Below are positions 1-64,000 of a DNA stretch of 64,000 nucleotides, one piece after another. The DNA lies in assembly GCF_900100975.1 (NCBI RefSeq), contig NZ_FNFX01000001.1, forward strand, positions 685,820 through 749,819, given 5' to 3'. Both the position numbers and the translations under genes were made by a program. How positions within the stretch are numbered: the stretch's first letter is position 1; each line of letters starts with the position of its first letter. The notes beneath the pieces were generated by a model that ran no database searches, was not told the origin of the DNA, and was given only the letters and a program-made list of their open reading frames with translations. This DNA is from Methylophilus rhizosphaerae (GTDB lineage: Bacteria > Pseudomonadota > Gammaproteobacteria > Burkholderiales > Methylophilaceae).

Positions 1-608
1 TGGGTGGCGGCCTTGGTGGCGGCAGTTCAGACGCAGCCACAGTGCTGCTGGCCCTTAACCAGTTGTGGCAATTAAACTATTCACGCCAGCAACTGATGCA
101 GATTGGCCTTTCATTAGGTGCCGATGTACCCGTGTTTATTTTTGGCCAGCCAGCGTGGGCGGAAGGTGTGGGCGAACAACTGTCTGCAGTATCCCTGCCA
201 ACAGAGATGCTGGAAAAGTACTATGTCGTCGTCACGCCGCATGTACAGGTGCCTACGGCGGAAATATTTGCGCATCAGGCATTGACAAGAGATACGAAAC
301 CATTGAGAATAGCGGACTTTTCAAACGGCGCTAATTCCAGCGCGTTCTGGCAGAATGCCAGGAACGATATGGAAGCGGTCGTTTGTGCACTCTATCCTGA
401 AGTTGCCAATACTTTAGCCTGGTTGAAACAATACGGCGATGCCCGTATGAGCGGTTCCGGTGCTTCAGTGTTTGTCGCGGTAGACAGTGCAGAAAAAGCT
501 GATGAATTAATTGCGCAGCGGCCAGAAAACACTTCTGGTTTTTGGGCAAAAGGGTTAAAATACCATCCGCTTTTTGCCCTGGCAAACGATGAAATCGTTG
601 CAGGTTAA
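1..608 (+). CDS. ispE: 4-diphosphocytidyl-2-C-methyl-D-erythritol kinase, C-terminal part
   Basis: GHMP kinase that phosphorylates CDP-methylerythritol in the MEP isoprenoid pathway, in the cytoplasm. The frame is open from the left edge, so the start and roughly the first 85 residues of a usual 280-290 are missing. Visible are the glycine-rich ATP loop GGGLGGGSSDAAT at once, then GADVPVF, and the C-terminal GHMP motif RMSGSGASVF. The frame ends at TAA 606-608, just before tRNA-Gln and prs, the usual betaproteobacterial order. A GTG at 42 is internal to the ATP loop and is not the start. Identification is firm; only the 5' part is unseen. Confidence 0.95.
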   Translation, partial: GGGLGGGSSDAATVLLALNQLWQLNYSRQQLMQIGLSLGADVPVFIFGQPAWAEGVGEQLSAVSLPTEMLEKYYVVVTPHVQVPTAEIFAHQALTRDTKPLRIADFSNGANSSAFWQNARNDMEAVVCALYPEVANTLAWLKQYGDARMSGSGASVFVAVDSAEKADELIAQRPENTSGFWAKGLKYHPLFALANDEIVAG

Positions 609-630
609 AGCAAAGGTAAGACAAGGTTTT

Positions 631-707
631 TGGGGAGTCGCCAAGCTGGTTAAGGCACCGGATTTTGATTCCGGCATGCGAAGGTTCGAATCCTTCCTCC
701 TCAGCCA
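631..707 (+). tRNA. tRNA-Gln (anticodon TTG)
   Basis: The acceptor strands TGGGGAG and CTCCTCA pair with one G-U. The anticodon arm is CCGGA-TTTTGAT-TCCGG, giving anticodon TTG. The T arm contains GGTTCGAATCC. The discriminator is G704 and CCA is encoded at 705-707. It lies between ispE and prs. Confidence 0.95.
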
Positions 708-817
708 AACAATAAGCGTGTAGATTTAACAATTTACACGCTTAAATTTTTTATAGGTGCCGGCCGATGCCGGCACCCGGGTTTCAAGACATCGTTTTCG
801 CTGAAAAGGGTACAACG

Positions 818-1768
818 TTGAGTAACGCCAACATGATGGTTTTTACCGGCAATGCCAATCCGGTACTGGCGCAGGAAGTCGCCACGCATTTAGGCATTGA
901 ATTGGGGCGCGCCGATGTAGGCCGCTTTTCGGATGGTGAGATCATGCTGGAGCTGCTGGAAAATGTGCGCGGCCGTGACGTGTTTGTGCTGCAATCCACC
1001 AGCTATCCGACCAACGACAGCCTGATGGAAGTCATGGTGATGGTTGATGCCCTGCGTCGCTCATCTGCAGGCCGTATCACCGCCGCCATTCCATACCTTG
1101 GTTACTCACGCCAGGACAGGCGGCCACGCTCTGCCCGTGTTGCGATTACCGCCAAAGTAGTGGCCAACATGCTGACCAGCATCGGCGTAAACCGTTTGCT
1201 GACCATGGATTTGCACTCCGACCAGATTCAGGGCTTCTTTGATATCCCGGTTGATAACATCTATGCAACGCCGATTTTGCTGGACGACCTGGTCAAGCAG
1301 AAGCATGAAAACCTGGTGGTGGTTTCACCGGATGTCGGTGGTGTAGTGCGTGCCCGTGCTGCGGCAAAACAGTTAAATGCGGACCTGGCGATTATCGACA
1401 AGCGTCGCCCGAAAGCCAATGTGGCCAAGGTCATGAACATTATCGGTGAAGTGGAAGGTCGTACCTGTGTCATCATGGATGACATGGTCGATACCGCCAA
1501 TACCTTGTGCGAAGCTGCTATTGCCCTGAAAAATCAAGGGGCCACCAAAGTCGTCGCCTATGCCACGCATCCGGTACTATCCGGCGGTGCAGGCGGACGT
1601 ATTATGACTTCCGCACTGGATGAGCTGGTCGTGACCAACACAATCGCATTGAACGCTGAAGCACAGGCATGCAGCAAAATACGCCAATTGAGCGCAGCAC
1701 CATTGCTGGCAGAGACCATTAAACGTATCAGCCAGGAAGAATCCGTTTCTTCCCTGTTCGTATATTAA
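818..1768 (+). CDS. prs: Ribose-phosphate pyrophosphokinase (PRPP synthetase)
   Basis: Makes PRPP from ribose 5-phosphate and ATP for purine, pyrimidine, His and Trp synthesis. Seen: MVFTGNANP at the N terminus, the flexible loop [12 protein letters not shown], the histidine region [11 protein letters not shown], and the PRPP loop [14 protein letters not shown] place the start at TTG 818, preceded by AAAAGGG eight bases upstream; this gives 316 residues, the family's normal length. An ATG at 767 in the same frame would add 17 residues without homology and lies close to the tRNA, so it is less likely. tRNA-Gln is upstream and rplY follows after 87 bp. Confidence 0.93.
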
Positions 1769-1855
1769 CAAGATCAGGTTTTACGCCACCTGCTGGTCGC
1801 GGCAGGTGGATTTTAGTGCAGTACCGCCAATTATGGCGTTTTTAGGAGCCTCAAC

Positions 1856-2473
1856 ATGAGTATCGAAATTAAAGCCGTCAAACGTGACGTTAAAGGTACG
1901 GGTGCGAGCCGCCGCCTGCGTCGCGCTGGCAACGTGCCTGGTGTTATCTACGGTGGTGAGCAACCAGCCGTATCCATCGAACTGGACCACAAGGAATTGT
2001 TCATGCAATTCCGCCACGAAGCGTTCCACGCTTCCATCCTGAGCCTGGTGCTGGATGGCAAAGCGGAAAGTGTTTTGCTGCGTGACTACCAGTTGCACCC
2101 AGTACGCAACACTATCCAGCACATCGACTTCCAGCGTGTGTCTGCCACAGAAAAAATCCACGTAAAAGTGCCATTCCACTTCACAAATGAAGAAGCTGCA
2201 CCTGGCGTTAAACTGGGTGGCGGTAATATCTCCCACATCCAGACCGAAGCGGATATCAGCTGCCTGGCAAAAGACCTGCCAGAATTTATCGAAGTGGACC
2301 TGGGCAACCTGGAAGTCGGCCACTCTATCCACCTGTCCGAAATCAAACTGCCAAAAGGCATTGAGTTCGTACAATTGGCACACGGTGATGACACAGCAGT
2401 TGCAACCATCCTGAAACCACGTGGTGGCGAAGCAGCAGCAACAGAAGCAGAAGAAACTCCAGCCGCCGAATAA
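1856..2473 (+). CDS. rplY: 50S ribosomal protein bL25 (Ctc/TL5 form)
   Basis: Binds 5S rRNA in the large ribosomal subunit. The 205 residues match the long Ctc form: an N-terminal bL25 domain (about 1-95, with [18 protein letters not shown]) and a C-terminal TL5 beta domain ([20 protein letters not shown]). It ends in an alanine/glutamate-rich tail. The RBS AGGAG lies upstream of ATG 1856. It forms a prs-rplY-pth cluster and is followed by a strong terminator. Confidence 0.95.
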
Positions 2474-2503
2474 TCGGCTGTTGCAGCAAAAACCGCTACA
2501 ATA

Positions 2504-2532
2504 AACGCGCACAACTATGTGCGCGTTTTTTA
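2504..2532 (+). terminator. Rho-independent terminator after rplY
   Basis: AACGCGCAC and GTGCGCGTT form a 9-bp stem with a 6-base loop and a run of T, directly after rplY. Confidence 0.9.
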
Positions 2533-2568
2533 TTAGGCGCGCATTTTTTTAACCATAAAGAAAATGTC

Positions 2569-3141
2569 ATGAACGGGATTAAATTAATTGCAGGCCTGGG
2601 CAATCCGGGTGAAAAATATGAAATGACCCGCCATAATGCCGGGTTCTGGTTTATTGATTTACTGGCACAGCAATCCGGCAGCCGCCTGTCTGCCGAATCT
2701 AAGCTGTTTGGTATCGCAGGCAAATGGCAACCACACAGTGATAAATGGCTGCTCAAACCCACCACCTTTATGAATGCCAGCGGCAAATCCGTTGCAGCGA
2801 TTGCCAACTACTACAAGATCACGCCAGCGGAAATACTGGTCGTGCACGATGAGCTGGATTTGCCGGCCGGCCAGGCCAAATTGAAATTTGGCGGCGGCCA
2901 TGGCGGCCATAATGGCCTGCGTGATATTCATGCTGCGCTGGGCACGCCGGATTACTGGCGCTTGCGCATCGGTATCGGCCATCCCGGCAATAAGGCGGAA
3001 GTGGTGAATTATGTGTTGAAAGCCGCCGGCAAAGATGAACAGCAAGCGATGGATGACAGCATCATCAAAGCCACCAGTGTGACGGACTTGCTGGCATGCG
3101 GCGACTTCGAAAAAGCCATGCTGCAGTTACACAGCAAGTAA
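2569..3141 (+). CDS. pth: Peptidyl-tRNA hydrolase
   Basis: Cleaves peptidyl-tRNA released from stalled ribosomes. The 190 residues cover the whole family length. Seen: AGLGNPGEKYEMTRHNAG with the catalytic histidine, the TTFMNASG motif, and DELDLPAGQAKLKFGGGHGGHNG with the substrate-positioning residues. It sits downstream of rplY, a common pairing, with its own start beyond the rplY terminator. Confidence 0.96.
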   Translation: MNGIKLIAGLGNPGEKYEMTRHNAGFWFIDLLAQQSGSRLSAESKLFGIAGKWQPHSDKWLLKPTTFMNASGKSVAAIANYYKITPAEILVVHDELDLPAGQAKLKFGGGHGGHNGLRDIHAALGTPDYWRLRIGIGHPGNKAEVVNYVLKAAGKDEQQAMDDSIIKATSVTDLLACGDFEKAMLQLHSK

Positions 3142-3154
3142 ATTCTTCACGCCA

Positions 3155-5923
3155 TCAGCGTGATAATACCATGTGCTCTTGCTGCCACGCTTGCATCCAG
3201 GTCATCAATGCATCAGGACGCAAGGGGCGCGAAAAATAATACCCCTGGCCAAAATCACACCCCATCTCGCGCAAGAGTTTCAGCTGGCGCTGGTTTTCTA
3301 TCCCTTCCGCCACCACCTGCATGCCCAGGCTGTGCGCCATCATGATAATGGCACGACACAAGGCCTCATCCTGGTTAGAAGTCCCCAGTTCACGCACAAA
3401 CGAACGGTCAATCTTGACATAATCAATGTCAAATTTTTTCAGGTAGGACAAAGCAGAGTAACCGGTACCAAAATCATCCAGTGCCACCTGCACGCCTGCC
3501 TGACCGTATTGCGCCAGGCGTTCACTGACCTGGGAGTTGGCATCCAGCAACAAGCGTTCGGTGATCTCTACGACAACCATGCTGCCATCGCTGCCACTAT
3601 CCAGCATCTGTTTCACCCAGTCGTAATGCCGCTTATGCTCGATGGCAAATTGTACGGGAGACTTGTTAATAGCTACCTGGAATTTGGCATCCAGGGATTC
3701 GCGCCATTGCCGGCACTGTTCAATCGCTGTCTTGAACACCCATTCCCCAATCGGCACAATCAGTAATGTGTCTTCGGCAAGGCCGATAAATTCCATCGGC
3801 GGAATCATGCCCCTGACCGGATGCTGCCAGCGGATTAAGGCTTCCGCCTTATGCACTGCATTGGTTTGCAGGTTCACAACCGGCTGGTATTCCAGGTAAA
3901 ACTGCTGGCCATTAATCGCGACTCGCAAATCATGCGACAGCTGCATGCGGAGTTCAGCGTGCTCCTGCATGCGCGGCGTGAAGTAAGTAAAGCAGTTGCC
4001 GCCTTTTTGCTTGGAAGCATACATGGCCTGATCCACATGCTTCATCAGGTCATCCTTATTAGCGGCATCATCCGGAAAAATGGCAATTCCCAGGCTGGCG
4101 GACACATAGGCATGGGTATGTTCCAGCTTGAATGATTCCGCCAAACGGCCGAGCACTTTCTGGGCAATATCTTCCACATAATTGGCATGCGCATCGCTCA
4201 GCATCAACACAAACTCGTCACCTCCCAGCCGCGCCACCACCCCGCTCTCGTCGATACACTCCGTTAACCGCTGGCCTGCCTGCTGCAGCAGGCGGTCACC
4301 CTGGTCATGCCCTTGCGAGTCATTCACTTCTTTAAAGCGGTCCAGATCGAGAAAAATAATGGCGACTTTGTGGCTGTTGCGCCTCACCATGCGCAACTCC
4401 CGATCCAGCCGGTCAAAAAACAGGCGGCGGTTAGGCAAGCCGGTCAAGGTATCCACATTGGCGTATTGCCAGATCACCTCTTCCGATTGCTTGATTTTAC
4501 TGATATCCGCCAGGGTACCCAGCACGCGCAGGGGCTTGCCTTGCGCATCGCGCTTGAACACCATGCCGCGGTCAAATACCCATTTCCAGCTGCCATCCTT
4601 GCACGCCATGCGGTACTCCATTGCATAGTGGTCGCGCCCACCATCCAGCACCTGTTGCAGCACGGCCATCGCTGCCGGGCGATCATCAGGATGGATACGG
4701 TCATGCCAGCTGTCGGGCACATCATCCACCTCCTGCGGCAAAAGGCCGAACATGCTTTTCCAGCGATCAGAATAAACAATGCGGGACTCCGGCACATACC
4801 AGTCCCACAGGCCGTCCCCTGTACTTTCCAGCGCCAGCATCCAGCGCTGCTCGTTACTGCTGACCTCCTGGCTAAACTTCTCCAGCGCCAGCTGCGTATG
4901 GCTACGCATCATGGCAAAGTAGGCGATCCCGCCCAACAGCGCGCTGAGGAGTACGCCCCAGACGCCTACCCGATTTGCCTGGCCATAGTCGATTGCCGCT
5001 TCAAACGCCGGGGTAGAGCGGGCGCTCAGCAGCCATGTCTGGCCACTGACATTCACGGTATGATTCATCGTGTAACGTGCCTGCAGGTCATGCAAATGCG
5101 ATTCGGCCTCGCTGTGATACAACGGCACCTGCCCCTGTTCGGCTATCTTGTCGAATACATCAAAATGCAATTGCCGCTGCTCCTGGGAGCGCAGTGCCGC
5201 GTGCAAGAAACTGGCCACATCGAAACGTAAAAACACCCAGCCATTCAACAGCTGCCGCTGGCCCTGCGGCAAGCTGTCCAGCGCCTTCCTGTCATAAACC
5301 GGCACATGCAGCACATAGTGTTTATGTAGCGGTGCAATCTCTTCCACCATGGAATGCCTGGACATCACCAACCGGTCACCATCACGCGCGGCCAGCAAAT
5401 CAGTTCGCAGCTGCGCATGGCTGAATGTGTTCTTCAGCAAGATTTCGTTATTGGTATCGTTGCGGGGCTCTACATATAAAACGGGGGCGACTTCGTTATC
5501 GTCGGGGCCATACTCCACGTGTTTTAACAATTGCTGGATGGGAATATCCAGATCTGCGAATGTTTCCGGCTTGAGCAAGTGGATATATTTGATAAAGCCG
5601 ATGGCACTTAAACTGTCGTCCTGGGAGCGCTCAATAAAGTCTTCGACATATAACCTGAACTCATCCATCGAGACATGTTCGGAAGAAGTATAGAGTTGCT
5701 CAACCCCTTTCAGTATCTGGCGATAGGCATCCACCTGGTGCTGGATTTCCTCGACCCCCATCACTACGGACTGGTTGAACAGGATAGATTGCAACTCTTC
5801 TGCATGATGACGCTCGCTCATCCACAGCAACAACGTGGTCAGTAACGCACCTGCAACGATCATGCCGACAATCCAGCGTGACATTAATAACTGACGCAAT
5901 GCTGCCATATCGAAACGAAACAT
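3155..5923 (-). CDS. CHASE-PAS-GGDEF-EAL cyclic-di-GMP signalling protein
   Basis: Membrane protein of 922 residues that likely makes and/or degrades cyclic di-GMP. Order: TM helix about 17-36; periplasmic CHASE-type sensor about 60-300; second TM about 320-340; PAS/PAC about 355-480; GGDEF domain with an intact GGDEF at 567-571; EAL domain with EAL at 694-696 followed by DDFGTGYSALSYL and KIDRSFV. Both catalytic signatures look intact, so activity cannot be assigned to one direction by sight. It is convergent with pth (13-bp gap) and divergent from ychF. The ligand is unknown. Confidence 0.93.
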   Translation of the reverse strand: MFRFDMAALRQLLMSRWIVGMIVAGALLTTLLLWMSERHHAEELQSILFNQSVVMGVEEIQHQVDAYRQILKGVEQLYTSSEHVSMDEFRLYVEDFIERSQDDSLSAIGFIKYIHLLKPETFADLDIPIQQLLKHVEYGPDDNEVAPVLYVEPRNDTNNEILLKNTFSHAQLRTDLLAARDGDRLVMSRHSMVEEIAPLHKHYVLHVPVYDRKALDSLPQGQRQLLNGWVFLRFDVASFLHAALRSQEQRQLHFDVFDKIAEQGQVPLYHSEAESHLHDLQARYTMNHTVNVSGQTWLLSARSTPAFEAAIDYGQANRVGVWGVLLSALLGGIAYFAMMRSHTQLALEKFSQEVSSNEQRWMLALESTGDGLWDWYVPESRIVYSDRWKSMFGLLPQEVDDVPDSWHDRIHPDDRPAAMAVLQQVLDGGRDHYAMEYRMACKDGSWKWVFDRGMVFKRDAQGKPLRVLGTLADISKIKQSEEVIWQYANVDTLTGLPNRRLFFDRLDRELRMVRRNSHKVAIIFLDLDRFKEVNDSQGHDQGDRLLQQAGQRLTECIDESGVVARLGGDEFVLMLSDAHANYVEDIAQKVLGRLAESFKLEHTHAYVSASLGIAIFPDDAANKDDLMKHVDQAMYASKQKGGNCFTYFTPRMQEHAELRMQLSHDLRVAINGQQFYLEYQPVVNLQTNAVHKAEALIRWQHPVRGMIPPMEFIGLAEDTLLIVPIGEWVFKTAIEQCRQWRESLDAKFQVAINKSPVQFAIEHKRHYDWVKQMLDSGSDGSMVVVEITERLLLDANSQVSERLAQYGQAGVQVALDDFGTGYSALSYLKKFDIDYVKIDRSFVRELGTSNQDEALCRAIIMMAHSLGMQVVAEGIENQRQLKLLREMGCDFGQGYYFSRPLRPDALMTWMQAWQQEHMVLSR

Positions 5924-6133
5924 TTCTTATCCTTAGTCAGGAAGGTGCATGACGGATCATTATGCCTTTATTGGCATAGTTTTGTATATCATCTTAATAA
6001 AACCGCTGGCACCCGTTTGCAATCCATCAAGATTCATTCTGGCTCTATGTCATGACTAACGGTAAAATACCGCTTTTATTGAATTCCGCCGCAAAAAAAT
6101 CACTGCGGCATCACACGCTAGGGTAAATCCATT

Positions 6134-7219
<1,086 letters not shown>

Positions 7220-7235
7220 TTAAGAACGGGACACG

Positions 7236-7264
7236 AAAAGGCCGAGGTGACCCGGCCTTTTTTA
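7236..7264 (+). terminator. Terminator after ychF
   Basis: AAAAGGCCG and CGGCCTTTT form a stem followed by a T run. It also touches the 3' end of the convergent HD-GYP gene and may work in both directions. Confidence 0.85.
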
Positions 7265-7903
7265 TTGCAACTCGCCAACTGCTTTAAATCCAGCGTATTC
7301 AGGCTTTTCAATGACCCGTGTAAAACAGGGGAAGAGGTCCGGATCCAGCTTGGTTCCCGACTCCATTTCCATAATCTGCATGATCTCCGCATGCGGTCGC
7401 GCGCCCTGGTAAACCCGCCGCACCGCCATCGCATCATAATTATCAACCACCGTCACAATGCGCGCCAATAACGGAATATCCTCACCTGCAAGCTTGTCAG
7501 GATACCCAGAGCCATCAAACCACTCATGATGATGACGAATTACCCTGGAAACCAGTGCTGACTGCGGATGCTCATAAGCTGCAATCAAGTCACCACCAAC
7601 CGAAGGATGTTGCTGCATCACACTCGTTTCCTCATCATCCAGTCGGCTCGGTTTCATCAACACCGTATCCGGCATCACAATTTTGCCGATATCATGCAAA
7701 CTCGCCCCGATCTCCAGCACACGCAACTCGTCGCTACTAAGACCCAGCGCCAGACCAATACCATTTGCCAGCGCCATCACACGATCACTGTGCAGGCGCG
7801 TATACGCATCGCGCTGGCGCAAGGCATCCGCCAGCACCGCACTTAACTTGAGTACGCCACTATGATTATTTACTTCCCGGGTCATGCCGCTATTTTGCTC
7901 CAA
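7262..7903 (-). CDS. HD-GYP-type phosphohydrolase domain protein
   Basis: Single-domain protein of 213 residues. It carries the HD pair (LHDIGKIVMP), the downstream histidines (HHHEW) and the extended GYP signature (DGSGYPDKL), followed by RIVTVVDNYDAM. HD-GYP proteins of this kind degrade cyclic di-GMP. There is no receiver or sensor domain, so input must come from a partner. It lies 2 kb from the GGDEF-EAL gene, a loose signalling neighbourhood. It is convergent with ychF and its 3' end overlaps the terminator. Confidence 0.85.
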   Translation of the reverse strand: MEQNSGMTREVNNHSGVLKLSAVLADALRQRDAYTRLHSDRVMALANGIGLALGLSSDELRVLEIGASLHDIGKIVMPDTVLMKPSRLDDEETSVMQQHPSVGGDLIAAYEHPQSALVSRVIRHHHEWFDGSGYPDKLAGEDIPLLARIVTVVDNYDAMAVRRVYQGARPHAEIMQIMEMESGTKLDPDLFPCFTRVIEKPEYAGFKAVGELQ

Positions 7904-8047
7904 ATTTGAGAGTTGGCAAGAATACGCCAGAATCTCCCGACCAGAATGACAAAAATCAAAAAAAGCAGAAAATACTTACTTAAAAAGGTCACCGTCTTAG
8001 GTTGTAGACCTATAAGACAACTGCTATAATCGCGGTCTTTCAAATCT

Positions 8048-8124
8048 GGTGATGTAGCTCAGCTGGTTAGAGCACAGGATTCATAATCCTGGGGTCGAGG
8101 GTTCAAGTCCCTCTTTCACCACCA
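8048..8124 (+). tRNA. tRNA-Met (anticodon CAT), likely integration target
   Basis: The anticodon arm is CAGGA-TTCATAA-TCCTG (anticodon CAT). The D arm is GCTCAGCTGGTTAGAGC and the T arm GAGGGTTCAAGTCCCTC. The acceptor GGTGATG against TTTCACC has one U-U mismatch. The discriminator is A8121 and CCA is encoded. Elongator-type Met is most likely; a tRNA-Ile2 with a modified C34 cannot be excluded by sight. The AT-rich element begins directly downstream, as expected for a tRNA 3'-end attachment site. Confidence 0.93.
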
Positions 8125-8131
8125 ACAATGA

Positions 8132-8175
8132 CGGGGCTTACAGGACAATTCATCGTTTTGTAAGCCCCGTTCTCT
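8132..8175 (+). terminator. Terminator of tRNA-Met
   Basis: CGGGGCTTAC (8132-8141) pairs perfectly with GTAAGCCCCG (8160-8169), followed by a T-rich tract. Confidence 0.85.
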
Positions 8176-8182
8176 TTTTGTC

Positions 8183-8202
8183 GGGGCAACACTGGGGCAA
8201 CA
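8183..8202 (+). repeat. Tandem GGGGCAACA repeat at the element's left edge
   Basis: GGGGCAACA occurs at 8183-8191 and 8194-8202, an 11-bp period. It lies just after the tRNA terminator, where base composition drops. Such repeats near a tRNA attachment site are often arm-type integrase binding sites; that is inference. The remainder of 8203-8400 holds no gene I can support. Confidence 0.4.
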
Positions 8203-8402
8203 AAAAATAAGTTTTCATATTTTTTGCAACTCTGCCTAAAAATCAAAGCTCACGATTTAAAGCCTTATAAACGATTTCCTAGGTGTCAGTGAGACTATGG
8301 CTGAATTTCTTGTTTTAATCGGTTTTAGGGTAGTTTCTGGTTGATTGCTAGGGGTTTTGTTTAGATTAATTCAAGATACATGCTTACTTATTTCAAGATA
8401 TA

Positions 8403-8427
8403 AAAAAGCCACTGTTAAAGTGGCTTG
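8403..8427 (-). terminator. Terminator of the type III R-M/Abi operon
   Basis: AAGCCACT and AGTGGCTT form a hairpin with a T run on the minus strand, just after the Abi gene. Confidence 0.8.
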
Positions 8428-8434
8428 ATAAAGA

Positions 8435-9283
8435 TTATTTTTTTATTGTTCCCTTTTCTTTTTGATAGCTCATCGTATCAAATAGGAAATCTGCAAGTGT
8501 CTTTGCTGAATTCACTGCAAGCTTTGCATGGTGTCTACTAGGTTTGTATGAAACACCATGAGCATCAGACATTTTATTTCTCATGGCTGCTAAACCATTC
8601 ACTATATTCGATAGTCCTGTTATTACTTGTTTGAGACTATCATTAATATCTTGCCTCTTTGGATCAAGATTTAATAATTTTCTAGCCTGATTGAATATCT
8701 TAATCAAATCACCTTCATTTTCAATTTCACCTTCAACCTCTTTGATAATTTTTAAACAAACTGCTTCAACTAAACTTCTTGCATTGGTAATTGCACCTGA
8801 ATAATCAGCTAAATCAATTTTTTCTCGGCATTTTTGAATTTGCTCTTCAATAACAACTTCATTCAATTCACTAGACTCGCCAAATCTATTTTCCACTTCA
8901 ATTACTGTGCCTGATAACTCTCTAATCTTATAAAAATTACCATCACGATAAGCTTCATAACCATCATATTTTATTAGCTCATTTAAAGCATTGGATGCAA
9001 CTTCAACACTATATTCACCATTAGTGTTCCTATCTAAATCAATCCATAATCTAGGGTCTAGTAATTCCTTAAATATGTTTCTTAATTGAGGTTTATTATT
9101 AAGATCTGCTAGTTTAGTTTGAGCATAAACTCTTCTTGTTGGGAATCCTTCACCATATACATCGCGAGAACCAAATTTATTAAAAAAATCTACTAAATCC
9201 ACCCCTCTTCTATAAGGCCATCCTGGTGAATCACCTGCAATAAATACACCAATTTTTTCAATTGAATAATCTGATAGCTTCAT
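8435..9283 (-). CDS. Abortive-infection C-terminal (Abi_C) family protein
   Basis: 282 residues. The C-terminal 130 residues are helical and resemble the Abi_C domain: ARSLVEAVCLKII, then LKQVITGLSNIVNGLAAMRN, then SDAHG and a final LADFLFDT helix. The RN...H pattern in this region also fits a HEPN-type fold. The N-terminal half is unrecognised. It starts two bases after the stop of res and shares its terminator, so mod-res-abi is one operon. I infer a phage-defence role, perhaps triggered when the restriction system fails. Domain identity is moderately sure; activity is unknown. Confidence 0.68.
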   Translation of the reverse strand: MKLSDYSIEKIGVFIAGDSPGWPYRRGVDLVDFFNKFGSRDVYGEGFPTRRVYAQTKLADLNNKPQLRNIFKELLDPRLWIDLDRNTNGEYSVEVASNALNELIKYDGYEAYRDGNFYKIRELSGTVIEVENRFGESSELNEVVIEEQIQKCREKIDLADYSGAITNARSLVEAVCLKIIKEVEGEIENEGDLIKIFNQARKLLNLDPKRQDINDSLKQVITGLSNIVNGLAAMRNKMSDAHGVSYKPSRHHAKLAVNSAKTLADFLFDTMSYQKEKGTIKK

Positions 9284-9285
9284 AA

Positions 9286-11898
9286 TCAGTTTATTAGCTC
9301 TTCAAAACCTTCATTGAATTCTCTGGTTCTATCGGTGCTATTAAAGAATGGTAATCCCCATGCTGCATAATGCTTGTTTGAAAATAACTGATCAATCTCA
9401 AATTCACTTTTAATTGCTTTAAGGAAGTTTTCTTTCCATTCATCAGCCTTCAATAAATGTGAACCTTTAGGTTCAAGAAAGACTTGATAATACATGGTGT
9501 TTGTTTCTTCTTTTCCTACTAGGTAAAGAATAAAATCAGGTTCAAATGGTCGGCCATCATCAAAAGCATAGATTTTGAAGTGTCGTTCATTTCTGATTAG
9601 AAAAACCTCTGAATACTTTTTGGATAAATCAGTATGCTTTTTATCAATATACTGAATCAAAAGTTTTTCTTCAGATGTTCCATAACAATCATTGAATGGA
9701 TACCAATCTTTAGCAGTTAAATCTAAATGATAAGCTGTCTCTACTGCATTATTCATAGACTTACCGAATTCTTTATCTCCACTATCATCAATAGTGAAAT
9801 TCAATGTTTTATCAGTAAATACTTCTTTAATCATTCTTGGATGAAATTTCTTACTTCCTTTATATTCAATCTTATCGGATGAAATAAATGTGCTGATTGA
9901 AGTTAAAACTTGAATTGTTGCATCAAGCATTTCATCTGGTGAAAGATTATTTACTTTATCCGGCAAACCTGTAACTTCAAGTTTCAATTTACCTAAATAA
10001 TCCTCTGAATCAATAAACTGATCTATAGATTTAAGATTAGGTAGGTATTTTTTCAAATTAGAGAATTCATAGAATTCTAGTCTTTGAATAGCTTTCCTGA
10101 TGATTGATTTCCCAAAATTCTTTAGTGAATAATCAACACTCTTTTTAACAATCCCTTTATCCGTAGCTGGTGCTTCAAATGCAAATATGCTTTTGGTATA
10201 TCCCGTTTTTAAGGTGATTTTATGTAATTGGTTAATTACACTACTATCAAGCCCCACAATATCATCACGACTATATTTAACTCGTTCATTTATGAAAAAA
10301 TGACCTGCCTTATACAATGCTGTTTTTTTAAAGCTTTCTTTAAGGGTTATTTTTCTTTCAATACTTTCATTAGCTTTAATGCCAATTTCTCTTAAGGCTG
10401 TATTCAACTCTTGAATGTATTTAGGATTGTATGAACTATGGTAGTGTAACTCTTCACATATCCTTAATTCATTATCAATATCTTCATCATATTTTCTACC
10501 AAATAAAGGCTGATCACTTGTGATTTGAAAAGGACAATATCTTGCACCTCTACCAATTAATTGAGCTTCGCTCATGGTAGTTTTACCTAGTTTACCTTTA
10601 CCACTATCACGGGTTTCATAAAGTCTAACAATGTCAAAAAGGTTTAGAACATCCCAACCTTCATTCAACTTGTCTACAGCAAATACTGCCCTAAATTCAT
10701 TTGATTCTAATGAATTAACTGCAAGCTGCTTTAACTCACTATCTTCCTTACTATTAACTGAAATAAGTTTTTCTTCAGAAAAATCTTCTTTCAATTCAGT
10801 TACTAGATTTTCAAGTGAAATATTATTGGCTTCTAAATAAGAAAATATTTTCAGTATTGTTTCTTCATCAGTGCCATTTTGTATGGTCTGTAAAGTATCA
10901 GGTTTTAGATTTTTAACGGCATAAACAAAATCTTCAAGAAAGGATTGGCTTTCCTTGATAGTTTTAGATTTGAAAAGTATTACAGGTTTAATGTGGAGCT
11001 TATTTTTCTCAAATACTTTTCTTCTGTATTGGCTTAATAAAATAGCTTGAATTGCTCTATCAATAGTTGATAGGTCTGATTGCAATACTTTAACTTCTTT
11101 TGAATATCCATCTTTACGGAATTCTTTCAATGGATAATCAAATATCAGTTTTGGTTTATATTTCTTGCTTAAATTTTCATCATTAAAATCAACTGTTGCC
11201 GTGAATTCTAACAAAACATTATTAGGGTTAGCTTTGAAAATTCTTTCTACTGTGCCTTCCCAAGATAATATTTCAAATAGTTCATCTTGCTCTATTTCAA
11301 TACCTTTTTTTGTGTCAGCATTAATGTGGTGGGCTTCATCGGATAATAAGACTATCTTTTTATCTTCAAAATCATCATAGGTAATGCTGTTTTCTCTTGG
11401 TGTGTTGAGTGATAAATGAAGTCCTTGAATTGTGGTGAAAATGATATTAATTTCATCAGGGCTTGTAGATTGAAAGTTGTTGAGTTCATGAAAGTTTATT
11501 CTTTTGTCTGTAAAACTAATTGAATCAGCAAACAGATATTTAATTGAGTGCTGATTTAAAAAGTTATCTTTAGTTTTTTCTATGATGTTGTTGTTATTCA
11601 CAAAGAATAAAAAGTTTCTATACCCTTTCTCATAAAGATAGAGTATCAAACCTGCCATCATGAGGGTTTTACCACTCCCTGTAGCCATGTGAAAAAGTAG
11701 TTGATGGTTTTGTTTAGGTTTACCATCAAAATCTTCATTCCAATAGTTTAAAAATAACCTAAATGCTTTTTCCTGATAGGGTCTTATAGGGAATTTAGGA
11801 TTTAGGTTACTTAAAATTGAATCGGGTATTTTGGTAGCATCAATGAATCGCTTACCTAACTCTTCAATTAGAGTTTGAAATAATGTTCTATCAGCCAT
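9286..11898 (-). CDS. res: Type III restriction enzyme, Res (helicase-nuclease) subunit
   Basis: 870 residues. It cleaves DNA when two unmodified sites are met, using ATP. Seen: Walker A ATGSGKT at about 72-78; the DEAH-type box SDEAHH near 186; SF2 motif VI region (QLIGRGARYCPF); and a C-terminal PD-(D/E)XK nuclease motif with PD near 787 and EPK at 809-811. All key residues appear intact, and the length is a little short for Res. Its ATG overlaps the stop of mod (TAATG), implying translational coupling. Confidence 0.93.
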   Translation of the reverse strand: MADRTLFQTLIEELGKRFIDATKIPDSILSNLNPKFPIRPYQEKAFRLFLNYWNEDFDGKPKQNHQLLFHMATGSGKTLMMAGLILYLYEKGYRNFLFFVNNNNIIEKTKDNFLNQHSIKYLFADSISFTDKRINFHELNNFQSTSPDEINIIFTTIQGLHLSLNTPRENSITYDDFEDKKIVLLSDEAHHINADTKKGIEIEQDELFEILSWEGTVERIFKANPNNVLLEFTATVDFNDENLSKKYKPKLIFDYPLKEFRKDGYSKEVKVLQSDLSTIDRAIQAILLSQYRRKVFEKNKLHIKPVILFKSKTIKESQSFLEDFVYAVKNLKPDTLQTIQNGTDEETILKIFSYLEANNISLENLVTELKEDFSEEKLISVNSKEDSELKQLAVNSLESNEFRAVFAVDKLNEGWDVLNLFDIVRLYETRDSGKGKLGKTTMSEAQLIGRGARYCPFQITSDQPLFGRKYDEDIDNELRICEELHYHSSYNPKYIQELNTALREIGIKANESIERKITLKESFKKTALYKAGHFFINERVKYSRDDIVGLDSSVINQLHKITLKTGYTKSIFAFEAPATDKGIVKKSVDYSLKNFGKSIIRKAIQRLEFYEFSNLKKYLPNLKSIDQFIDSEDYLGKLKLEVTGLPDKVNNLSPDEMLDATIQVLTSISTFISSDKIEYKGSKKFHPRMIKEVFTDKTLNFTIDDSGDKEFGKSMNNAVETAYHLDLTAKDWYPFNDCYGTSEEKLLIQYIDKKHTDLSKKYSEVFLIRNERHFKIYAFDDGRPFEPDFILYLVGKEETNTMYYQVFLEPKGSHLLKADEWKENFLKAIKSEFEIDQLFSNKHYAAWGLPFFNSTDRTREFNEGFEELIN

Positions 11899-13931
11899 TA
11901 TGAGTTACCAAAAAACTTTTTATTGATTGATTTATCAGATTCAGAAACTCCAAAGGTTTCATCATCAATTTCTGATAATGGAACATAAAGCATATTTTTA
12001 TCTAAAACTTCAATTAAAAATTTCTTTTGCTCATCAATGTTGAGTTCTGAAAACTCACTGATTGAATCATTGAATTCCTTTGGATTAACTTTGTAAGATA
12101 AGAATGCTTTAGTTTGCATTTCATCCCAAATGGTTAATAAAGCTTCTGCTTTATCTGCATCCTGAATTCGATCAATGAATGATTGATTGGCTTTTGCTAA
12201 TTCGCAATAAATGAATTCACCACCACCTGACCAATTTACATCTTTAGAGATACCACTATCATCACCATTTACTACATTTTTTAAACGAACAATAGAATCA
12301 TTTTCAGCATAATCTAACTGCTCGATACCTATATAACTTCTATTTAATTTATGTGCTGTTGCTGCGGTTGTGCCACTTCCTAAATGATAGTCCATGACAA
12401 TATCATGAGGCTCTGTGCTCATTTCTATTATTCTTTGAATTAACTTTTCAGGTTTTTTACCAGACAATAATTCAACACTTCCTTCTTTAGTTAGATTTTT
12501 GGTTTCCCCTACAAAATCCCAATAAGTGCCTTGTTTTTCTTTTTTGTATAAAACACCATCTACTTCTTCAACAACATCTTTTAACCATGCCAATAATCTA
12601 AAATTTGAGCCTTTGTAGAATTGCTCATAGACCTCACCTTTATTTTTTCCTGATCTTGGAACATATTCAATTGAAAAGAAATCACCTTCAACATTCAGTT
12701 CATTTACCTTTTCCATTACTCTTGGTCTTATAGAGCTTTGGGGCATTGCTGTTTGGAAAATTCTATCCGAGAAATTGTTATATACCTGCTCTTCAGTTAG
12801 ATTTTCTTTAGTCATAACTTTTGATACAGATAGGAATTCAGGATTATTTCTTCTGTAAATATTTATCTCATTACCTTGGCCATCAAAAGCGGTGCCTACA
12901 AATTCTTTATCACCAGAATAGTAAAGCACTGAAGTATATTTCCAACTAACTTCATCTTCTCTGTATTTTTCTATCAATTCAATTAATGGTAAGTAATCGT
13001 AAACATCCTTAAATGGCTTTAATAAGAAATAGTTGTTAGCATAAACATGGATATACTCAATGTTTTTCTTTAATTTTTTATCTTCACCACCACCTGAAGC
13101 ACCTGCAACATTTTTCATATTCACTGAAATAGTGTTAATGAAATTTTCACGGCCAAATACTTCATCCAATAAGACTTTTAGATAGGCTTGCTCATTATCA
13201 TCACATTGGACAAAAATTACACCATCTTTAGTAAGATAACGTCTTGCTATATTTAATCTATTCTTCATGAATGTTAGCCATGTAGAATGATTAAAATTAT
13301 CGTTATATTTAAATGAGTCAGATTGTGTATTGTATGGTGGATCAATATAGATTAATTTAACTCTCTCACTATATATTTTTGATAATGTGTGAAGCACCAA
13401 TAAGTTATTACCTTTAACAATTAAATTTGAATTACTCAAATCAGCTTGAATGTTTTTATCTTCATGATTTCTGAAGTTCGTTAATACTTTTGGTGAAAGT
13501 AATCTATCAATTTGATCAGGGGCTAAAATCTCATTCCAAAATACTTCATTTCTTACATCTTCCTCTTTCTCTTGACCACCTTCTAAAACACAATCTTTAT
13601 AAGGCCAAGATAAAACAGTATCATCAGAATCCTTGATATATTCATCACCCGAAGTTAAACCTACTTTGTTTTTAAATGATGTGTAGCTGTCAGGTAGAAA
13701 CTCTTTATTGCTCACAAATTTTTGAAATTTGATTTTGTCAAAAACTAATACACCATCAATTTCAGCGAAAAAATGTTTTTTCAATGATTCTGAATTCAGC
13801 AATAGCTTCAATATTGTTGAATCGAGATTTAATGCCAATTCAACAACTTTGTTTTTTAGAAGCTTTCCATCAACTACTAATGCATCATTGGATGAAAGGG
13901 CTTCTACTAGGTTTTTTAAGAGGTTTTGCAT
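11898..13931 (-). CDS. mod: Type III DNA methyltransferase, Mod subunit
   Basis: 677 residues. Site-specific adenine-N6 methyltransferase that also supplies DNA recognition for Res. Motif IV DPPY is at 197-200, ahead of the AdoMet motif near LGSGTTAATAHKLNRSYIGIE; this is the beta-class order expected for type III Mod. The target recognition region between them is unrelated to anything I know. It is the first gene of the mod-res-abi operon. No simple-sequence tract suggesting phase variation was seen in the gene. Confidence 0.94.
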   Translation of the reverse strand: MQNLLKNLVEALSSNDALVVDGKLLKNKVVELALNLDSTILKLLLNSESLKKHFFAEIDGVLVFDKIKFQKFVSNKEFLPDSYTSFKNKVGLTSGDEYIKDSDDTVLSWPYKDCVLEGGQEKEEDVRNEVFWNEILAPDQIDRLLSPKVLTNFRNHEDKNIQADLSNSNLIVKGNNLLVLHTLSKIYSERVKLIYIDPPYNTQSDSFKYNDNFNHSTWLTFMKNRLNIARRYLTKDGVIFVQCDDNEQAYLKVLLDEVFGRENFINTISVNMKNVAGASGGGEDKKLKKNIEYIHVYANNYFLLKPFKDVYDYLPLIELIEKYREDEVSWKYTSVLYYSGDKEFVGTAFDGQGNEINIYRRNNPEFLSVSKVMTKENLTEEQVYNNFSDRIFQTAMPQSSIRPRVMEKVNELNVEGDFFSIEYVPRSGKNKGEVYEQFYKGSNFRLLAWLKDVVEEVDGVLYKKEKQGTYWDFVGETKNLTKEGSVELLSGKKPEKLIQRIIEMSTEPHDIVMDYHLGSGTTAATAHKLNRSYIGIEQLDYAENDSIVRLKNVVNGDDSGISKDVNWSGGGEFIYCELAKANQSFIDRIQDADKAEALLTIWDEMQTKAFLSYKVNPKEFNDSISEFSELNIDEQKKFLIEVLDKNMLYVPLSEIDDETFGVSESDKSINKKFFGNS

Positions 13932-14017
13932 GATTTTAGTCGTTAGATTTATAGTTTTATTATCAGTTAATTATAAGTTTACAACCAAGGCACTAATTCA
14001 TCTAGTGAATCTAAAAA

Positions 14018-14044
14018 TAAGAAAAGCCACTTTGTTAGTGGCTT
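14018..14044 (-). terminator. Terminator of the SOS-like cassette
   Basis: AAGCCACT (14024-14031) pairs with AGTGGCTT (14037-14044), T-rich on the minus strand. It lies after the 14,113-14,895 gene. The rest of the gap up to mod (13,932-14,017) should hold the mod promoter, but I cannot place it. Confidence 0.75.
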
Positions 14045-14112
14045 GTATGACTTAAGTAATCCCCAGTGAAAACTAGGTGGGTTTTGTGCTTTATAAGCAG
14101 GTAAAGGAATTC

Positions 14113-14895
14113 CTAAAAGCTGACATTGCTAAAACCCTGACTACCTGCGATTTTAGTATTTAACCGAATGACATATCTCATGAAAGAAGAAGTGAGTTCA
14201 AAAACAAATTCAGTCTCATCTTCATTCACTGCATCGTCATGCTTGATATAGGTATTTTGATATTTGGTGTAGTAGTCAATCAACTTCATGAACATGTTTG
14301 AGAATTGAACTGAACCGCCAGCCGATTCAACAAACAATCCTAATGATGACATTTGGTTCTCTAATGACTTGTCATTTTTGAATATTGATTTCAGTAGTAG
14401 CTCTAAACTCAATCTCAAATCATCAATTAAATTACGGGTAAAAATCCTGTGTTTGTATTTATGAATGGCAGTGGTGTATAGCTCTAATGACTTTGGATAT
14501 TCATTCAACCAATGCCTTGTTTCCTCAATGAGTGTTTCATTCAGTTTTGAAAACTCATCTTTAGGTGCAAGGTGTGCGAATTGAGATACTAGTTTAACTT
14601 TGAGTGCCTTAACCTCTTGATTCTCCCCACTCACAAATTTTCTATGCTCACATAAATCTCTTATGATTTTGAATTGTAAGGTTGATGAGAATGGTTTGAT
14701 ATTTTCAAATAAGGCTGTTCTTTTATTCACATCAAATGGATATTGAGCAAACGGAATATTGACCTGATATTCAACTGCATATGCACTCATTTGTTTAACA
14801 ATTTCATTTCCACTTAATCCTTTATCTGTATCAGCAAGTATGTCTGCTGAATAGGTTAAAAATGGAATTGGAATATGACCTAAATTGATATGCAT
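14113..14895 (-). CDS. Unknown protein with a possible HEPN-like C-terminal domain
   Basis: 260 residues, no signal peptide or membrane helix. The N-terminal 150 residues are not recognised. The C-terminal 100 are helical and contain RNLIDDLRLSLELLLK and later YQNTYIKHDDA followed by FELTSSFMRYV. This N-x4-KH spacing resembles the RNase HEPN motif, but it is only suggestive. It is last in the umuD-umuC-SRAP gene run, 19 bp after the SRAP gene, and probably shares its regulation. No function is assigned. Confidence 0.6.
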   Translation of the reverse strand: MHINLGHIPIPFLTYSADILADTDKGLSGNEIVKQMSAYAVEYQVNIPFAQYPFDVNKRTALFENIKPFSSTLQFKIIRDLCEHRKFVSGENQEVKALKVKLVSQFAHLAPKDEFSKLNETLIEETRHWLNEYPKSLELYTTAIHKYKHRIFTRNLIDDLRLSLELLLKSIFKNDKSLENQMSSLGLFVESAGGSVQFSNMFMKLIDYYTKYQNTYIKHDDAVNEDETEFVFELTSSFMRYVIRLNTKIAGSQGFSNVSF

Positions 14896-14914
14896 GAGTA
14901 TTTCCAGTGATTAA

Positions 14915-15631
14915 TTATTCTTGTTTTTCTACTTCATCTAGCAACCCAAGAGAATTATTATTAGTTTTCTTTGGTCTTGTGGGCTTTGGTGCTGGTTCAC
15001 TCATTAAATAGCCATCAGGGGCTAATGTTAGTAATTGTCTAGCCATATCATGGTCAGCATTCAACCATTTTGTGTAATCTTCATTTTGAAGTATTACTAT
15101 TGATCGTTTTTCATCCTCTATTTTATGAAAATGTTTCATTACTGGATGATTTGCAGCATTTATTGTTAGCATTGAAAAAGTGAATATCACTTCACCAGTT
15201 TCACGATCAATCACCCTTTCATAAATACAAGCTGCTGCTTCAGGCTCACCATCTGTTCTTTTGATACGATAGCGAATAGATTTATCTTTAATGCCTGTGA
15301 CTTCATAATTTGGTTCATAGAAGCTATCCATAAGAACTAAACCAAATCGCCTAGCATTCCAGGCTGATTTGTATGTATTTTTCTCGTCTACGGTTTCACT
15401 TCTGGCATTGTATTTACTGTTGCCATAATTCTTTTTGTTAATAGCCCAGCTTGGAACCAAACCAAACTTTGCTAATTCACATTTTGGCTTTCCATCTTCT
15501 AAATAAACAAATGGTGCAGGATATGAGGGGTAAGCATCATAGATCCAACTTATATCTGGCAAATCTATTCCAAATTGTTTAACAACCCATTCATTATGAG
15601 TTTTTGAAATTGGCTGAAAGTTGCTACACAT
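14915..15631 (-). CDS. SOS response-associated protein (SRAP/YedK/HMCES family)
   Basis: 238 residues. The family forms a thiazolidine crosslink with abasic sites in single-stranded DNA through Cys2. Seen: M-C-S-N-F start (Cys2 present; MCGRF is usual), KYNARSET with the conserved Asn and Glu region, DSFYEP with the active-site Glu, and HFHKIEDEKRSIVIL, matching the usual HxRMP histidine segment. It lies between umuC and the possible HEPN gene on the same strand, which fits damage-induced expression. Confidence 0.92.
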   Translation of the reverse strand: MCSNFQPISKTHNEWVVKQFGIDLPDISWIYDAYPSYPAPFVYLEDGKPKCELAKFGLVPSWAINKKNYGNSKYNARSETVDEKNTYKSAWNARRFGLVLMDSFYEPNYEVTGIKDKSIRYRIKRTDGEPEAAACIYERVIDRETGEVIFTFSMLTINAANHPVMKHFHKIEDEKRSIVILQNEDYTKWLNADHDMARQLLTLAPDGYLMSEPAPKPTRPKKTNNNSLGLLDEVEKQE

Positions 15632-15649
15632 ATATTTGATTGAATTTCA

Positions 15650-16966
15650 TTAATCACCGACTACTAATACATCTTCCCATTTAGTAGTGTAGTTGGGGCT
15701 TAAATGTTCTTGTTTCATTGTCCAAGGTGCTTTGTAGCCCATTGTTCCAACTCTAACCGTATTCTTACCCATTTTAGTGTTTATGCAATCCATGACTTCC
15801 ATTAATTCAACTGACTTATCCACTACTTGTTTATTGCCGAATAAGTCTGGTTGTTTATCATTAACAATATCCTCTAAATTAACAATGTCAGTTAAACCTA
15901 CTCCACACTTAATATACTCAAAACCTTCAATGTAGATATTTTCAAGAATTTTTAAAGCAACACTGACTAGCAAACGAGTATCGTTTGATGGTGCTTTTAA
16001 ACCAATCATTTTACTTTCAAAATATTTTGGGCCATCCCCAAAAGGGCTAGTTTGAATAAAGCATTTAACTGAGTTTGCAAACCCATTCTGTAATCTCAAT
16101 TTCTCGGCAGCACGAGACATATACATACTGACTGCTTCAACTAAGCTTTGATAGTCTTTCACTTTATACCCAAATGAACGACTACTTATGATTTCCTTTT
16201 TTGGTGGTGGTATTTCTTCCATATCAATACACATCTCACCATTTAACTCATGAATTGTTTTTTTCATTACTACTGAAAACAATTTAAGAAGTTTCTCAGG
16301 GTTAGCATTCTTTAAATCTAAAGCAGAATTAATTTTAAGCCTTGAAAGTTTAGGCTCTAACCTTCTACCAACTCCCCATATTTCACCAGTTGGTAAAGCT
16401 GCTAATCTTTCATTAACTATATTCGTTTCATAATCATTGAAATTATAGACACCGTTCATTTCTGGATTTTTTTTAGCTACATGATTTGCAAGCTTTGCCA
16501 ATGTTTTAGAAGTGCCTATTCCCACACAAACTGGAAGTCTTATATCTTTCCAAACTCTTGCTTTAATTTCTCTGGCTATTTGAGTGTGATCACCTGAAAC
16601 ACCTGTCATATCCAAAAAGCATTCATCAATTGAATACACTTCTTGGATTGGACCATATTCAGAAAGAATAGCCATTAAACGATTACTCATATCAGCATAT
16701 AAGGGGTAATTACTTGATAAAACAACAATGCCATGCTGTTTTATTAAGTCTCGCATTTTGAATAAAGGCTCACCCATTTTGATACCCAAATCTTTAGCTT
16801 CTTGGCTTCGGGCAATAGCACATCCATCGTTATTACTAACTACAACAACGGGAATTCCCCATAATTTTGGGTCAAATACTCTTTGAGCACTTACATAGAA
16901 ATTGTTGGCATCAATAATGAATATTGATCTTGGCAAGGTTTGAACTAAAGACATGCTATTAGTCAT
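15650..16966 (-). CDS. umuC: DNA polymerase V catalytic subunit UmuC-like (Y family)
   Basis: 438 residues, close to E. coli UmuC (422). Translesion polymerase. Seen: the DANNFYVSAQRVFDP start motif, the catalytic SIDECFLDMTG near residue 117, VCVGIGTSKTLAKLAN, and a C-terminal little finger region. Its start overlaps the end of umuD by 8 bases, the usual translational coupling. Catalytic Asp and Asp-Glu pairs are present. Mobile copies of umuDC are common on conjugative elements. Confidence 0.95.
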   Translation of the reverse strand: MTNSMSLVQTLPRSIFIIDANNFYVSAQRVFDPKLWGIPVVVVSNNDGCAIARSQEAKDLGIKMGEPLFKMRDLIKQHGIVVLSSNYPLYADMSNRLMAILSEYGPIQEVYSIDECFLDMTGVSGDHTQIAREIKARVWKDIRLPVCVGIGTSKTLAKLANHVAKKNPEMNGVYNFNDYETNIVNERLAALPTGEIWGVGRRLEPKLSRLKINSALDLKNANPEKLLKLFSVVMKKTIHELNGEMCIDMEEIPPPKKEIISSRSFGYKVKDYQSLVEAVSMYMSRAAEKLRLQNGFANSVKCFIQTSPFGDGPKYFESKMIGLKAPSNDTRLLVSVALKILENIYIEGFEYIKCGVGLTDIVNLEDIVNDKQPDLFGNKQVVDKSVELMEVMDCINTKMGKNTVRVGTMGYKAPWTMKQEHLSPNYTTKWEDVLVVGD

Positions 16967-17501
16967 TGAATCGATGAAATGTGCCTGTGATTACTCCCCA
17001 TAATTCAAAGCTAGTGAATTCAGTAATATGAATAGGTTTGAAACCCTCATTAGCTGGCATTAATAATGGAAAGCCATCAGATGCACGATTTAAAATCTTC
17101 ATGGTGAATTGACCATCCACCACTGCCAATACACGACTACCAATTTTTGCAATTGCTTGACGATCAACTACTGCCATTGCACCATAATTGAGTCCAGCAT
17201 TAACCATTGAGTAGCCACCTACTTTTGCATAAAAGCTAGAGTTCTCATTCTTGATAAGATATTTATCAATCTTTAATCTCTCTTCAATATGATCACTTGC
17301 CGGTGATGGGAAACCTGCTGAAACACTACTGCTATAAAGATTGAGCTCTATATCTATATCGTTATTAATGAACACACCAATGCCAGGCACTTCTTCATTG
17401 AATTGGGGCCAGCCTAAAGCATTCCAATTTCTTTCAGGGAAGAGTCGCAAGAATTCATTTTGAATTTCTAAAATAACTGAAGGTGGTAATTGATTACCCA
17501 T
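16959..17501 (-). CDS. umuD: UmuD-like S24 peptidase, with long N-terminal arm
   Basis: 180 residues against 139 in E. coli UmuD. The cleavage region reads SAGFPSPASDHIEERL, so the usual Cys-Gly is Ala62-Gly63. The catalytic Ser lies in GYSM and the Lys in FTMKIL, so RecA-stimulated self-cleavage should be possible. The extra 40 or so N-terminal residues do not show a clear helix-turn-helix. It probably forms Pol V with the adjoining UmuC after trimming. Confidence 0.9.
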   Translation of the reverse strand: MGNQLPPSVILEIQNEFLRLFPERNWNALGWPQFNEEVPGIGVFINNDIDIELNLYSSSVSAGFPSPASDHIEERLKIDKYLIKNENSSFYAKVGGYSMVNAGLNYGAMAVVDRQAIAKIGSRVLAVVDGQFTMKILNRASDGFPLLMPANEGFKPIHITEFTSFELWGVITGTFHRFND

Positions 17502-17551
17502 GATTCACTCTTAACATCAATCTGCAAAATATCGCATATATGATAAACCCA

Positions 17552-17782
17552 TTAAGCAAGTCTTTCACTTATGAACTGATCACAATGTCCTCGCTTTTCA
17601 GCTACTTGAAAAGTAAGGTCGTCTAGCTCTTCCATTTCATTTTTAGTTGGTGGCTTACCCTTACCCTCCAAACTATCCAGAAACTTCTTATCTAGGGCAT
17701 TCTGTGTAGCTTCAGCCTTAACTTTAATCTGTAGCCACTCTGAATAAAGTTTTTTCCATTCCACACTATCTTCTACGGTCAT
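17552..17782 (-). CDS. Small unknown protein upstream of umuD
   Basis: 76 residues, charged and helical, no recognised domain. RBS AGGAG lies 7 bases before ATG. It is the first gene of the run leading into umuD (50-bp gap). A palindrome in the divergent promoter region probably controls it. Confidence 0.6.
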   Translation of the reverse strand: MTVEDSVEWKKLYSEWLQIKVKAEATQNALDKKFLDSLEGKGKPPTKNEMEELDDLTFQVAEKRGHCDQFISERLA

Positions 17783-17823
17783 AAAGGCTCCTATTGGATT
17801 GGTAAATTCTTATACTCTGTATG

Positions 17824-17842
17824 ACCATAGAGAAATTATGGT
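17824..17842. promoter_or_regulatory. Palindromic operator candidate in a divergent promoter region
   Basis: ACCATA-N7-TATGGT, a perfect inverted repeat, flanked by a wider CTCTG/CAGAG pair. It lies between the divergent genes at 17,782 (minus) and 17,900 (plus). It does not match the CTGT-N8-ACAG LexA box, so another repressor is implied. Confidence 0.5.
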
Positions 17843-17899
17843 GTTCTGTAATTCAGAGGTATATTACTGAAATAAAAATGAAAATACTTAGGGGGGTGT

Positions 17900-18865
17900 A
17901 TGGGGCTATTAGATTTTCTGTTCGGAAAAAAAACGACTGAACAAACCAAAACCAGCAGTTTTAATAACAAACCTTTAGTTCAAATTGAAGATAGTTTCAT
18001 TATTATCAATTCAATGGATTACTTTGGAATGTATGAGAAGTCAAAAGATGGTAATTGGTTAATATCATGGAGAGGAAGCACACAGGGAAAACCTTACGGT
18101 GAATATCTGCTTTATGATATTAAAAATAAAGAGGTTGCTACTCATGGAAAGCTCGAAAAACCTCAAGCTGGACATGTAGCAAATAATGGCACTTTCACTA
18201 TTGAAGATTGGATGAATTCCAATAGTTTGATTGGCACATTCAATGTCTTTTCTTCAACTGGTGAATCTCTCTTCAAAGAAACTCTACAAGCCAATATATT
18301 GAATAGTGGCATATCAACTAATGGTGAATTAGCTGTTTGTCAGACTGCTAACAATCCCAATGGTGATGACGGTTCAGTAATGGTTGCTGTTAATGTGAAA
18401 ACCAATTCCAGGCTGTTTAAAATTCATCCAGAAATTGGTTGGGCTGATGGATATGATTTTGATGAAGAGAAGCAATTAATCAAAGTTGTTGTTAATAGTG
18501 TGGGTAAGTTTAGCTATGACTCAAACGGTAATTTTATTGATGCAAAAAAATACATTGAAGCACGTTTAAACTCCACTGAATACAACATAGCAATCTTGGC
18601 ATGTGATGAAATAATGAAAGAAGATAATGTGTCTGTAGAAGTCGCTCAATCAGTATTTGATTCAGCTAGTAAGGCATTAGCTAAAGGTGGGGTTAATGAT
18701 AGTAGCTATAAACCGATAGCTTACAAGTCTATGGGTTTAGCTCAGTTGGTTATGGGCAATGAAAAAGAAGCATTAAAGAACTTTGATGAAGCTATGAAAT
18801 TGAATCCGAAAATCGGATTGAAGAGAAAATCTGATTCACTCAGAAAGAAACTGAATTCAAATTGA
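17900..18865 (+). CDS. Unknown protein with C-terminal TPR-like segment
   Basis: 321 residues with a strong RBS (GGGGGG) ahead of ATG. The N terminus MGLLDFLFGKK is amphipathic. The middle reads as repeating beta strands (IISWRGSTQGKPYGEYLLYDI and similar; propeller-like). Residues about 230-315 are helical and end in a TPR-like unit (AQLVMGNEKEALKNFDEAMKLNP). It is the only plus-strand gene in the left block, divergent from the SOS-like cassette. No function is assigned. Confidence 0.7.
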   Translation: MGLLDFLFGKKTTEQTKTSSFNNKPLVQIEDSFIIINSMDYFGMYEKSKDGNWLISWRGSTQGKPYGEYLLYDIKNKEVATHGKLEKPQAGHVANNGTFTIEDWMNSNSLIGTFNVFSSTGESLFKETLQANILNSGISTNGELAVCQTANNPNGDDGSVMVAVNVKTNSRLFKIHPEIGWADGYDFDEEKQLIKVVVNSVGKFSYDSNGNFIDAKKYIEARLNSTEYNIAILACDEIMKEDNVSVEVAQSVFDSASKALAKGGVNDSSYKPIAYKSMGLAQLVMGNEKEALKNFDEAMKLNPKIGLKRKSDSLRKKLNSN

Positions 18866-19105
18866 TTATCTCTCATCCCTAAACATAATGACGGTGTATC
18901 GCTCTACATCGCTCCAAGAAGTTTCTATGTAAATGTCTTCGCCAGTGGGTAAGTTGTATTTACCCAATACATGACCTGCAACCTCGTTAATTTCGTCATT
19001 ATTAGCCTGTATATCTTCAGGGGATAGCTCACCCCATTGATTATTCACGAACTGGTCTATAAATGGCTCTATATTGAGTTTATGAGTATCACAATGCTCT
19101 TTAAG
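18866..19105 (-). pseudogene. 3' part of a plasmid-type gene split by the cargo transposon
   Basis: In frame from the transposon junction to the stop, about 80 codons. A GTG at 19,046-19,048 could allow a 60-residue remnant but has no good RBS. Joining this to 24,951-24,990, with one copy of the 7-bp duplication removed, restores a 90-residue frame starting MELGQLVITATLKEH. The whole resembles small proteins found on many plasmids, which carry LG-LV, a D/QWGEL-ED-x2-ND segment and a C-terminal I-TE-x-DR-like strand; these are often mislabelled as type I restriction subunit M. Function unknown; inactivated here. Confidence 0.8.
19099..19105. repeat. Target site duplication, left copy (CTTTAAG)
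   Basis: Exact direct repeat of 24,951-24,957, directly outside the transposon's TG end. Confidence 0.85.
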
Positions 19106-19180
19106 TGAGTATTCTCATCTAGTTGACCACCAATTATTATTCAAACTGACCAGTGATTCTAATAACTACTGACCACCCCA
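19106..19180 (+). repeat. Left terminal inverted region with TGACC repeats
   Basis: TGAGTATTCTC at the tip, then TTGACCA (19,123-19,129), AACTGACCAGTG (19,144-19,155) and ACTACTGACCA (about 19,166-19,176). The same series occurs inverted at the right end. Confidence 0.8.
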
Positions 19181-19232
19181 TCAATGCCGAAAAATGAGAC
19201 CATCCTGATAGCTGTCAGTCAGGTTCGGTGCT

Positions 19233-19252
19233 AACGGCCCAAAGCGGACATT
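19233..19252 (+). repeat. Internal inverted repeat, left copy
   Basis: AACGGCCCAAAGCGGACATT matches, inverted and with two mismatches, AATGACTGCTTTGGGCCGTT at 24,766-24,785. It lies inside the TGACC arrays on both sides. The stretch 19,181-19,383 holds no gene; it probably contains the MFS gene's promoter. Confidence 0.7.
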
Positions 19253-19383
19253 AACCCGATTATTCATTCGGTTGGCGAAATTGTGGCAATAAGCCAGTCA
19301 CTAAAAAGTCAAAGTTAGTGGCTTTTACAATAAACTCTACCAACCAAAATAAAAAATAACATTCAGGCTGATTGGAGTTTGGT

Positions 19384-20679
19384 TTGGCAAATGTATCTCT
19401 AAAATTGAAATCAATACTTGCAAGTCCGCTGACGCAAAATCGCAACTATATGCTGTTGTTTTCTGCACAGCTTATTTCATTGGTAGGTAGCGGTTTGACT
19501 ACTATAGGCCTGGCATTATTTGCACACCAAATAGTGGAAAACAGTTCTGCTGCGGTGGTAATTGGTAATGCTTTAATGTTGCGAATTTTGGCATTTCTGA
19601 TGTTTTCTCAATTTGCTGGAATCCTGGCAGATAGAGTCAATCGCAAATACATGCTTATTATTGCTGATGTTGTGCGCTTAGGTTTACTGGCATTATTCCC
19701 TTTCCTTGATAGCGTTTGGCAGATTTATACGATGATCTTTTTGATCAATGCTGCCACGGCTTTTTTTACACCGACTTTTGACTCCACATTGCCAGAGGTC
19801 GCTGGTCGTGAGCACTACGTGAAAGCATTATCATTTTCTAGAGTCGCCGTGGATCTTGAAGCCATACTGGCTCCTGCGATTGCAGGGCTTGTATTTGCTT
19901 TGTTAGGATTAAAGTGGCTGTTTTGGTTAGATTCGCTTTCTTATTTGTTATCTGCCGTCTTAGTATTTGCTACTGTTTTGTCTTATAAAAAAACTATCGT
20001 TGCAAAATTCTCGCCCACATCCTTGTTACAAGAGTTGAGTTTTGGGACAAAAATTCTATTTCGTGAAGCATCTCTAAAACGCGCCCTTTTATTGAGTTTT
20101 GCAGAAGCATTAGCTGGTGCCGCGGCTATCGTTGCTACAGTGGTCTATATTAAGGACGTGCTTTTATTAAGTGAGACTTCGTTTGTATTGGTAATGGCTG
20201 GCTTAGGGTTAGGTTCTACAATTACTGCCTTGGTTCTAGGGAAATTCACTGGCCGATACGAATCCCTTGCAAGTAATGATTTAGAGTTACATGGCCGTCG
20301 GCACCGCTGGACTGAACAGGTTTTATTAATCGGGGGAATTGTCTTAGGAGTCATACTTTTACCTGGCTTCTTAAAACCGGGTTTGGCTATATTTTCATTC
20401 TTATGGTTTTTGAATGGTGCTGGCCAAGTACTGATAGCTATTTCTTCAACTTCATTGCTAGCAGAGCATACGGCTGAATCGGAGCGAGGTAGAGGCTATG
20501 CTGCACATTTTGCATGGACGCATGCATTCTGGTTGATTACATATCCGGCCATTGGTCATGGGGTTGCAAAGCTAGGTGTGCCGATAACATTTACATTGGC
20601 CGGTATTGTATGTATATTTATAGTAACATTTGCCTTCTTATATCTGAAGTTCACTCCACAACATAAGCATTCATATTAG
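19384..20679 (+). CDS. Major facilitator superfamily exporter (DHA3/MFS_3-like)
   Basis: About 431 residues with 10-12 hydrophobic segments, inner membrane. Seen: the loop 2-3 signature GILADRVNRKYMLIIADVVR and the FFTPTFDSTLPEV region typical of DHA3-like exporters. I prefer TTG 19,384, with GGAG six bases upstream; TTG 19,372 in the same frame is possible. It is the first gene of the transposon cargo, beside chromate genes, so metal or anion efflux is plausible, but the substrate is unknown. Confidence 0.85.
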   Translation: MANVSLKLKSILASPLTQNRNYMLLFSAQLISLVGSGLTTIGLALFAHQIVENSSAAVVIGNALMLRILAFLMFSQFAGILADRVNRKYMLIIADVVRLGLLALFPFLDSVWQIYTMIFLINAATAFFTPTFDSTLPEVAGREHYVKALSFSRVAVDLEAILAPAIAGLVFALLGLKWLFWLDSLSYLLSAVLVFATVLSYKKTIVAKFSPTSLLQELSFGTKILFREASLKRALLLSFAEALAGAAAIVATVVYIKDVLLLSETSFVLVMAGLGLGSTITALVLGKFTGRYESLASNDLELHGRRHRWTEQVLLIGGIVLGVILLPGFLKPGLAIFSFLWFLNGAGQVLIAISSTSLLAEHTAESERGRGYAAHFAWTHAFWLITYPAIGHGVAKLGVPITFTLAGIVCIFIVTFAFLYLKFTPQHKHSY

Positions 20680-20764
20680 TTCAGCTTAGTGAAGGGGTTA
20701 GCATCCTTATAGACTGTTTAAGTGCGATACTGTATACCCGCTCATTCAGAACTTAGAAATCATT

Positions 20765-20875
20765 ATGAAAAAACTTTTAGTAATAGGTTTAGCTTTAGGC
20801 TTTCTTGCCATTACCGGCTGTCAGCATGTTGGTCAACATTGCCCACCTGGCCAGGCAAAAAAAGGGAATTGCTAG
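20765..20875 (+). CDS. Small lipoprotein, 36 residues
   Basis: MKKLLVIGLALGFLAITGC is a lipoprotein signal peptide with lipobox ITGC, so the mature peptide of 18 residues starts at Cys19. It continues HCPPGQAKKGNC, a pattern shared with small outer-membrane-type lipoproteins in other proteobacteria. It lies 85 bp after the MFS gene. The 20,876-21,023 gap holds no gene I can support. Confidence 0.65.
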   Translation: MKKLLVIGLALGFLAITGCQHVGQHCPPGQAKKGNC

Positions 20876-21023
20876 AATTCTCACGGTCCATTGTAGTCGT
20901 CAACACTTGACCGTGTTAGACATGCTGCTTGAGCCTAAGCCACAATATTGAAACCCTGAAGGTGACTGTGTTTCAATAAGCTCAGCCTAGTTCTCAATGG
21001 GCTTGATACTTCATCAAAAGTAC

Positions 21024-21047
21024 AAAAAGGGATCTTTCGATCCCTTT
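21024..21047 (-). terminator. Terminator of the sulfate-type binding protein gene
   Basis: AAAGGGATC-TTTC-GATCCCTTT with a T run on the minus strand. Confidence 0.85.
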
Positions 21048-21070
21048 CCTTTTCTATATTGTAAATTAGC

Positions 21071-22078
21071 TTACTTCAAGAAGACTTGATCAAACACCCC
21101 ACCATCTTCGAAGTGAGTTTTCTGAGCTTTCTTCCAGCCACCGAACAGTTCGTCTACCGTAAATAATTCTAGTTTTGGATATTGGCTCTCATATTTCTGA
21201 GCTATAGCTTCATTGCGTGGACGATAAAGATTTTTCGCAATAATTTCCTGACCTTCATTACTATATAAATAGTTTAAGTAGGCTTCAGCAACAGCGCGTG
21301 TTTTATGCTTATCAACCACTTTATCAACTACTGAAACTGAAGGTTCTGCCAAGATTGAAATATTTGGAACGATGATATCAAATTTACCACCATCTTCTTT
21401 TTTGGCCAGTAAAGCTTCGTTTTCCCAGCCTACCAAAACATCACCAATACCACGTTCAATAAAAGTAGTAGTCGCACCTCGTGCACCTGAGTCTAAAACA
21501 GAAACGTTTTTGTAGAATTTGGTAATGTAATCACGCGCTTTGGCATCATCACCTTTATTTGCTTTTAATGCTTGCCCATAAGCTGCTAAATAGGTCCAAC
21601 GTGCACCTCCCGATGTTTTTGGGTTAGCTGGAATGATGCCAATGCCTGGTTTGATTAAGTCATTCCAAGTGCGAATATTTTTCGGATTACCTTTACGTAC
21701 TAAAAAAACGATTGTAGAACTATAGGGAGCACTATTATTAGGAAGGCGTTTTATCCAATCCTTGTTAACAAGTTTAGCTTTGTCATGCAATACATCAATG
21801 TCATAAGCTAAGCCCAGAGTTGCTACGTCCGCATCTAAACCATCAATGATTGAACGAGCTTGTTTGGATGAGCCTCCATGTGATTGACGTACAGTTACTT
21901 TGTCACCAGTTTTTCCAAGCCAGTATTTTGCAAAGGCAGCATTATAATTTTGGTAGAGTTCTCTAGTAGGGTCATAAGAGACATTTAAGAGCGTGACTTC
22001 AGCAGCATTGACTAGAGTTGTATTCAAACCCGTTAAAAGTGTAACTAATAATGTACTTATAGATAATATAGTTTTCAT
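21071..22078 (-). CDS. sbp: Periplasmic sulfate (thiosulfate)-binding protein
   Basis: 335 residues with a signal peptide ending near LVNAAEV. Seen: [33 protein letters not shown] and [17 protein letters not shown], all hallmarks of Sbp/CysP, in which helix N-termini bind the oxyanion. There is no ABC permease or ATPase nearby, so it is an orphan binding protein. It is divergent from chrA. Chromate is a sulfate analogue, so chelating oxyanion in the periplasm or feeding a chromosomal sulfate transporter are both plausible; this is inference. Confidence 0.92.
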
Positions 22079-22229
22079 AAGAGGCCTATGTTTGTTTTTA
22101 CAGAGCGCACTATAAACATAAATCGTTATCTTAAAAAATAATATAAATTTATTTAGTTATTCTAAAAGGTTATATGCTATTTATTATTATTTGATATTTA
22201 AAAAAGATTAAGTTGTAAGTATAATTTCG

Positions 22230-22323
22230 GCACTGGGGATTTAGCAGCCTCCCCGCTTCAAGACGCACTGCGTCCAAGGTCTGCTCAAATCTTGGGTCTT
22301 ATAAACCCACTAGAAGAGAGCTT
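22230..22323 (+). promoter_or_regulatory. Structured 5' leader of chrA
   Basis: A TATAAT at 22,219-22,224 would start transcription near 22,230. The leader then holds three hairpins: GGGGA/TCCCC (22,235/22,250), GACGC/GCGTC (22,262/22,270) and GGGT/ACCC (22,294/22,305), ending at an RBS (AGAGAG) before ATG 22,324. This could be a riboswitch or attenuator. The GGGGA-TTTAGC opening faintly recalls the Mn-sensing yybP-ykoY leader, but the rest does not match. Confidence 0.4.
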
Positions 22324-23688
22324 ATGGACGCAACGAATACAACAACAGCTTCAACAACACAAACTTCAATCCCTGACTCAGTCTCACCATATCAAGCCTT
22401 TTGGTACTGGCTTAAATTAGGCTTTATTAGCTTTGGCGGCCCGGCAGGCCAAATCTCAATCATGCATCATGACTTGGTTGAGAAAAAACGCTGGATTTCA
22501 GAAAAGCGTTTCTTACATGCACTCAACTATTGCATGGTATTGCCTGGACCGGAAGCACAACAGCTAGCCACCTATATCGGATGGTTGATGCATCGTACAT
22601 GGGGTGGAATTATTGCCGGTGTACTTTTCGTACTGCCTTCATTTTTCATTTTAGTCAGCCTTGCCTATATCTATATGGCCTATGGAAGTGTTCCAGCGGT
22701 AGCTGGAGTGCTTTATGGCATTAAGCCAGCTGTGGTGGCCATCGTGCTCTTTGCAGCTTACCGGATAGGATCGCGTGCACTAAAGAACAAAGTGTTGTGG
22801 TCAATAGCGGCGCTAGCTTTCATTGCAATATTCGCTTTGAAAGTGCCTTTTCCTATCATTGTTCTTATTGCGGGTGTGATTGGCCATTTTGGTGGAAAGT
22901 TAACACCTCAATACTTCAAGGTTGGCGGTGGGCATGGCGCTGCTGATAAAGACTACGGTCGTGCGCTGATAGATGATGATACCCCAACGCCTGAACACGC
23001 TTTCTTTTCCTGGAAAAAGATGGCCAAAATTGCTGCCATTGGTTTAGCAATTTGGTCAGTATTTATGTCTTATTTAGTATTGCGTTATGGCTGGAGCAAT
23101 GCATTCACGCAAATGGGATGGTTCTTTACCAAAGCTGCACTTATGACATTCGGTGGTGCCTATGCAGTTTTGCCTTATGTTTATCAAGGCGCAGTTGAAC
23201 ACTATCATTGGCTCAATCCAACGCAAATGATTGATGGTTTGGCATTAGGGGAAACTACGCCTGGCCCACTTATTATGGTGGTGACCTTTGTTGGTTTTGT
23301 CGGTGGTTGGGTCACTCAGGTGTTTGGACCTGATGCAGTCTTTGCATCAGCATTTGTAGCATCTGCAATTGTGACATTTTTTACATTTCTACCTAGCTTC
23401 ATCTTTATATTCATGGGTGCGCCATTCATAGAAACGACCCATGGGAATTTAAAATTCACCGCACCACTGAGTGCTATTACTGCCGCGGTAGTTGGTGTCA
23501 TATTTAACCTAGCTTTATTTTTTGCCTATCACGTCTTTTGGCCAACTGGTTTGAATGGCAACATTGATTGGTTTTCAATATTGCTAACTGTTGCTGCAAC
23601 TATTGCGGTATTCCGGTTCAAAGTGAATGTCATCCCAGTCATCTTGGTAAGCGGATTAGTGGGCATGATTTGGCAACTAACTATGTGA
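22324..23688 (+). CDS. chrA: Chromate transporter ChrA (two-domain)
   Basis: 454 residues, inner membrane, exports chromate. Two CHR halves are visible: LGFISFGGPAGQISIMHHDL with LPGPEAQQLATYIGW in the first, and TFGGAYAVLPYVYQGAVE with GETTPGPLIMVVTFVG in the second. The length suits the long-chain ChrA group. Most of the chain is hydrophobic with about 10 membrane segments. The following DUF1259 gene starts 91 bp later. Confidence 0.95.
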   Translation: MDATNTTTASTTQTSIPDSVSPYQAFWYWLKLGFISFGGPAGQISIMHHDLVEKKRWISEKRFLHALNYCMVLPGPEAQQLATYIGWLMHRTWGGIIAGVLFVLPSFFILVSLAYIYMAYGSVPAVAGVLYGIKPAVVAIVLFAAYRIGSRALKNKVLWSIAALAFIAIFALKVPFPIIVLIAGVIGHFGGKLTPQYFKVGGGHGAADKDYGRALIDDDTPTPEHAFFSWKKMAKIAAIGLAIWSVFMSYLVLRYGWSNAFTQMGWFFTKAALMTFGGAYAVLPYVYQGAVEHYHWLNPTQMIDGLALGETTPGPLIMVVTFVGFVGGWVTQVFGPDAVFASAFVASAIVTFFTFLPSFIFIFMGAPFIETTHGNLKFTAPLSAITAAVVGVIFNLALFFAYHVFWPTGLNGNIDWFSILLTVAATIAVFRFKVNVIPVILVSGLVGMIWQLTM

Positions 23689-23779
23689 TTGGAATCAATG
23701 GATTTACGATTTTAATTTTGAAACTAATCTTGTGGCATTTGTTGTACACTTGTTCTAGTTTATTAGTGGAGAAGAAACA

Positions 23780-24676
23780 ATGAATTTATGCAATAAAATT
23801 TTATATGCAATAACCTTGGCGGCTTGCACAAGTATATCTTTAGCACAGGAAACAATTGACACTGCCAAGATCGAGCAGATTACGGGTATTCAAGGGAAGT
23901 ACAATCAAGAAGAGAATGTATTCAAAATTTCTAAACCAAGAAACGATGTAAAAGTAAAAGTTGATCAGTGGCAAACACCACCATTCATGGGATTAACTAG
24001 TTGGGCTGCTTTTATGCCGGCTAAAGGACACATCATGATGATGGGTGATACGGTTGTTTTTGAAGATGAAGTGAACCCAGCAATGAGCGCTGCTTTTGAA
24101 GCAGGTCTCGAAGTGACTGGGCTTCATAATCATTTCTTTTTTGACGAGCCTAAAGTGTATTTTATGCATATAGGTGGCATGGGTAACGAAGATGAGTTGG
24201 CACGTGGAGTCAAAAAAGTGTATGACAAAATTGCTGACATTCGAAAAGCACATCCAGAACCCAATCGCCAGTTTCTAAAAGAGATAGGTAAGACGAATAG
24301 CATCACTCTTGATCCTTTAGAACAGGTCCTCGGCCTAAAGGGTACGAGCCAGGATGGCATGGTCAAGTTTGTGATTGGGCGAGAAGCCACCATGCATGGT
24401 GCTAAAGTTAGCAAGGAAATGGGCGTTAACACGTGGGCTGCTTTTGCAGGCACCGATACTTATGCCATTGTAGATGGTGACTTTGCCATGCTTAGAGAAG
24501 AGGTTCAACCCGTTTTGAAGGCTATGCGCCAAGGTGGTATCAATATCGTGGCCATACATAATCATATGACACATGATGAGCCAAACTATTACTTCATGCA
24601 TTATTGGGGAAAAGGCAAAGCGAAAGATCTTGCTGAAACGATTAAACAGGCTTTAGAAACCCAAGAAAAGAAATAA
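23780..24676 (+). CDS. Secreted DUF1259 (LppY/LpqO-like) protein
   Basis: 298 residues with a signal peptide cleaved near SLAQE. Two homologous halves each carry a histidine motif: TGLHNHFFFDEPKVYFMH and VAIHNHMTHDEPNYYFMHY, plus paired WAAF segments. The clustered histidines suggest metal binding. Genes of this family often follow chrA, so it is probably an accessory to chromate resistance. Biochemical role unknown. Confidence 0.85.
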   Translation: MNLCNKILYAITLAACTSISLAQETIDTAKIEQITGIQGKYNQEENVFKISKPRNDVKVKVDQWQTPPFMGLTSWAAFMPAKGHIMMMGDTVVFEDEVNPAMSAAFEAGLEVTGLHNHFFFDEPKVYFMHIGGMGNEDELARGVKKVYDKIADIRKAHPEPNRQFLKEIGKTNSITLDPLEQVLGLKGTSQDGMVKFVIGREATMHGAKVSKEMGVNTWAAFAGTDTYAIVDGDFAMLREEVQPVLKAMRQGGINIVAIHNHMTHDEPNYYFMHYWGKGKAKDLAETIKQALETQEKK

Positions 24677-24715
24677 ACTTTCAAGAATTATGGCTTAAGC
24701 CTGCAACAGAATACG

Positions 24716-24747
24716 AAAAGCCCAATCAGAAATGGTTGGGCTTTTTT
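24716..24747 (+). terminator. Terminator of the chrA unit
   Basis: AAAAGCCCAA and TTGGGCTTTT form a stem followed by T6. Confidence 0.9.
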
Positions 24748-24765
24748 GTTTCAGAAGCTAATCCG

Positions 24766-24785
24766 AATGACTGCTTTGGGCCGTT
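24766..24785 (-). repeat. Internal inverted repeat, right copy
   Basis: Inverted match of 19,233-19,252 (CGGCCCAAAGC core). The stretch 24,786-24,856 holds nothing else recognised. Confidence 0.7.
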
Positions 24786-24856
24786 TTTTGCCCTTTGCAC
24801 TTTAAATTAGCTTGCCACAATGCTGTCATTCAAAAAATACTCATAGCTTTTAATTA

Positions 24857-24950
24857 ATGGTCAGTAGCTATGAAAAACACTGGTCAGTTCAAATAATTCT
24901 GCTGGGCAGTTACAATGAGAATCGATGGTCAATTGGTGTGAGAATATGCA
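24857..24950 (-). repeat. Right terminal inverted region with TGACC repeats
   Basis: Read inward on the minus strand: TGCATATTCTC tip, TTGACCA (24,926-24,932 region), a degenerate ACTGCCCAG unit, AACTGACCAGTG (24,879-24,890) and CTACTGACCA (24,858-24,867). It has one more unit than the left end. Confidence 0.8.
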
Positions 24951-24957
24951 CTTTAAG
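24951..24957. repeat. Target site duplication, right copy (CTTTAAG)
   Basis: Exact direct repeat of 19,099-19,105. Confidence 0.85.
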
Positions 24958-24990
24958 TGTAGCTGTGATAACTAATTGACCTAATTCCAT
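24951..24990 (-). pseudogene. 5' part of the split plasmid-type gene
   Basis: ATG at 24,988-24,990, two bases after the stop of the preceding gene, encodes MELGQLVITAT and then runs through the CTTTAAG duplication into the transposon. It continues in the same frame at 19,105-18,866. The four-gene run from 25,749 downward was therefore one operon before the insertion. Confidence 0.8.
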
Positions 24991-24992
24991 GA

Positions 24993-25244
24993 TTACAAGC
25001 TCACTTTGTTATGTTGTTTAAGTAGTTCTGCATCTTCAGTGTTAATGCCATATTCTTTTAAAGGGTCTGCTTCAAATCTGCCACATGATGAAGAGAATAA
25101 ATCAACTATAGCCATATCTTCATGAATAACGGATATAAGCTGTTCGGGTAAATCTTCACCCTCAAAATCTTGTGAGTTTTCCAGTTCAAATTCATGGCTA
25201 GGATATTTTGATTTAAGGTGATTTAAAAGCACTTGTGTATTCAT
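24993..25244 (-). CDS. Small unknown acidic protein
   Basis: 83 residues, many Asp/Glu, no recognised domain. It overlaps the upstream chorismate-mutase-like gene by 4 bases (ATGA) and ends 2 bases before the start of the split gene, so it is the third gene of an operon. Confidence 0.65.
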   Translation of the reverse strand: MNTQVLLNHLKSKYPSHEFELENSQDFEGEDLPEQLISVIHEDMAIVDLFSSSCGRFEADPLKEYGINTEDAELLKQHNKVSL

Positions 25245-25510
25245 GATTTAAGCTCTCTATGTTCTGATACAACAAAGCGATGAATAGTGTTGATAATCTG
25301 TAGTGATAACTCAGGGTTCACTTCTTTTTCATTAGATTGATTAATCCAGTTTTCAACAATGGAATTCAATCTGTCTGTATCAACTGCTTCTAAATTTTGT
25401 TGGTGTTTCAATTGACCAATTTTTCTAGTAGCAATAAATCGTTTAGATAATATGTTGATTAACTCACTATCAAGATTATCAATTTCAGTTCTTAATTCTT
25501 GTAAGTTCAT
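25241..25510 (-). CDS. Chorismate mutase-like (AroQ fold) small protein
   Basis: 89 residues that look like a stand-alone AroQ domain: LRTEIDNLDSELINILSKRF, then KIGQLKHQQN, then VDTDRLNSIVENW and a final helix. Arg7, Arg24, Lys35 and Arg47 fall where the substrate-binding basic residues are expected. The usual Glu after DR is replaced (DRLN) and the C-terminal Gln is not obvious, so activity is doubtful. It overlaps both neighbours. An aromatic-synthesis role is unexpected in this setting; a regulatory or repurposed helical domain is possible. Confidence 0.7.
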   Translation of the reverse strand: MNLQELRTEIDNLDSELINILSKRFIATRKIGQLKHQQNLEAVDTDRLNSIVENWINQSNEKEVNPELSLQIINTIHRFVVSEHRELKS

Positions 25511-25749
25511 TATTCATTCACCTTGTTATTAATTTCACTTTTAATGTATACAATAAATTTATCTTTAACTTCATTATCACTAAAGAAGATACTAGCAAAA
25601 TCGCCATATTCAATGTGCAATACATTTTGAATTGTTAAGCATGCACTATTTAAAGCCTCTTCTGCTAAATCATCAATTTGTCTATCTGTCATATTAATAA
25701 TGTCTTTATGAAACTGTTTAACAACTTCTTCAATTGTTTGGTTATTCAT
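25510..25749 (-). CDS. Small unknown protein, first gene of a four-gene operon
   Basis: 79 residues, helical and acidic, no recognised domain. Its stop overlaps the next start by one base. The 150 bp upstream hold no copy of the element-wide promoter. Confidence 0.6.
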   Translation of the reverse strand: MNNQTIEEVVKQFHKDIINMTDRQIDDLAEEALNSACLTIQNVLHIEYGDFASIFFSDNEVKDKFIVYIKSEINNKVNE

Positions 25750-25900
25750 AATTTAATTTCTTTCATTATTAAATTCAATAATGATATTTTACTCTTACTG
25801 TATAGATCGTCTACTGATTTATTTATTAGATATTGAATTAAATGTGTTTACTATTATTTTGAATAAAACAACAATAAATATAGACTGATTTAAAGGTGTA

Positions 25901-25927
25901 AAAAAAGCCACTGTATGAAAGTGGCTT
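25901..25927 (-). terminator. Terminator of the large comb-LRR gene
   Basis: AAGCCACT and AGTGGCTT stem, T6 on the minus strand. Confidence 0.85.
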
Positions 25928-25947
25928 CTATGTTTGATATTATTTAT

Positions 25948-27717
25948 TTAAAGTTTCATTTTTCTTTTATGTGTTGTGTTTTTTTCTGAACTACTTTTAA
26001 GCATTAAACCCATTTCTTTAACTTTATCTTCAAATTGTTTTTTACTATTAGTAAATTCTTCATTAGAATTCTCTTGATTATTAATTTTCTGATTTATTTT
26101 AGAATGTAGAGTATTTGAAAGATTCTCTGCCTTAATATAGTTATCCATATATTGTCTATTATCTAAATATTCGTTATCCTTGAGAAAAGGAAATGGTCTA
26201 TATTCACTCGTTTTAATTTCTGGTTGATTTATATATTCTTGTTTAGCATGGTTGAATAATTCATTATCATTTCTCAACTCATCATTAAGAGTAAAGAAAA
26301 TGTTTGGCTCATCTGTTATGACAAGTTTCAAGAAATCAATATTTGATTTTAAATCATCATGCACTGAGTCTAATTGACCATAACTTTTAAAAAATTCTAA
26401 ATTAATATCATAGTCAGTTTTTAAAGAATCTGAAAGATAATCAGCACCTGCATGTATTTGTGATTTAACTTTTTCTAAAATATACTCTTTATCGTTATTT
26501 AACTCTTCACCAATAAATTCAGTATTGGATGCATTATCATCCAAATATAAATCAACAACCTCTTTATCATTTCTCAACCTTTCGCTCACATATTCAAATG
26601 CTGATAAGTAAGCATGAGTATGTTCTTTCTCAGTAATAGCTAAATTTACAATATATCTATTCTCATTTTGCATTACCCAATCTTTATTATCGTAATTCCC
26701 ATTAGCTTTGTTAATATCAATTTCAGGATTAATTTCTCCATAATCTCTAAATAATTGCCAATGTGGAGCTACCGAAGCAAAAACATCTAATCTATTTTTA
26801 TCATAATCTAAACCATATTTATCTTCTTGATCTTGATAGTATTGCTCTGCTCTTCTCTCAATTGCCTCTTGTTCACGCTGCTCACTTTCATACTCTTTAA
26901 GATGGAATTCATTAATTTCCTCTTCAGTAGGATTAATTTTTCCATAAGTGTCTAAATTAAATTCATTGATATCTTTTATATATAATAATTCTTCATATTT
27001 TTTTATTTCTGCTTGCTCATCTTCAAATTTGTTATTACTGCACTCAATCGTATCATTGAAATACGGAACACCATTCATTAAAGGGGCATGTTCCAAAGAT
27101 ACTAATTGATTATCAGAACAAAAAAAATTACCACCTACTTCTTTCGGGGAATGCTCTAATGTACTTAATTGGTTATAACTACAATCAAAATCACCACCAA
27201 TTTTAATAGGACAACCTTTTAGTGATAGTAATTTGTTATAACCACAATCAAAGTTTCCAGTTACTTCAACTGGTGCATGCTCAATAGATTTCAAATGATT
27301 CTCTGAACAATCAAAATCTTCAAATACTAAGACTGGTGCATGTTTCAATGAATTGAGTTTATTGTATGAACAATCAAAGCTACCAACTACTCTAGTAGCA
27401 TATTCAAGAGAAGTTATTTCATTAAAACTACAATTTAGATATTTTTCAATATCATACGGACAACCCTTCAATGAGGTTAATTCATTAAAACTACAATCAA
27501 AATAACCATTCACTTTACCAAACTGCACTGGAATTATTTTTAATTGATTATCTGATATATCAACACTACCATCCACATCAACGGTTAAATCTTCATTAAT
27601 GGTGTAGTTCTTAACTCCATACTTATCTAACCACTTGCTGATATTTTTTGGTGTATTTAATTCTTTCTCATCTTTCACACCAAACCATGAATTTTGAAAC
27701 ATTGATTTTAAACCCAT
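25948..27717 (-). CDS. Comb-like leucine-rich-repeat plus DUF4116-like protein with basic tail
   Basis: 589 residues, no signal peptide. An N-terminal cap (KNYTINEDLTVDVDGSVDI) is followed by seven or eight 21-residue repeats of the form V-G-FDCSxNxLTSLxxxP (about 55-225). A second region (about 345-500) has repeats such as SERLRNDKEVV and LNDELRNDNELF that resemble DUF4116. It ends in THKRKMKL, a tail shared with unrelated proteins of this element. Promoter: TTGATA/TATAGT with 16-bp spacing at 27,746-27,773. It looks like a modular interaction protein; I infer a secreted effector. Confidence 0.75.
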   Translation of the reverse strand: MGLKSMFQNSWFGVKDEKELNTPKNISKWLDKYGVKNYTINEDLTVDVDGSVDISDNQLKIIPVQFGKVNGYFDCSFNELTSLKGCPYDIEKYLNCSFNEITSLEYATRVVGSFDCSYNKLNSLKHAPVLVFEDFDCSENHLKSIEHAPVEVTGNFDCGYNKLLSLKGCPIKIGGDFDCSYNQLSTLEHSPKEVGGNFFCSDNQLVSLEHAPLMNGVPYFNDTIECSNNKFEDEQAEIKKYEELLYIKDINEFNLDTYGKINPTEEEINEFHLKEYESEQREQEAIERRAEQYYQDQEDKYGLDYDKNRLDVFASVAPHWQLFRDYGEINPEIDINKANGNYDNKDWVMQNENRYIVNLAITEKEHTHAYLSAFEYVSERLRNDKEVVDLYLDDNASNTEFIGEELNNDKEYILEKVKSQIHAGADYLSDSLKTDYDINLEFFKSYGQLDSVHDDLKSNIDFLKLVITDEPNIFFTLNDELRNDNELFNHAKQEYINQPEIKTSEYRPFPFLKDNEYLDNRQYMDNYIKAENLSNTLHSKINQKINNQENSNEEFTNSKKQFEDKVKEMGLMLKSSSEKNTTHKRKMKL

Positions 27718-27785
27718 AACGAATTCTCCTTAAAGTTATGAATTAACTATAAGAAAATATTTGAAGATATCAAGTAAACGGCAAT

Positions 27786-27815
27786 TAAAAAGCCACTTGT
27801 ATGAAAAGTGGCTTT
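27786..27815 (-). terminator. Terminator of the second LRR gene
   Basis: AAAAGCCACTT and AAGTGGCTTT stem. Confidence 0.85.
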
Positions 27816-27833
27816 GATTCATTGAATATAAAA

Positions 27834-28424
27834 TTAGAGTTTCATTTTACGTTTTTGTTGAACACTCTCATTATGGCTTGGTATATTCGATTGTAATCTT
27901 TCATACATTTTCTCAGATTTCACATACTGAAGTAGTTCTAGTGGGTCTACTTCATAATATTTATTATCTTTAAAATTTTGAAGCATATGTTTCTCTATTG
28001 GATCATTGAGATCAACATTATTTAGAACAACTAAGAATTTATACCCATCACCAATACTTTCAGGAATATGGTCTAAACTCTTCAAATGATTATTCATGCA
28101 ATCAAAATGACCTCCAACTCTCTTTGGACAATGTTCTAATGATGTCAATTGATTATAAGAACAATTGAAATTCCCTCCCACTTCACTAGGGCAACCTTTC
28201 AAAGAAGTTAGATCATTACCTTTAATATAAAAATCACCGCTTACCTTTCCAAACTGAATTGGTATTTTTCCTATATGTTTGTAATTTATTGTTACATCAC
28301 CATCTACATCAACGGTTAAATCATCATTGATTGTGCAACCTTTAAACTCTATATAATTTTGCACCCAGTTATTTACTTCATCTCTCGTTTCCAATTTTTC
28401 CTTATGTAAAAAATCGTAGCTCAT
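27834..28424 (-). CDS. Comb-like leucine-rich-repeat protein with basic tail
   Basis: 196 residues. It has the same cap as its neighbour (TINDDLTVDVDGDVTI) and three to four 21-residue repeats (GGNFNCSYNQLTSLEHCP). The C terminus reads ERLQSNIP ... VQQKRKMKL, the shared tail. RBS AGGAG. Promoter TTGCTA/TATAGT at 28,450-28,477. It is a paralogue of the genes at 25,948, 35,499 and 58,208. Confidence 0.75.
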   Translation of the reverse strand: MSYDFLHKEKLETRDEVNNWVQNYIEFKGCTINDDLTVDVDGDVTINYKHIGKIPIQFGKVSGDFYIKGNDLTSLKGCPSEVGGNFNCSYNQLTSLEHCPKRVGGHFDCMNNHLKSLDHIPESIGDGYKFLVVLNNVDLNDPIEKHMLQNFKDNKYYEVDPLELLQYVKSEKMYERLQSNIPSHNESVQQKRKMKL

Positions 28425-28485
28425 ATTATTCTCCTATAGATATCAATTAACTATAAGATAATAATTTCTAATAGCAATACATTCA

Positions 28486-28785
28486 TTAAGCTTGTTTTTG
28501 AAAGCCTTTCAATTCCACAAAAATATAATTAATTGTCATCCATGCTAAAAATTCTGTAACACCTGAACCTTCATGTTGTGGGTTCTTCATGTTATCTAAC
28601 ATTTTAAATTGAGATATTAGTGATAATGATTCCTCACTTAATTGAAATTCACTTGTAAGCTTTCTTAACAACTTCATCATTATGGAATAATCTTCTTTAT
28701 CCAAATTTCTAAACATTGGCTGTCTTATAGTAAACATATTCAATTTTGTTCTAAATTGTTCTTCATAAAATTTTAAATCATTCAT
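28486..28785 (-). CDS. Small unknown helical protein
   Basis: 99 residues from ATG 28,785 (AAGGA seven bases upstream; the ATG at 28,791 is too close to it). Helical, no recognised domain. No terminator separates it from the LRR gene below. Confidence 0.6.
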   Translation of the reverse strand: MNDLKFYEEQFRTKLNMFTIRQPMFRNLDKEDYSIMMKLLRKLTSEFQLSEESLSLISQFKMLDNMKNPQHEGSGVTEFLAWMTINYIFVELKGFQKQA

Positions 28786-28814
28786 ATTCATTCCTTTATG
28801 TTAGTTATCAATTC

Positions 28815-28842
28815 AATATAAGAAATAGAAATCAAATGTAAA
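28815..28842 (-). promoter_or_regulatory. Element-wide promoter copy (class A)
   Basis: TTTACA, exactly 16 bp, TATATT, inside GCTATTTACATTTGA. It drives the 28,785 gene. Confidence 0.75.
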
Positions 28843-28852
28843 TAGCAGACAT

Positions 28853-28878
28853 AAAAAAACCACCCATAAAAGAGTGGT
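28853..28878 (-). terminator. Terminator of the YadA-like gene
   Basis: ACCAC/GTGGT stem, T7 on the minus strand. Confidence 0.75.
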
Positions 28879-28900
28879 ATATTTGATAAAACTTATTCAC

Positions 28901-30049
28901 TTAAAAGGCGAACATTACCCCGATCCTGGCAACTGGATTACTTCCAGCTATAGCAATGCCACCAGTGATTGCAAAGTTTGGTCTTATAGAGCTTGTAAAT
29001 GATGCCCCCATAGCTACTTCACCGTTATAAGTAGCTCCATTCACTGCTACTGTTGTTCTACCCTCAATCCAAGGGGCTGATTGCATAGATGCCACTGCTG
29101 CAATACCTTGAGATAGTTTTCTTTCAACTTTGCCAATGCGGTGTTCTAAGCTACCGATACGATTATAAGCTTCATCAATGTCTCTTCTTATTTGAGTATC
29201 GTCATAAGCTGGGCCACCAGAAACACTTGCAAGACCTTGTTGTAATTGTTTCAAATTAACTGCATCGTATTGATCAAACGCATCAGCTACATTGCTAATT
29301 GTTTTATTGCCTACATTCACTGTGTTGTCTCTAGTGTTGTTAATGTTATTACCTAAAACAACTGCATTGTTTCCTGAGTTTGTTGAGCTATTACCAATCA
29401 CTGCTGAATTTTGCCCTGTATTTGTTATATAAGAACCAAATAAGTTGTTTTGACCAGATCCCGTATCACCAGATACACCATTAGTAATTTTATTACCTAC
29501 TAGATTTGAATCAGGCAAATAGTTAATGCTTTCGTTACTAAACATGTTGACACTGGAAGCATTATTAAAGTTATAGCTACCAAGCTGATTACTGTTCTCT
29601 CCAGAGTTATCATTACCATTACCTCTTTGGCTAGAATCATTTCCTGAGTTCACATTATCATTACCTTCTTGTATACCACCATAGAAACTTGTATCTCGGT
29701 TGTTTCCTCCCACTTGAATACCATTATCACTATTAGTGTAATTGCCATTACCTAATTGGGTCATGTTTAATAAACCAAAATTTGAACCGTTAGGAACAAA
29801 CATCATGGTATTACGATTACCATTTACTAATACATTTTGAGCATTTTCAACGGAATTACTGCCACCGTTAATTTTCCCATCCAATGAATCATTAATAACA
29901 TTTCTTTCACCATCAATGACAAACTGGTCACTGTTATTGATAGCTGTTGTGCTTGAATCGTTATATATCTGATTTGCTGCATGCACATTAAATGAACTAG
30001 CTAATGCAAATGCCATCACACTTACTTTAAATCCTATACCTAATTTCAT
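28901..30049 (-). CDS. Short YadA-like trimeric autotransporter adhesin
   Basis: 382 residues from ATG 30,049, which has AGGAG seven bases upstream and opens with the signal peptide MKLGIGFKVSVMAFALASSF. The head (about 50-260) is built of Asn/Gly-rich beta-roll repeats such as NSGNNAVVLGNNINN. A neck (AVNLKQLQ), a short coiled-coil stalk and a C-terminal YadA anchor follow (about 300-382), ending in RIGVMFAF, a proper outer-membrane terminus. It would be a surface trimer, perhaps a mating-pair adhesin. Confidence 0.85.
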   Translation of the reverse strand: MKLGIGFKVSVMAFALASSFNVHAANQIYNDSSTTAINNSDQFVIDGERNVINDSLDGKINGGSNSVENAQNVLVNGNRNTMMFVPNGSNFGLLNMTQLGNGNYTNSDNGIQVGGNNRDTSFYGGIQEGNDNVNSGNDSSQRGNGNDNSGENSNQLGSYNFNNASSVNMFSNESINYLPDSNLVGNKITNGVSGDTGSGQNNLFGSYITNTGQNSAVIGNSSTNSGNNAVVLGNNINNTRDNTVNVGNKTISNVADAFDQYDAVNLKQLQQGLASVSGGPAYDDTQIRRDIDEAYNRIGSLEHRIGKVERKLSQGIAAVASMQSAPWIEGRTTVAVNGATYNGEVAMGASFTSSIRPNFAITGGIAIAGSNPVARIGVMFAF

Positions 30050-30081
30050 AATTGTTTCTCCTATAATTATTATGTAAATTA

Positions 30082-30109
30082 AATATAAGAAATAAGAATC
30101 AAATGTAAA
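30082..30109 (-). promoter_or_regulatory. Class A promoter of the YadA-like gene
   Basis: TTTACA-16-TATATT within GCTATTTACATTTGA. Confidence 0.75.
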
Positions 30110-30126
30110 TAGCAATTGATAAATAT

Positions 30127-31101
30127 TTATTTCTGATGTTCTCTCCAATTCTTTAATCTTTTGTATTTAGCTATGATTTGTTCATTAGTTATTTTTCCCT
30201 CATAACTTAATCTTTCAAGTTTCTTATTAAATTCAACTGAATCTCTATAATCACTAAACAAATAGATATCTACATTTTCAAATAAATACAAAATCATTTC
30301 ATCATTTAGTCTTAAGAATGAAACATCATCTGTCATTAATAATGAATTCGGTTGAATCTTTCTTGCACTATCAATCACTGATTTATTGAATAAAACGGGA
30401 ATAGGTCCTAATTTTTCAAATACTCCATAGTTCAACATAAGCATGTCATAGTTGTTATTTTTAAATGACTGCATGTTCTTTTGAATCTCTTCAATAGTGC
30501 TGTAATCAACACTATTTTCTTTAAATCCATGCTTGTAGTTTTGGCTATAGCGATAATCGTAAATATCCATACTTCTTGAATTTTTAGAATAGCCAGGGAA
30601 ATGTTTCCAAGTAGGTGTTATAGCTTGGGTTCTCATTTCATTAGCAAATATGCTTGCATACTCATTCACCTCAAAAGGATTTTTTGAATAGGCTCTTGTA
30701 TTGTCATTATCTTTATAGTCAGTATCAGCTATAGGGGCTAAATTCATATTGATACAAGTTGAAGCTAATTCCCTTGATGCATAAGTCATAGTCCATCTGA
30801 ATCTTTTTGAACCTAACCCTCTAGCGAATATTGGAGCCGGTGGTAAGTATTTAAGATTTCTAATTCTTACAACATCACCCCCCTCTTGATCAACCATCTG
30901 GAATTGGTCAGGATTTGATTTTCTAAGCTTGCATAGGTAATCAAGTGGCAATGTTTTAAAGCTGCCCTCAAAGTAGATAATTCCAAAGTAATTTTGTGTA
31001 TTGCCTTGAGTTGTCCAAGGCGAGATCATGAACTTATCAAATGTTCCTGCATTAGCTATATTCACTACCAGCAAGGCAATTAAACTTAGTAGTTTTTTCA
31101 T
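30127..31101 (-). CDS. Exported glycoside hydrolase family 3-like (NagZ-like) protein
   Basis: 324 residues with a signal peptide (LIALLVVNIANAG). It follows the NagZ plan: DQEGGDVVRIRN, an APIADTDY strand, KHFPGYSKNSRS and the nucleophile region MTDDVS. NagZ proteins cleave N-acetylglucosaminyl bonds in peptidoglycan fragments. The usual GHG-x-DSH dyad region here reads GYSKNSRSMD, so the catalytic His is not seen and activity is uncertain. It overlaps the upstream protease-like gene by 4 bases. Export suggests action on the cell wall, perhaps for mating-channel insertion. Confidence 0.8.
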   Translation of the reverse strand: MKKLLSLIALLVVNIANAGTFDKFMISPWTTQGNTQNYFGIIYFEGSFKTLPLDYLCKLRKSNPDQFQMVDQEGGDVVRIRNLKYLPPAPIFARGLGSKRFRWTMTYASRELASTCINMNLAPIADTDYKDNDNTRAYSKNPFEVNEYASIFANEMRTQAITPTWKHFPGYSKNSRSMDIYDYRYSQNYKHGFKENSVDYSTIEEIQKNMQSFKNNNYDMLMLNYGVFEKLGPIPVLFNKSVIDSARKIQPNSLLMTDDVSFLRLNDEMILYLFENVDIYLFSDYRDSVEFNKKLERLSYEGKITNEQIIAKYKRLKNWREHQK

Positions 31102-31850
31102 ACCTTCCCCTTTCCAATAGCTTTGTGAAATGCCACTTGATAGGCTCCTTTTTCATTGATTAATGAAAAGAGCTTTCTTTGTTTGAATGTGTAATCTTCT
31201 ACAACCATTAAGCTTTCATCGGTCATAAATGAATCGGTCGGGAAATGCAAAAGCAAAGCATCAACACCCATTTTTGAAATCTGCTTAGAAAAGCTAGGTT
31301 TAGAAATTCCATAGGATTTATAGAACTTATCAGCCGTTGTCTTCATGTATTGGTTGGCAATAAACACCTGATTTGAAATTTTTATAGCCAATACAACATG
31401 AGCTTGGCCGGTGTCTGGTTCGGTTAAAGAGTCATGCACCATGAAAAGCATGTCTTCCACTGGAAACCCTGCATCTTTAAGTAGTAGATACTTGATTACT
31501 GCATAGTCTTTACAAACGATTCCACCTCGTTTGAAAGCTATATAAGGGCTCATATATGAACCATCAGTGTTATCAGTGTATGGAATTTGATTGATAAGCA
31601 AGTTAGCCACTGCTACTTGGTTATAGGCTCCTAATTCATTTCTTACCAATTCAACTAATTTATCCCATCCCTCTGGTTTCTTTTGTTGATGATTAATCAA
31701 TGCTTGATTGAATTTATCAATACGAAAATCATTTCTTGAATCAACTATATATTTTGAGTCAAAGAATTCAGTGTTCATATTCTTCACTTCAATATCTTTT
31801 GCTAACAATTGAAGTGGCATTGCCATTAATAATAAAAGTAAATATTTCAT
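31098..31850 (-). CDS. Exported transglutaminase-like cysteine protease (BTLCP/DUF920 type)
   Basis: 250 residues from ATG 31,850 (GAGG eight bases upstream; a TTG six bases earlier is less likely). The signal peptide ends near LQLLAKD. Seen: VANLLINQIPYTDN, the catalytic Cys in GGIVCKDYAVIKYLLLKDAG, the His in GQAHVVLAI, and FIANQY following. This matches the LapG-like transglutaminase-fold proteases, which cut surface adhesins. It lies in an operon with the NagZ-like gene and next to a YadA-like adhesin, so the adhesin is a candidate substrate. Confidence 0.8.
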   Translation of the reverse strand: MKYLLLLLMAMPLQLLAKDIEVKNMNTEFFDSKYIVDSRNDFRIDKFNQALINHQQKKPEGWDKLVELVRNELGAYNQVAVANLLINQIPYTDNTDGSYMSPYIAFKRGGIVCKDYAVIKYLLLKDAGFPVEDMLFMVHDSLTEPDTGQAHVVLAIKISNQVFIANQYMKTTADKFYKSYGISKPSFSKQISKMGVDALLLHFPTDSFMTDESLMVVEDYTFKQRKLFSLINEKGAYQVAFHKAIGKGKV

Positions 31851-31873
31851 ATACAAATCCTCGTTATAGATTT

Positions 31874-31901
31874 GTTATAAGAAATAGAACTCAAATGTAA
31901 A
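31874..31901 (-). promoter_or_regulatory. Class A promoter of the protease/NagZ-like operon
   Basis: TTTACA-16-TATAAC within GCTATTTACATTTGA. Confidence 0.75.
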
Positions 31902-31962
31902 TAGCAAAATTTGATTTTTATTTTTTATTTGCTATAAATATTCCATTAATAAGGATAAATAT

Positions 31963-33141
31963 ATGGCATATAAGAAAAAGGAAACTGAACCAAGAGACTA
32001 CAGACAAGAATTAACTGATAAAACAATAATTAAAATTGAAGGGATGATTACTCAAATGGATGATAATCCTAATCTGAAATGGGTTAAATCTTGGTTTACA
32101 TGTGATGCTAGACCAAAGAACCCTTTCACTGGAACAATCTACAAAGGTATTAATCTTATTTCATTGATGGGTGAGGATTTTAATGACAATCGTTTTTATA
32201 CATATAACAACATTGCCGATATGGAAAAACAAAGGGCAAAGAATATATTTGATACAAATACTTTAAATGCTCAATTAGAATCAAAGAAAATCACTCATGC
32301 TGAATATGATGTAAGAATTGATGTTATTAATAAATCATTCAAAGAATTGGAAGATAAAGGATTAGAAGATAGAACAAAACCTTTATTCATCATGAAAGGC
32401 TCTAAATCAAATCCAGTGTTTAAAGCTATGCAAGTGCCTATTTCAAGAAAAGATGATAATGAACAATCTGAAGACCAAATTAATGAAGCTCCTGAAATGA
32501 TTTGGAAGCAAGTATTCTCTGGTAATGTTTTCAATGCCACTCAAATTAGTAATATCAAACCAATTCAAATTGAGAAGCTTAATTTCATTCCATTGGAAGA
32601 GGCTGAAATTCATTTGAAAGCTATGATTGAAAAAACCAACTTGGGATATAAAGAAGTTGATCAAACAAGAGCTTTTTATTCAGTTAAAGACCATGCTATA
32701 ACCATGCCATTGAGAGAAAACTTCAAGGATGAAAACTCTTTCTATGGTGTATTACTTCATGAGATTGGTCATTCAACGGGTAAACATTTTAATCGTGATA
32801 TGTCTGGTGGTTATGGTTCTAAGTCTTATGCAAAAGAAGAATTAGTGGCTGAAATTAGCAGTGTGATCATGAGTGCAGATTTAGGAATACCTTACGACTC
32901 AAGCCAACATGAAAATCATGTGGCATATCTTAAATCATGGGTAAGTGCTCTTAAGGATGATAAAAACTTCATATTCCAGGCAGCAAGTAAAGCTGAACAG
33001 TCTGTGAGTTATCAACATGAGATTAGACATACTTTCAAACAAGAATTGACTCTAAAGAATGAGCATAGGAACGATTTAAAACAAGACATGAAGGCTACCC
33101 CCTTACCTGAGAAGATTAAATCGCTCTCAATGAGTAGGTAA
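31963..33141 (+). CDS. ardC: ArdC-like antirestriction protein
   Basis: 392 residues. The N-terminal ArdC single-strand-DNA-binding domain (WVKSWFTCDARPKNPFTG ... YKGINLISLM) is followed by a zincin-like metallopeptidase domain with LLHEIGHSTG (HExxH; Zn-binding) and a downstream YAKEELVAEISS. ArdC proteins protect incoming DNA, and that of plasmid pSa was reported to move into recipients. Residues about 85-190 are longer than usual. The tail is KIKSLSMSR. It is one of few plus-strand backbone genes, divergent from the protease operon. Confidence 0.9.
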   Translation: MAYKKKETEPRDYRQELTDKTIIKIEGMITQMDDNPNLKWVKSWFTCDARPKNPFTGTIYKGINLISLMGEDFNDNRFYTYNNIADMEKQRAKNIFDTNTLNAQLESKKITHAEYDVRIDVINKSFKELEDKGLEDRTKPLFIMKGSKSNPVFKAMQVPISRKDDNEQSEDQINEAPEMIWKQVFSGNVFNATQISNIKPIQIEKLNFIPLEEAEIHLKAMIEKTNLGYKEVDQTRAFYSVKDHAITMPLRENFKDENSFYGVLLHEIGHSTGKHFNRDMSGGYGSKSYAKEELVAEISSVIMSADLGIPYDSSQHENHVAYLKSWVSALKDDKNFIFQAASKAEQSVSYQHEIRHTFKQELTLKNEHRNDLKQDMKATPLPEKIKSLSMSR

Positions 33142-33145
33142 AACA

Positions 33146-33169
33146 AAAGCCCCTAATTAAAGGGGCTTT
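33146..33169. terminator. Bidirectional terminator
   Basis: AAAGCCCCT and AGGGGCTTT stem between convergent genes, with A/T runs on both sides. Confidence 0.85.
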
Positions 33170-33174
33170 ATTGA

Positions 33175-33957
33175 TTACATTGTCATGGCATGTTCTTTAG
33201 TCTTCGTTTTGGTTTTAATTTGAGTAGGTTCTGCCTTAATTTCCTTGGTATAAGTTTTCTTGATATCTTTGGCAAGTCCTTTCTCAGTAAAAGCTATGTA
33301 TCTATCGATGCCTTTATTGATTTCACCATTTTGAAAATCTTTCACTGGATCAAGGTCTAGTCTCTTTTGAACTTGAGCGAATCTATCAGGTTGCTTATAG
33401 TCTTCAAGATTAAGAAATTTAGAAGTCTCAATCAAATGCACTAAGGCACTTTCAGGGGTGTTATTGAAGTGGTTCTTAACTGCTACATAGTATTTACCTA
33501 CGGCTAATATTTCACCTTTAACAAAACCCGGTTCTTTGGCTACTTTACCAGCACTAGTTTTAACCAATTCATTGTTAGCATCCCTTTTAGCCTTTAATGG
33601 AATTCCAGTAAAAGTTATCTTTTGTGGACTTGAATCAAACTCAATAGCTGTAGTGAATACTTCCCTTTCCTGCATAAGCTCTCTATTTACATTACGAGAA
33701 CGGCTTACATCAAACATAAATTGCTTTTGTGCTTTCTCGTCCATATCAAAAACTGATGGTGTGTAAAAAATGACATTGTTTGATTTATCCAATGCATCAG
33801 GATTTGGAACATATTCACCCTTTCCATATTTGCTATAAGCATGTGTTAAATCATACTTATTAGGCATTTCTACTGAATATCTATCGTTATCAATATCAAC
33901 CCTAACAATGATTCCATCTTGTTCACTTGCTTGAATTATTCCGTTTTTATTAGCCAT
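33175..33957 (-). CDS. Unknown protein with Lys/Thr-rich tail
   Basis: 260 residues from ATG 33,957 (AAGG eight bases upstream; an upstream in-frame ATG at 34,008 adds 17 hydrophobic residues that overlap the promoter). Beta-rich N terminus, unrecognised. The last 35 residues are basic and repetitive (TQIKTKTKTKEHAMTM). No signal peptide. It is convergent with ardC. Confidence 0.65.
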   Translation of the reverse strand: MANKNGIIQASEQDGIIVRVDIDNDRYSVEMPNKYDLTHAYSKYGKGEYVPNPDALDKSNNVIFYTPSVFDMDEKAQKQFMFDVSRSRNVNRELMQEREVFTTAIEFDSSPQKITFTGIPLKAKRDANNELVKTSAGKVAKEPGFVKGEILAVGKYYVAVKNHFNNTPESALVHLIETSKFLNLEDYKQPDRFAQVQKRLDLDPVKDFQNGEINKGIDRYIAFTEKGLAKDIKKTYTKEIKAEPTQIKTKTKTKEHAMTM

Positions 33958-34020
33958 GATAATTATCCTTATATATATTTGTGTAAGGTATACATAGCAA
34001 ATATTCAATTCAAGTCAACG

Positions 34021-34311
34021 TTATAGTTTAGATATTGATTTTATTTGTGTTGAATTATTTGGAAGTTGATTATGAAGTTTGGTGTGTAGTTCGGTTAATT
34101 GTATGAAGTGGATAAGTGAATCAATTGGATTATCTTTATTGATAAATTTTTGAAGTTCTTCACTTGCGAACTGGTAAGACTTAATATTTTGAAGTAAAGC
34201 AATAAGAACAAGATAAGGGTCGTTTTGAAATGAATCATCTGCATACTCTAAATCTAAACCATTTTTTGATAATGCTTTTATAACGAATTCCTTATCTTTG
34301 AATCTATGCAT
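34021..34311 (-). CDS. Small DUF4116-like protein
   Basis: 96 residues. It opens KDKEFVIKALSKNGLDLEYA, close to DUF4116 repeats seen in the 25,948 and 41,016 proteins. It ends LHNQLPNNSTQIKSISKL, a relaxed version of the shared L-x3-LP ... KL tail. It lies 23 bp below the 34,335 gene. Confidence 0.6.
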   Translation of the reverse strand: MHRFKDKEFVIKALSKNGLDLEYADDSFQNDPYLVLIALLQNIKSYQFASEELQKFINKDNPIDSLIHFIQLTELHTKLHNQLPNNSTQIKSISKL

Positions 34312-34334
34312 ATATTTATATTACAACTAAAAAT

Positions 34335-34604
34335 TTAGTTATCCTTACATGAATCCTGATTACTCAATTTTGGAAGGTCTTCCTCATCTTCGTTTATATA
34401 GTTTGCATAATCTTCATAGTCATCTTGATTTATAAAACCTTTAGAGAGTTGCATTAATTTAATTTCATCCAAAATGTTTTCCAAAGAGTCAATCTCCAAT
34501 AAAAGTTCCAAATTTTTAATCTTTTGCTTTTCAATTTTGATTTCATATGTTCTTCTAAATTTCCATAAATCATCACAGTTTAATGTATTTAATTTCTCTT
34601 TCAT
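34335..34604 (-). CDS. Small coiled-coil protein
   Basis: 89 residues with a heptad-like coiled coil (EIKIEKQKIKNLELLLEIDSLE) and an acidic C terminus. Not recognised. Clear AAGGAG-type RBS. First gene of a unit with the 34,021 gene. Confidence 0.6.
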   Translation of the reverse strand: MKEKLNTLNCDDLWKFRRTYEIKIEKQKIKNLELLLEIDSLENILDEIKLMQLSKGFINQDDYEDYANYINEDEEDLPKLSNQDSCKDN

Positions 34605-34629
34605 TCCTTTCTCCTATAGTAATGAATTA

Positions 34630-34657
34630 ACTATAAGAAATTAAAACCTAATGTAAA
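34630..34657 (-). promoter_or_regulatory. Class A promoter
   Basis: TTTACA-16-TATAGT ahead of the 34,604 gene. Confidence 0.7.
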
Positions 34658-34667
34658 TAGAAGGCAT

Positions 34668-34695
34668 GAAAAAACCACCCATAAAAGAGTGGTTT
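34668..34695 (-). terminator. Terminator of the glycine-zipper lipoprotein gene
   Basis: AAACCAC and GTGGTTT stem. Confidence 0.8.
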
Positions 34696-34709
34696 TAAAT
34701 ATTGATAAA

Positions 34710-35387
34710 CTAGACTCTTACACATTCAATCTTTTTAGTAGAACTTACAATATATTCAACATTCACTTTCTTAACATCAATAGTGTTTGTCATAGCTACT
34801 TGAGATTTATATTCCTCAATCTCTGATTTACTTGCATAAATCTTAATTGTTGACTTGTTAGGGTCTGGTGTTTGATTAGCTACTTTAGCTGTAGCATCAA
34901 AAGCCTTTTGGAAATTACTCTTCGCAACTGGTTTAGACACTTTCTTCTTTGGCATTTCAATGATTGTTTTGTCTAATGCTTTTTTAGATGCTTCAGCTTT
35001 AGAGTTAGCTTCTTTAACTTCATTATCCTTAGATTCAATAGTTAAATCTCTTTCAACAATAACCATCTTCAAATCACTATTCTCTTTAGCCAATTCTTCT
35101 TGAATCTTCTTAGCCTCATCCAATTGTTTTTCATAGGCTGTAATTCCTGCAACGGCTCCAAGGGCTACACCACCATAAGCACAACCTTGGGCTACACCTG
35201 CACCTGTTGCATACCCGATCACGCCACCGCCTATACAGCCGATTATTGCCCCGCCCGTAGCTGATGCTGTTGTAGTGTCTTTGATACCAATTTTATTACC
35301 TACACTTTGTGAAGCACTTTGAATTGTTGAACAACCTGATAATGATGCAATTGCTAATGCTAAAATACTTAATTTTAATTTATTCAT
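34710..35387 (-). CDS. Glycine-zipper lipoprotein with coiled coil
   Basis: 225 residues. The lipobox is LSGC after a 19-residue signal. A glycine-zipper stretch (ATGGAIIGCIGGGVIGYATG) follows, then a coiled coil (about 85-140) and a Lys-rich linker. The C-terminal 60 residues contain YASKSEIEEYKSQ. Glycine-zipper lipoproteins are often outer-membrane or channel-associated. It may belong to the transfer apparatus; that is inference from context. Confidence 0.7.
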   Translation of the reverse strand: MNKLKLSILALAIASLSGCSTIQSASQSVGNKIGIKDTTTASATGGAIIGCIGGGVIGYATGAGVAQGCAYGGVALGAVAGITAYEKQLDEAKKIQEELAKENSDLKMVIVERDLTIESKDNEVKEANSKAEASKKALDKTIIEMPKKKVSKPVAKSNFQKAFDATAKVANQTPDPNKSTIKIYASKSEIEEYKSQVAMTNTIDVKKVNVEYIVSSTKKIECVRV

Positions 35388-35412
35388 ATTAATATCCTCA
35401 TGTTATTTTTTT

Positions 35413-35440
35413 ATAATATGAAATTAAAATCAAATGTAAA
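35413..35440 (-). promoter_or_regulatory. Class A promoter
   Basis: TTTACA-16-TATTAT ahead of the lipoprotein gene. Confidence 0.7.
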
Positions 35441-35451
35441 TAGTAGAACAA

Positions 35452-35480
35452 AAAAAACCACTTAATATATAAGTGGCTTT
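35452..35480 (-). terminator. Terminator of the third LRR gene
   Basis: CCACTTA/TAAGTGG stem with A7 (T7 on the minus strand). Confidence 0.8.
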
Positions 35481-35498
35481 AGAATTAATACCTATATT

Positions 35499-36011
35499 TT
35501 AAAGTTTCATTTTTCTTACTAGCTTTTGTTCTTGATTAACTTGTGGCAATTCTCTAGTTAATCTTTCACTTAATTTTATTGCATAATAGTATTGATGGAT
35601 TTGATTTACATCCATGTCATAAAGTTGTTCATTCTCTAATTGATTATTTAGACAATGGAAATCTCCATTAACTCTCAATGGTGAATGTTCTAATGAAGTC
35701 AATTGATTATAATCACACTCAAAATCTCCATTTATATATTTTGGTGAATGTTCTAATGAAGTTAGTTTATTATTATGACATGCAAAATATCCATCAACTT
35801 CATAAGGACAACCTTTCAATGAAGTTAATTGATTATTTGCACAATCAAAAAATCCCTCTACCTTACCAAACTGAACTGGTAATTCCTTTAACCAACATCT
35901 TTCCAAATCAACATTATTATTCACATCAACGGTTAAATCTTCATTGATTGTGAAATTCTTTATTTTCATTTCATCAAGCCAGTATTCAATTTCATTTTTA
36001 TACTTAAACAT
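35499..36011 (-). CDS. Comb-like leucine-rich-repeat protein with basic tail
   Basis: 170 residues. Cap (FTINEDLTVDVNNNVDL), then four 21-residue repeats (GYFACHNNKLTSLEHSP). It ends ERLTRELPQ ... KLVRKMKL, the shared tail. Its start overlaps the end of the 36,004 gene by 8 bases, so the two are co-translated. Confidence 0.75.
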   Translation of the reverse strand: MFKYKNEIEYWLDEMKIKNFTINEDLTVDVNNNVDLERCWLKELPVQFGKVEGFFDCANNQLTSLKGCPYEVDGYFACHNNKLTSLEHSPKYINGDFECDYNQLTSLEHSPLRVNGDFHCLNNQLENEQLYDMDVNQIHQYYYAIKLSERLTRELPQVNQEQKLVRKMKL

Positions 36012-36267
36012 GTTTATTACCCTTATAAGCTAGAAATTCTGCTGGCAGACCACCTCTTGAATCCTCTATATACACTCCTGTAATTTTCTCCATATTTAAA
36101 ACATCTGGAATATCACATACTGGCTTTAAGATTATATTGAATTCCTCTTTCAATTCTGACAAATATTTAAAATCAGTATCAGAATAATTAGAAGGGTCTA
36201 TTACAAGAGTTTTTTTCCCATTCTTCTTAAAGTATTTCAAAAACAAGTTATTTAAAATTTTTCTCAT
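36004..36267 (-). CDS. Small unknown alpha/beta protein
   Basis: 87 residues from ATG 36,267, nine bases after GAGG; in-frame ATGs at 36,273 and 36,282 are too close to or overlap the RBS. It reads KTLVIDPSNYSDTDFKYL then ITGVYIEDSRGGLPAEFLAYKG, an alternating strand/helix pattern. The basic N terminus (LKYFKKNGKK) is notable. Unrecognised; coupled to the LRR gene. Confidence 0.6.
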   Translation of the reverse strand: MRKILNNLFLKYFKKNGKKTLVIDPSNYSDTDFKYLSELKEEFNIILKPVCDIPDVLNMEKITGVYIEDSRGGLPAEFLAYKGNKHV

Positions 36268-36294
36268 ATTCATTATCCTCATAGTTGTCTAATA

Positions 36295-36322
36295 AATATA
36301 AGAAATTAAATTCAATTGTAAA
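36295..36322 (-). promoter_or_regulatory. Class A promoter
   Basis: TTTACA-16-TATATT ahead of the 36,267 gene. Confidence 0.7.
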
Positions 36323-36331
36323 TAGCAGATA

Positions 36332-36362
36332 TAAAAAAACCCTACCAATTAATGATAGGGTT
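36332..36362 (-). terminator. Terminator of the first VirD4-class ATPase operon
   Basis: AACCCTA and TAGGGTT stem, T7 on the minus strand. Confidence 0.8.
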
Positions 36363-36379
36363 CTATTGATTAAGAAATA

Positions 36380-36778
36380 TTATTCAAACTCAACACTATA
36401 AATAATCTTTTCTTTCTCTTTTTTCGGTTCCTTATTTGAAATTATTACAGTTGGAGTTGTTTTCACTGGCACAACTGGTTTAATTTCAACCTGTTTGATT
36501 GTAATTGGTTCTTTCACTGGCAAAGCCTCAATTGCTTTCTTAATTGGCTCTAAAGGAGCCGTTTTAACAACCTCCTTAATAGTAGGAGTAGGACTAACCT
36601 CTTTTATTGGCTCTATGGGCTTTGGTGCAACCATTGGCTTTGGTTTAGCCACTGGTGGAACTACCTTTGCAGGTAGCTCTATTGTTTCCAATATATCAGT
36701 AGCAGATTCTTCTTTCTTACTGCAACCAGTAGCCAATACAACCATTAAGCATGCTGAAAATATATGTAGTTTATTCAT
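36380..36778 (-). CDS. Proline-rich lipoprotein
   Basis: 132 residues. Signal peptide with lipobox ATGC, then a long Pro/Lys-rich, TonB-like extended region (VAKPKPMVAPKPIEPIKEV). It could span the periplasm. It follows the ATPase gene by 2 bp, so it is co-transcribed, and may be a channel-bridging component. No homologue recognised. Confidence 0.65.
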   Translation of the reverse strand: MNKLHIFSACLMVVLATGCSKKEESATDILETIELPAKVVPPVAKPKPMVAPKPIEPIKEVSPTPTIKEVVKTAPLEPIKKAIEALPVKEPITIKQVEIKPVVPVKTTPTVIISNKEPKKEKEKIIYSVEFE

Positions 36779-36780
36779 GA

Positions 36781-39162
36781 TTAAGCTGCCTCCTTAATAT
36801 CAGGATATTGAGCTTTCACTTCTGCTACCAATACTTCCAATTCTTCAGTGCTGATGCCATGAATTTTAACGATATCAGAACGTGGAAATAATGCTCTTTT
36901 GAATCTAACTAAAGCTAGTCCAGGTCTTTCCAATGATTTCTTGTTAGCTTCAGTGTATAACGCTCTCACTGGATTGTTAGGATCAGTCATGTATTCTGAT
37001 AAACCTCTGTATTTATCAAGTTCATCACTGCTGTTCTTTCTGTCATAAATCAATTTGGTAGCATCAAGGTCCCCTGCAAATTTCATTGCATGTGCTTCAG
37101 GGTGGCTTGCATCAAACTCTGGACTTCTCATGAAGTTATTACTTGTAGTTGCAAAGTCAATCGGATTGCCTTGTGGTGCTGAACTAGTTACAACTTTGAT
37201 TTTACCAATCACTTCAGACATGAAATTATCAGTATCTTCATTGTCAGTCTCTAACATTACATAGTTTGAGAATGATAATAACAATGCATGTGCTTTCTCT
37301 TTTGAACCTAACTTATTAATCAAGTTAGTTAAATGTTGAGTAGCAAATATGTATGAAACACCTCTACTTCTACCTTTTTGTGATTGATCAACATCGTCGT
37401 CAGAAATAATATCTTGGCATTCATCAATAATAAGCATTACTTGGGTTTGAGTTTTGTCATTTCTCCAATCTGCCTTTCTTTGTGCAAGTGCATTACTTAA
37501 TCTAGCTTTCAAAAGTTGTGTAATGATTCGACCAGCATTACCGTATTTTTCTGGTGGTAAAGAAACACCATATTTAGCACCTTTAAGAATGTCTAATATA
37601 TCAATATCACTTGTTTCTGAATCAGCCCAATCATACAAAGATTCGTTTTGTGTTAATGGTGATAACCATGACATGAAGTTTGCAAAGAAGCTTTGAATTG
37701 TTTCTTGGTTTTCTTTGTTTTGATTCAAAGTAATATAATCAAGAATCTTAGTAATACCCTTATCACTAAATAAGTTTGGATGGAATTCCAAAATTGAAAC
37801 AATAGGATGTGAAAACTTACCATCAATGAATGTTCCTACTTCAGTCAACATTTTACCTAATTTGATTATGTAGTTAGTGCTTCCAGATATTGAAGATGTA
37901 GCCTTCATAAAATCTTCACTTTGATTATCAAGTGATTTCATTTCTAAAAGTTTTTGTCTTGTTAAAAGTGAGTAATAAAGTAATTCAGCACCACCCAATC
38001 TAAATATCTCATTTGCACCAGCATTTTGATTTGAACCACTTGCATTCAAAATAACTTCAACAATTTGTTCAGGTCTTAAATCACCAAATATCATTAAGTT
38101 CTTAACTAAATGTGGAGCAATGATTGCATCTAAAGTTGCTTCCAATTCATAAGCTAAATCACCTTTACCATCAAGAACTAAATAACCCATTTTCTTACCT
38201 GACATTCTTTCAATGGCATATAACTTGTATGCTAAATATCTTAAATATCTAGATTTACCACCACCAGATTTACCAAACACAAATAAATGCGTATATAAAT
38301 CTTGTAATGTGAAACCAATTGTATTGCCAGATTCAGGAGCATTGATATCGCCTTGATCTTGGAAATTACCTAATGCAGTTCCAGATTCAATATATGGTGT
38401 TGAATCTTTTAATGCATTTGAAATTTGATTAACCAATGGATTACTTAATTTTTCACTATTAACGAATTTCTCATTTAATGTTCCACCATGAGCACCAACT
38501 TGCTTTCTTAATTCAAGAGCTCTTTTCATATCTTCACGATAGCTAGATGCAAATATAATGAAAGCTGGAACTATGTATAAAAAGGTCGTGAAAATCCAAG
38601 AATCAATATTCAAATTGATTGCTATATAAGCCAATGCGATAGATAAAAATATACCCATTGGTTTTAAGAATGTTTTCATATTCACCATGAATAAGAATTT
38701 AGCTACAAGCATGACTGTTAGAAATGTGCCTACAATACTTCCGATTACACTAGCAATCATAAAAAAGTTGAATGAAGAGGCAATATTACCCAAGCCAGTA
38801 ATTCCTAAAACATTAAGTAAAATCATCAATGAAAATACGATGGCAATATAAAGCTGTGAGATTCCAGGATCACTACCACCATTCCAATCTTTAGGTAAAC
38901 ATAGACCTGCGATTTTCTTACCAGACTTTGATAATATGGTTCTATTTTTTGTATTCCTCAAATCTGCTGGAACGATTGAAGAGCTATAAATACCACCCCT
39001 TTGAGTGATTTCATTAGTCCACTCTAAAGCTTCCTTTTGCATACCTTTCACATTCAAAAAAACAACTAAACCTTTCCATTGTTTAATGATGTGAACAACC
39101 TTACTAAAAAAAGTATTCACTGGTTTTAGTTTATCTACTGCCTTATCTAATTTGTCTTTCAT
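36781..39162 (-). CDS. Membrane-anchored VirD4/TraG-class ATPase (first of two)
   Basis: 793 residues. Three or four membrane helices lie between about 100 and 206. The ATPase domain has Walker A GKSGGGKS at 297-304, YLVLDGKGD following, Walker B LIIDECQD, and a sensor-like YIFATQ. This is the coupling-protein/HerA-FtsK class, not VirB4-like by its anchor. It is cotranscribed with a coiled-coil membrane protein upstream and the Pro-rich lipoprotein downstream. A role in recruiting DNA or protein substrates to a secretion channel is likely. Confidence 0.82.
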   Translation of the reverse strand: MKDKLDKAVDKLKPVNTFFSKVVHIIKQWKGLVVFLNVKGMQKEALEWTNEITQRGGIYSSSIVPADLRNTKNRTILSKSGKKIAGLCLPKDWNGGSDPGISQLYIAIVFSLMILLNVLGITGLGNIASSFNFFMIASVIGSIVGTFLTVMLVAKFLFMVNMKTFLKPMGIFLSIALAYIAINLNIDSWIFTTFLYIVPAFIIFASSYREDMKRALELRKQVGAHGGTLNEKFVNSEKLSNPLVNQISNALKDSTPYIESGTALGNFQDQGDINAPESGNTIGFTLQDLYTHLFVFGKSGGGKSRYLRYLAYKLYAIERMSGKKMGYLVLDGKGDLAYELEATLDAIIAPHLVKNLMIFGDLRPEQIVEVILNASGSNQNAGANEIFRLGGAELLYYSLLTRQKLLEMKSLDNQSEDFMKATSSISGSTNYIIKLGKMLTEVGTFIDGKFSHPIVSILEFHPNLFSDKGITKILDYITLNQNKENQETIQSFFANFMSWLSPLTQNESLYDWADSETSDIDILDILKGAKYGVSLPPEKYGNAGRIITQLLKARLSNALAQRKADWRNDKTQTQVMLIIDECQDIISDDDVDQSQKGRSRGVSYIFATQHLTNLINKLGSKEKAHALLLSFSNYVMLETDNEDTDNFMSEVIGKIKVVTSSAPQGNPIDFATTSNNFMRSPEFDASHPEAHAMKFAGDLDATKLIYDRKNSSDELDKYRGLSEYMTDPNNPVRALYTEANKKSLERPGLALVRFKRALFPRSDIVKIHGISTEELEVLVAEVKAQYPDIKEAA

Positions 39163-39189
39163 ATTGAATTCTCCTTATAAATGTTTATT

Positions 39190-40080
39190 TTAATTGCTGT
39201 ATTTTTGTTTGATTTCTTCTAACTGCTTTTCCATATCAGCATTTATAGAAGTGGTTTCTTCAGAGCCTTTATCTTTGATATTGGCTATATTCTTCTCACC
39301 ACTTGCTTTAATTCTAGTGATACTTTCTTCTGCTGCCTGATCAAGTTTCTTATCCTGAATTTTAATTTCTGTAGCTTGAGCATTAAAATCTTCTGCTGAG
39401 ATATTTCCAGATGCATAACTTTCTTTTAATGCTTTTGCTTTAACTGTTATTTCTGCTTTTCTCTCACTTAATAATTTTTTTACATTAGCAATCTGTGAAT
39501 CCACTTCATTTTCAACATTGCTAACTTGTTTGCTCAAAGCCACTTGATGTTTAACTCCATCAACCATTGGTTTACCAACTAAGCCCATAAATAAACCCAT
39601 TGAAACAAGAAAAAGAGCTAACCATTTAGAAGTTTTTCTTCTTAAATAAATTGAATATCTATTAACAAACAATCTATATCTGTGTTCTTCATAAGTTGAA
39701 TCTTCAATATTGTTGAAATGGTTTGGAGCACTTCTGATTTTATCTATAGTTGAATAATAAAAATAAAAAGGCATACCTTGTGATTCTGGTGAACCATATA
39801 CAAATGTGCCTAAGTAATTTGCTATCTTAGATTTATATGTTAATAAACCTAAACTCCCTTTATCTTGATTAGCCCATACTTTATAACCAGACCAAAAATA
39901 ATCAATTTCATTTCTTGGGTCTGTATCCATTAAAAAATTAACCATTTCATGGTCATTTTCAATTTTCTTTAATGAATCCAATACATCTTCTTTAAAGATA
40001 CTATCAAATTCAAGTGCAACGGTTTCTTTAATGATATTTGATATATTAAAGTCCGAACTTTCTAAAATTTCTTGATTCAT
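39190..40080 (-). CDS. Membrane protein with long coiled coil
   Basis: 296 residues. One membrane helix about 155-175 (WLALFLVSMGLFMGLVG). A coiled coil rich in Lys/Glu/Ala follows (about 185-295, ending EEIKQKYSN). N-terminal 150 residues unrecognised. It is 27 bp upstream of the ATPase gene; a partner in the same complex is plausible. Confidence 0.65.
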   Translation of the reverse strand: MNQEILESSDFNISNIIKETVALEFDSIFKEDVLDSLKKIENDHEMVNFLMDTDPRNEIDYFWSGYKVWANQDKGSLGLLTYKSKIANYLGTFVYGSPESQGMPFYFYYSTIDKIRSAPNHFNNIEDSTYEEHRYRLFVNRYSIYLRRKTSKWLALFLVSMGLFMGLVGKPMVDGVKHQVALSKQVSNVENEVDSQIANVKKLLSERKAEITVKAKALKESYASGNISAEDFNAQATEIKIQDKKLDQAAEESITRIKASGEKNIANIKDKGSEETTSINADMEKQLEEIKQKYSN

Positions 40081-40129
40081 TTCATTTCTCCTATTTACAT
40101 TACGTTTTAATTTCTTATAACTATTACTG

Positions 40130-40157
40130 ACTATAAGAAATTATTCTCAGATGTAAA
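40130..40157 (-). promoter_or_regulatory. Class A promoter of the ATPase operon
   Basis: TTTACA-16-TATAGT ahead of the 40,080 gene. Confidence 0.7.
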
Positions 40158-40193
40158 TAGCAAACTAATAAATAATTTAAAATGGAGAAATAT

Positions 40194-40910
40194 ATGGATA
40201 ATGATTTTGCAAAAGAATTGGAATTATTTGATGATATGGATGCTTATTTTGATAACAAAATAAGTAATGAATCAGATAGAAGTGAATTAAGAAAGTTTTA
40301 TAATGAATCTGGTGCTAGAGATAATGAACATATCAATACACAATTCAAATTATGGATTCTTCAATCTAATGTTTTGAATGAAACAAGAGAAATGATGAAT
40401 AGCTTTGATAAAAGATTTTATGACACAGTAGCTGAGAAATTAGCAACTACTGAAAATGTATTAAATCTATTTAAAGACAACCTACTCACTGAAACAGACA
40501 ACACTATTAAGAATCATATGGAAACTGCAACTAATATGAGTAATCAAATTGCAATTAGAACTAATGATTGTATTATTGAAGTGAACCAAGCATTTACTGA
40601 ATTCAATAGTATATTAGCTGATAAAAGTAGTGAATTTACTAGCTATATTGAATCTCAAATGTCCGTCATTAGAAACGAGTTAGATGGTAAGAAAATGGCT
40701 CAAATTGCAACCACTGAGTTAATCACAACGGCAACTATGGAAATGTTCCCTAAGATTTTTAGAAGTGTAAGCAAGTCTGAACTAGCAAACTTTACTGAAG
40801 ACATGAAAAATGTTTGGAGTAAGAAAAGGATTGTAAGAGAAATTATTGTTATGTCCTCTTCAATATTTATTGGTGGTGGTCTTCTTTTCATGGTTAGTAG
40901 ATTTTTCTAA
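40194..40910 (+). CDS. Tail-anchored coiled-coil membrane protein
   Basis: 238 residues from ATG 40,194 (GGAG six bases upstream; the ATG at 40,182 precedes that RBS). The body is helical with a coiled-coil middle (about 70-180). A single C-terminal membrane helix (IIVMSSSIFIGGGLLFMVS) leaves almost nothing beyond it. It is divergent from the ATPase operon. Function unknown. Confidence 0.65.
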   Translation: MDNDFAKELELFDDMDAYFDNKISNESDRSELRKFYNESGARDNEHINTQFKLWILQSNVLNETREMMNSFDKRFYDTVAEKLATTENVLNLFKDNLLTETDNTIKNHMETATNMSNQIAIRTNDCIIEVNQAFTEFNSILADKSSEFTSYIESQMSVIRNELDGKKMAQIATTELITTATMEMFPKIFRSVSKSELANFTEDMKNVWSKKRIVREIIVMSSSIFIGGGLLFMVSRFF

Positions 40911-40925
40911 ATATAAAAAAAGGAT

Positions 40926-40952
40926 AAGCCCCTAGCAATAGGGGTTTTATTT
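40926..40952 (+). terminator. Terminator
   Basis: CCCCTA-GCAA-TAGGGG followed by TTTT. Confidence 0.85.
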
Positions 40953-41015
40953 TTTATAGGCATTGCTTTTTGAATCCTATTTCTTATAGTTAATTGATAA
41001 CTATAGGAGAATCAT

Positions 41016-41606
41016 ATGAGCAATGATAAGCATGTTGAAACAGTAAAATATCTAGTAAAAGAAAAAGGTGGTCATTACTTTAAAGGTCTGGATGAAACAT
41101 ATAGAAACAATCCTGAAATAGCTTTACATGCTATTAAACATAATCCTAATTTGAGTATTATGGAAAAAGCTAATGATGTGATTAGAGACAATAAAGCAAT
41201 CGCATTACTTGAACTTAAATCAAATGCTAGGTCTATTGGTTTTTTAAGTGAAAGATTACGAGGTGATAAAGAAGTAGCCCTATTAGCATGTAAATATTTT
41301 GGTTCAGGACTTTCACATGTAAGCAATGAATTAAAAAATGATGAAGATGTGGTAAGTGTAGCTGTTGAAAATGATCCTTTCTCAATTTTTAAAGCCAATC
41401 CAAGTATGTTGAATAATGAAAGGGTTTTGAATATTGCTTTGAAACAATACAAATTACATGAGAAATTTTTTGATTCAATTAATGAAACAAAACATGTTGA
41501 ATTCTTAAAGCAATATGAACAAAAATATGAATTAAACCAGAAGTTGAAAGGATTATTACCTATATCAAAATCTCATGATAAACCAGTAAGAAAATTGAAA
41601 CTTTAA
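41016..41606 (+). CDS. DUF4116-like repeat protein with basic tail
   Basis: 196 residues with three to four helical repeats of about 40 residues (FLSERLRGDKEVALLACKY; VSNELKNDEDVVSVAVEND), matching DUF4116, which also occurs in Legionella proteins. It ends KLKGLLPI ... PVRKLKL, the tail seen on the LRR proteins although the fold is unrelated. Own promoter (TTGCTT-17-TATAGT) and AGGAG RBS. Candidate translocated effector. Confidence 0.72.
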   Translation: MSNDKHVETVKYLVKEKGGHYFKGLDETYRNNPEIALHAIKHNPNLSIMEKANDVIRDNKAIALLELKSNARSIGFLSERLRGDKEVALLACKYFGSGLSHVSNELKNDEDVVSVAVENDPFSIFKANPSMLNNERVLNIALKQYKLHEKFFDSINETKHVEFLKQYEQKYELNQKLKGLLPISKSHDKPVRKLKL

Positions 41607-41613
41607 TATGTAA

Positions 41614-41640
41614 TAAAAAAAGCCCCAATTCAAGGGGCTT
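41614..41640. terminator. Bidirectional terminator
   Basis: AAGCCCC and GGGGCTT stem between convergent genes. Confidence 0.85.
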
Positions 41641-41651
41641 AATTATTTGGA

Positions 41652-43112
41652 TTAACTGACTTTCATTTTCATTCTGATACCTTGCATTTTTTGTTTTGTT
41701 TGCTCCATATCTTGAGTGAATATTTCATGTGGCTTTTGTTCTTGTTTTGAACTTTGTTTTAAAGCCTCTTTCTCTTTAAGCATTACATCCAAATGTTCTT
41801 TAGGAATTACCGATTGAACATTTTCACCTCTAGCTCTCATTCGCTCTTCTTGATCAAAAATGACCTTCTTGAATTCAGGTGTTTGGTCTTCCCATTTTTG
41901 GATAGTGCCAGGTATCTCATACAAAGGCTTTGGAGCTTGTTTAATTGCCGTAGCCTCATGTAGTGGCTTGATATCCACTAAAGTAAGTGTAGGGGTCTTA
42001 GATTCAATCTTAGGACGGTTTTTAGCCCATTGTTCCATAGCATCCCAATCGGAAGAGTCAGTCTTAATTTCTGAACGGGATCTTAAATCAATCACATTAG
42101 ATTTGACTTCAGACATGTTAGGAACCTCTATAGCTTGAGTTTGAGCCTCTTTATTAGTGATAGGCATGCTATGGGTCTGTTTAACCTGATCACTAGGCTT
42201 GTAATTTTTAGCCCATGCCATATTGTCATCCCATGAGCTTTGTTCTTTCACCTCATTAGCAACTTGAATTAGATTTTTTTGAGCCGTCTGCACTTGCTCA
42301 TTAATCTTAGGGTTAGTTTTAACTATTTCTTCAACTGACTTTTTGATGTTGGAAGTAAAGGTCTGTTTATCTTGAAATGACTTATCTGTTGTTATTTCTG
42401 ATACCTTTTTTTGAATGAAGTCTTTTCTCATGAACATACCTGACTCTTCAGCAAGTGCAGCTAATTCTGGTGTTTCTCTATTAGGTTTGAATTCAGGATT
42501 ATCTTTTCTCATTGCAATCAGTTCAACTTTTCTTTGCAAAGTAGCATCTTTGATTACTTTATCTAATTCAAATTTTTTCTTAGATTCTTCAATCCATTTA
42601 TCTGTTTTGATTTCAGCTTCAACTTTATCTTTTTTAAATGTCATACCTTGAGATTTTCTATATTCAAGATAAGTGTCTTCCAAAAGTTGAATTTCATCTT
42701 TGTTTGGTTGTTGCCCTAATATTTCTTTGTCATGATAATGAAAGTAAGCCGTTTCAAATTTGTGTTTAGCTCTTACCTTATCTTCAAAAAATTCTGCATG
42801 ACTATCAGGTCTACCTGAATTAGCATTCATTACATCTTTATCTAATGCATATGCCAATTCTTTTTCTTGAATATCTTTCATCTTATGAAATGATGGGCTG
42901 TAATAGTTTTTCCAAGTTTCTAATACATAATCTTCTTTAAAACGCTCTCTGAATTCCTTACTATTCAAATTACCAAATTCAGTGGCATTTCTTGTATGAT
43001 CAATATAATTACGAACTTGACTAAAACCCCAATTTTCATTTTGGTCTTTTGCAATGAAAGGTGTGTCTTTAAATTCCTTTCTTACTAACTTAATTAAATC
43101 TTCTTGTTTCAT
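41652..43112 (-). CDS. Large charged unknown protein with paired WA motifs
   Basis: 486 residues, no signal or membrane helix. Mostly helical and Lys/Glu-rich. Two related segments occur: SWDDNMAWAKNYKPS and DWDAMEQWAKNRPKI. The C terminus ends QGIRMKMKVS, similar to the basic tail of the LRR proteins. It lies directly downstream of the second VirD4-class gene but has its own promoter (TTGATT-16-TATAGT at 43,140-43,167). A substrate or adaptor of the transfer system is possible. Confidence 0.62.
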   Translation of the reverse strand: MKQEDLIKLVRKEFKDTPFIAKDQNENWGFSQVRNYIDHTRNATEFGNLNSKEFRERFKEDYVLETWKNYYSPSFHKMKDIQEKELAYALDKDVMNANSGRPDSHAEFFEDKVRAKHKFETAYFHYHDKEILGQQPNKDEIQLLEDTYLEYRKSQGMTFKKDKVEAEIKTDKWIEESKKKFELDKVIKDATLQRKVELIAMRKDNPEFKPNRETPELAALAEESGMFMRKDFIQKKVSEITTDKSFQDKQTFTSNIKKSVEEIVKTNPKINEQVQTAQKNLIQVANEVKEQSSWDDNMAWAKNYKPSDQVKQTHSMPITNKEAQTQAIEVPNMSEVKSNVIDLRSRSEIKTDSSDWDAMEQWAKNRPKIESKTPTLTLVDIKPLHEATAIKQAPKPLYEIPGTIQKWEDQTPEFKKVIFDQEERMRARGENVQSVIPKEHLDVMLKEKEALKQSSKQEQKPHEIFTQDMEQTKQKMQGIRMKMKVS

Positions 43113-43169
43113 AGTAATTATCCTTATAGTTGTAATCTAACTATAAGAAATTTAATGTAAAAATCAAAT

Positions 43170-45395
43170 TTATTTGTTTATTCGTTCTTGATATCTTTGC
43201 AAAAATGAATTGGAATGAGGATTCAATTGTTTATCTTTAATTTTATCTAACATATCAATAACTAATGAAGCTGAATGTGTATCTGTTAATGATTCAATGA
43301 AAACTTCTTTACTTGCTTCATCAATGACATTCTCTTCATTAAATTTTCTTTCTTCTTCAGACATTTCTTCCATATGTTGACCAGTGTCCACCCATACTTC
43401 ATTAGTTAAATCTTCTTCAAAAGTTTCAGGCTGTTTCTCCATTACTTTATCGTCCACTTTATCTAATTTAATTTGTGTTGATGTTTGCCCATCATTGATA
43501 TGGGAAGTAATCACTTTTTTAAATCTTGAATTTTTATTAATAGATGATCCTAATTGTGGTTGCTCCATCCAATGTGGAACAACTTCTTCAATATTTTCAA
43601 ATGGCTTTTCAAGGATATAGACATCTTTAATACCTCTGAATATTCCTAAATATCTGATATGTGTATCGGATATTTCAAGCTTTGCAGATAATTCACTTGG
43701 GAATATTGTCTTGCGAGAATGTTCCTGATAATTTAGACCGATACTAGTAGAACCATTACTCTTATTAAGTGAAGTATGTAATTTATCAATGAGTTCATCA
43801 CCCATGAGCTCACATAACTTAGATGCTGTGTCGCCTATAGGAACACCCGTCACTATTAGATTTGATGAAGTTTCGCGCCAGCTATCAATATCATCTTGTG
43901 TGTATATTTTCTTTGCTTGAATCAAGTTTTGAGTGGCTATTACTCCTGCCCATCCTTTAGAACGGCCACGGTCAAAAAGCTTATCGATGATAGGTTGCCC
44001 TGTTTCATTCACAAGCTTTCCAGGAGCATGAAATTCATCAAGAAAGAATGCCCCTCTTGGTGTGATACTGTTTGGAATAGAAGGACTATCAAGTAAAGAA
44101 ATCATGTAAGTAAGCATGGCTCTAATCAAACCACTACTCATCGCACCCTCTGAATCATTAGGCTTAAGATAAATTGTTTTGATTGGGTAATCAGGGTCAG
44201 TCATGAATTTATATAGACTAATTTTCTTCCTTGGATTTTCTGGTGTTTCATACCAAAACCTAGCCAAGCTAATCACTGGATCAAGGAAGGCTTTGAAATT
44301 AATCATGATGCCCTCTGCTGTTTTTCCTTTCTCAATTGCACCTGTTTCTTTGTTTAATGAACCTACAAAATCCAATGCTTCAGGATAGTAATTCTCCATG
44401 ATGTAGAGCAATTCTTCATCGTTGCATAAACAAACATCCTTCATATCAGACCAGTCGTAATTTGATTTACCATTGTCATCTTTGAATGTCTGCATAAGAT
44501 AAACGAATAAACCAACTCCAACGGCTCTGGCTGAGTTTGACCACATAGGGTCTTTGCCTTCAGCAATTAATGCAGCAAAGAATTTCTTGATTAAACCTAG
44601 TTGTTTGTTATCTTCCGGAAAATCCCATACATAACTTCTTGAATCTGTCGGGTCTAGAATGGCATCTGTTCCATCACCTTTATAGTAAGCAGAAGTGAAT
44701 TCATACTTGGGATCAAGAACCACTACTTTTAAACCCATGTCCTGAGCTGCACGAATTTGGGTAGATAAAAATTGACTTTTTCCAGTGCCAGAAGCCCCAA
44801 TCAAAATTGTATGAGTGAAAAACCTCTTGATTGACATATAAACGGTATTAGATATTTTGGAGAACTTCCCATGCTTGATAGTCTGTTTCTCCATAATAGG
44901 AAAAAGCTTTTCTTCAGCCTCATCTAATTCCCATAATTGCAAACCTGATTTATGAACTTCAACTTGAGATTTAATAGGGTTATTAATAACATTAAATACC
45001 CCTTTGACTATCCCAATAGCACCCACAAAATAACCAAATAAAACCCTTGAATATAGTGTGTAATCCATTTTGTAATATTGAAGAGTATTGAGATATTCAA
45101 AATATCTTGCTACCTCTTGCTTGTAAAAAAATGGTATGAAGTCATGGACTCTAATCTTAAACCAGTAAGTTAAATGAGTTAAATATTGCCTATCAACAAA
45201 CTCTGTGGCCGGCGGTGTAGGAAAGAAGCTCGGATTGATATACCAAGTGATAGCTGTGGCTATAAAAAATCCTGAAAAGGCAAATAACGTGGATTGATAC
45301 AACATATCTGAAAGATAAATTACTTGAGTATTACCATCATCAATTCTTGAAGTATCCCTTATAAATCTAACGACTGTCTTGATATTATTAGCCAT
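43170..45395 (-). CDS. traD: Type IV coupling protein TraD/VirD4-like (second ATPase)
   Basis: 741 residues. Two membrane helices (about 33-52 and 115-135). Walker A GASGTGKS at 200-207 followed by LKVVVLDPKYEF; Walker B GAFFLDEFHAPGKL; then GVIATQNLIQ. The C-terminal 130 residues are acidic, as in coupling proteins that dock the relaxosome. It overlaps the small gene 45,388-45,621 by 8 bases. It should carry the MobF relaxase-DNA complex to the channel. Confidence 0.9.
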   Translation of the reverse strand: MANNIKTVVRFIRDTSRIDDGNTQVIYLSDMLYQSTLFAFSGFFIATAITWYINPSFFPTPPATEFVDRQYLTHLTYWFKIRVHDFIPFFYKQEVARYFEYLNTLQYYKMDYTLYSRVLFGYFVGAIGIVKGVFNVINNPIKSQVEVHKSGLQLWELDEAEEKLFPIMEKQTIKHGKFSKISNTVYMSIKRFFTHTILIGASGTGKSQFLSTQIRAAQDMGLKVVVLDPKYEFTSAYYKGDGTDAILDPTDSRSYVWDFPEDNKQLGLIKKFFAALIAEGKDPMWSNSARAVGVGLFVYLMQTFKDDNGKSNYDWSDMKDVCLCNDEELLYIMENYYPEALDFVGSLNKETGAIEKGKTAEGIMINFKAFLDPVISLARFWYETPENPRKKISLYKFMTDPDYPIKTIYLKPNDSEGAMSSGLIRAMLTYMISLLDSPSIPNSITPRGAFFLDEFHAPGKLVNETGQPIIDKLFDRGRSKGWAGVIATQNLIQAKKIYTQDDIDSWRETSSNLIVTGVPIGDTASKLCELMGDELIDKLHTSLNKSNGSTSIGLNYQEHSRKTIFPSELSAKLEISDTHIRYLGIFRGIKDVYILEKPFENIEEVVPHWMEQPQLGSSINKNSRFKKVITSHINDGQTSTQIKLDKVDDKVMEKQPETFEEDLTNEVWVDTGQHMEEMSEEERKFNEENVIDEASKEVFIESLTDTHSASLVIDMLDKIKDKQLNPHSNSFLQRYQERINK

Positions 45396-45621
45396 TAAAA
45401 AATCTCATAATTTCATTAAAGTAAACACTCACCCAGATTAATGCTGAAGGTAAAAGGAATAATAAATCAGTGTAATCTCTGGCTTGTATTGGATCACTGA
45501 TTTCATAGTTGTTAAGTTTGCTTTCATTATTGGAATATACTTCTTCGCAATCATTAACCAAACCAAACACTTCATGGTTGTATTCATCTAAATGCTCTTG
45601 GAATTCTTTTTCTGTGCTCAT
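45388..45621 (-). CDS. Small membrane protein coupled to traD
   Basis: 77 residues with an acidic N terminus and one C-terminal membrane helix (LLFLLPSALIWVSVYF). It overlaps traD by 8 bases. Size and place resemble small accessory membrane proteins next to coupling proteins; no homologue is recognised. Confidence 0.65.
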   Translation of the reverse strand: MSTEKEFQEHLDEYNHEVFGLVNDCEEVYSNNESKLNNYEISDPIQARDYTDLLFLLPSALIWVSVYFNEIMRFFNG

Positions 45622-45646
45622 GTGAGACTCCTTTTTATTATTATTT

Positions 45647-46045
45647 TTATGCTGCCATTAATTCATTTTGTTTTTTGCTTTTCTTATTGATTGCTAAATA
45701 AAATGAAGTGTCATTCGCTCTAAATGAGAAATACTTATTTCTTGGCTTGTGGTATACATTTTCTAAAGTGATAATCTTGCTCTTGATGTAGTAAGAGAGA
45801 GAATCACATATTTCACTATTAAGCCTTGCTAATAAATTATTATCATCATTAGATAAATTGGATTGAAAGGTAAAGCCATCCGTATCTTTCACATCAATTT
45901 GAATTGATAAAACACTATTGCTTTCTTCAACCTTTATCTTATTAACCATTTGAGCCTTAGTTAATTCACATCTCAAATGTGTTGCATATGCTTTCCATTC
46001 TTTAATAGTTGTCATTAATGGGTTAAATTCAATTGGAGTTTTCAT
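45647..46045 (-). CDS. Unknown protein in the traD operon
   Basis: 132 residues from ATG 46,045 (GGAG upstream), overlapping the stop of the preceding gene by ATGA; an in-frame start at 46,078 is inside that gene. Mixed alpha/beta with a basic C terminus (INKKSKKQNELMAA). Unrecognised. Confidence 0.6.
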   Translation of the reverse strand: MKTPIEFNPLMTTIKEWKAYATHLRCELTKAQMVNKIKVEESNSVLSIQIDVKDTDGFTFQSNLSNDDNNLLARLNSEICDSLSYYIKSKIITLENVYHKPRNKYFSFRANDTSFYLAINKKSKKQNELMAA

Positions 46046-46311
46046 AGGTATAATCTCCAAGCTAAAATTGATACACAACCCAAAACCAAAACAAGCACTG
46101 TAGCCAGATTACGAATAGTCTTATTGTTGTTGTCTATGATTAAATATGCATTGTGTAATTTTTCAGACACAACATTTAATTGATTCAAATAATACTTTTC
46201 TTGCTGATCAACATCCCTGCTTGAAAATAACAATTCATTTTCATTGTATATATCTTTTGATTGAGCATTTTTAGATATATTGAATGAATACACTTTTTCT
46301 ATTTTGTTCAT
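46042..46311 (-). CDS. Small tail-anchored membrane protein
   Basis: 89 residues, a helical body and a C-terminal membrane helix (LATVLVLVLGCVSILAW). First gene of the four-gene traD operon; promoter TTTACA-16-TATTCT at 46,337-46,364. Confidence 0.62.
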   Translation of the reverse strand: MNKIEKVYSFNISKNAQSKDIYNENELLFSSRDVDQQEKYYLNQLNVVSEKLHNAYLIIDNNNKTIRNLATVLVLVLGCVSILAWRLYL

Positions 46312-46373
46312 ATCTATCCTTAGTAGTTATAAGGAAAGAATAAGAAATTAAAAGTAAATGTAAACAGCCAAGC

Positions 46374-46399
46374 GAAAAAAAACCACCAAAAGGTGGTTT
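46374..46399 (-). terminator. Terminator of the relaxase operon
   Basis: AAACCACC and GGTGGTTT stem, T run on the minus strand. Confidence 0.85.
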
Positions 46400-46404
46400 C
46401 TTAA

Positions 46405-49400
46405 TTAACGATCAACTATTATTTGTTTCATTTTTTGTTTAGATTTCACTTTCTCAATTGTTGGCTTGTCCTCTATTGGAATTATTGAAGGTTTATCAGC
46501 AATCACAACATCAGGCTTAACTTTCTTATTATCAATTAAAGCTTTCAGCTTAGATAATTTAGGCTTGTCTGACATATCCTTTAAGCCATCTTGTTTAATC
46601 GTTTCTATAGCCCTTTGTGTTTGTTCTATAGCAAGAGTATCTTGATTAACTGGAATAATTTTATCTAAGGACCTTACTTTCATTCTGGCATCGATTTCTT
46701 TACCAAGCTCAATCAATGAAACTCTCTTAGATTCTCTCTTAAATGATTCAACGACTTGCAAGTGTTCAATCTGTGTTGAATAGAATTTAGTGCTATATCT
46801 AGCTCTTGTCATACCTACATTGAAAAGCTCTTGATTGTTATTAGGTGCATTCTCACCATAGATATATGCATTATTAACGGTCATACCTTGGGATTTTTCA
46901 AAAGACATTGCATAGCCCAATCTCATTTGTTCTGGATTATCAATAGTCTTTATTTTTCCTGAATCAAACTCAATGGTAATTTTGTTATTTTCTATACTAG
47001 TAATAGTGCCTAAATCTCCATTGTTATATTCATCCTTAATATTTTTCTCCATGATGATTCTATCGCCAATAAAGAACTTACCTTTTTGGTTTTCAAATTG
47101 CTCACCAAATATTTCACCAGCTTCTAATCTTCTTTCTTGAATTGTATTATTGATACGATCAATTGATTTGTTAGTTGAAGTAATAAGTAGCTTGTCCTTA
47201 AAAGAATTGATATCTTCAAGAAAATCTTTACTTATTGCCTGTATGGTTTCAGTTGTAGTTGTATGTGAATTTTTAATAGCCCCTATTTGTTCTAATAGGT
47301 CAAATACCTTGATAACATGAACACCTGATTCTTTTGTTGCTTTCATTAAATCAGCATCTTTATAAACTTCCTTTAATGCTGAAGTTTCAGCAATCTCTAA
47401 AGCTTTGTCATTCTTCTGTCTGCGAATTTCCACAAGATAATTGACCTGATCCTTTAATTCGCTATCCTTCAAAAATTCATTTAAGGAATTGCCGGTTGCC
47501 ACTGAGTTAATCTGATTTGGATCACCCACTAAGATGATTTTAGCTCCTGCTTCATTCACGGTCTTTAAGAGCTTATGCATGTTCCTAGTGCCTACCATGC
47601 TTGATTCATCAACAAAGATAATGTTATTGGAAGTAAGTTTTAAATCACCATTAGCAACTTCAATGTTGAATTTATCTATGGTTGCTGTGAAATTACAATC
47701 AGTTTCATTAGCTAATGCAGTAGATACCTTGCCAGTTGGAGCAAGTCCTATGGTTCTATAGCCTGCCTTGTTAGCAATTTTTGTTGTCCAGCCAGCGGCC
47801 AAACTTTTGCCAGATCCGGGTAAACCAATAACAATTTGACCTTGCTTGTCATTGAAAGCTGATTCAATGAATTCTTTCTGTTCTTTGTTAGGAGTAATAC
47901 CTGTCTGTTTCTCAATGGTAGCTATTTCATTGGCTACATCATTCACTCGTTTAGGTTGCAAACTTGAAAATTGATTTTTCATGATATCCACATTTTCACG
48001 CTCCATCTTGATCAACTCATGAGTGGTATATTGAAGTTGTGTTTTAGATAGTGAATTTGTATCTACAATCACTTCACGTTTTTGAAGTCCTCTAATTAAT
48101 TTTTTAGCAATTACTTGAGCTTCAGCACCATAACCTTGGGTTTTAGATAATTCAGCTATGAGTCCATTTTCAGTAAAAAATGGTGATGTATTAGTTAGGG
48201 TTTCCAATATCTTTTCATATTTTTTTGATTTGAATGAAAGCCCAATCTCTTCAGTCTTTTTCATTTTAAGATTCATTGAGCTCACATCTTTAGCGAGTTC
48301 AATATCTTTAAGAAATTTAGCCATACCCTTTTTAGGTTGCTTGATAGCTCTCCAAACTTCTTGTCTATTTTTATTACTATCTAAATAGGTAAGTTTATTT
48401 TGATAGCTAGTATTCAATCTTTCTAGCCTTGCATTGATTTCTTCTTCAATATCCTTTGAGATAATTTGTTTAGTAGATTTTTCAACATGCCATACTGCTT
48501 TCTCTACTATCTTTTCTTCAAATTTTCCTTTGATAATTTTTCCAGAATCATCTTTAACTGGAACATTAACTTTAACCTTCTCTTTATTTTTACCATTGAG
48601 TTCAATTAAATCACCAGTCTGAACATTGGATTCTTTAATAGCTCTTTCTAAATCAACACCCCAAAATGTTTTCTCTTTACCATTGCGATCACTAACAACC
48701 ACAAAATATGAATTCTGATTTTCTTTGATATGTTGATATTTGGCTGGACCATGAGAAACAAGGTAGCCATGTGGTAATGTAAATTGGTTATCATTAACTA
48801 ATTGTTTATATGCAGTTGCTTCTTGTTCAATCTCTGCAACTTTAATACTGTGTTGATTAAATAAGTCTTTTTTAGCTTCACTGATTTTTTGATCAATCAA
48901 TTCTTTTGATTTTGAATTCGCCCTTATTTTTTGTAAGCTGTCTTCATCATATGCAACTCTCCAATCATGAATTTCAGCATTTGATTCATGAGTGATTGTT
49001 TGATGGTCTTTGTCATAAGCCTCAAGTTGATAATCAGTAAACCTAGCATTCCATTTTTCCACAAGCATGCTCTTATACATTTTATCTATTGAGTCATGAA
49101 AATCTTTGTCTTTGATTTCATCCATTTCAATGGCTCTAACTGAACCATCAGAAAGTTTAAGCATATTCGGTATTAAAAAATGCACATGACTACTAGGATT
49201 TCCGGAACGTCCATCATTATGATAATAAAGGTAGTAGCCAGATTCACCAGTTCTACCTTTATAGTCCTTGATGTATTGTTTAAGAATTTTGTCATGCACT
49301 TCAATAGCTGTATCAATAAGCATTTGTTCGGCAGCAAGTCTATCTTCCAATTTCATAGTTGGGATTGCATATGAAATGCTACTGTCTTGAGTGAATACAA

Positions 49401-49869
49401 ATTCAATATCTGTTTTTTTCACAAAGCCAGTTGAAGTTTTAACATCTTCAGGCTTAAATACTATCTTCTGTTTATCAGGAGTTTTATAGAACCCTCTTTT
49501 AAGGTCTTTCTGTGTTAATTTAATTGCATGACCTTCATCATTCATAACAATATGTTGAATGGTTTTTTTAAGTTTGATATGTGCTTCAGTTCTTTTGTCT
49601 TTACCTAATTGGAGATCAGCTATCATGTCTATCTTCTCTTCAGTTAAATGACCTGATAATTTCCATTCATCAAATAAAGCACCTCCTGAACGAGTATATA
49701 AAGCTAAAGGGTCTGCCAATGCAGTTTGCATAGTTGCCTCCAAAGCAATATCTTTTAAGTTATATGCTTGTCTCCAATCAATGTTTTCTACAACCTCACT
49801 TAATTGTTTCTTCAAATATTTATTGTAAGAGAAACCTGATTTAACTGTTACATTAGATATACCAATCAT
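46405..49869 (-). CDS. traI: MobF-family conjugative relaxase-helicase
   Basis: 1,154 residues. It nicks oriT and unwinds the transferred strand. N-terminal relaxase domain: tyrosines near 15-19 (SYNKYL) and the metal-binding triad His217, His228, His230 in YYHND ... NPSSHVHF. A WGVDLERAI module lies near 403. The C-terminal SF1 helicase (about 655-1,060) has Walker A GLPGSGKS at 682-689, VDESSMVG, GDPNQ and VGMTRARYS. The tail is rich in Lys and ends KSKQKMKQIIVDR. It overlaps the small upstream gene by 4 bases. Confidence 0.93.
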   Translation of the reverse strand: MIGISNVTVKSGFSYNKYLKKQLSEVVENIDWRQAYNLKDIALEATMQTALADPLALYTRSGGALFDEWKLSGHLTEEKIDMIADLQLGKDKRTEAHIKLKKTIQHIVMNDEGHAIKLTQKDLKRGFYKTPDKQKIVFKPEDVKTSTGFVKKTDIEFVFTQDSSISYAIPTMKLEDRLAAEQMLIDTAIEVHDKILKQYIKDYKGRTGESGYYLYYHNDGRSGNPSSHVHFLIPNMLKLSDGSVRAIEMDEIKDKDFHDSIDKMYKSMLVEKWNARFTDYQLEAYDKDHQTITHESNAEIHDWRVAYDEDSLQKIRANSKSKELIDQKISEAKKDLFNQHSIKVAEIEQEATAYKQLVNDNQFTLPHGYLVSHGPAKYQHIKENQNSYFVVVSDRNGKEKTFWGVDLERAIKESNVQTGDLIELNGKNKEKVKVNVPVKDDSGKIIKGKFEEKIVEKAVWHVEKSTKQIISKDIEEEINARLERLNTSYQNKLTYLDSNKNRQEVWRAIKQPKKGMAKFLKDIELAKDVSSMNLKMKKTEEIGLSFKSKKYEKILETLTNTSPFFTENGLIAELSKTQGYGAEAQVIAKKLIRGLQKREVIVDTNSLSKTQLQYTTHELIKMERENVDIMKNQFSSLQPKRVNDVANEIATIEKQTGITPNKEQKEFIESAFNDKQGQIVIGLPGSGKSLAAGWTTKIANKAGYRTIGLAPTGKVSTALANETDCNFTATIDKFNIEVANGDLKLTSNNIIFVDESSMVGTRNMHKLLKTVNEAGAKIILVGDPNQINSVATGNSLNEFLKDSELKDQVNYLVEIRRQKNDKALEIAETSALKEVYKDADLMKATKESGVHVIKVFDLLEQIGAIKNSHTTTTETIQAISKDFLEDINSFKDKLLITSTNKSIDRINNTIQERRLEAGEIFGEQFENQKGKFFIGDRIIMEKNIKDEYNNGDLGTITSIENNKITIEFDSGKIKTIDNPEQMRLGYAMSFEKSQGMTVNNAYIYGENAPNNNQELFNVGMTRARYSTKFYSTQIEHLQVVESFKRESKRVSLIELGKEIDARMKVRSLDKIIPVNQDTLAIEQTQRAIETIKQDGLKDMSDKPKLSKLKALIDNKKVKPDVVIADKPSIIPIEDKPTIEKVKSKQKMKQIIVDR

Positions 49870-50189
49870 TTTGACAACTCCTTTTCAAGTTCATCAATGA
49901 ATTTCAATTTCGCAGTGAATACTTGTTTAAGAAGTGCATTAGATTTAATGATGTCATCTAATTTTTTTTCTGTTGTTAAGTCTTTAGCTCTCTGAGATAT
50001 TTGATAGTTGATATTTGATTGAACTATTCCTTCTAACTTTTCAATTTTAGTTAATTGAATTTCTTGCTCTCTATTTCTATCAAGATTTACTAGCTTATCT
50101 AAATAATCAACATACTGCCCCATTGTCATTTTTAATTTCTTGGCATTTTCTTCATGCCTGATATTTATCTTATATGCTTTAGTTGTCAT
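49866..50189 (-). CDS. Small coiled-coil protein coupled to the relaxase
   Basis: 107 residues, helical. It opens YKINIRHEENAKKLKMTMGQYVDYL and ends in a coiled coil. Position (ATGA overlap with the relaxase, next to the oriT candidate) suggests a relaxosome accessory DNA-binding protein; no motif proves it. Confidence 0.6.
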   Translation of the reverse strand: MTTKAYKINIRHEENAKKLKMTMGQYVDYLDKLVNLDRNREQEIQLTKIEKLEGIVQSNINYQISQRAKDLTTEKKLDDIIKSNALLKQVFTAKLKFIDELEKELSK

Positions 50190-50239
50190 GACCTTTCTTC
50201 TCCATTTTTATAAGTTAGTTATAACAAATAAAAATAAAG

Positions 50240-50327
50240 ATGCAAGGTTTCCTTGCTATGCCTTTTAAAATAAGCCTTTAAATAAGAACTACTGCTTTAA
50301 AGAAACCGAAGGTTTCGATTAGTTCTT
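50240..50327. other. Candidate oriT / operator region with nested inverted repeats
   Basis: GCAAGG-TTT-CCTTGC (50,242-50,256) overlaps the -35 (TTGCAT) of the relaxase operon promoter. A nested hairpin follows: outer AAGAACTA/TAGTTCTT (50,284/50,320) around inner GAAACC-GAA-GGTTTC (50,302-50,316). It lies in the 360-bp gap between the relaxase operon and a divergent gene, the usual place of oriT. The rest of the gap (50,328-50,510) is AT-rich with no gene. Confidence 0.5.
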
Positions 50328-50549
50328 AAGAAATATGGTTTGTTGAAAACAAGCAACATATAGAGCAAAAATAAACACAATATAAATAAGCATAGAGTAA
50401 AAATTAATAGGCATAGATTGAATATGTTTTCTTCTAGATTATTTATATATTAAAAATATAGTAGTTATTTATTGGTTATTTAGCAGGTATTGATTTTCTT
50501 TTGTTTTTTCTTATAGTCTGTCTATATGAAATAACAATAAGGATAATTT

Positions 50550-51239
50550 ATGATTAATTTGAATGAAAAGATTGAAGAGTTATTGGAGAGTCAGGTAAGA
50601 GAGAAGCAATTATCTGATATGGATTTAAGGTCTATCTTTCGTGAGTATTATGATGGGTTCAACAAAATACGATTAAATGTAAGTGTATTTAGTCGTTCTA
50701 ATAAGCTTGAAAATATTACTTATGTGAAGTTGATTCAAAAACTATTAGCAGAAAATGGTGTTCTGCAAAAAAACGGCGAACCAATCACTCTTGATCACAT
50801 AAGGACTGAAATGTATGTCGTGGGTCAGGAAAGAAACAAAAAAGGTTCTAAAAGGTTAGATTCTGTTGATTCCCTACCAGTAGACAGCCAGCCTACGGGT
50901 AATTTAAACCGTCAGGGTAAGGGGGAAGTATCAAAGCCGGTTAAAAAATCGGTTGTAGCTCCTAAAACGATAGAGGCTGTTGAGATTCCATTAAATGAAT
51001 ATGCCTCTGAAATGGAATTGCTTACTGAAGAATTGAATAATAAAGACCGTGTTGCATTGGTCTGGTCAGGAAGAGATGAATACACTCTTACTGAATGTTC
51101 AAGGCTTGCTAAACTCAATAGCACTAAGATTGAATTACTTGCTGCGAACAACCACTTGTTGCCTAAGTATAATTTGGATGTGAAGAACTACTTCTTTGTG
51201 TGGATTAGAAAAGCTAGAGAGATGGGTAAGATAAAGTGA
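50550..51239 (+). CDS. Unknown protein divergent from the relaxase operon
   Basis: 229 residues in two parts joined by a polar linker (about 100-150). The N-terminal part (EYYDGFNKIRLNVSVFSRSN) looks helical; the C-terminal part contains LTECSRLAKLNSTKIELLA, which could be a helix-turn-helix. Strong RBS AAGGA. Promoter TTGATT-17-TATAGT. A regulator or relaxosome protein is possible by position. Confidence 0.6.
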   Translation: MINLNEKIEELLESQVREKQLSDMDLRSIFREYYDGFNKIRLNVSVFSRSNKLENITYVKLIQKLLAENGVLQKNGEPITLDHIRTEMYVVGQERNKKGSKRLDSVDSLPVDSQPTGNLNRQGKGEVSKPVKKSVVAPKTIEAVEIPLNEYASEMELLTEELNNKDRVALVWSGRDEYTLTECSRLAKLNSTKIELLAANNHLLPKYNLDVKNYFFVWIRKAREMGKIK

Positions 51240-51256
51240 GGTGTCCAGGTATTGAG

Positions 51257-51284
51257 AAAGCCACTTGTTTAAGGTGGCTTTTTG
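51257..51284 (+). terminator. Terminator
   Basis: AAAGCCACTT and AAGGTGGCTTTTT. Confidence 0.8.
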
Positions 51285-51285
51285 T

Positions 51286-51585
51286 TTAGTGTGGTTGAGA
51301 TTTAATGTAATCGGATAGTTTTTCATAGCACTTGTTTATATCTGTATCTTCATAAAGAACCCCGCCTAGTTTTGTGTAAGGCTTACCGTTGACTTCGTAG
51401 CCAATACTACAAAATGGCATTTTATTGAGAGTTATTAACAATATGAAAAACTTATCATAATCAACATAGCTTAACTCCAACCCCTCATAGGCATATTCAT
51501 TGATTAACTTATGAATTTTGCCTAGTTCGGTAGTGGCTTTAAAGCCTAATATTTTACGGGCACTCATATCATGAAATCTTGGCAT
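51286..51585 (-). CDS. Small unknown protein, third gene of the stb-like operon
   Basis: 99 residues. It overlaps the end of the StbB-like gene by 17 bases; an ATG at 51,567 is an alternative start. Mixed alpha/beta (LELSYVDYDKFFILLITLN). By position it corresponds to the unknown third gene of R388-type stb operons; sequence similarity is not claimed. Confidence 0.55.
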   Translation of the reverse strand: MPRFHDMSARKILGFKATTELGKIHKLINEYAYEGLELSYVDYDKFFILLITLNKMPFCSIGYEVNGKPYTKLGGVLYEDTDINKCYEKLSDYIKSQPH

Positions 51586-52327
51586 GTAATTGTTTAATGT
51601 CGTTCTTGATAGAGCCTAATATCACTTGTGTAGTAATGTCTTGTTTAGAATTAATTACTGTATTGATATCTGCTGATTTAAGTTGAATCTCAAGAATTCC
51701 CTTGCTGTCATAAACCGTTTTAATATCATGCTCAACGATTACAAGATTACCCTTATTTGTAATGGACTTCATAGCTTGCTCATATAAAGAGTTCACTTCA
51801 AAAAGGTTATTTCTGAATTTCATATACCCCACATTTTTTATAAGCAACATTCTTACCGTATCTTCAAAATCAATGCTTGATACTGTGTTGTAAATGTTAT
51901 TAACTGAAATAATGGATTTATCAGATACAACTGGAATAACGACATTCAATTCACAATTGAATTGTTCATAAGCCTTATAGAATGTTTCTATATCACTGAA
52001 AAGGTTTTGTGTGATTTCTACGGCTCTGGCTGGCAAGTCAATTAAAATTGCATCAGCATCAATGCCTATGCTGTTTAAGATAATTTGATTATCTGTTTCA
52101 ATATCAAATGGCACACAACCTGTGATAGGGTTATCTGTTCCATCACCATATTTTTTGAAAGTGGTTTGGTGTTGAATATCCCCATCAAACTTAGCTATTG
52201 TTTTTCCTGCATTCCTATAACCACTAATGATTAAATCAGCAATAGTTGATTTTGTTGCTGATCCCTCATCAGTTAAAATTAAGAATACTTTTTTTCTTTG
52301 TGGTATTACGATTTTAGAATTACTCAT
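51569..52327 (-). CDS. stbB: ParA/StbB-like partition ATPase
   Basis: 252 residues. It opens with KKVFLILTDEGSATKSTIADLII, a deviant Walker A (G-x4-KS/T), followed by KFDGDIQHQTT and ADAILIDLPAR, the ParA-type Walker A' and B regions. This is the StbB type seen on conjugative plasmids, linked to stability and transfer. Its ATG overlaps the stop of the small RHH gene (ATGA). Confidence 0.8.
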   Translation of the reverse strand: MSNSKIVIPQRKKVFLILTDEGSATKSTIADLIISGYRNAGKTIAKFDGDIQHQTTFKKYGDGTDNPITGCVPFDIETDNQIILNSIGIDADAILIDLPARAVEITQNLFSDIETFYKAYEQFNCELNVVIPVVSDKSIISVNNIYNTVSSIDFEDTVRMLLIKNVGYMKFRNNLFEVNSLYEQAMKSITNKGNLVIVEHDIKTVYDSKGILEIQLKSADINTVINSKQDITTQVILGSIKNDIKQLHAKIS

Positions 52328-52503
52328 TTAGTTTCTCCTGTTTTTGTAGTTAATTCGTCTTTCTCTAATTGGTTAATAATTGCTTTTCTTACATAGCTTG
52401 CTTTAGATACATTTTTAGATTTAGATTGAAGACCTAATCTATCTAAGATATCTTTCTGTAGCACAAATGAAAAAGCTTTATTAAATGTTATTGCTTTAGA
52501 CAT
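52324..52503 (-). CDS. Small ribbon-helix-helix-like protein, first gene of the stb-like operon
   Basis: 59 residues: MSKAITFNKAFSF, then ILDRLGL ... KNVSKASYVRKAIINQLEK. A strand followed by two helices with SKASYVRKAI fits an RHH DNA-binding fold. It overlaps stbB by ATGA. It probably binds a centromere-like site and its own promoter, as StbA-type proteins do. Confidence 0.7.
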   Translation of the reverse strand: MSKAITFNKAFSFVLQKDILDRLGLQSKSKNVSKASYVRKAIINQLEKDELTTKTGETK

Positions 52504-52535
52504 TCAATTCATATCCTTTCAATAGTTATGTAATC

Positions 52536-52563
52536 AATATATGAAATGAAAACTAAATGTAAA
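52536..52563 (-). promoter_or_regulatory. Class A promoter of the stb-like operon
   Basis: TTTACA-16-TATATT within GCTATTTACATTT. Confidence 0.7.
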
Positions 52564-52599
52564 TAGCGATTTGTTATTTATTTGAAAAATTTTTTCATA

Positions 52600-52638
52600 A
52601 TGGGCTTGGCCCATAAAAAAACCCCCTAATGGGGGTTA
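52600..52638 (-). terminator. Terminator with adjoining palindrome
   Basis: AACCCCC-TAAT-GGGGGTT (about 52,619-52,637) ends the 52,660 gene. Beside it lies the palindrome ATGGGC-TTG-GCCCAT (52,599-52,613), which could be an operator or part of the same structure. Confidence 0.8.
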
Positions 52639-52659
52639 TCTATCTTTCACTATATAAAT

Positions 52660-53070
52660 TTAATTAAGTATAAATTTAGCAGTGAATTCTTTACTCTTTC
52701 TATAAGCATGTCCTGCTGCTGACCTTTTAAGATTGATAGGGTCATATATAACGACTTTAACTTTAAACTGGCTATACTCGTTCAACTCTTCATCTGTGAT
52801 TAGACTGTATGAATGATATTCTATAGTGTCAAAATCAATGTTATTCAATGCCATTAAATCAACCATTTTAATTCTGTTCTCAATCTGGTGTTTATATGAA
52901 TTGATAGTTTCAATTTCTAATTCATGCACAAGCTTGTTTCTCAATGACAATATTTTTTGTTCTCTGAAGTTTCTTAAAGCAATTTCTTTACGACCTGCGA
53001 AAGAAGTCATGTCATAGTTAGGTGTTTGTGTTAAATACATTTCTACTTGTTGTTCATTAAGTTGTTCCAT
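52660..53070 (-). CDS. Unknown helical protein
   Basis: 136 residues, helical N-terminal two thirds, then VKVVIYDPINLKRSAAGHAYRKS. Unrecognised. AAGGA RBS. It follows the small membrane gene 53,111-53,266 and shares its promoter. Confidence 0.6.
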   Translation of the reverse strand: MEQLNEQQVEMYLTQTPNYDMTSFAGRKEIALRNFREQKILSLRNKLVHELEIETINSYKHQIENRIKMVDLMALNNIDFDTIEYHSYSLITDEELNEYSQFKVKVVIYDPINLKRSAAGHAYRKSKEFTAKFILN

Positions 53071-53110
53071 ATTAAATTATCCTTATAGTTAGTTAGTTTT
53101 GTAGTGCTGT

Positions 53111-53266
53111 TTAGTTTGAGATTTTTTCAGCAATAAAATCGTATGACATAGATAAAGCTAAAAATAAGAAACCGAAAGCTAAACCAATCATTTCTTTTAC
53201 TTCATCCAAAAATATTACCAAACCTAATAAACCTGCAATAATTAAAACAATCATTAAAGTAATCAT
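53111..53266 (-). CDS. Small two-helix membrane protein
   Basis: 51 residues with AGGAG seven bases before ATG. Two hydrophobic stretches (MITLMIVLIIAGLLGLVIFL and MIGLAFGFLFLALSM) joined by a short acidic link, then a polar end (AEKISN). It looks like a genuine hairpin membrane protein. Confidence 0.65.
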   Translation of the reverse strand: MITLMIVLIIAGLLGLVIFLDEVKEMIGLAFGFLFLALSMSYDFIAEKISN

Positions 53267-53300
53267 ATAATTTCTCCTTATTTATAATACTTATATAACT

Positions 53301-53328
53301 AATATATAAAATTGCTATCAATAGTCAA
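53301..53328 (-). promoter_or_regulatory. Class B promoter (TTGACT variant)
   Basis: TTGACT-16-TATATT within GCTATTGACTATTGA; an ATGGTA box lies just upstream. Confidence 0.7.
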
Positions 53329-53353
53329 TAGCAAATATGAAATAATTATGTAT

Positions 53354-53454
53354 TTATGACGAATGGTAAACTTTCGGATAAAAGGTAATTGATGGCCTAC
53401 GGCCTGAGATTGATAGTTTATGGCGTATGGTATAATTTTAGTTAAATGGTAATA
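53354..53454. repeat. ATGGTA boxes, copies 1a and 1b
   Basis: GAATGGTAAACTTTCGGATA... and, further right, GTATGGTATAATTTTAGTTA.... Each has two ATGGTA-like half sites 19 bp apart. They lie between the minus class B promoter and the plus-strand 53,478 gene. Copy 1a ends with GGCC-TAC-GGCC. Confidence 0.65.
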
Positions 53455-53477
53455 ACTACTATATACGGGAATCAATA

Positions 53478-53849
53478 ATGAGTAATATTGAACTTGAATT
53501 TGAAAAAGAAGAAGAGAAAGGACTTGATTCTGAAGTAATTGACTTATTGGCTTATAGTGAGTTTATGAGTAAAGAACAGATTAAGTTCATTGATAATGAA
53601 TTATTGATTAAAGAAACACCTTTGAATGTGTGGATTGAAATAATCAAAGAAGTGATAGAAGATGAAAGCTTTGGTTATTTCAATGCTATTGATTATGTCA
53701 AAGTTTTATTTGATACTAATTTAAGGCAAGCTATAAGTGATTTTAGAATGAGTGATAGGAATGACATTACTGAGAAAGATATTGTAAAAGAAGAGAGTTT
53801 GAAGAGTAAGGTTTTGATTAAGAAGATTATGGAATTCTCTACATTATAA
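53478..53849 (+). CDS. Unknown acidic protein
   Basis: 123 residues, helical, very acidic N terminus (ELEFEKEEEKGLDSEV). Unrecognised. It is one of few plus-strand genes and sits next to two ATGGTA boxes. Confidence 0.6.
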   Translation: MSNIELEFEKEEEKGLDSEVIDLLAYSEFMSKEQIKFIDNELLIKETPLNVWIEIIKEVIEDESFGYFNAIDYVKVLFDTNLRQAISDFRMSDRNDITEKDIVKEESLKSKVLIKKIMEFSTL

Positions 53850-53874
53850 AAAAAGCCACTATTTCTAGTGGCTT
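53849..53874. terminator. Bidirectional terminator
   Basis: AAGCCACT and AGTGGCTT stem between convergent genes. Confidence 0.85.
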
Positions 53875-53887
53875 ATTATTGAGTGTT

Positions 53888-54103
53888 TTATTTATCAAAA
53901 TATTCATCTCTGCAACCATCTGGAATTGCCTGTTCAATTATGTAATCTAACTGGGCATGAACCTCCCTACCTTGCTCTTGATAGTATAAGCATTCTTCAA
54001 CAATACTAACAAAGCCAAATACATTCACTTCCAAATTTGCTTTTGCTAAAGCTTCATTAACAATAACACCGATTTCATCATAGTTATAAATTGTATCAAT
54101 CAT
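53888..54103 (-). CDS. Small unknown acidic protein
   Basis: 71 residues, helical (IGVIVNEALAKANLEVNVFG). Unrecognised. An ATGGTA box (54,177-54,240) lies upstream. Confidence 0.55.
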   Translation of the reverse strand: MIDTIYNYDEIGVIVNEALAKANLEVNVFGFVSIVEECLYYQEQGREVHAQLDYIIEQAIPDGCRDEYFDK

Positions 54104-54176
54104 TTTATTTTTCCTTTTTAGTTGTTATATATAAAGTATAGTAAATATTTATGATTAAACAAGATCAATAATAGAC

Positions 54177-54240
54177 TTTATGACGAATGGTATACTTTAA
54201 GATAAGTGGTAATTGATGGCCTACGGCCTGAGATTAATAG
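54177..54240. repeat. ATGGTA box, copy 2
   Basis: About 60 bp nearly identical to copy 1a, including the GGCC-TAC-GGCC segment and AGATTRATAG end. Confidence 0.65.
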
Positions 54241-54295
54241 ACATAAAAAAACCTAATATTTCTATAAGGTTTTATTTATTGTATCTAAATTAAAG

Positions 54296-54523
54296 TTATA
54301 AATGGTTTCTTAAATACTCAAGCTTATCTTCAATATATTTATAATTTTCATTGTAGTAAAGATCAATAAGCTCTTGGGTTGGTTCACCATGATTGAAATG
54401 GAAAAAATCATCATAGCTTTGTTTTCTATATCCATCTTCATCTGTTAAAGCTTCAACAGCTTTATCAAAAAATTTACCTTTATAGTCAATGTAATTTTTA
54501 TTTGATTTATCATATGATTTCAT
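54296..54523 (-). CDS. Small unknown Tyr/Asp-rich protein
   Basis: 75 residues, polar, with KQSYDDFFHFNHGEP and LIDLYYNENYKYI. Unrecognised. Class B promoter at 54,554-54,581 (TTGACT-16-TATAGT). Confidence 0.55.
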   Translation of the reverse strand: MKSYDKSNKNYIDYKGKFFDKAVEALTDEDGYRKQSYDDFFHFNHGEPTQELIDLYYNENYKYIEDKLEYLRNHL

Positions 54524-54553
54524 TTTTATTATCCTTTTTTTATTTATATATTA

Positions 54554-54581
54554 ACTATAATAAATACCATTCAATAGTCAA
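54554..54581 (-). promoter_or_regulatory. Class B promoter
   Basis: TTGACT-16-TATAGT within GCTATTGACTATTGA; ATGGTA box copy 3 lies 25 bp upstream. Confidence 0.7.
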
Positions 54582-54605
54582 TAGCAATTTGATAATATAT
54601 TTGAA

Positions 54606-54646
54606 TTTATGACGAATGGTATACTTTCAGATAAATGGTAATAATC
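54606..54646. repeat. ATGGTA box, copy 3
   Basis: TATGACGAATGGTATACTTT continues into GATAAATGGTAATAA; shorter than copies 1a and 2. Confidence 0.65.
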
Positions 54647-54669
54647 TAATTAAAGGAATAATTAATTGT

Positions 54670-54750
54670 ATGAACGAAGTGTATTGTGCTTTAGCTCATA
54701 TTGTGATTTTTAAGATGGTTTTGACTTTGGCTTTATCTAGCATGTTTTAG
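54670..54750 (+). CDS. Possible 26-residue hydrophobic peptide
   Basis: ATG 54,670 follows AAAGGA at a rather long spacing and encodes MNEVYCALAHIVIFKMVLTL plus six residues. It ends over the stop of the convergent 54,747 gene. It lies after box copy 3. It may be chance. Confidence 0.25.
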   Translation: MNEVYCALAHIVIFKMVLTLALSSMF

Positions 54751-55355
54751 AATTCATAAAACTGGCAGTTGTATTTCTCCCTATCATTAAAGGTGGTCTT
54801 TAAGAATTTGAATTGATTCTGATTTAAGTAAGTTAAATCTAATTGCCATTCAACCTTACTTTTCAATTTAATTTGCGCCTTCACTTTCATGATGTATTGA
54901 TCAGCTTGTTCACAAGTCAAATTATTAACTTTTATGAAGTGCTGTAATGCTCTTTCACCATAGCCTTTTTTGACTGATAAGCCGTAATGGAATACCTTGT
55001 GGCACATAGGACATATACTTCTCAATCTAACGAGCTTTTGAGTCTTTGTAGTGGTGTTGTATTCCCATTGTTCATGACATTCAAGACTGTGATTGAATCC
55101 TTGCTGTTTTCCTGTGCTACCGCAAATTTCGCATACCTGAACCCTATTTTCATAACGGCCATGAGCTACATTGCATATTCTTTGCCATTGCTCAGTATTA
55201 AGCCTTGAACGAACATTAAAGCCATGCATGGATAAAGGCACTAACTCTATTGGTAATTTGAGCTCGTCTTCTTCTAGCTTCACATTATGAATCTTGTAAA
55301 TGCCAAACCCGATCACCGATAGGGCTAGAACCACCATTACAACCCCTACAATCAA
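54747..55355 (-). CDS. Membrane-anchored HNH-like zinc protein
   Basis: 202 residues from TTG 55,355, which overlaps the upstream stop (TTGA) and has AGGAG six bases before it. N-terminal membrane helix (IVGVVMVVLALSVIGFGIY). The middle carries CEICG, LECHEQWEYN, then ICPMCHKVFHYG, the layout of an HNH/treble-clef zinc fold. A membrane-tethered HNH domain is odd; nuclease activity is unproven. Confidence 0.7.
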   Translation of the reverse strand: MIVGVVMVVLALSVIGFGIYKIHNVKLEEDELKLPIELVPLSMHGFNVRSRLNTEQWQRICNVAHGRYENRVQVCEICGSTGKQQGFNHSLECHEQWEYNTTTKTQKLVRLRSICPMCHKVFHYGLSVKKGYGERALQHFIKVNNLTCEQADQYIMKVKAQIKLKSKVEWQLDLTYLNQNQFKFLKTTFNDREKYNCQFYEF

Positions 55356-55927
55356 TTTTTACTCCTGGCACACTCTGGACACCACGAATTAAGGTTATGG
55401 ACGTTTTGAAGTGGTGCTAGCCAGGTGCTGTGATATTCATTGCCACAATGCCATAGCATGTTTGTGTAATTGTTCACATAGGTTGTTGATAGACATACAC
55501 CACCTTTCTTTTTAGCGATAGCTTTAGCAATAGCCATCCCATCTTTCTTTGGTCTACCTACTTTTGGTTTAGGGCAGCAAGGACATGAGAATGAACCATG
55601 TTTGATTGAGGTAGCTGTGAAAAAATATGTAGGGTGTGATGGGTTAGGACACTTCAATTCAAGTTTAGATTTTAATGTTTCATAGCTCGTTGAAATGAGT
55701 GTGATATTTTTTTGTTTGAGAATTTCAGAAAGCTTGGCGAGTGTTTCTGCTTTTTTCTTAATTCTTTCTTCTTTAATGAATTCGTTATAGCTAATGAAAA
55801 ACCTCTGTCTTGATATATTCAATTCTTTAGCTAATAAACTCCATGTAATTACATCTGATTTCTTTTTGACAGATTCAATAGCAGATTGAAATTTCTGCTC
55901 TTTATCTGTGATTTTTACATTGCTCAT
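55352..55927 (-). CDS. Zinc-ribbon protein with AT-hook-like segment
   Basis: 191 residues. An N-terminal helix-turn-helix-like part (WSLLAKELNISRQRFFISYN), then two Cys-rich units: CPNPSHPTYFFTA ... CPCCP and LWHCGNEYHSTWLAPL ... WCPEC. Between them KVGRPKKDG resembles an AT hook. Likely DNA-binding. Coupled to the HNH-like gene below. Confidence 0.7.
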   Translation of the reverse strand: MSNVKITDKEQKFQSAIESVKKKSDVITWSLLAKELNISRQRFFISYNEFIKEERIKKKAETLAKLSEILKQKNITLISTSYETLKSKLELKCPNPSHPTYFFTATSIKHGSFSCPCCPKPKVGRPKKDGMAIAKAIAKKKGGVCLSTTYVNNYTNMLWHCGNEYHSTWLAPLQNVHNLNSWCPECARSKN

Positions 55928-55955
55928 TATTCATTCCTTTTTTAACAATAAAATT

Positions 55956-55983
55956 AATATATGAAATAAATTCACTTTGTAAA
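55956..55983 (-). promoter_or_regulatory. Class A promoter
   Basis: TTTACA-16-TATATT ahead of the zinc-ribbon gene. Confidence 0.7.
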
Positions 55984-55985
55984 TA

Positions 55986-56016
55986 GCAAAAATGAAAAAT
56001 CCCCAATAAAGGGGAT
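55986..56016 (-). terminator. Terminator
   Basis: AATCCCC and GGGGATT stem after the 56,062 gene. Confidence 0.75.
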
Positions 56017-56061
56017 TGTTTAGGTATTTGGTAATAATTTTATTTAGGGCTTGGCCGCTAT

Positions 56062-56283
56062 TTAATATGTATGTATTAAATACTTACCATCTGTCTCTAC
56101 TTTAGGTGGCATTTGTTTAGCACAAATTTCATTTACCTTTGGATTATTGCTAGGTATTTGGCATTGATAATAAACTGTAGCACTTACATTAATGTTTGTT
56201 GAAACTGATTCTTTAGAGAATGCAGTGATAGACATTAAGCTTGATAAAATTAATACTGAGATTTTAAGTGTGATAGTGTTCAT
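56062..56283 (-). CDS. Small exported protein
   Basis: 73 residues with a signal peptide cleaved near ITAFSKE. The mature part has two Cys (YYQCQIP, EICAKQ), probably a disulfide. It is 12 bp after the 56,296 gene. Confidence 0.6.
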   Translation of the reverse strand: MNTITLKISVLILSSLMSITAFSKESVSTNINVSATVYYQCQIPSNNPKVNEICAKQMPPKVETDGKYLIHTY

Positions 56284-56295
56284 ATGATGATTTCC

Positions 56296-56727
56296 TTATT
56301 GTTGGTTGATATAAACTAGATTTTGAATTAAAGACTCAACTTCATTATCTTGCGTGTTTGATTTTAATGTTTGAGATAAAACTTCATAAACAATCATATC
56401 TTCAATGATTTTGATTGATTCAATTGGATAGTCTTTATAAATTGACTCGCCCAATGTTAAATATCCAAAAGCCTTAACTTTGATAGCGTTAATGTAATTG
56501 AATTCAGTATTTTGAATAGTATGCTTTAATAAGTCTTTTGAGATAGAGAATAAAATTGCTGATGCTACTGCCTTAATGAATTGCTCTTGTTCTTCTTTAA
56601 CACTGTCATCGTGTCTGTATTTTCCGAACAAAGCTCTTACTTTGTTAGTTCTTGAATCGGCTACTGCAACAAATTCTTTATCTAAAGAAAGTGGACCTGC
56701 TTCATGTGTTGTAATATATGTTGTCAT
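56296..56727 (-). CDS. Unknown helical protein
   Basis: 143 residues. It opens MTTYITTHEAGPLSLDKEFV; the rest is helical. Unrecognised. Class B promoter at 56,760-56,787. Confidence 0.6.
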   Translation of the reverse strand: MTTYITTHEAGPLSLDKEFVAVADSRTNKVRALFGKYRHDDSVKEEQEQFIKAVASAILFSISKDLLKHTIQNTEFNYINAIKVKAFGYLTLGESIYKDYPIESIKIIEDMIVYEVLSQTLKSNTQDNEVESLIQNLVYINQQ

Positions 56728-56759
56728 TTGAATTATCCTTATTAGTTAGTTATATATTA

Positions 56760-56787
56760 AATATAGTAAATTACTCTCAATAGTCAA
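56760..56787 (-). promoter_or_regulatory. Class B promoter
   Basis: TTGACT-16-TATATT within GCTATTGACTATTGA. Confidence 0.7.
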
Positions 56788-56804
56788 TAGCAAATATTGA
56801 TTAT

Positions 56805-56835
56805 TTGATAAACGGTAAACTATTGGATAAGTGGA
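56805..56835. repeat. ATGGTA box, degenerate copy 4
   Basis: AAACGGTAAACTATTGGATA then AGTGG; it keeps the position relative to the class B promoter. Confidence 0.45.
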
Positions 56836-57171
56836 TCAATATCTGAAGATATTATGAAAAGGAGTAGGCATTAAAGATTTCCAAATAGCTTTAGCTATAT
56901 GATTTTCTTTAACCTCTTCTTCTTTAAAACCTATTTGGTTTTGTTGAGTGATTTCTAAAGTGGGTTTTCTTAACCTAGCTTGTATTTCAGCCCTATACTC
57001 AAGGTCTGATAATTCTTCATGAGCTTTATCTTTCAACTGTTCAATGAAAGGTGTTGTGTTTAACTCACTGAAATAACCAGCTTTGCTTAACTCGTTGAAC
57101 TTCAATCTATTATTTTGGTATAGATAGAAAGCTTCATATTCAACGGCTTTGTGTTGTGCTGTATGGCTCAT
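56836..57171 (-). CDS. Unknown helical protein
   Basis: 111 residues, helical, unrecognised (YEAFYLYQNNRLKFNELSK). It overlaps the 57,168 gene by 4 bases. Confidence 0.55.
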   Translation of the reverse strand: MSHTAQHKAVEYEAFYLYQNNRLKFNELSKAGYFSELNTTPFIEQLKDKAHEELSDLEYRAEIQARLRKPTLEITQQNQIGFKEEEVKENHIAKAIWKSLMPTPFHNIFRY

Positions 57172-57356
57172 ATATTCCCCAATAACTCTTTAGTGATTTG
57201 TTCAACTTCCGAATCAGTAAGCCCTAAAGACAATAAATTGTTGTAGTGCTTGGCTGTTGGAAATGTATGAGCAATGCTTAACTTGTGGATATACAAATCA
57301 GTTCTTGTTAAGTCTGCAAGCAAGGTTCTGTTATCAATGTGAGTAGTCATGAACAT
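57168..57356 (-). CDS. Small unknown protein
   Basis: 62 residues; ATG 57,356 or 57,350 may be used. LLSLGLTDSEVEQITKELL resembles a segment of the protein encoded by the next gene upstream (LTDTEINQIATEVFN), so the two may be related. Middle gene of a three-gene unit. Confidence 0.55.
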   Translation of the reverse strand: MFMTTHIDNRTLLADLTRTDLYIHKLSIAHTFPTAKHYNNLLSLGLTDSEVEQITKELLGNI

Positions 57357-57358
57357 GA

Positions 57359-57691
57359 TTAGATACCAATCTCTTTCATTGTTTCTGTGATTACATGAAC
57401 ATGTCTATTGAATACTTCAGTAGCAATTTGATTGATTTCAGTGTCAGTTAATTGTTCATTAAGTGTGCCTGCTGCAACTTCAATTAAGTTTGTAATGATT
57501 AAGTGGTTCATGCTGAAGTTGATATCTTCATTAATGAAGTAGTGAAAGAAAACTGGTAAAACCTTGCCTTGATTCACATAATCTTCAATGCTTTCAACCT
57601 CACCGATATAAACACTGATATTTGCATCAGTTTCTACAAGTGCAAGTAAAACCAAATCTCTTACTAATTCTATTTTATTATTGTTATTCAT
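57359..57691 (-). CDS. Unknown protein, first of a three-gene unit
   Basis: 110 residues, helical, with LTDTEINQIATEVFNRHV near the C terminus. Unrecognised. It has a class A promoter. Confidence 0.55.
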   Translation of the reverse strand: MNNNNKIELVRDLVLLALVETDANISVYIGEVESIEDYVNQGKVLPVFFHYFINEDINFSMNHLIITNLIEVAAGTLNEQLTDTEINQIATEVFNRHVHVITETMKEIGI

Positions 57692-57714
57692 AATTATTTC
57701 TCCATTTGTATACC

Positions 57715-57742
57715 CTTATACGAAATAAAAACCAAATGTAAA
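57715..57742 (-). promoter_or_regulatory. Class A promoter
   Basis: TTTACA-16-TATAAG within GCTATTTACATTTG. Confidence 0.7.
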
Positions 57743-57771
57743 TAGCAAAAGTTAAATAATTTGAATTTAAT

Positions 57772-58014
57772 TTATTTCTTATCAATTGATTGTGTTGTTG
57801 TTTGAGTTCTCATATCAAATGAATTTATTTTATTGAATAGCATGCTGAAAGTAATGAGAGTGATAATTACAATCCCTGCTTTGATTGTGATTTGTGTATT
57901 TTTATTACCGATTACTTTAATGGCTTTCTCTTTGAAATTTTCTTTCTTAATTATTTTAGGTAGTTTTACATTAAGCTCTCCATCATTAAATTCAAATGTA
58001 AATTGTTTTTTCAT
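57772..58014 (-). CDS. Small membrane protein
   Basis: 80 residues from ATG 58,014 (GGAG six bases upstream; earlier in-frame ATGs at 58,020 and 58,026 sit on the RBS). A basic, beta-like N-terminal half, then one membrane helix (IKAGIVIITLITFSMLF) and a short polar end. Unrecognised. Confidence 0.6.
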   Translation of the reverse strand: MKKQFTFEFNDGELNVKLPKIIKKENFKEKAIKVIGNKNTQITIKAGIVIITLITFSMLFNKINSFDMRTQTTTQSIDKK

Positions 58015-58072
58015 GTCCATCTCCATATAGTTTTCATAACAATATGAAATTAAGATTGAAAGTAAAGGTATA

Positions 58073-58144
58073 GATAAAAAAAATCCCCAATTTCTTGGGG
58101 ATTTATAATACTAACTAGGTATTTTAGGAAATTGTATGTAATAC
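58073..58144 (-). ncRNA. Candidate small RNA of about 70 nt
   Basis: A good minus-strand promoter (TTGACA at 58,178-58,173, 16 bp, TATATT at 58,156-58,151) is followed after about 45 bases by a strong terminator (AAATCCCCAA/TTGGGGATTT, 58,081-58,104, with T8). No ORF lies between. The transcript could also form AATAC/GTATT. The terminator may at the same time end the LRR gene above. Confidence 0.45.
58075..58104 (-). terminator. Terminator of the small RNA / fourth LRR gene
   Basis: Ten-base stem with a 4-base loop and T8 on the minus strand. Confidence 0.85.
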
Positions 58145-58207
58145 ATAACTAATATAAGATAACGAATTCCATTGTCAACAGTTTATTGATATTTATTTTA
58201 TAAATAT

Positions 58208-59044
58208 TTAAAGCTCTAATGAGTTAGATTTTCTTATGACTTTTGGTTTCTCATTAGTTATTGGTTTTGTTTTGTCATTCACTTGTTTAAGTTTTTTCTC
58301 TTGTTTGTTGTAGTAGTCCAATATCTCTTTGTGGTTGAACTTATCAAATACTTCAGGTAGTTCATTCCTATCACACCAGACAACCCCTTTAACGAGCTCT
58401 GGACCATTTTTAAAGGTGGTTATTGAGTTATTGCTACAATTGAGATTCATATGAATTTCTCTAGGTGCATGCTCTAAAGAGGTCAACTTATTATTATTAC
58501 AATTAAAGTCGCCTTTAATGATTGGTGGACAACCCTTAAGCGATGTTATCTGATTATGAGAGCAATCATAGTTTTCAAATACACTTGATGGACCTTCTTC
58601 TAAAGAAGTGATTTTGTTATAAAAACAATAGAATCTACCGCCTACTTCTTTAGGGCAACCTTTCAATGAAGTTAAGTTGTTATATGCACAATTGAAATTC
58701 CAGCCCGTTTTTTCTGGTGCATACTCTAATGATTCCAATTGATTTTTAGAACAAATATAATTTTCACGGACAATATGGGGACCATACTTTAATGATGTTA
58801 TGTTGTTAATAGTGCAGTTGAAAGTTCCATAAACTTCTTTAGGGCTACCTTTGAGTGAAGTTAATTGATTGTTAGCGATATTAAAATCACCATGAACTAC
58901 ACCAAACTGAAAAGGTAGCTCTGTTAATTGTTTGCTGTTTAAATCTATGTCTTGATTCACATCTACTGATAAATCACTATTGATAGAATATTTTTTAATA
59001 TTGTGTATATCTAGCCAGTGTTTAATTTCTTGTTCTGTTTTCAT
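58208..59044 (-). CDS. Comb-like leucine-rich-repeat protein, longest array
   Basis: 278 residues. Cap (YSINSDLSVDVNQDIDL) and about nine 21-residue repeats (GGRFYCFYNKITSLEEGP; KGDFNCNNNKLTSLEHAP). The C terminus, KPKVIRKSNSLEL, is a diverged form of the R-K-M-K-L tail. Promoter TTGCAT-16-TATATT at 59,075-59,102. It is about 23 kb from the nearest paralogue (35,499). Confidence 0.75.
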   Translation of the reverse strand: MKTEQEIKHWLDIHNIKKYSINSDLSVDVNQDIDLNSKQLTELPFQFGVVHGDFNIANNQLTSLKGSPKEVYGTFNCTINNITSLKYGPHIVRENYICSKNQLESLEYAPEKTGWNFNCAYNNLTSLKGCPKEVGGRFYCFYNKITSLEEGPSSVFENYDCSHNQITSLKGCPPIIKGDFNCNNNKLTSLEHAPREIHMNLNCSNNSITTFKNGPELVKGVVWCDRNELPEVFDKFNHKEILDYYNKQEKKLKQVNDKTKPITNEKPKVIRKSNSLEL

Positions 59045-59104
59045 AATTTCATCCTTTCTTATTATTATGAATTCAATATAGTGAATTTATCTTGAAATGC
59101 AAAT

Positions 59105-59132
59105 ATAAAAAAAACCACCTTAAAGGTGGTTT
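59105..59132 (-). terminator. Terminator of the toxin-antitoxin operon
   Basis: AAACCACC and GGTGGTTT stem with A8 (T8 on the minus strand). Confidence 0.85.
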
Positions 59133-59147
59133 ATGTATTCTTACTTA

Positions 59148-59462
59148 TTAAATTTTATGTTGGCTCATTCTTCTGAAGAAAACTGCATTCAAATCTCTTG
59201 CTTGATTACATATTAGATAGATATAAATATTATCTTCTACGACTTCATAAATGATTCTGCAATATCTAGTTAAGCCTTGCCTAAAATCAGAATTAATATC
59301 TTGAAGTTCTAAAGGCACTGGTTGTGCTAATGGATTTTTCTCAATGAACTTTAATTTATCTTCTAATTCTTTTTTTGTTGTTTTCCATAGTTCGGGTTTC
59401 AATGATTGTTTTAAATCACTTAAATCATCTATAGCCCCTTGAGTGAATATAACTTGCATCAT
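59148..59462 (-). CDS. RelE/ParE-family toxin
   Basis: 104 residues. VIFTQGAIDDLSDLKQSL, NPLAQPVPLELQD, FRQGLTRYCRIIYEVVEDNIYI and a final AVFFRRM follow the RelE/ParE fold. RelE-type members cleave mRNA on the ribosome; ParE-type act on gyrase. The start overlaps the antitoxin stop, the usual layout. Confidence 0.87.
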   Translation of the reverse strand: MMQVIFTQGAIDDLSDLKQSLKPELWKTTKKELEDKLKFIEKNPLAQPVPLELQDINSDFRQGLTRYCRIIYEVVEDNIYIYLICNQARDLNAVFFRRMSQHKI

Positions 59463-59719
59463 TATTCCAATTCAGTAAAAACTTCACTCATTGTTTTTAC
59501 TTGCCCTTGTTCAATCTGTTTGCGACCAATAGCAATAATTTTTAATAAGGCTAGTGTTTGCTGTGTTTGTTCATATGAAGCTACATCTTGAACAATAATG
59601 CTAGATACACCGTTTTGAGTAATGAGTAAGGGTTCTCTAGTCTCGGTGATCTCTTTAACTATCTCTGCTGTGTGGCTCTTTAGGTAGCTGATAGGTTTAA
59701 CATTTGTAGATAGTCTCAT
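59462..59719 (-). CDS. Phd/YefM-family antitoxin
   Basis: 85 residues. KPISYLKSHTAEIVKEITETREPLLITQNG with VIVQDVASYEQ is the Phd/YefM N-terminal DNA-binding domain; the acidic C terminus should wrap the toxin. AGTCTT repeats at the promoter (about 59,750-59,775) are likely its operator. Confidence 0.87.
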   Translation of the reverse strand: MRLSTNVKPISYLKSHTAEIVKEITETREPLLITQNGVSSIIVQDVASYEQTQQTLALLKIIAIGRKQIEQGQVKTMSEVFTELE

Positions 59720-59749
59720 GGTGGTTTCTCCTTAACTGATAGGACTAAT

Positions 59750-59775
59750 TATAGTCTTAATTCAGTCTTGAGTAT
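59750..59775 (-). promoter_or_regulatory. Toxin-antitoxin operator/promoter
   Basis: Two AGTCTT direct repeats 11 bp apart (AGTCTTAATTCAGTCTT) overlap a TATAAT -10 on the minus strand. The rest of 59,776-59,941 holds no other feature I can support. Confidence 0.5.
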
Positions 59776-59941
59776 ACTTATTTATTAAATATAAATAGGT
59801 CTTAAGCCCTTGCTAGTATTAGCTTTTATTGGAAAATCATATTAATGCAGACGGGGTTGAATTTGTTGGTTTGATAGATTGTTGCTGCTTTTATTAATCC
59901 TGGATCATAAACTAAATTCTGAGTGATTCAGGATAGTAGAC

Positions 59942-60328
59942 ATGAAGACAATGTATGACCGTGGCAAGAAGTCCAGATATCTAGTGATTGTGTTCCCTAA
60001 AGACAAGTTTGAAATCTTCTTAGAACTATGTGCTGACAATACAAAGTATTCAGACCTCATGAAAAAGCATGAGATAACTTCACATGTAGCCCGTAGTATT
60101 GCTGGTAAAACAATCTACTGGTTAAGGCGATTAGCTGAAGATACTAGGGATGAAGAAATGGAAGCCATTACACTTAGAAGAAAAACCTATGAGAGTAATT
60201 TGAGTGTTAGACAATACCTTGAAAAGTATGGTCAGTTTTTTATTAATAAGGTTGAGTATTACCAGAAATCTGGACGGATATTAATCTCTAAGGATATTCA
60301 GGGAACAAAAAGCATTTGGCGATATTAA
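59942..60328 (+). CDS. Unknown basic protein
   Basis: 128 residues, basic and helical. YSDLMKKHEITSHVARSIAG could be a helix-turn-helix. It lies between the toxin-antitoxin module and the iteron region, so a copy-control or replication role is conceivable; nothing proves it. Confidence 0.55.
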   Translation: MKTMYDRGKKSRYLVIVFPKDKFEIFLELCADNTKYSDLMKKHEITSHVARSIAGKTIYWLRRLAEDTRDEEMEAITLRRKTYESNLSVRQYLEKYGQFFINKVEYYQKSGRILISKDIQGTKSIWRY

Positions 60329-60517
60329 GATAATTCCTTAAATTGAAATTGATAGTGAAAGTAAAGGGTTGTGTAATAATTTTATTTAAGGAATTGAGTA
60401 TCTAAAGAAAGGTTGTGTAATCTATGATTATTGAACCTTTAATGATGTGATTAATTATTTCTGCTATAGCAGTAGTAATTAAAGCTTTTGTTTTATTAAA
60501 AGTATGTTGAAGGCCTT

Positions 60518-60841
60518 TGCCGACCTTTTGCCGACCTTTTTAATATGGTCGGCAAGCCTAGAACCCTTATAAAATATAGATAAATTTAATATAATTAGTT
60601 AAATGCCGACCTTACCATTAACAAACATACTCGGTAAGGAAAAAATATTCATAGATAATATTTTTAACCATGATTGTTTATAGGTATTAGTGATTATGTA
60701 TGTATTTATTTGTTTACTATAATTCCAATGGGGTTTGGATGATAAAAGGTCGGCAAATTGAGTTTTATTAGATTAAAATCTATATAGAATAAGGCTTGTA
60801 TCAATGCCGACTTATATTTTATGGCCGGCAAAAGGTCGGCA
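60518..60841. other. Candidate replication origin with GGTCGGCA repeats
   Basis: Eight copies of TGCCGACC/GGTCGGCA in both directions (two degenerate): 60,518; 60,529; 60,547 (inverted); 60,604; 60,748 (inverted); 60,805; 60,823 (inverted); 60,834 (inverted). An extra inverted pair CCTTACC/GGTAAGG (60,610/60,632) and AT-rich stretches lie between. It fills the gap before the primase-helicase gene, typical of iterons. The stretch 60,329-60,517 holds no gene. Confidence 0.6.
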
Positions 60842-60849
60842 AGGATATA

Positions 60850-60880
60850 TAAAAAAATAGCCCCATTACTTAGGGGCTAT
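60850..60880 (-). terminator. Terminator of the primase-helicase gene
   Basis: ATAGCCCC and GGGGCTAT stem with A7 upstream (T7 on the minus strand). Confidence 0.85.
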
Positions 60881-60913
60881 CTGTCTGTGAATGGCTTATG
60901 TATTGAATAGTTA

Positions 60914-62734
60914 TCATTGAAAAACTTCTTCAACCTCATCATCATCAACTTCAATTGTTCTTGTTAAATAAACGATTCTTTTACCATTTTTTCTTACATC
61001 AGCTTTAATATCCTCATCAATTTCTGGATAAACATTTTTAAATCTCATCCAAAAATTAGTAGCACTTAGTTTTTCATATCCGTTTTTATCAGCATATTTA
61101 ATAAAGTTTTCATAGATTACTTCTTTACTTGTGAATTTAGATTTATCTTCACTGTATTCGTATGGAAACTCATTAGTAAACATTCTTACTTTATCAGCAC
61201 GATTGATAAAATTGAATAAAGCCTTTTCTGACTCTTCACAAGTAGTGAATATTAATTTGTTCTTTTTAAGTCTTTGCAAGCCAATTAAAGCCCAATCAAG
61301 AAATATTCCCATCTCTTCATTAATGATTCTTTTGGCTAAATCTTTAACGGCTGTCTTTCTATCAAATGTTGCATTCCAATTAACGATCATCATTCTTCTG
61401 AATAAACCGTTTGAGAAGTCATCCACTCTAAAATCATTATTTCCGGATATAAACCACTTGCCAATCAATTTAACTGATTGTTTCTCTTTTCTGATACCTC
61501 TTAGTTCTATCTTGTCGCCAGCAACTGCTGCTTTAAGGAATTCAACGTCAAAGCCTTTTTTCTTAGTCTCTGAAGCTAAAATTGCAGTTTTATTAATTAA
61601 GTTATCGTTATAAGTGCCCATATTTTCTAAAGAAATTGCTACTGAGCTATTACTTAACAAGGCTTGAATGATTTCCATCATTACACCCTTACCGTTGCCC
61701 CCTCCACCCAACCAGTATTGGAAGACTTGAGCTAAAACACACGCAATAAGTGAATATCCTACATATTCCTGGACATTGGCTTGTTTGTCGTCCTCTGGAA
61801 GTGAAGTATCAATAAAGCTTTTAAATAAACTGTCTTTAGATGGCGCTTTAGGTGTGTAAGGACCTGCCTTATCAATCAATACATTAATTTCATGTGTTAA
61901 AGGTATGTTTCTATCAGGCTTGATAGCTATTACATCGCCATTGTCTAAAATGTGTAGCCAGTGCTTCATAGTAGGGATATAGCTATTGTTCTGGATATCT
62001 TTACTGAATGCTTCCATTTTGTAATAGAACACATTGAAGATTGAATTAACATTTTTACTAGTTAATTGTGCTTCATGATTAGCTTTTAACCATTCAGTAA
62101 TATCATTTCTAATATCTTTAGGGTCTTGTAATACATAGTGATGGTTGTTCCATCTGTATATATTGCCAGCATCACTTCTATATTTTGATATGAATAATGA
62201 TTTGTCTGAATTGAGTCTGTCTAAATAGATAGATTCAATTGTTGGTGGTTTAACATATTCTTGTTTAGAAACTGGTTGAGCTTTTTTAAGTTCAGCTTTA
62301 GTAGCTTTATTAACCTTATCTCTTAAAATATTTTCCTTAACTTTTTTAGCTATTATTTCTTCTTCAGTTAAAACAATCACTTTTTTGATAGGCTTCGCTT
62401 TACCCAATTTCTTCTGAGTAGCTTGTTTAACTTTTTCTTTAAATAAGTTAGCTTCAACCTTTTCATCAATCTTTAATTGTTCTTCTGGACTGATTGCAAT
62501 ATGTTCTATAACCTTTAATGGCTCTTCTGGAATATCTGTGAATGGATCAAGATTGATTCCAAAATTTGGGTCTTCTATACTTGATTCAATTAATGATTTT
62601 TTTGTTGCTCTTTTGTCATCAATTGAATGAACATTATTTGTTTCTGAAATTGATGGTTTAGCACCTTTTGTATTAAAGGCTAATTTTTCTTTTTCATCAT
62701 TGACTTCTTTAAAATTATTACTTATATTATCCAT
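60914..62734 (-). CDS. Phage/plasmid primase-helicase (P4/D5 type, SF3 helicase)
   Basis: 606 residues from ATG 62,734 (AGAGA eight bases upstream; an in-frame TTG at 62,752 has no RBS). The N-terminal 190 residues are Lys/Glu-rich and linker-like. The D5_N-like region precedes an SF3 helicase with Walker A GGGGNGKG, LASETKKKGFDV, and KWFISGNNDFRVDD. No zinc-ribbon or primase catalytic motif was seen N-terminally, so it may act mainly as a replicative helicase. It lies next to the repeat-rich region, as expected for the initiator of the element. Confidence 0.87.
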   Translation of the reverse strand: MDNISNNFKEVNDEKEKLAFNTKGAKPSISETNNVHSIDDKRATKKSLIESSIEDPNFGINLDPFTDIPEEPLKVIEHIAISPEEQLKIDEKVEANLFKEKVKQATQKKLGKAKPIKKVIVLTEEEIIAKKVKENILRDKVNKATKAELKKAQPVSKQEYVKPPTIESIYLDRLNSDKSLFISKYRSDAGNIYRWNNHHYVLQDPKDIRNDITEWLKANHEAQLTSKNVNSIFNVFYYKMEAFSKDIQNNSYIPTMKHWLHILDNGDVIAIKPDRNIPLTHEINVLIDKAGPYTPKAPSKDSLFKSFIDTSLPEDDKQANVQEYVGYSLIACVLAQVFQYWLGGGGNGKGVMMEIIQALLSNSSVAISLENMGTYNDNLINKTAILASETKKKGFDVEFLKAAVAGDKIELRGIRKEKQSVKLIGKWFISGNNDFRVDDFSNGLFRRMMIVNWNATFDRKTAVKDLAKRIINEEMGIFLDWALIGLQRLKKNKLIFTTCEESEKALFNFINRADKVRMFTNEFPYEYSEDKSKFTSKEVIYENFIKYADKNGYEKLSATNFWMRFKNVYPEIDEDIKADVRKNGKRIVYLTRTIEVDDDEVEEVFQ

Positions 62735-62826
62735 AGTATTATCTCTACTCAATCTGTTTAGTGGTATTGCTCCTTAGAAAATCTTGGCGGAAATTCTTTT
62801 ATAGTTACATCTGAAAACCCTAAATA

Positions 62827-63015
62827 TTATATTTGGGGTTTTTCAATTTCTTCAGCTTCTAATTGTTTTTCTAACATATTGTTAATAACAAGATTTATTG
62901 ACTCATTATTTTTAACTGCATTTCTAAGCAATAATTCATGTAAATGCATTTTCAATCTTAAAGGCAATTGTTTTTCAATAGAATTACCTTTCATTTTTGT
63001 TGTTCTTTTTTTCAT
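62827..63015 (-). CDS. Small basic protein, possible ribbon-helix-helix
   Basis: 62 residues from ATG 63,015 (AAGG eight bases upstream). A basic start (MKKRTTKMKG) precedes KQLPLRLKMHLHELLLRNAVK, then ESINLVINNMLEKQL. The strand-helix-helix layout fits an Arc-type RHH regulator. It could control the primase gene downstream. Confidence 0.6.
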   Translation of the reverse strand: MKKRTTKMKGNSIEKQLPLRLKMHLHELLLRNAVKNNESINLVINNMLEKQLEAEEIEKPQI

Positions 63016-63110
63016 AATGCTCATCCTTTAATCTGATATCACTTTATAGTTATATTAAATATTTCCAGCTTGTCAACATCAATTTAAATATTTAATCAAT
63101 AAAAAAATAA

Positions 63111-63338
63111 TCAAAAATGTTCTATATATCTTTCATACATTATTTGACAATGCTTTTTCATTTCAATATCACTTTTGAATGTCATATTATCTTTTAGGAA
63201 TACCTGACAAAAGCTTGTGAATTTCTTCTCATTAAATTTTCCATTATCAATTAGGAACTGTTTAAATTGCCTTCTAAACAAATCCATTTTATTAGGTTTC
63301 ACAACATGCACCCATATTTCATAAAATCTATTAAGCAT
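63111..63338 (-). CDS. Small unknown basic protein
   Basis: 75 residues from ATG 63,338 with GGAGAAA upstream; it overlaps the end of the methylase-like gene by 8 bases. It contains PNKMDLFRRQFKQFLIDNG. Unrecognised. Confidence 0.6.
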   Translation of the reverse strand: MLNRFYEIWVHVVKPNKMDLFRRQFKQFLIDNGKFNEKKFTSFCQVFLKDNMTFKSDIEMKKHCQIMYERYIEHF

Positions 63339-64000
63339 ATTTTTTCTCCGTATATTCTTTATAATCATCTTTTTCTTCCATTCCAATGACTTCACAAGAA
63401 TATGAAAGGCTGTTTCTATTTGATTTCCAATAAACTGCCATTGTTGAGCTACCATCTTTTCTTCCACCATATTCAGTGAGAGTATTTCCCCAATGAGTGT
63501 TCAAGCTGTTAATTTCTAAACCATGAAACATGCAATGCAGCACGATTTGAATTGAGCTTAGTTGAACCATCCGTGAATCAAGGTCCATATTCACAATTTC
63601 CAAGTGTTTTAAAGCCTCTTTGCCTTGTGTTTGATAGATAACCCTCAATGAACCCAAAACAAGAGAGCCAGCACCACAACCACATGTATCACCGATTACT
63701 GTATGGCTCGTTATTTGGTTATTACCACCTAAAGCAAGTGTTATAGATGCAAGTGCTGTAGCTAAATCACTTGGGGTTAGGAATTGTCCTAGAACTTGCC
63801 CTAAGTATTCGTCATACATTTCACCAATAATGTCTGTAAATGGTTCGCTCTTTTTATGTAGTTCAATAAAAATCATGGTGGCTTCTTTCAATAACTCCCA
63901 TGCTTCCAAATCTGTTTTATATTCTGTTAGTTCTCTTAATAAGGATTGGTCTACCCAATATTGAACATGCAAATTGTCTGCATATTGGAAACCACCTGAA
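63331..64000 (-). CDS. N6-DNA-methylase-fold protein, truncated by the window edge
   Basis: The frame is open to the right edge, so the N terminus is unseen. GQFLTPSDLATALA is the usual lead-in to a type I/N6 methylase, followed by the AdoMet loop GDTCGCGAGSLVL and NMDLDSRM. No NPPY/F catalytic motif follows; instead the chain runs WGNTLTEYGGRKDGS and ends. It may be a catalytically inactive plasmid-type relative. Internal TTG 63,972 is not taken as the start. Confidence 0.72.
   Translation of the reverse strand, partial: SGGFQYADNLHVQYWVDQSLLRELTEYKTDLEAWELLKEATMIFIELHKKSEPFTDIIGEMYDEYLGQVLGQFLTPSDLATALASITLALGGNNQITSHTVIGDTCGCGAGSLVLGSLRVIYQTQGKEALKHLEIVNMDLDSRMVQLSSIQIVLHCMFHGLEINSLNTHWGNTLTEYGGRKDGSSTMAVYWKSNRNSLSYSCEVIGMEEKDDYKEYTEKKYA

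What the first reader, a model, noticed from the sequence alone, without database searches (positions are those of the whole stretch)
25948..59044. Shared basic C-terminal tail on unrelated proteins: candidate type IV secretion signal
Proteins with different folds end alike: THKRKMKL (25,948), VQQKRKMKL (27,834), KLVRKMKL (35,499), PVRKLKL (41,016). The 58,208 (VIRKSNSLEL), 41,652 (GIRMKMKVS) and 34,021 (IKSISKL) proteins carry looser versions. Four of them also have an L-x3-[LI]-P segment 8-12 residues earlier (LQSNIP, LTRELP, LKGLLP, LHNQLP). A tail shared across LRR and DUF4116-like proteins argues for a sorting function. Known VirB/D4 substrates carry C-terminal basic signals. I infer a set of effectors co-transferred with the DNA, a system I do not recognise from the literature.
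Basis: partly seen in the sequence, partly recalled or inferred. Interest (0 to 1): 0.85.

Follow-up and report, generated by a model that had tools for sequence, protein, structure and literature searches.

The report
Shared protein tail, likely secretion tag
Proteins of quite different shapes, carried by several mobile DNA elements of bacteria, end in the same short positively charged tail, which probably marks them for export into another cell and differs slightly from one element to the next.

Summary
The tail is real. The window lies in a 69.5-kb integrative element in a tRNA-Met gene. Four window proteins end in RK[ML]KL; a fifth lies 2.6 kb past the window edge. The matching DNA pattern occurs 5 times in the own genome, always inside this element; none of 298 other genomes holds more than 2. 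Related tails, mostly behind an L-x3-[LI] segment, occur in a Herbaspirillum element (including an ArdC-LRR fusion), a Comamonadaceae element, and a 180-kb contig, G299, where 104 of 219 ORFs carry one, across five repeat families and other proteins. The same folds elsewhere lack it: 0 of 74 LRR and 0 of 225 DUF285 ORFs. Tail wording follows the element rather than the fold. The three bacterial elements encode a relaxase and coupling protein; parts related to type IVB secretion (a weak DotL match, DotA/TraY, IcmW) occur in three of the four replicons. I read it as a translocation signal for an element-specific coupling complex. A sorting role is strongly supported; transport is inferred. The machine that reads it, and the nature of G299, remain open.

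The parts
8048..8125 (+). tRNA-Met with the left end of the element (att repeat 8077-8125, copy at extended position 77631-77679, i.e. L022:13631-13679)
25948..27717 (-). 589-aa LRR + DUF4116 protein, tail HKRKMKL
27834..28424 (-). 196-aa LRR protein, LQSNIP segment and tail QKRKMKL
31963..33141 (+). ArdC (ArdcN + MPTase-PolyVal); ends SLSMSR (no tail); its homologue is fused to a tailed LRR in Herbaspirillum
33175..34008 (-). unknown 277-aa protein, ends HAMTM (no tail); weak similarity to a Herbaspirillum protein ending TRLKI (two-sequence BLAST E 7e-5); similarity to the Comamonadaceae protein is not established
34021..34311 (-). 96-aa DUF4116 protein, LHNQLP segment, end IKSISKL not supported by the matrix
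35499..36011 (-). 170-aa LRR protein, LTRELP segment and tail LVRKMKL
36781..39162 (-). TraG-D_C coupling-type ATPase; only PDB match IcmO/DotL (E 1.1e-5); candidate reader of the tail
41016..41606 (+). 196-aa DUF4116 helical-repeat protein, LKGLLP segment and tail PVRKLKL; tail disordered in the model (pLDDT <50, residues 182-196)
41652..43112 (-). 486-aa protein beside the coupling protein; ends GIRMKMKVS (not supported by the matrix)
43170..45395 (-). TrwB/TraD-like coupling protein; homologues in the Comamonadaceae and Herbaspirillum elements
46405..49869 (-). MOBF-type relaxase-helicase; ends KSKQKMKQIIVDR (basic, but not the tail)
58208..59044 (-). 278-aa LRR protein with a divergent end VIRKSNSLEL (not supported by the matrix)

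Best explanation
The tail is a C-terminal translocation signal: a segment with L-x3-[LI], probably helical, followed by a basic-hydrophobic end ([KR]-[KR]-x-[KR]-[LIV]). It is carried by solenoid-type cargo proteins (LRR, DUF4116, ankyrin, MORN_2, DUF285) and read by an element-encoded coupling complex related to type IVB secretion, so that the cargo is delivered into another cell. In the window element the likely readers are the DotL-like ATPase (36781) or the TrwB/TraD-like coupling protein (43170). Each element keeps its own wording of the tail, as expected if cargo and receptor co-evolve. Shown: the tail, its spread over folds, its absence from homologues elsewhere, the element-wise dialects, and co-residence with relaxase, coupling proteins, DotA/TraY or IcmW. 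Inferred: recognition by a coupling protein, transport, co-transfer with DNA, and what the cargo does in the target cell.
For: Genome-wide exclusivity of RK[ML]KL to the element. G299-trained matrix, threshold 7: window element 5 of 66 (0.025 expected), Herbaspirillum 2 of 40 (0.021), Comamonadaceae 1 of 38 (0.016), chromosomal sample 0 of 275. G299: 104 of 219 ORFs >=80 aa with a strict tail, covering LRR 4/4, DUF285 48/62, ankyrin-like 19/22, MORN 5/6, DUF4116 4/6 and 24 of 119 others. L-x3-[LI] in residues -26 to -8 of 106 of 112 tailed proteins against a mean of 19.7 in internal windows. Tails follow element, not fold: 3.9 of 5 last residues identical between different folds of one element, 2.4 between LRR proteins of different elements. 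Herbaspirillum fusion of ArdC to a tailed LRR; polyvalent ArdC-type proteins are proposed to enter the recipient with DNA (PMC5512222, passages). Machinery: relaxase and coupling proteins, DotA/TraY above cut-off in two elements, DotL as only PDB match of 36781, IcmW in G299 at 56.7 bits, cut-off 27. Models: confident repeat domain and a low-confidence C-terminal end.
Against: I recognised no full T4SS in the elements: the own genome has no P-loop_TraG (VirB4-type) match, and in the Comamonadaceae and Herbaspirillum genomes the matches (3 each) lie on contigs other than the element's; G299 has neither that nor TraG-D_C. IcmW was found only in G299, not in the genomes carrying the three elements. 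G299 may be a huge-phage fragment: its PheS is 49% identical to one of a 634-kb uncultured phage, a virion-structural PHROG family matches (2.8e-22), and it has NAD and tRNA-synthetase genes; a phage would not need a T4SS signal. R388 ArdC export is not required for its activity (PMC7213743, passages). The Comamonadaceae wording KPKFK[LI] scores only 0.7-2.4 in the matrix. Tailed G299 genes are mostly paralogue expansions, so counts are not independent. The relaxases end in other basic sequences, not in the tail itself.
Confidence: 0.6

Rival explanations
1. The tail packages proteins into phage particles (or another phage-made compartment), and the bacterial elements borrowed tailed genes from a huge phage.
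For: G299 is classed as viral in IMG/VR; PheS 49% identical to a 634-kb phage; phage-type families in part of its genes, among them a virion structural protein family (phrog_1383, 2.8e-22) and a weak head protein match (phrog_19403, 2.5e-4).
Against: Phages with related LRR proteins have no tail: 0 of 301 ORFs in five stretches of four records, pattern at or below its control in all four records. G299 carries IcmW, a secretion adaptor. No terminase or portal among the families displayed for 71 G299 proteins (25 of 37 families displayed). The element-specific dialects in conjugative-type elements are unexplained.
Confidence: 0.12
2. Degron or unfoldase tag: C-termini resembling the MuA-type ClpX signal (RRKKAI) mark the proteins for ClpX.
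For: Basic residues followed by a hydrophobic C-terminal residue; RRKKAI, ClpX and MuA occur together in three papers (search listing), the comparison itself is recalled. A Lon-like AAA ATPase lies beside IcmW in G299 and has a homologue in the Herbaspirillum element.
Against: A host ClpX would not be expected to impose different wordings per element; about half the ORFs of a contig carrying a degron is hard to explain; the L-x3-[LI] segment is unexplained.
Confidence: 0.08
3. Nuclear localisation signal used after delivery into a eukaryotic host.
For: K-[KR]-x-[KR] resembles a monopartite NLS (recalled); ankyrin, LRR and MORN repeats are common in effectors that act in eukaryotes (recalled); IcmW in G299.
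Against: KPKFK[LI] in five Comamonadaceae proteins does not fit; an NLS need not sit at the very C-terminus with a final hydrophobic residue. Whether the carriers live with eukaryotes was not examined.
Confidence: 0.07
4. The tails are shared by descent: 3' gene ends were copied with the genes or exchanged by recombination, without function.
For: The LRR genes are paralogues, and three of them have similar terminators after the stop.
Against: DUF4116, ArdC-LRR and other folds share the tail; the window DUF4116 gene has a different terminator; silent codon differences; five repeat families and other proteins in G299; neutral ends would not stay so uniform.
Confidence: 0.05
5. Non-specific nucleic-acid or membrane binding tail.
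For: Basic and hydrophobic composition.
Against: The strict position of the hydrophobic last residue and of the basic residues at -5, -4 and -2 (partly by construction of the strict pattern), the dialects per element and the L-x3-[LI] segment exceed what binding by charge needs.
Confidence: 0.08

Closest known systems
C-terminal translocation signals of VirB/VirD4 and conjugative T4SS substrates (VirE2/VirF type, recalled; F-plasmid conjutome)
   Same: C-terminal, basic, sometimes hydrophobic; C-terminal or internal signals found for F (PMC11288057, abstract and passages)
   Different: Here a fixed five-residue end with a conserved segment before it, near identical across unrelated folds in one element; known signals vary considerably even within one system (same passages)
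Dot/Icm (type IVB) effectors and the DotL-IcmSW coupling complex
   Same: Repeat-domain cargo (recalled); weak DotL match, DotA/TraY and IcmW in three of the four replicons
   Different: Dot/Icm effector signals are described as glutamate-rich blocks and short hydrophobic patches (recalled), not K-K-x-K-[LI]; no full Dot/Icm locus was found
Polyvalent proteins of phages and conjugative elements (Iyer et al. 2017, PMC5512222)
   Same: Multidomain proteins with ArdC-N/MPTase proposed to enter with DNA (passages); the Herbaspirillum ArdC-LRR fits
   Different: 'leucine-rich', 'DUF4116' and 'C-terminal tail' have 0 occurrences in that paper's main text
MuA-type ClpX recognition tail (recalled)
   Same: Basic end with final hydrophobic residue
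   Different: No preceding L-x3-[LI] segment or element-specific dialects known to me; function here untested

Membership tests
T4SS substrate with C-terminal signal | C-terminal, net basic/hydrophobic segment | tested here: met
T4SS substrate with C-terminal signal | encoded together with relaxase and coupling protein | tested here: met
   window, Herbaspirillum and Comamonadaceae elements; for G299 no TraG-D_C was found
T4SS substrate with C-terminal signal | transfer depends on the signal and on the coupling protein | not testable with these tools
   needs a reporter assay
T4SS substrate with C-terminal signal | secretion apparatus present | tested here: inconclusive
   no P-loop_TraG match in the own genome or G299; 3 matches each in the other two genomes, on contigs other than the element's. 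The model may miss DotO-type relatives; a helper system would be needed
Dot/Icm effector set | DotL-type coupling ATPase | tested here: inconclusive
   36781: only PDB match IcmO/DotL, E 1.1e-5, no single stretch passing
Dot/Icm effector set | IcmS/IcmW adaptor | tested here: inconclusive
   IcmW in G299 above the Pfam cut-off, below the NCBIfam cut-off (41.6 of 100); not found in the three bacterial genomes
Dot/Icm effector set | DotA/TraY | tested here: met
   TIGR04346 375.7 and 350.3 bits, cut-off 100, window and Herbaspirillum elements; the narrower DotA model NF033886 stays below its cut-off of 500
Polyvalent proteins | ArdC-N or MPTase joined to other domains | tested here: met
   only for the Herbaspirillum ArdC-LRR fusion, by similarity to the window's ArdC and LRR proteins
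Monopartite NLS | K-[KR]-x-[KR] (recalled) | tested here: not met
   fails for KPKFK[LI] in five Comamonadaceae proteins
ClpX C-terminal tag | ClpX-dependent turnover | not testable with these tools
   needs an assay

The most novel reading that the evidence does not exclude
Mobile elements carry private 'address codes': each uses its own dialect of one bipartite C-terminal signal to tag a whole arsenal of solenoid proteins of unrelated folds for delivery by a type IVB-related coupling complex that the element itself encodes, and in the most extreme case (G299) about half of the ORFs of a 180-kb contig are such tagged cargo.
Probability: 0.4. Interest if true: 0.88.

Novelty: new variant of a known kind. 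Interest (0 to 1): 0.76.

Why it matters
Translocation signals of conjugation machines are hard to define. A five-residue end plus a preceding L-x3-[LI] segment that can be recognised by eye, with element-specific wording and natural controls (same folds without the tail), would give a tractable code for how coupling proteins choose cargo. It would also expose large delivered protein sets in mobile elements, hidden among LRR, DUF4116, DUF285 or MORN repeat proteins of unknown function.

Tried and rejected
Relatives by the coupling protein: 36781 found only remote matches in plasmids and in 199 genomes and nothing in IMG/VR; an alignment of three TrwB-like proteins gave nothing in IMG/VR. The LRR family is rare: only the own genome of 399 genomes of the order at E <= 1e-8, and 2 loci in the genome collection scan. 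The 33175 family: own genome only, of 399; its Comamonadaceae member is not supported by pairwise comparison. LRR or DUF4116 in plasmids: none or remote matches only; two DUF4116 regions were fetched and their tails not examined. The DUF4116 protein alone gave nothing in IMG/VR. The loose pattern ARRARRNNNARRMTNTAR separates only G299 clearly from its control (37 against 5; own genome 13 against 8). A DUF4116 fold search gave no significant match. Literature: no paper in the held library holds DUF4116 with type IV secretion, ArdC with conjugation and leucine-rich repeat, four of the five huge-phage/repeat terms, polyvalent proteins with translocation signal, conjugative and phage or the phage-nucleus import terms. 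An early reading of G299 as plain huge phage was weakened by IcmW. Two Herbaspirillum pattern hits on contig C20 lie on a contig with masked stretches and no tailed ORF of 70 aa or more and were dropped. Rows left out of the dialect count: the Herbaspirillum protein ending TRLKI, the Comamonadaceae protein ending KPTMKI, and the window's unsupported members.
Full report
SETTING. The window is part of contig C10 of a 2.76-Mb bacterial genome whose name is not given; from genome sizes of its relatives I guess a Methylophilaceae host, untested. Left of about 8 kb the DNA has 51-54% GC, right of it about 28-40%. A 49-bp repeat at 8077-8125, inside tRNA-Met, recurs at extended position 77631-77679, just past an integrase-like gene (76042-77505, read from its sequence), so the element is 69.5 kb and ends 13.7 kb beyond the window. 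It carries an AbiJ-like protein and a type III restriction-modification system, ArdC, a MOBF-type relaxase-helicase and a TrwB/TraD-like coupling protein, a second coupling-type ATPase (36781) whose only PDB match is IcmO/DotL with E 1.1e-5 and no single stretch passing, and DotA/TraY (TIGR04346, 375.7 bits, cut-off 100). No VirB4-type P-loop_TraG match exists in the genome, although the model rings in 7 of 14 control genomes (over the cut-off in 4); the Comamonadaceae and Herbaspirillum genomes have 3 matches each, on contigs other than those of their elements. The own genome has a further TraG-D_C protein on contig C3. The element therefore looks mobilisable rather than self-transmissible; this is inference.

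THE TAIL IN THE WINDOW. The strict set is 25948, 27834, 35499 and 41016, plus the LRR protein at L022:2586-3497. The DNA pattern for [RS]-K-[ML]-K-L-stop has 5 hits in the whole genome, all in the element, and none for the reversed control. In 298 other genomes the same pattern has 61 hits in 53 genomes, never more than 2. Codons differ silently between copies, and the DUF4116 gene has a different terminator from the LRR genes. The looser members 34021, 58208 and 41652 score -4.7, -7.4 and -10.7 in the matrix described below, the relaxase -13.7.

RELATED ELEMENTS. A scan of the species-genome collection with an LRR alignment returned two loci. In Herbaspirillum sp. ST 5-3 (element about 38-80 kb of scaffold 14, judged by GC) a 588-aa protein joins ArdC (residues 1-320) to an LRR domain and ends ...LKESLDKNLAVKDQQQQQQAKRIKI; a 124-aa protein ends ...LKNKLDSELAVKQAAITKRIKL; a 293-aa protein weakly similar to window 33175 (two-sequence BLAST E 7e-5) ends TRLKI. 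This element also has DotA/TraY, a MOBF relaxase and a TraD-like coupling protein. In Comamonadaceae bacterium ALPHA2B (about 121.6-156.7 kb) four clustered LRR proteins end RAKPKFKL, an unrelated 261-aa protein ends PPKPKFKI, and a 799-aa DUF4116-LRR protein ends SPKRKHKI; homologues of the window's relaxase, coupling protein, ArdC and integrase are present.

CONTIG G299. IMGVR_UViG_3300047323_000673 (180,807 bases, 28-30% GC in the four pieces measured) came up through its LRR proteins. In the pieces held, 104 of 219 distinct ORFs of 80 aa or more end in [KR][KR]x[KR][LIVMF]: DUF285-type 48 of 62, ankyrin-like 19 of 22, LRR 4 of 4, MORN_2 5 of 6, DUF4116 4 of 6, others 24 of 119; the families were assigned by crude sequence patterns. 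Internal 5-mers predict 0.06 (for 112 ORFs). Most carriers are paralogues, so these are not independent events. Residues -26 to -8 contain L-x3-[LI] in 106 of 112 tailed proteins (G299 and the elements together) against a mean of 19.7 (maximum 33) in internal windows of the same proteins, and in 21 of 76 G299 proteins without even a looser basic end.

CONTROLS. The same folds elsewhere lack the tail. In 38 other IMG/VR contigs with related LRR proteins 0 of 553 ORFs have it, including 0 of 74 LRR ORFs; in 42 other contigs with DUF285 proteins 2 of 942 ORFs have it (two short ORFs of other kinds), 0 of 225 DUF285 ORFs; among the AT-rich ones 0 of 213 and 2 of 778. A looser basic-hydrophobic end is found in 2 of the 74 and 5 of the 225. 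Five stretches of four phage records, three of them uncultured huge phages, have 0 of 301. The ORFs of two further contigs with MORN proteins show no strict tail. A matrix trained on G299 alone scores >=7 in 5 of 66 window-element ORFs, 2 of 40 Herbaspirillum-element ORFs and 1 of 38 Comamonadaceae-element ORFs, with 0.025, 0.021 and 0.016 expected, and in 0 of 275 ORFs of a chromosomal sample. Against: the five KPKFK[LI] proteins score only 0.7-2.4.

DIALECTS. Comparing the last five residues of 13 chosen tailed proteins from the three bacterial elements, different folds of one element agree at 3.9 positions on average (10 pairs), LRR proteins of one element at 4.25 (16), LRR-containing proteins of different elements at 2.4 (29), different folds of different elements at 2.1 (23). 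G299 LRR tails agree with other G299 tails at 3.3 and with the window's LRR tails at 2.75. Within one element LRR and DUF4116 share RK[ML]KL, ArdC-LRR and a 124-aa protein share KRIK[IL], LRR and an unrelated protein share KPKFK[LI]. The wording thus follows the element. I take this as a sign of an element-encoded receptor; local gene conversion of short 3' ends is a weaker alternative.

WHAT G299 IS. Evidence points both ways. Its PheS is 49% identical to one of a 634-kb uncultured phage; phage families match part of its genes, among them a virion structural family (phrog_1383, 2.8e-22) and a weak head protein match (2.5e-4); it carries NAD synthase, NAPRTase, arginyl- and phenylalanyl-tRNA synthetases, photolyase, LemA, TPM and GGDEF proteins. 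But a 150-aa protein at 1770-2222 is IcmW (Pfam 56.7 bits, cut-off 27; NCBIfam 41.6 bits, below its cut-off of 100), the adaptor that brings effectors to the Dot/Icm coupling complex (role recalled). IcmW was not found in the three bacterial genomes or in three huge phages. Beside it lies an AAA ATPase homologous (phmmer 5e-52) to a Lon-like ATPase of the Herbaspirillum element that has a hydrophobic N-terminal stretch. No TraG-D_C or P-loop_TraG was found, and among the PHROG families displayed for 71 of its proteins I saw no terminase or portal (displays 25 of 37 families). I leave open whether it is a phage, a plasmid or a bacterial chromosome piece.

STRUCTURE. AlphaFold models of 27834 (pLDDT 77.6) and 41016 (84.6) show a well-predicted repeat domain. 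In 41016 a last helix 158-180 is followed by a disordered stretch 182-196 (pLDDT <50); in 27834 everything after residue 130 has mean pLDDT below 60, its end drawn as a low-confidence helix. This fits a solenoid with a flexible tail but does not prove it. The DUF4116 model has no significant PDB match.

MECHANISM. Most likely the segment and tail dock on a coupling complex and the repeat protein is passed to a target cell, as C-terminal signals are for some substrates of the F system (PMC11288057, abstract and passages). The ArdC fusion fits the proposal that ArdC-containing polyvalent proteins enter with DNA (PMC5512222, passages), though for R388 ArdC export is not required for its activity (PMC7213743, passages). 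The cargo's task is unknown; counter-defence in the recipient is a guess. Transport, receptor and co-transfer with DNA are all inferred.

VERDICT. A sorting function is strongly supported; a type IV, probably type IVB-related, reading is the best explanation at about 0.6.

Noticed in passing
window 31963-33141 and 33175-34008; Comamonadaceae contig (G567:C33) 151920-154179: ArdC and neighbouring proteins end in methionine-rich sequences (SMSR, AMTM, GMTM, GMRM); they do not score as the tail but may be another kind of end.
   Followed up: partly
L280 (IMGVR_UViG_3300048502_000185) 6007-12588: Many MORN_2 paralogues share a different ending, FERLMRLKAFW or close to it, and a neighbouring zinc-finger-like family (by eye) shares hydrophobic ends such as LPLWLLLI.
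   Followed up: no
window 8435-13931: AbiJ-like gene next to a type III restriction-modification system; the latter is shared with the Herbaspirillum element.
   Followed up: partly
window 36781-39162 and 43170-45395: Two different coupling-type ATPases in one element, one TrwB/TraD-like and one with DotL as its only PDB match, without a P-loop_TraG match in the genome.
   Followed up: partly
window 28901-31856: A protein with a borderline YadA anchor (just below cut-off), a glycoside hydrolase family 3 protein and a transglutaminase-like protein in tandem, possibly surface or cell-wall functions.
   Followed up: no
L244:13754-15616 and L091:279-1742: Lon-like AAA ATPase of the Herbaspirillum element and its G299 homologue beside IcmW; a candidate chaperone or unfoldase for cargo.
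   Followed up: partly
L247 (G568:C20, 10.6 kb of the Herbaspirillum assembly): By eye this contig reads like mitochondrial genes, with masked stretches; probably contamination.
   Followed up: no
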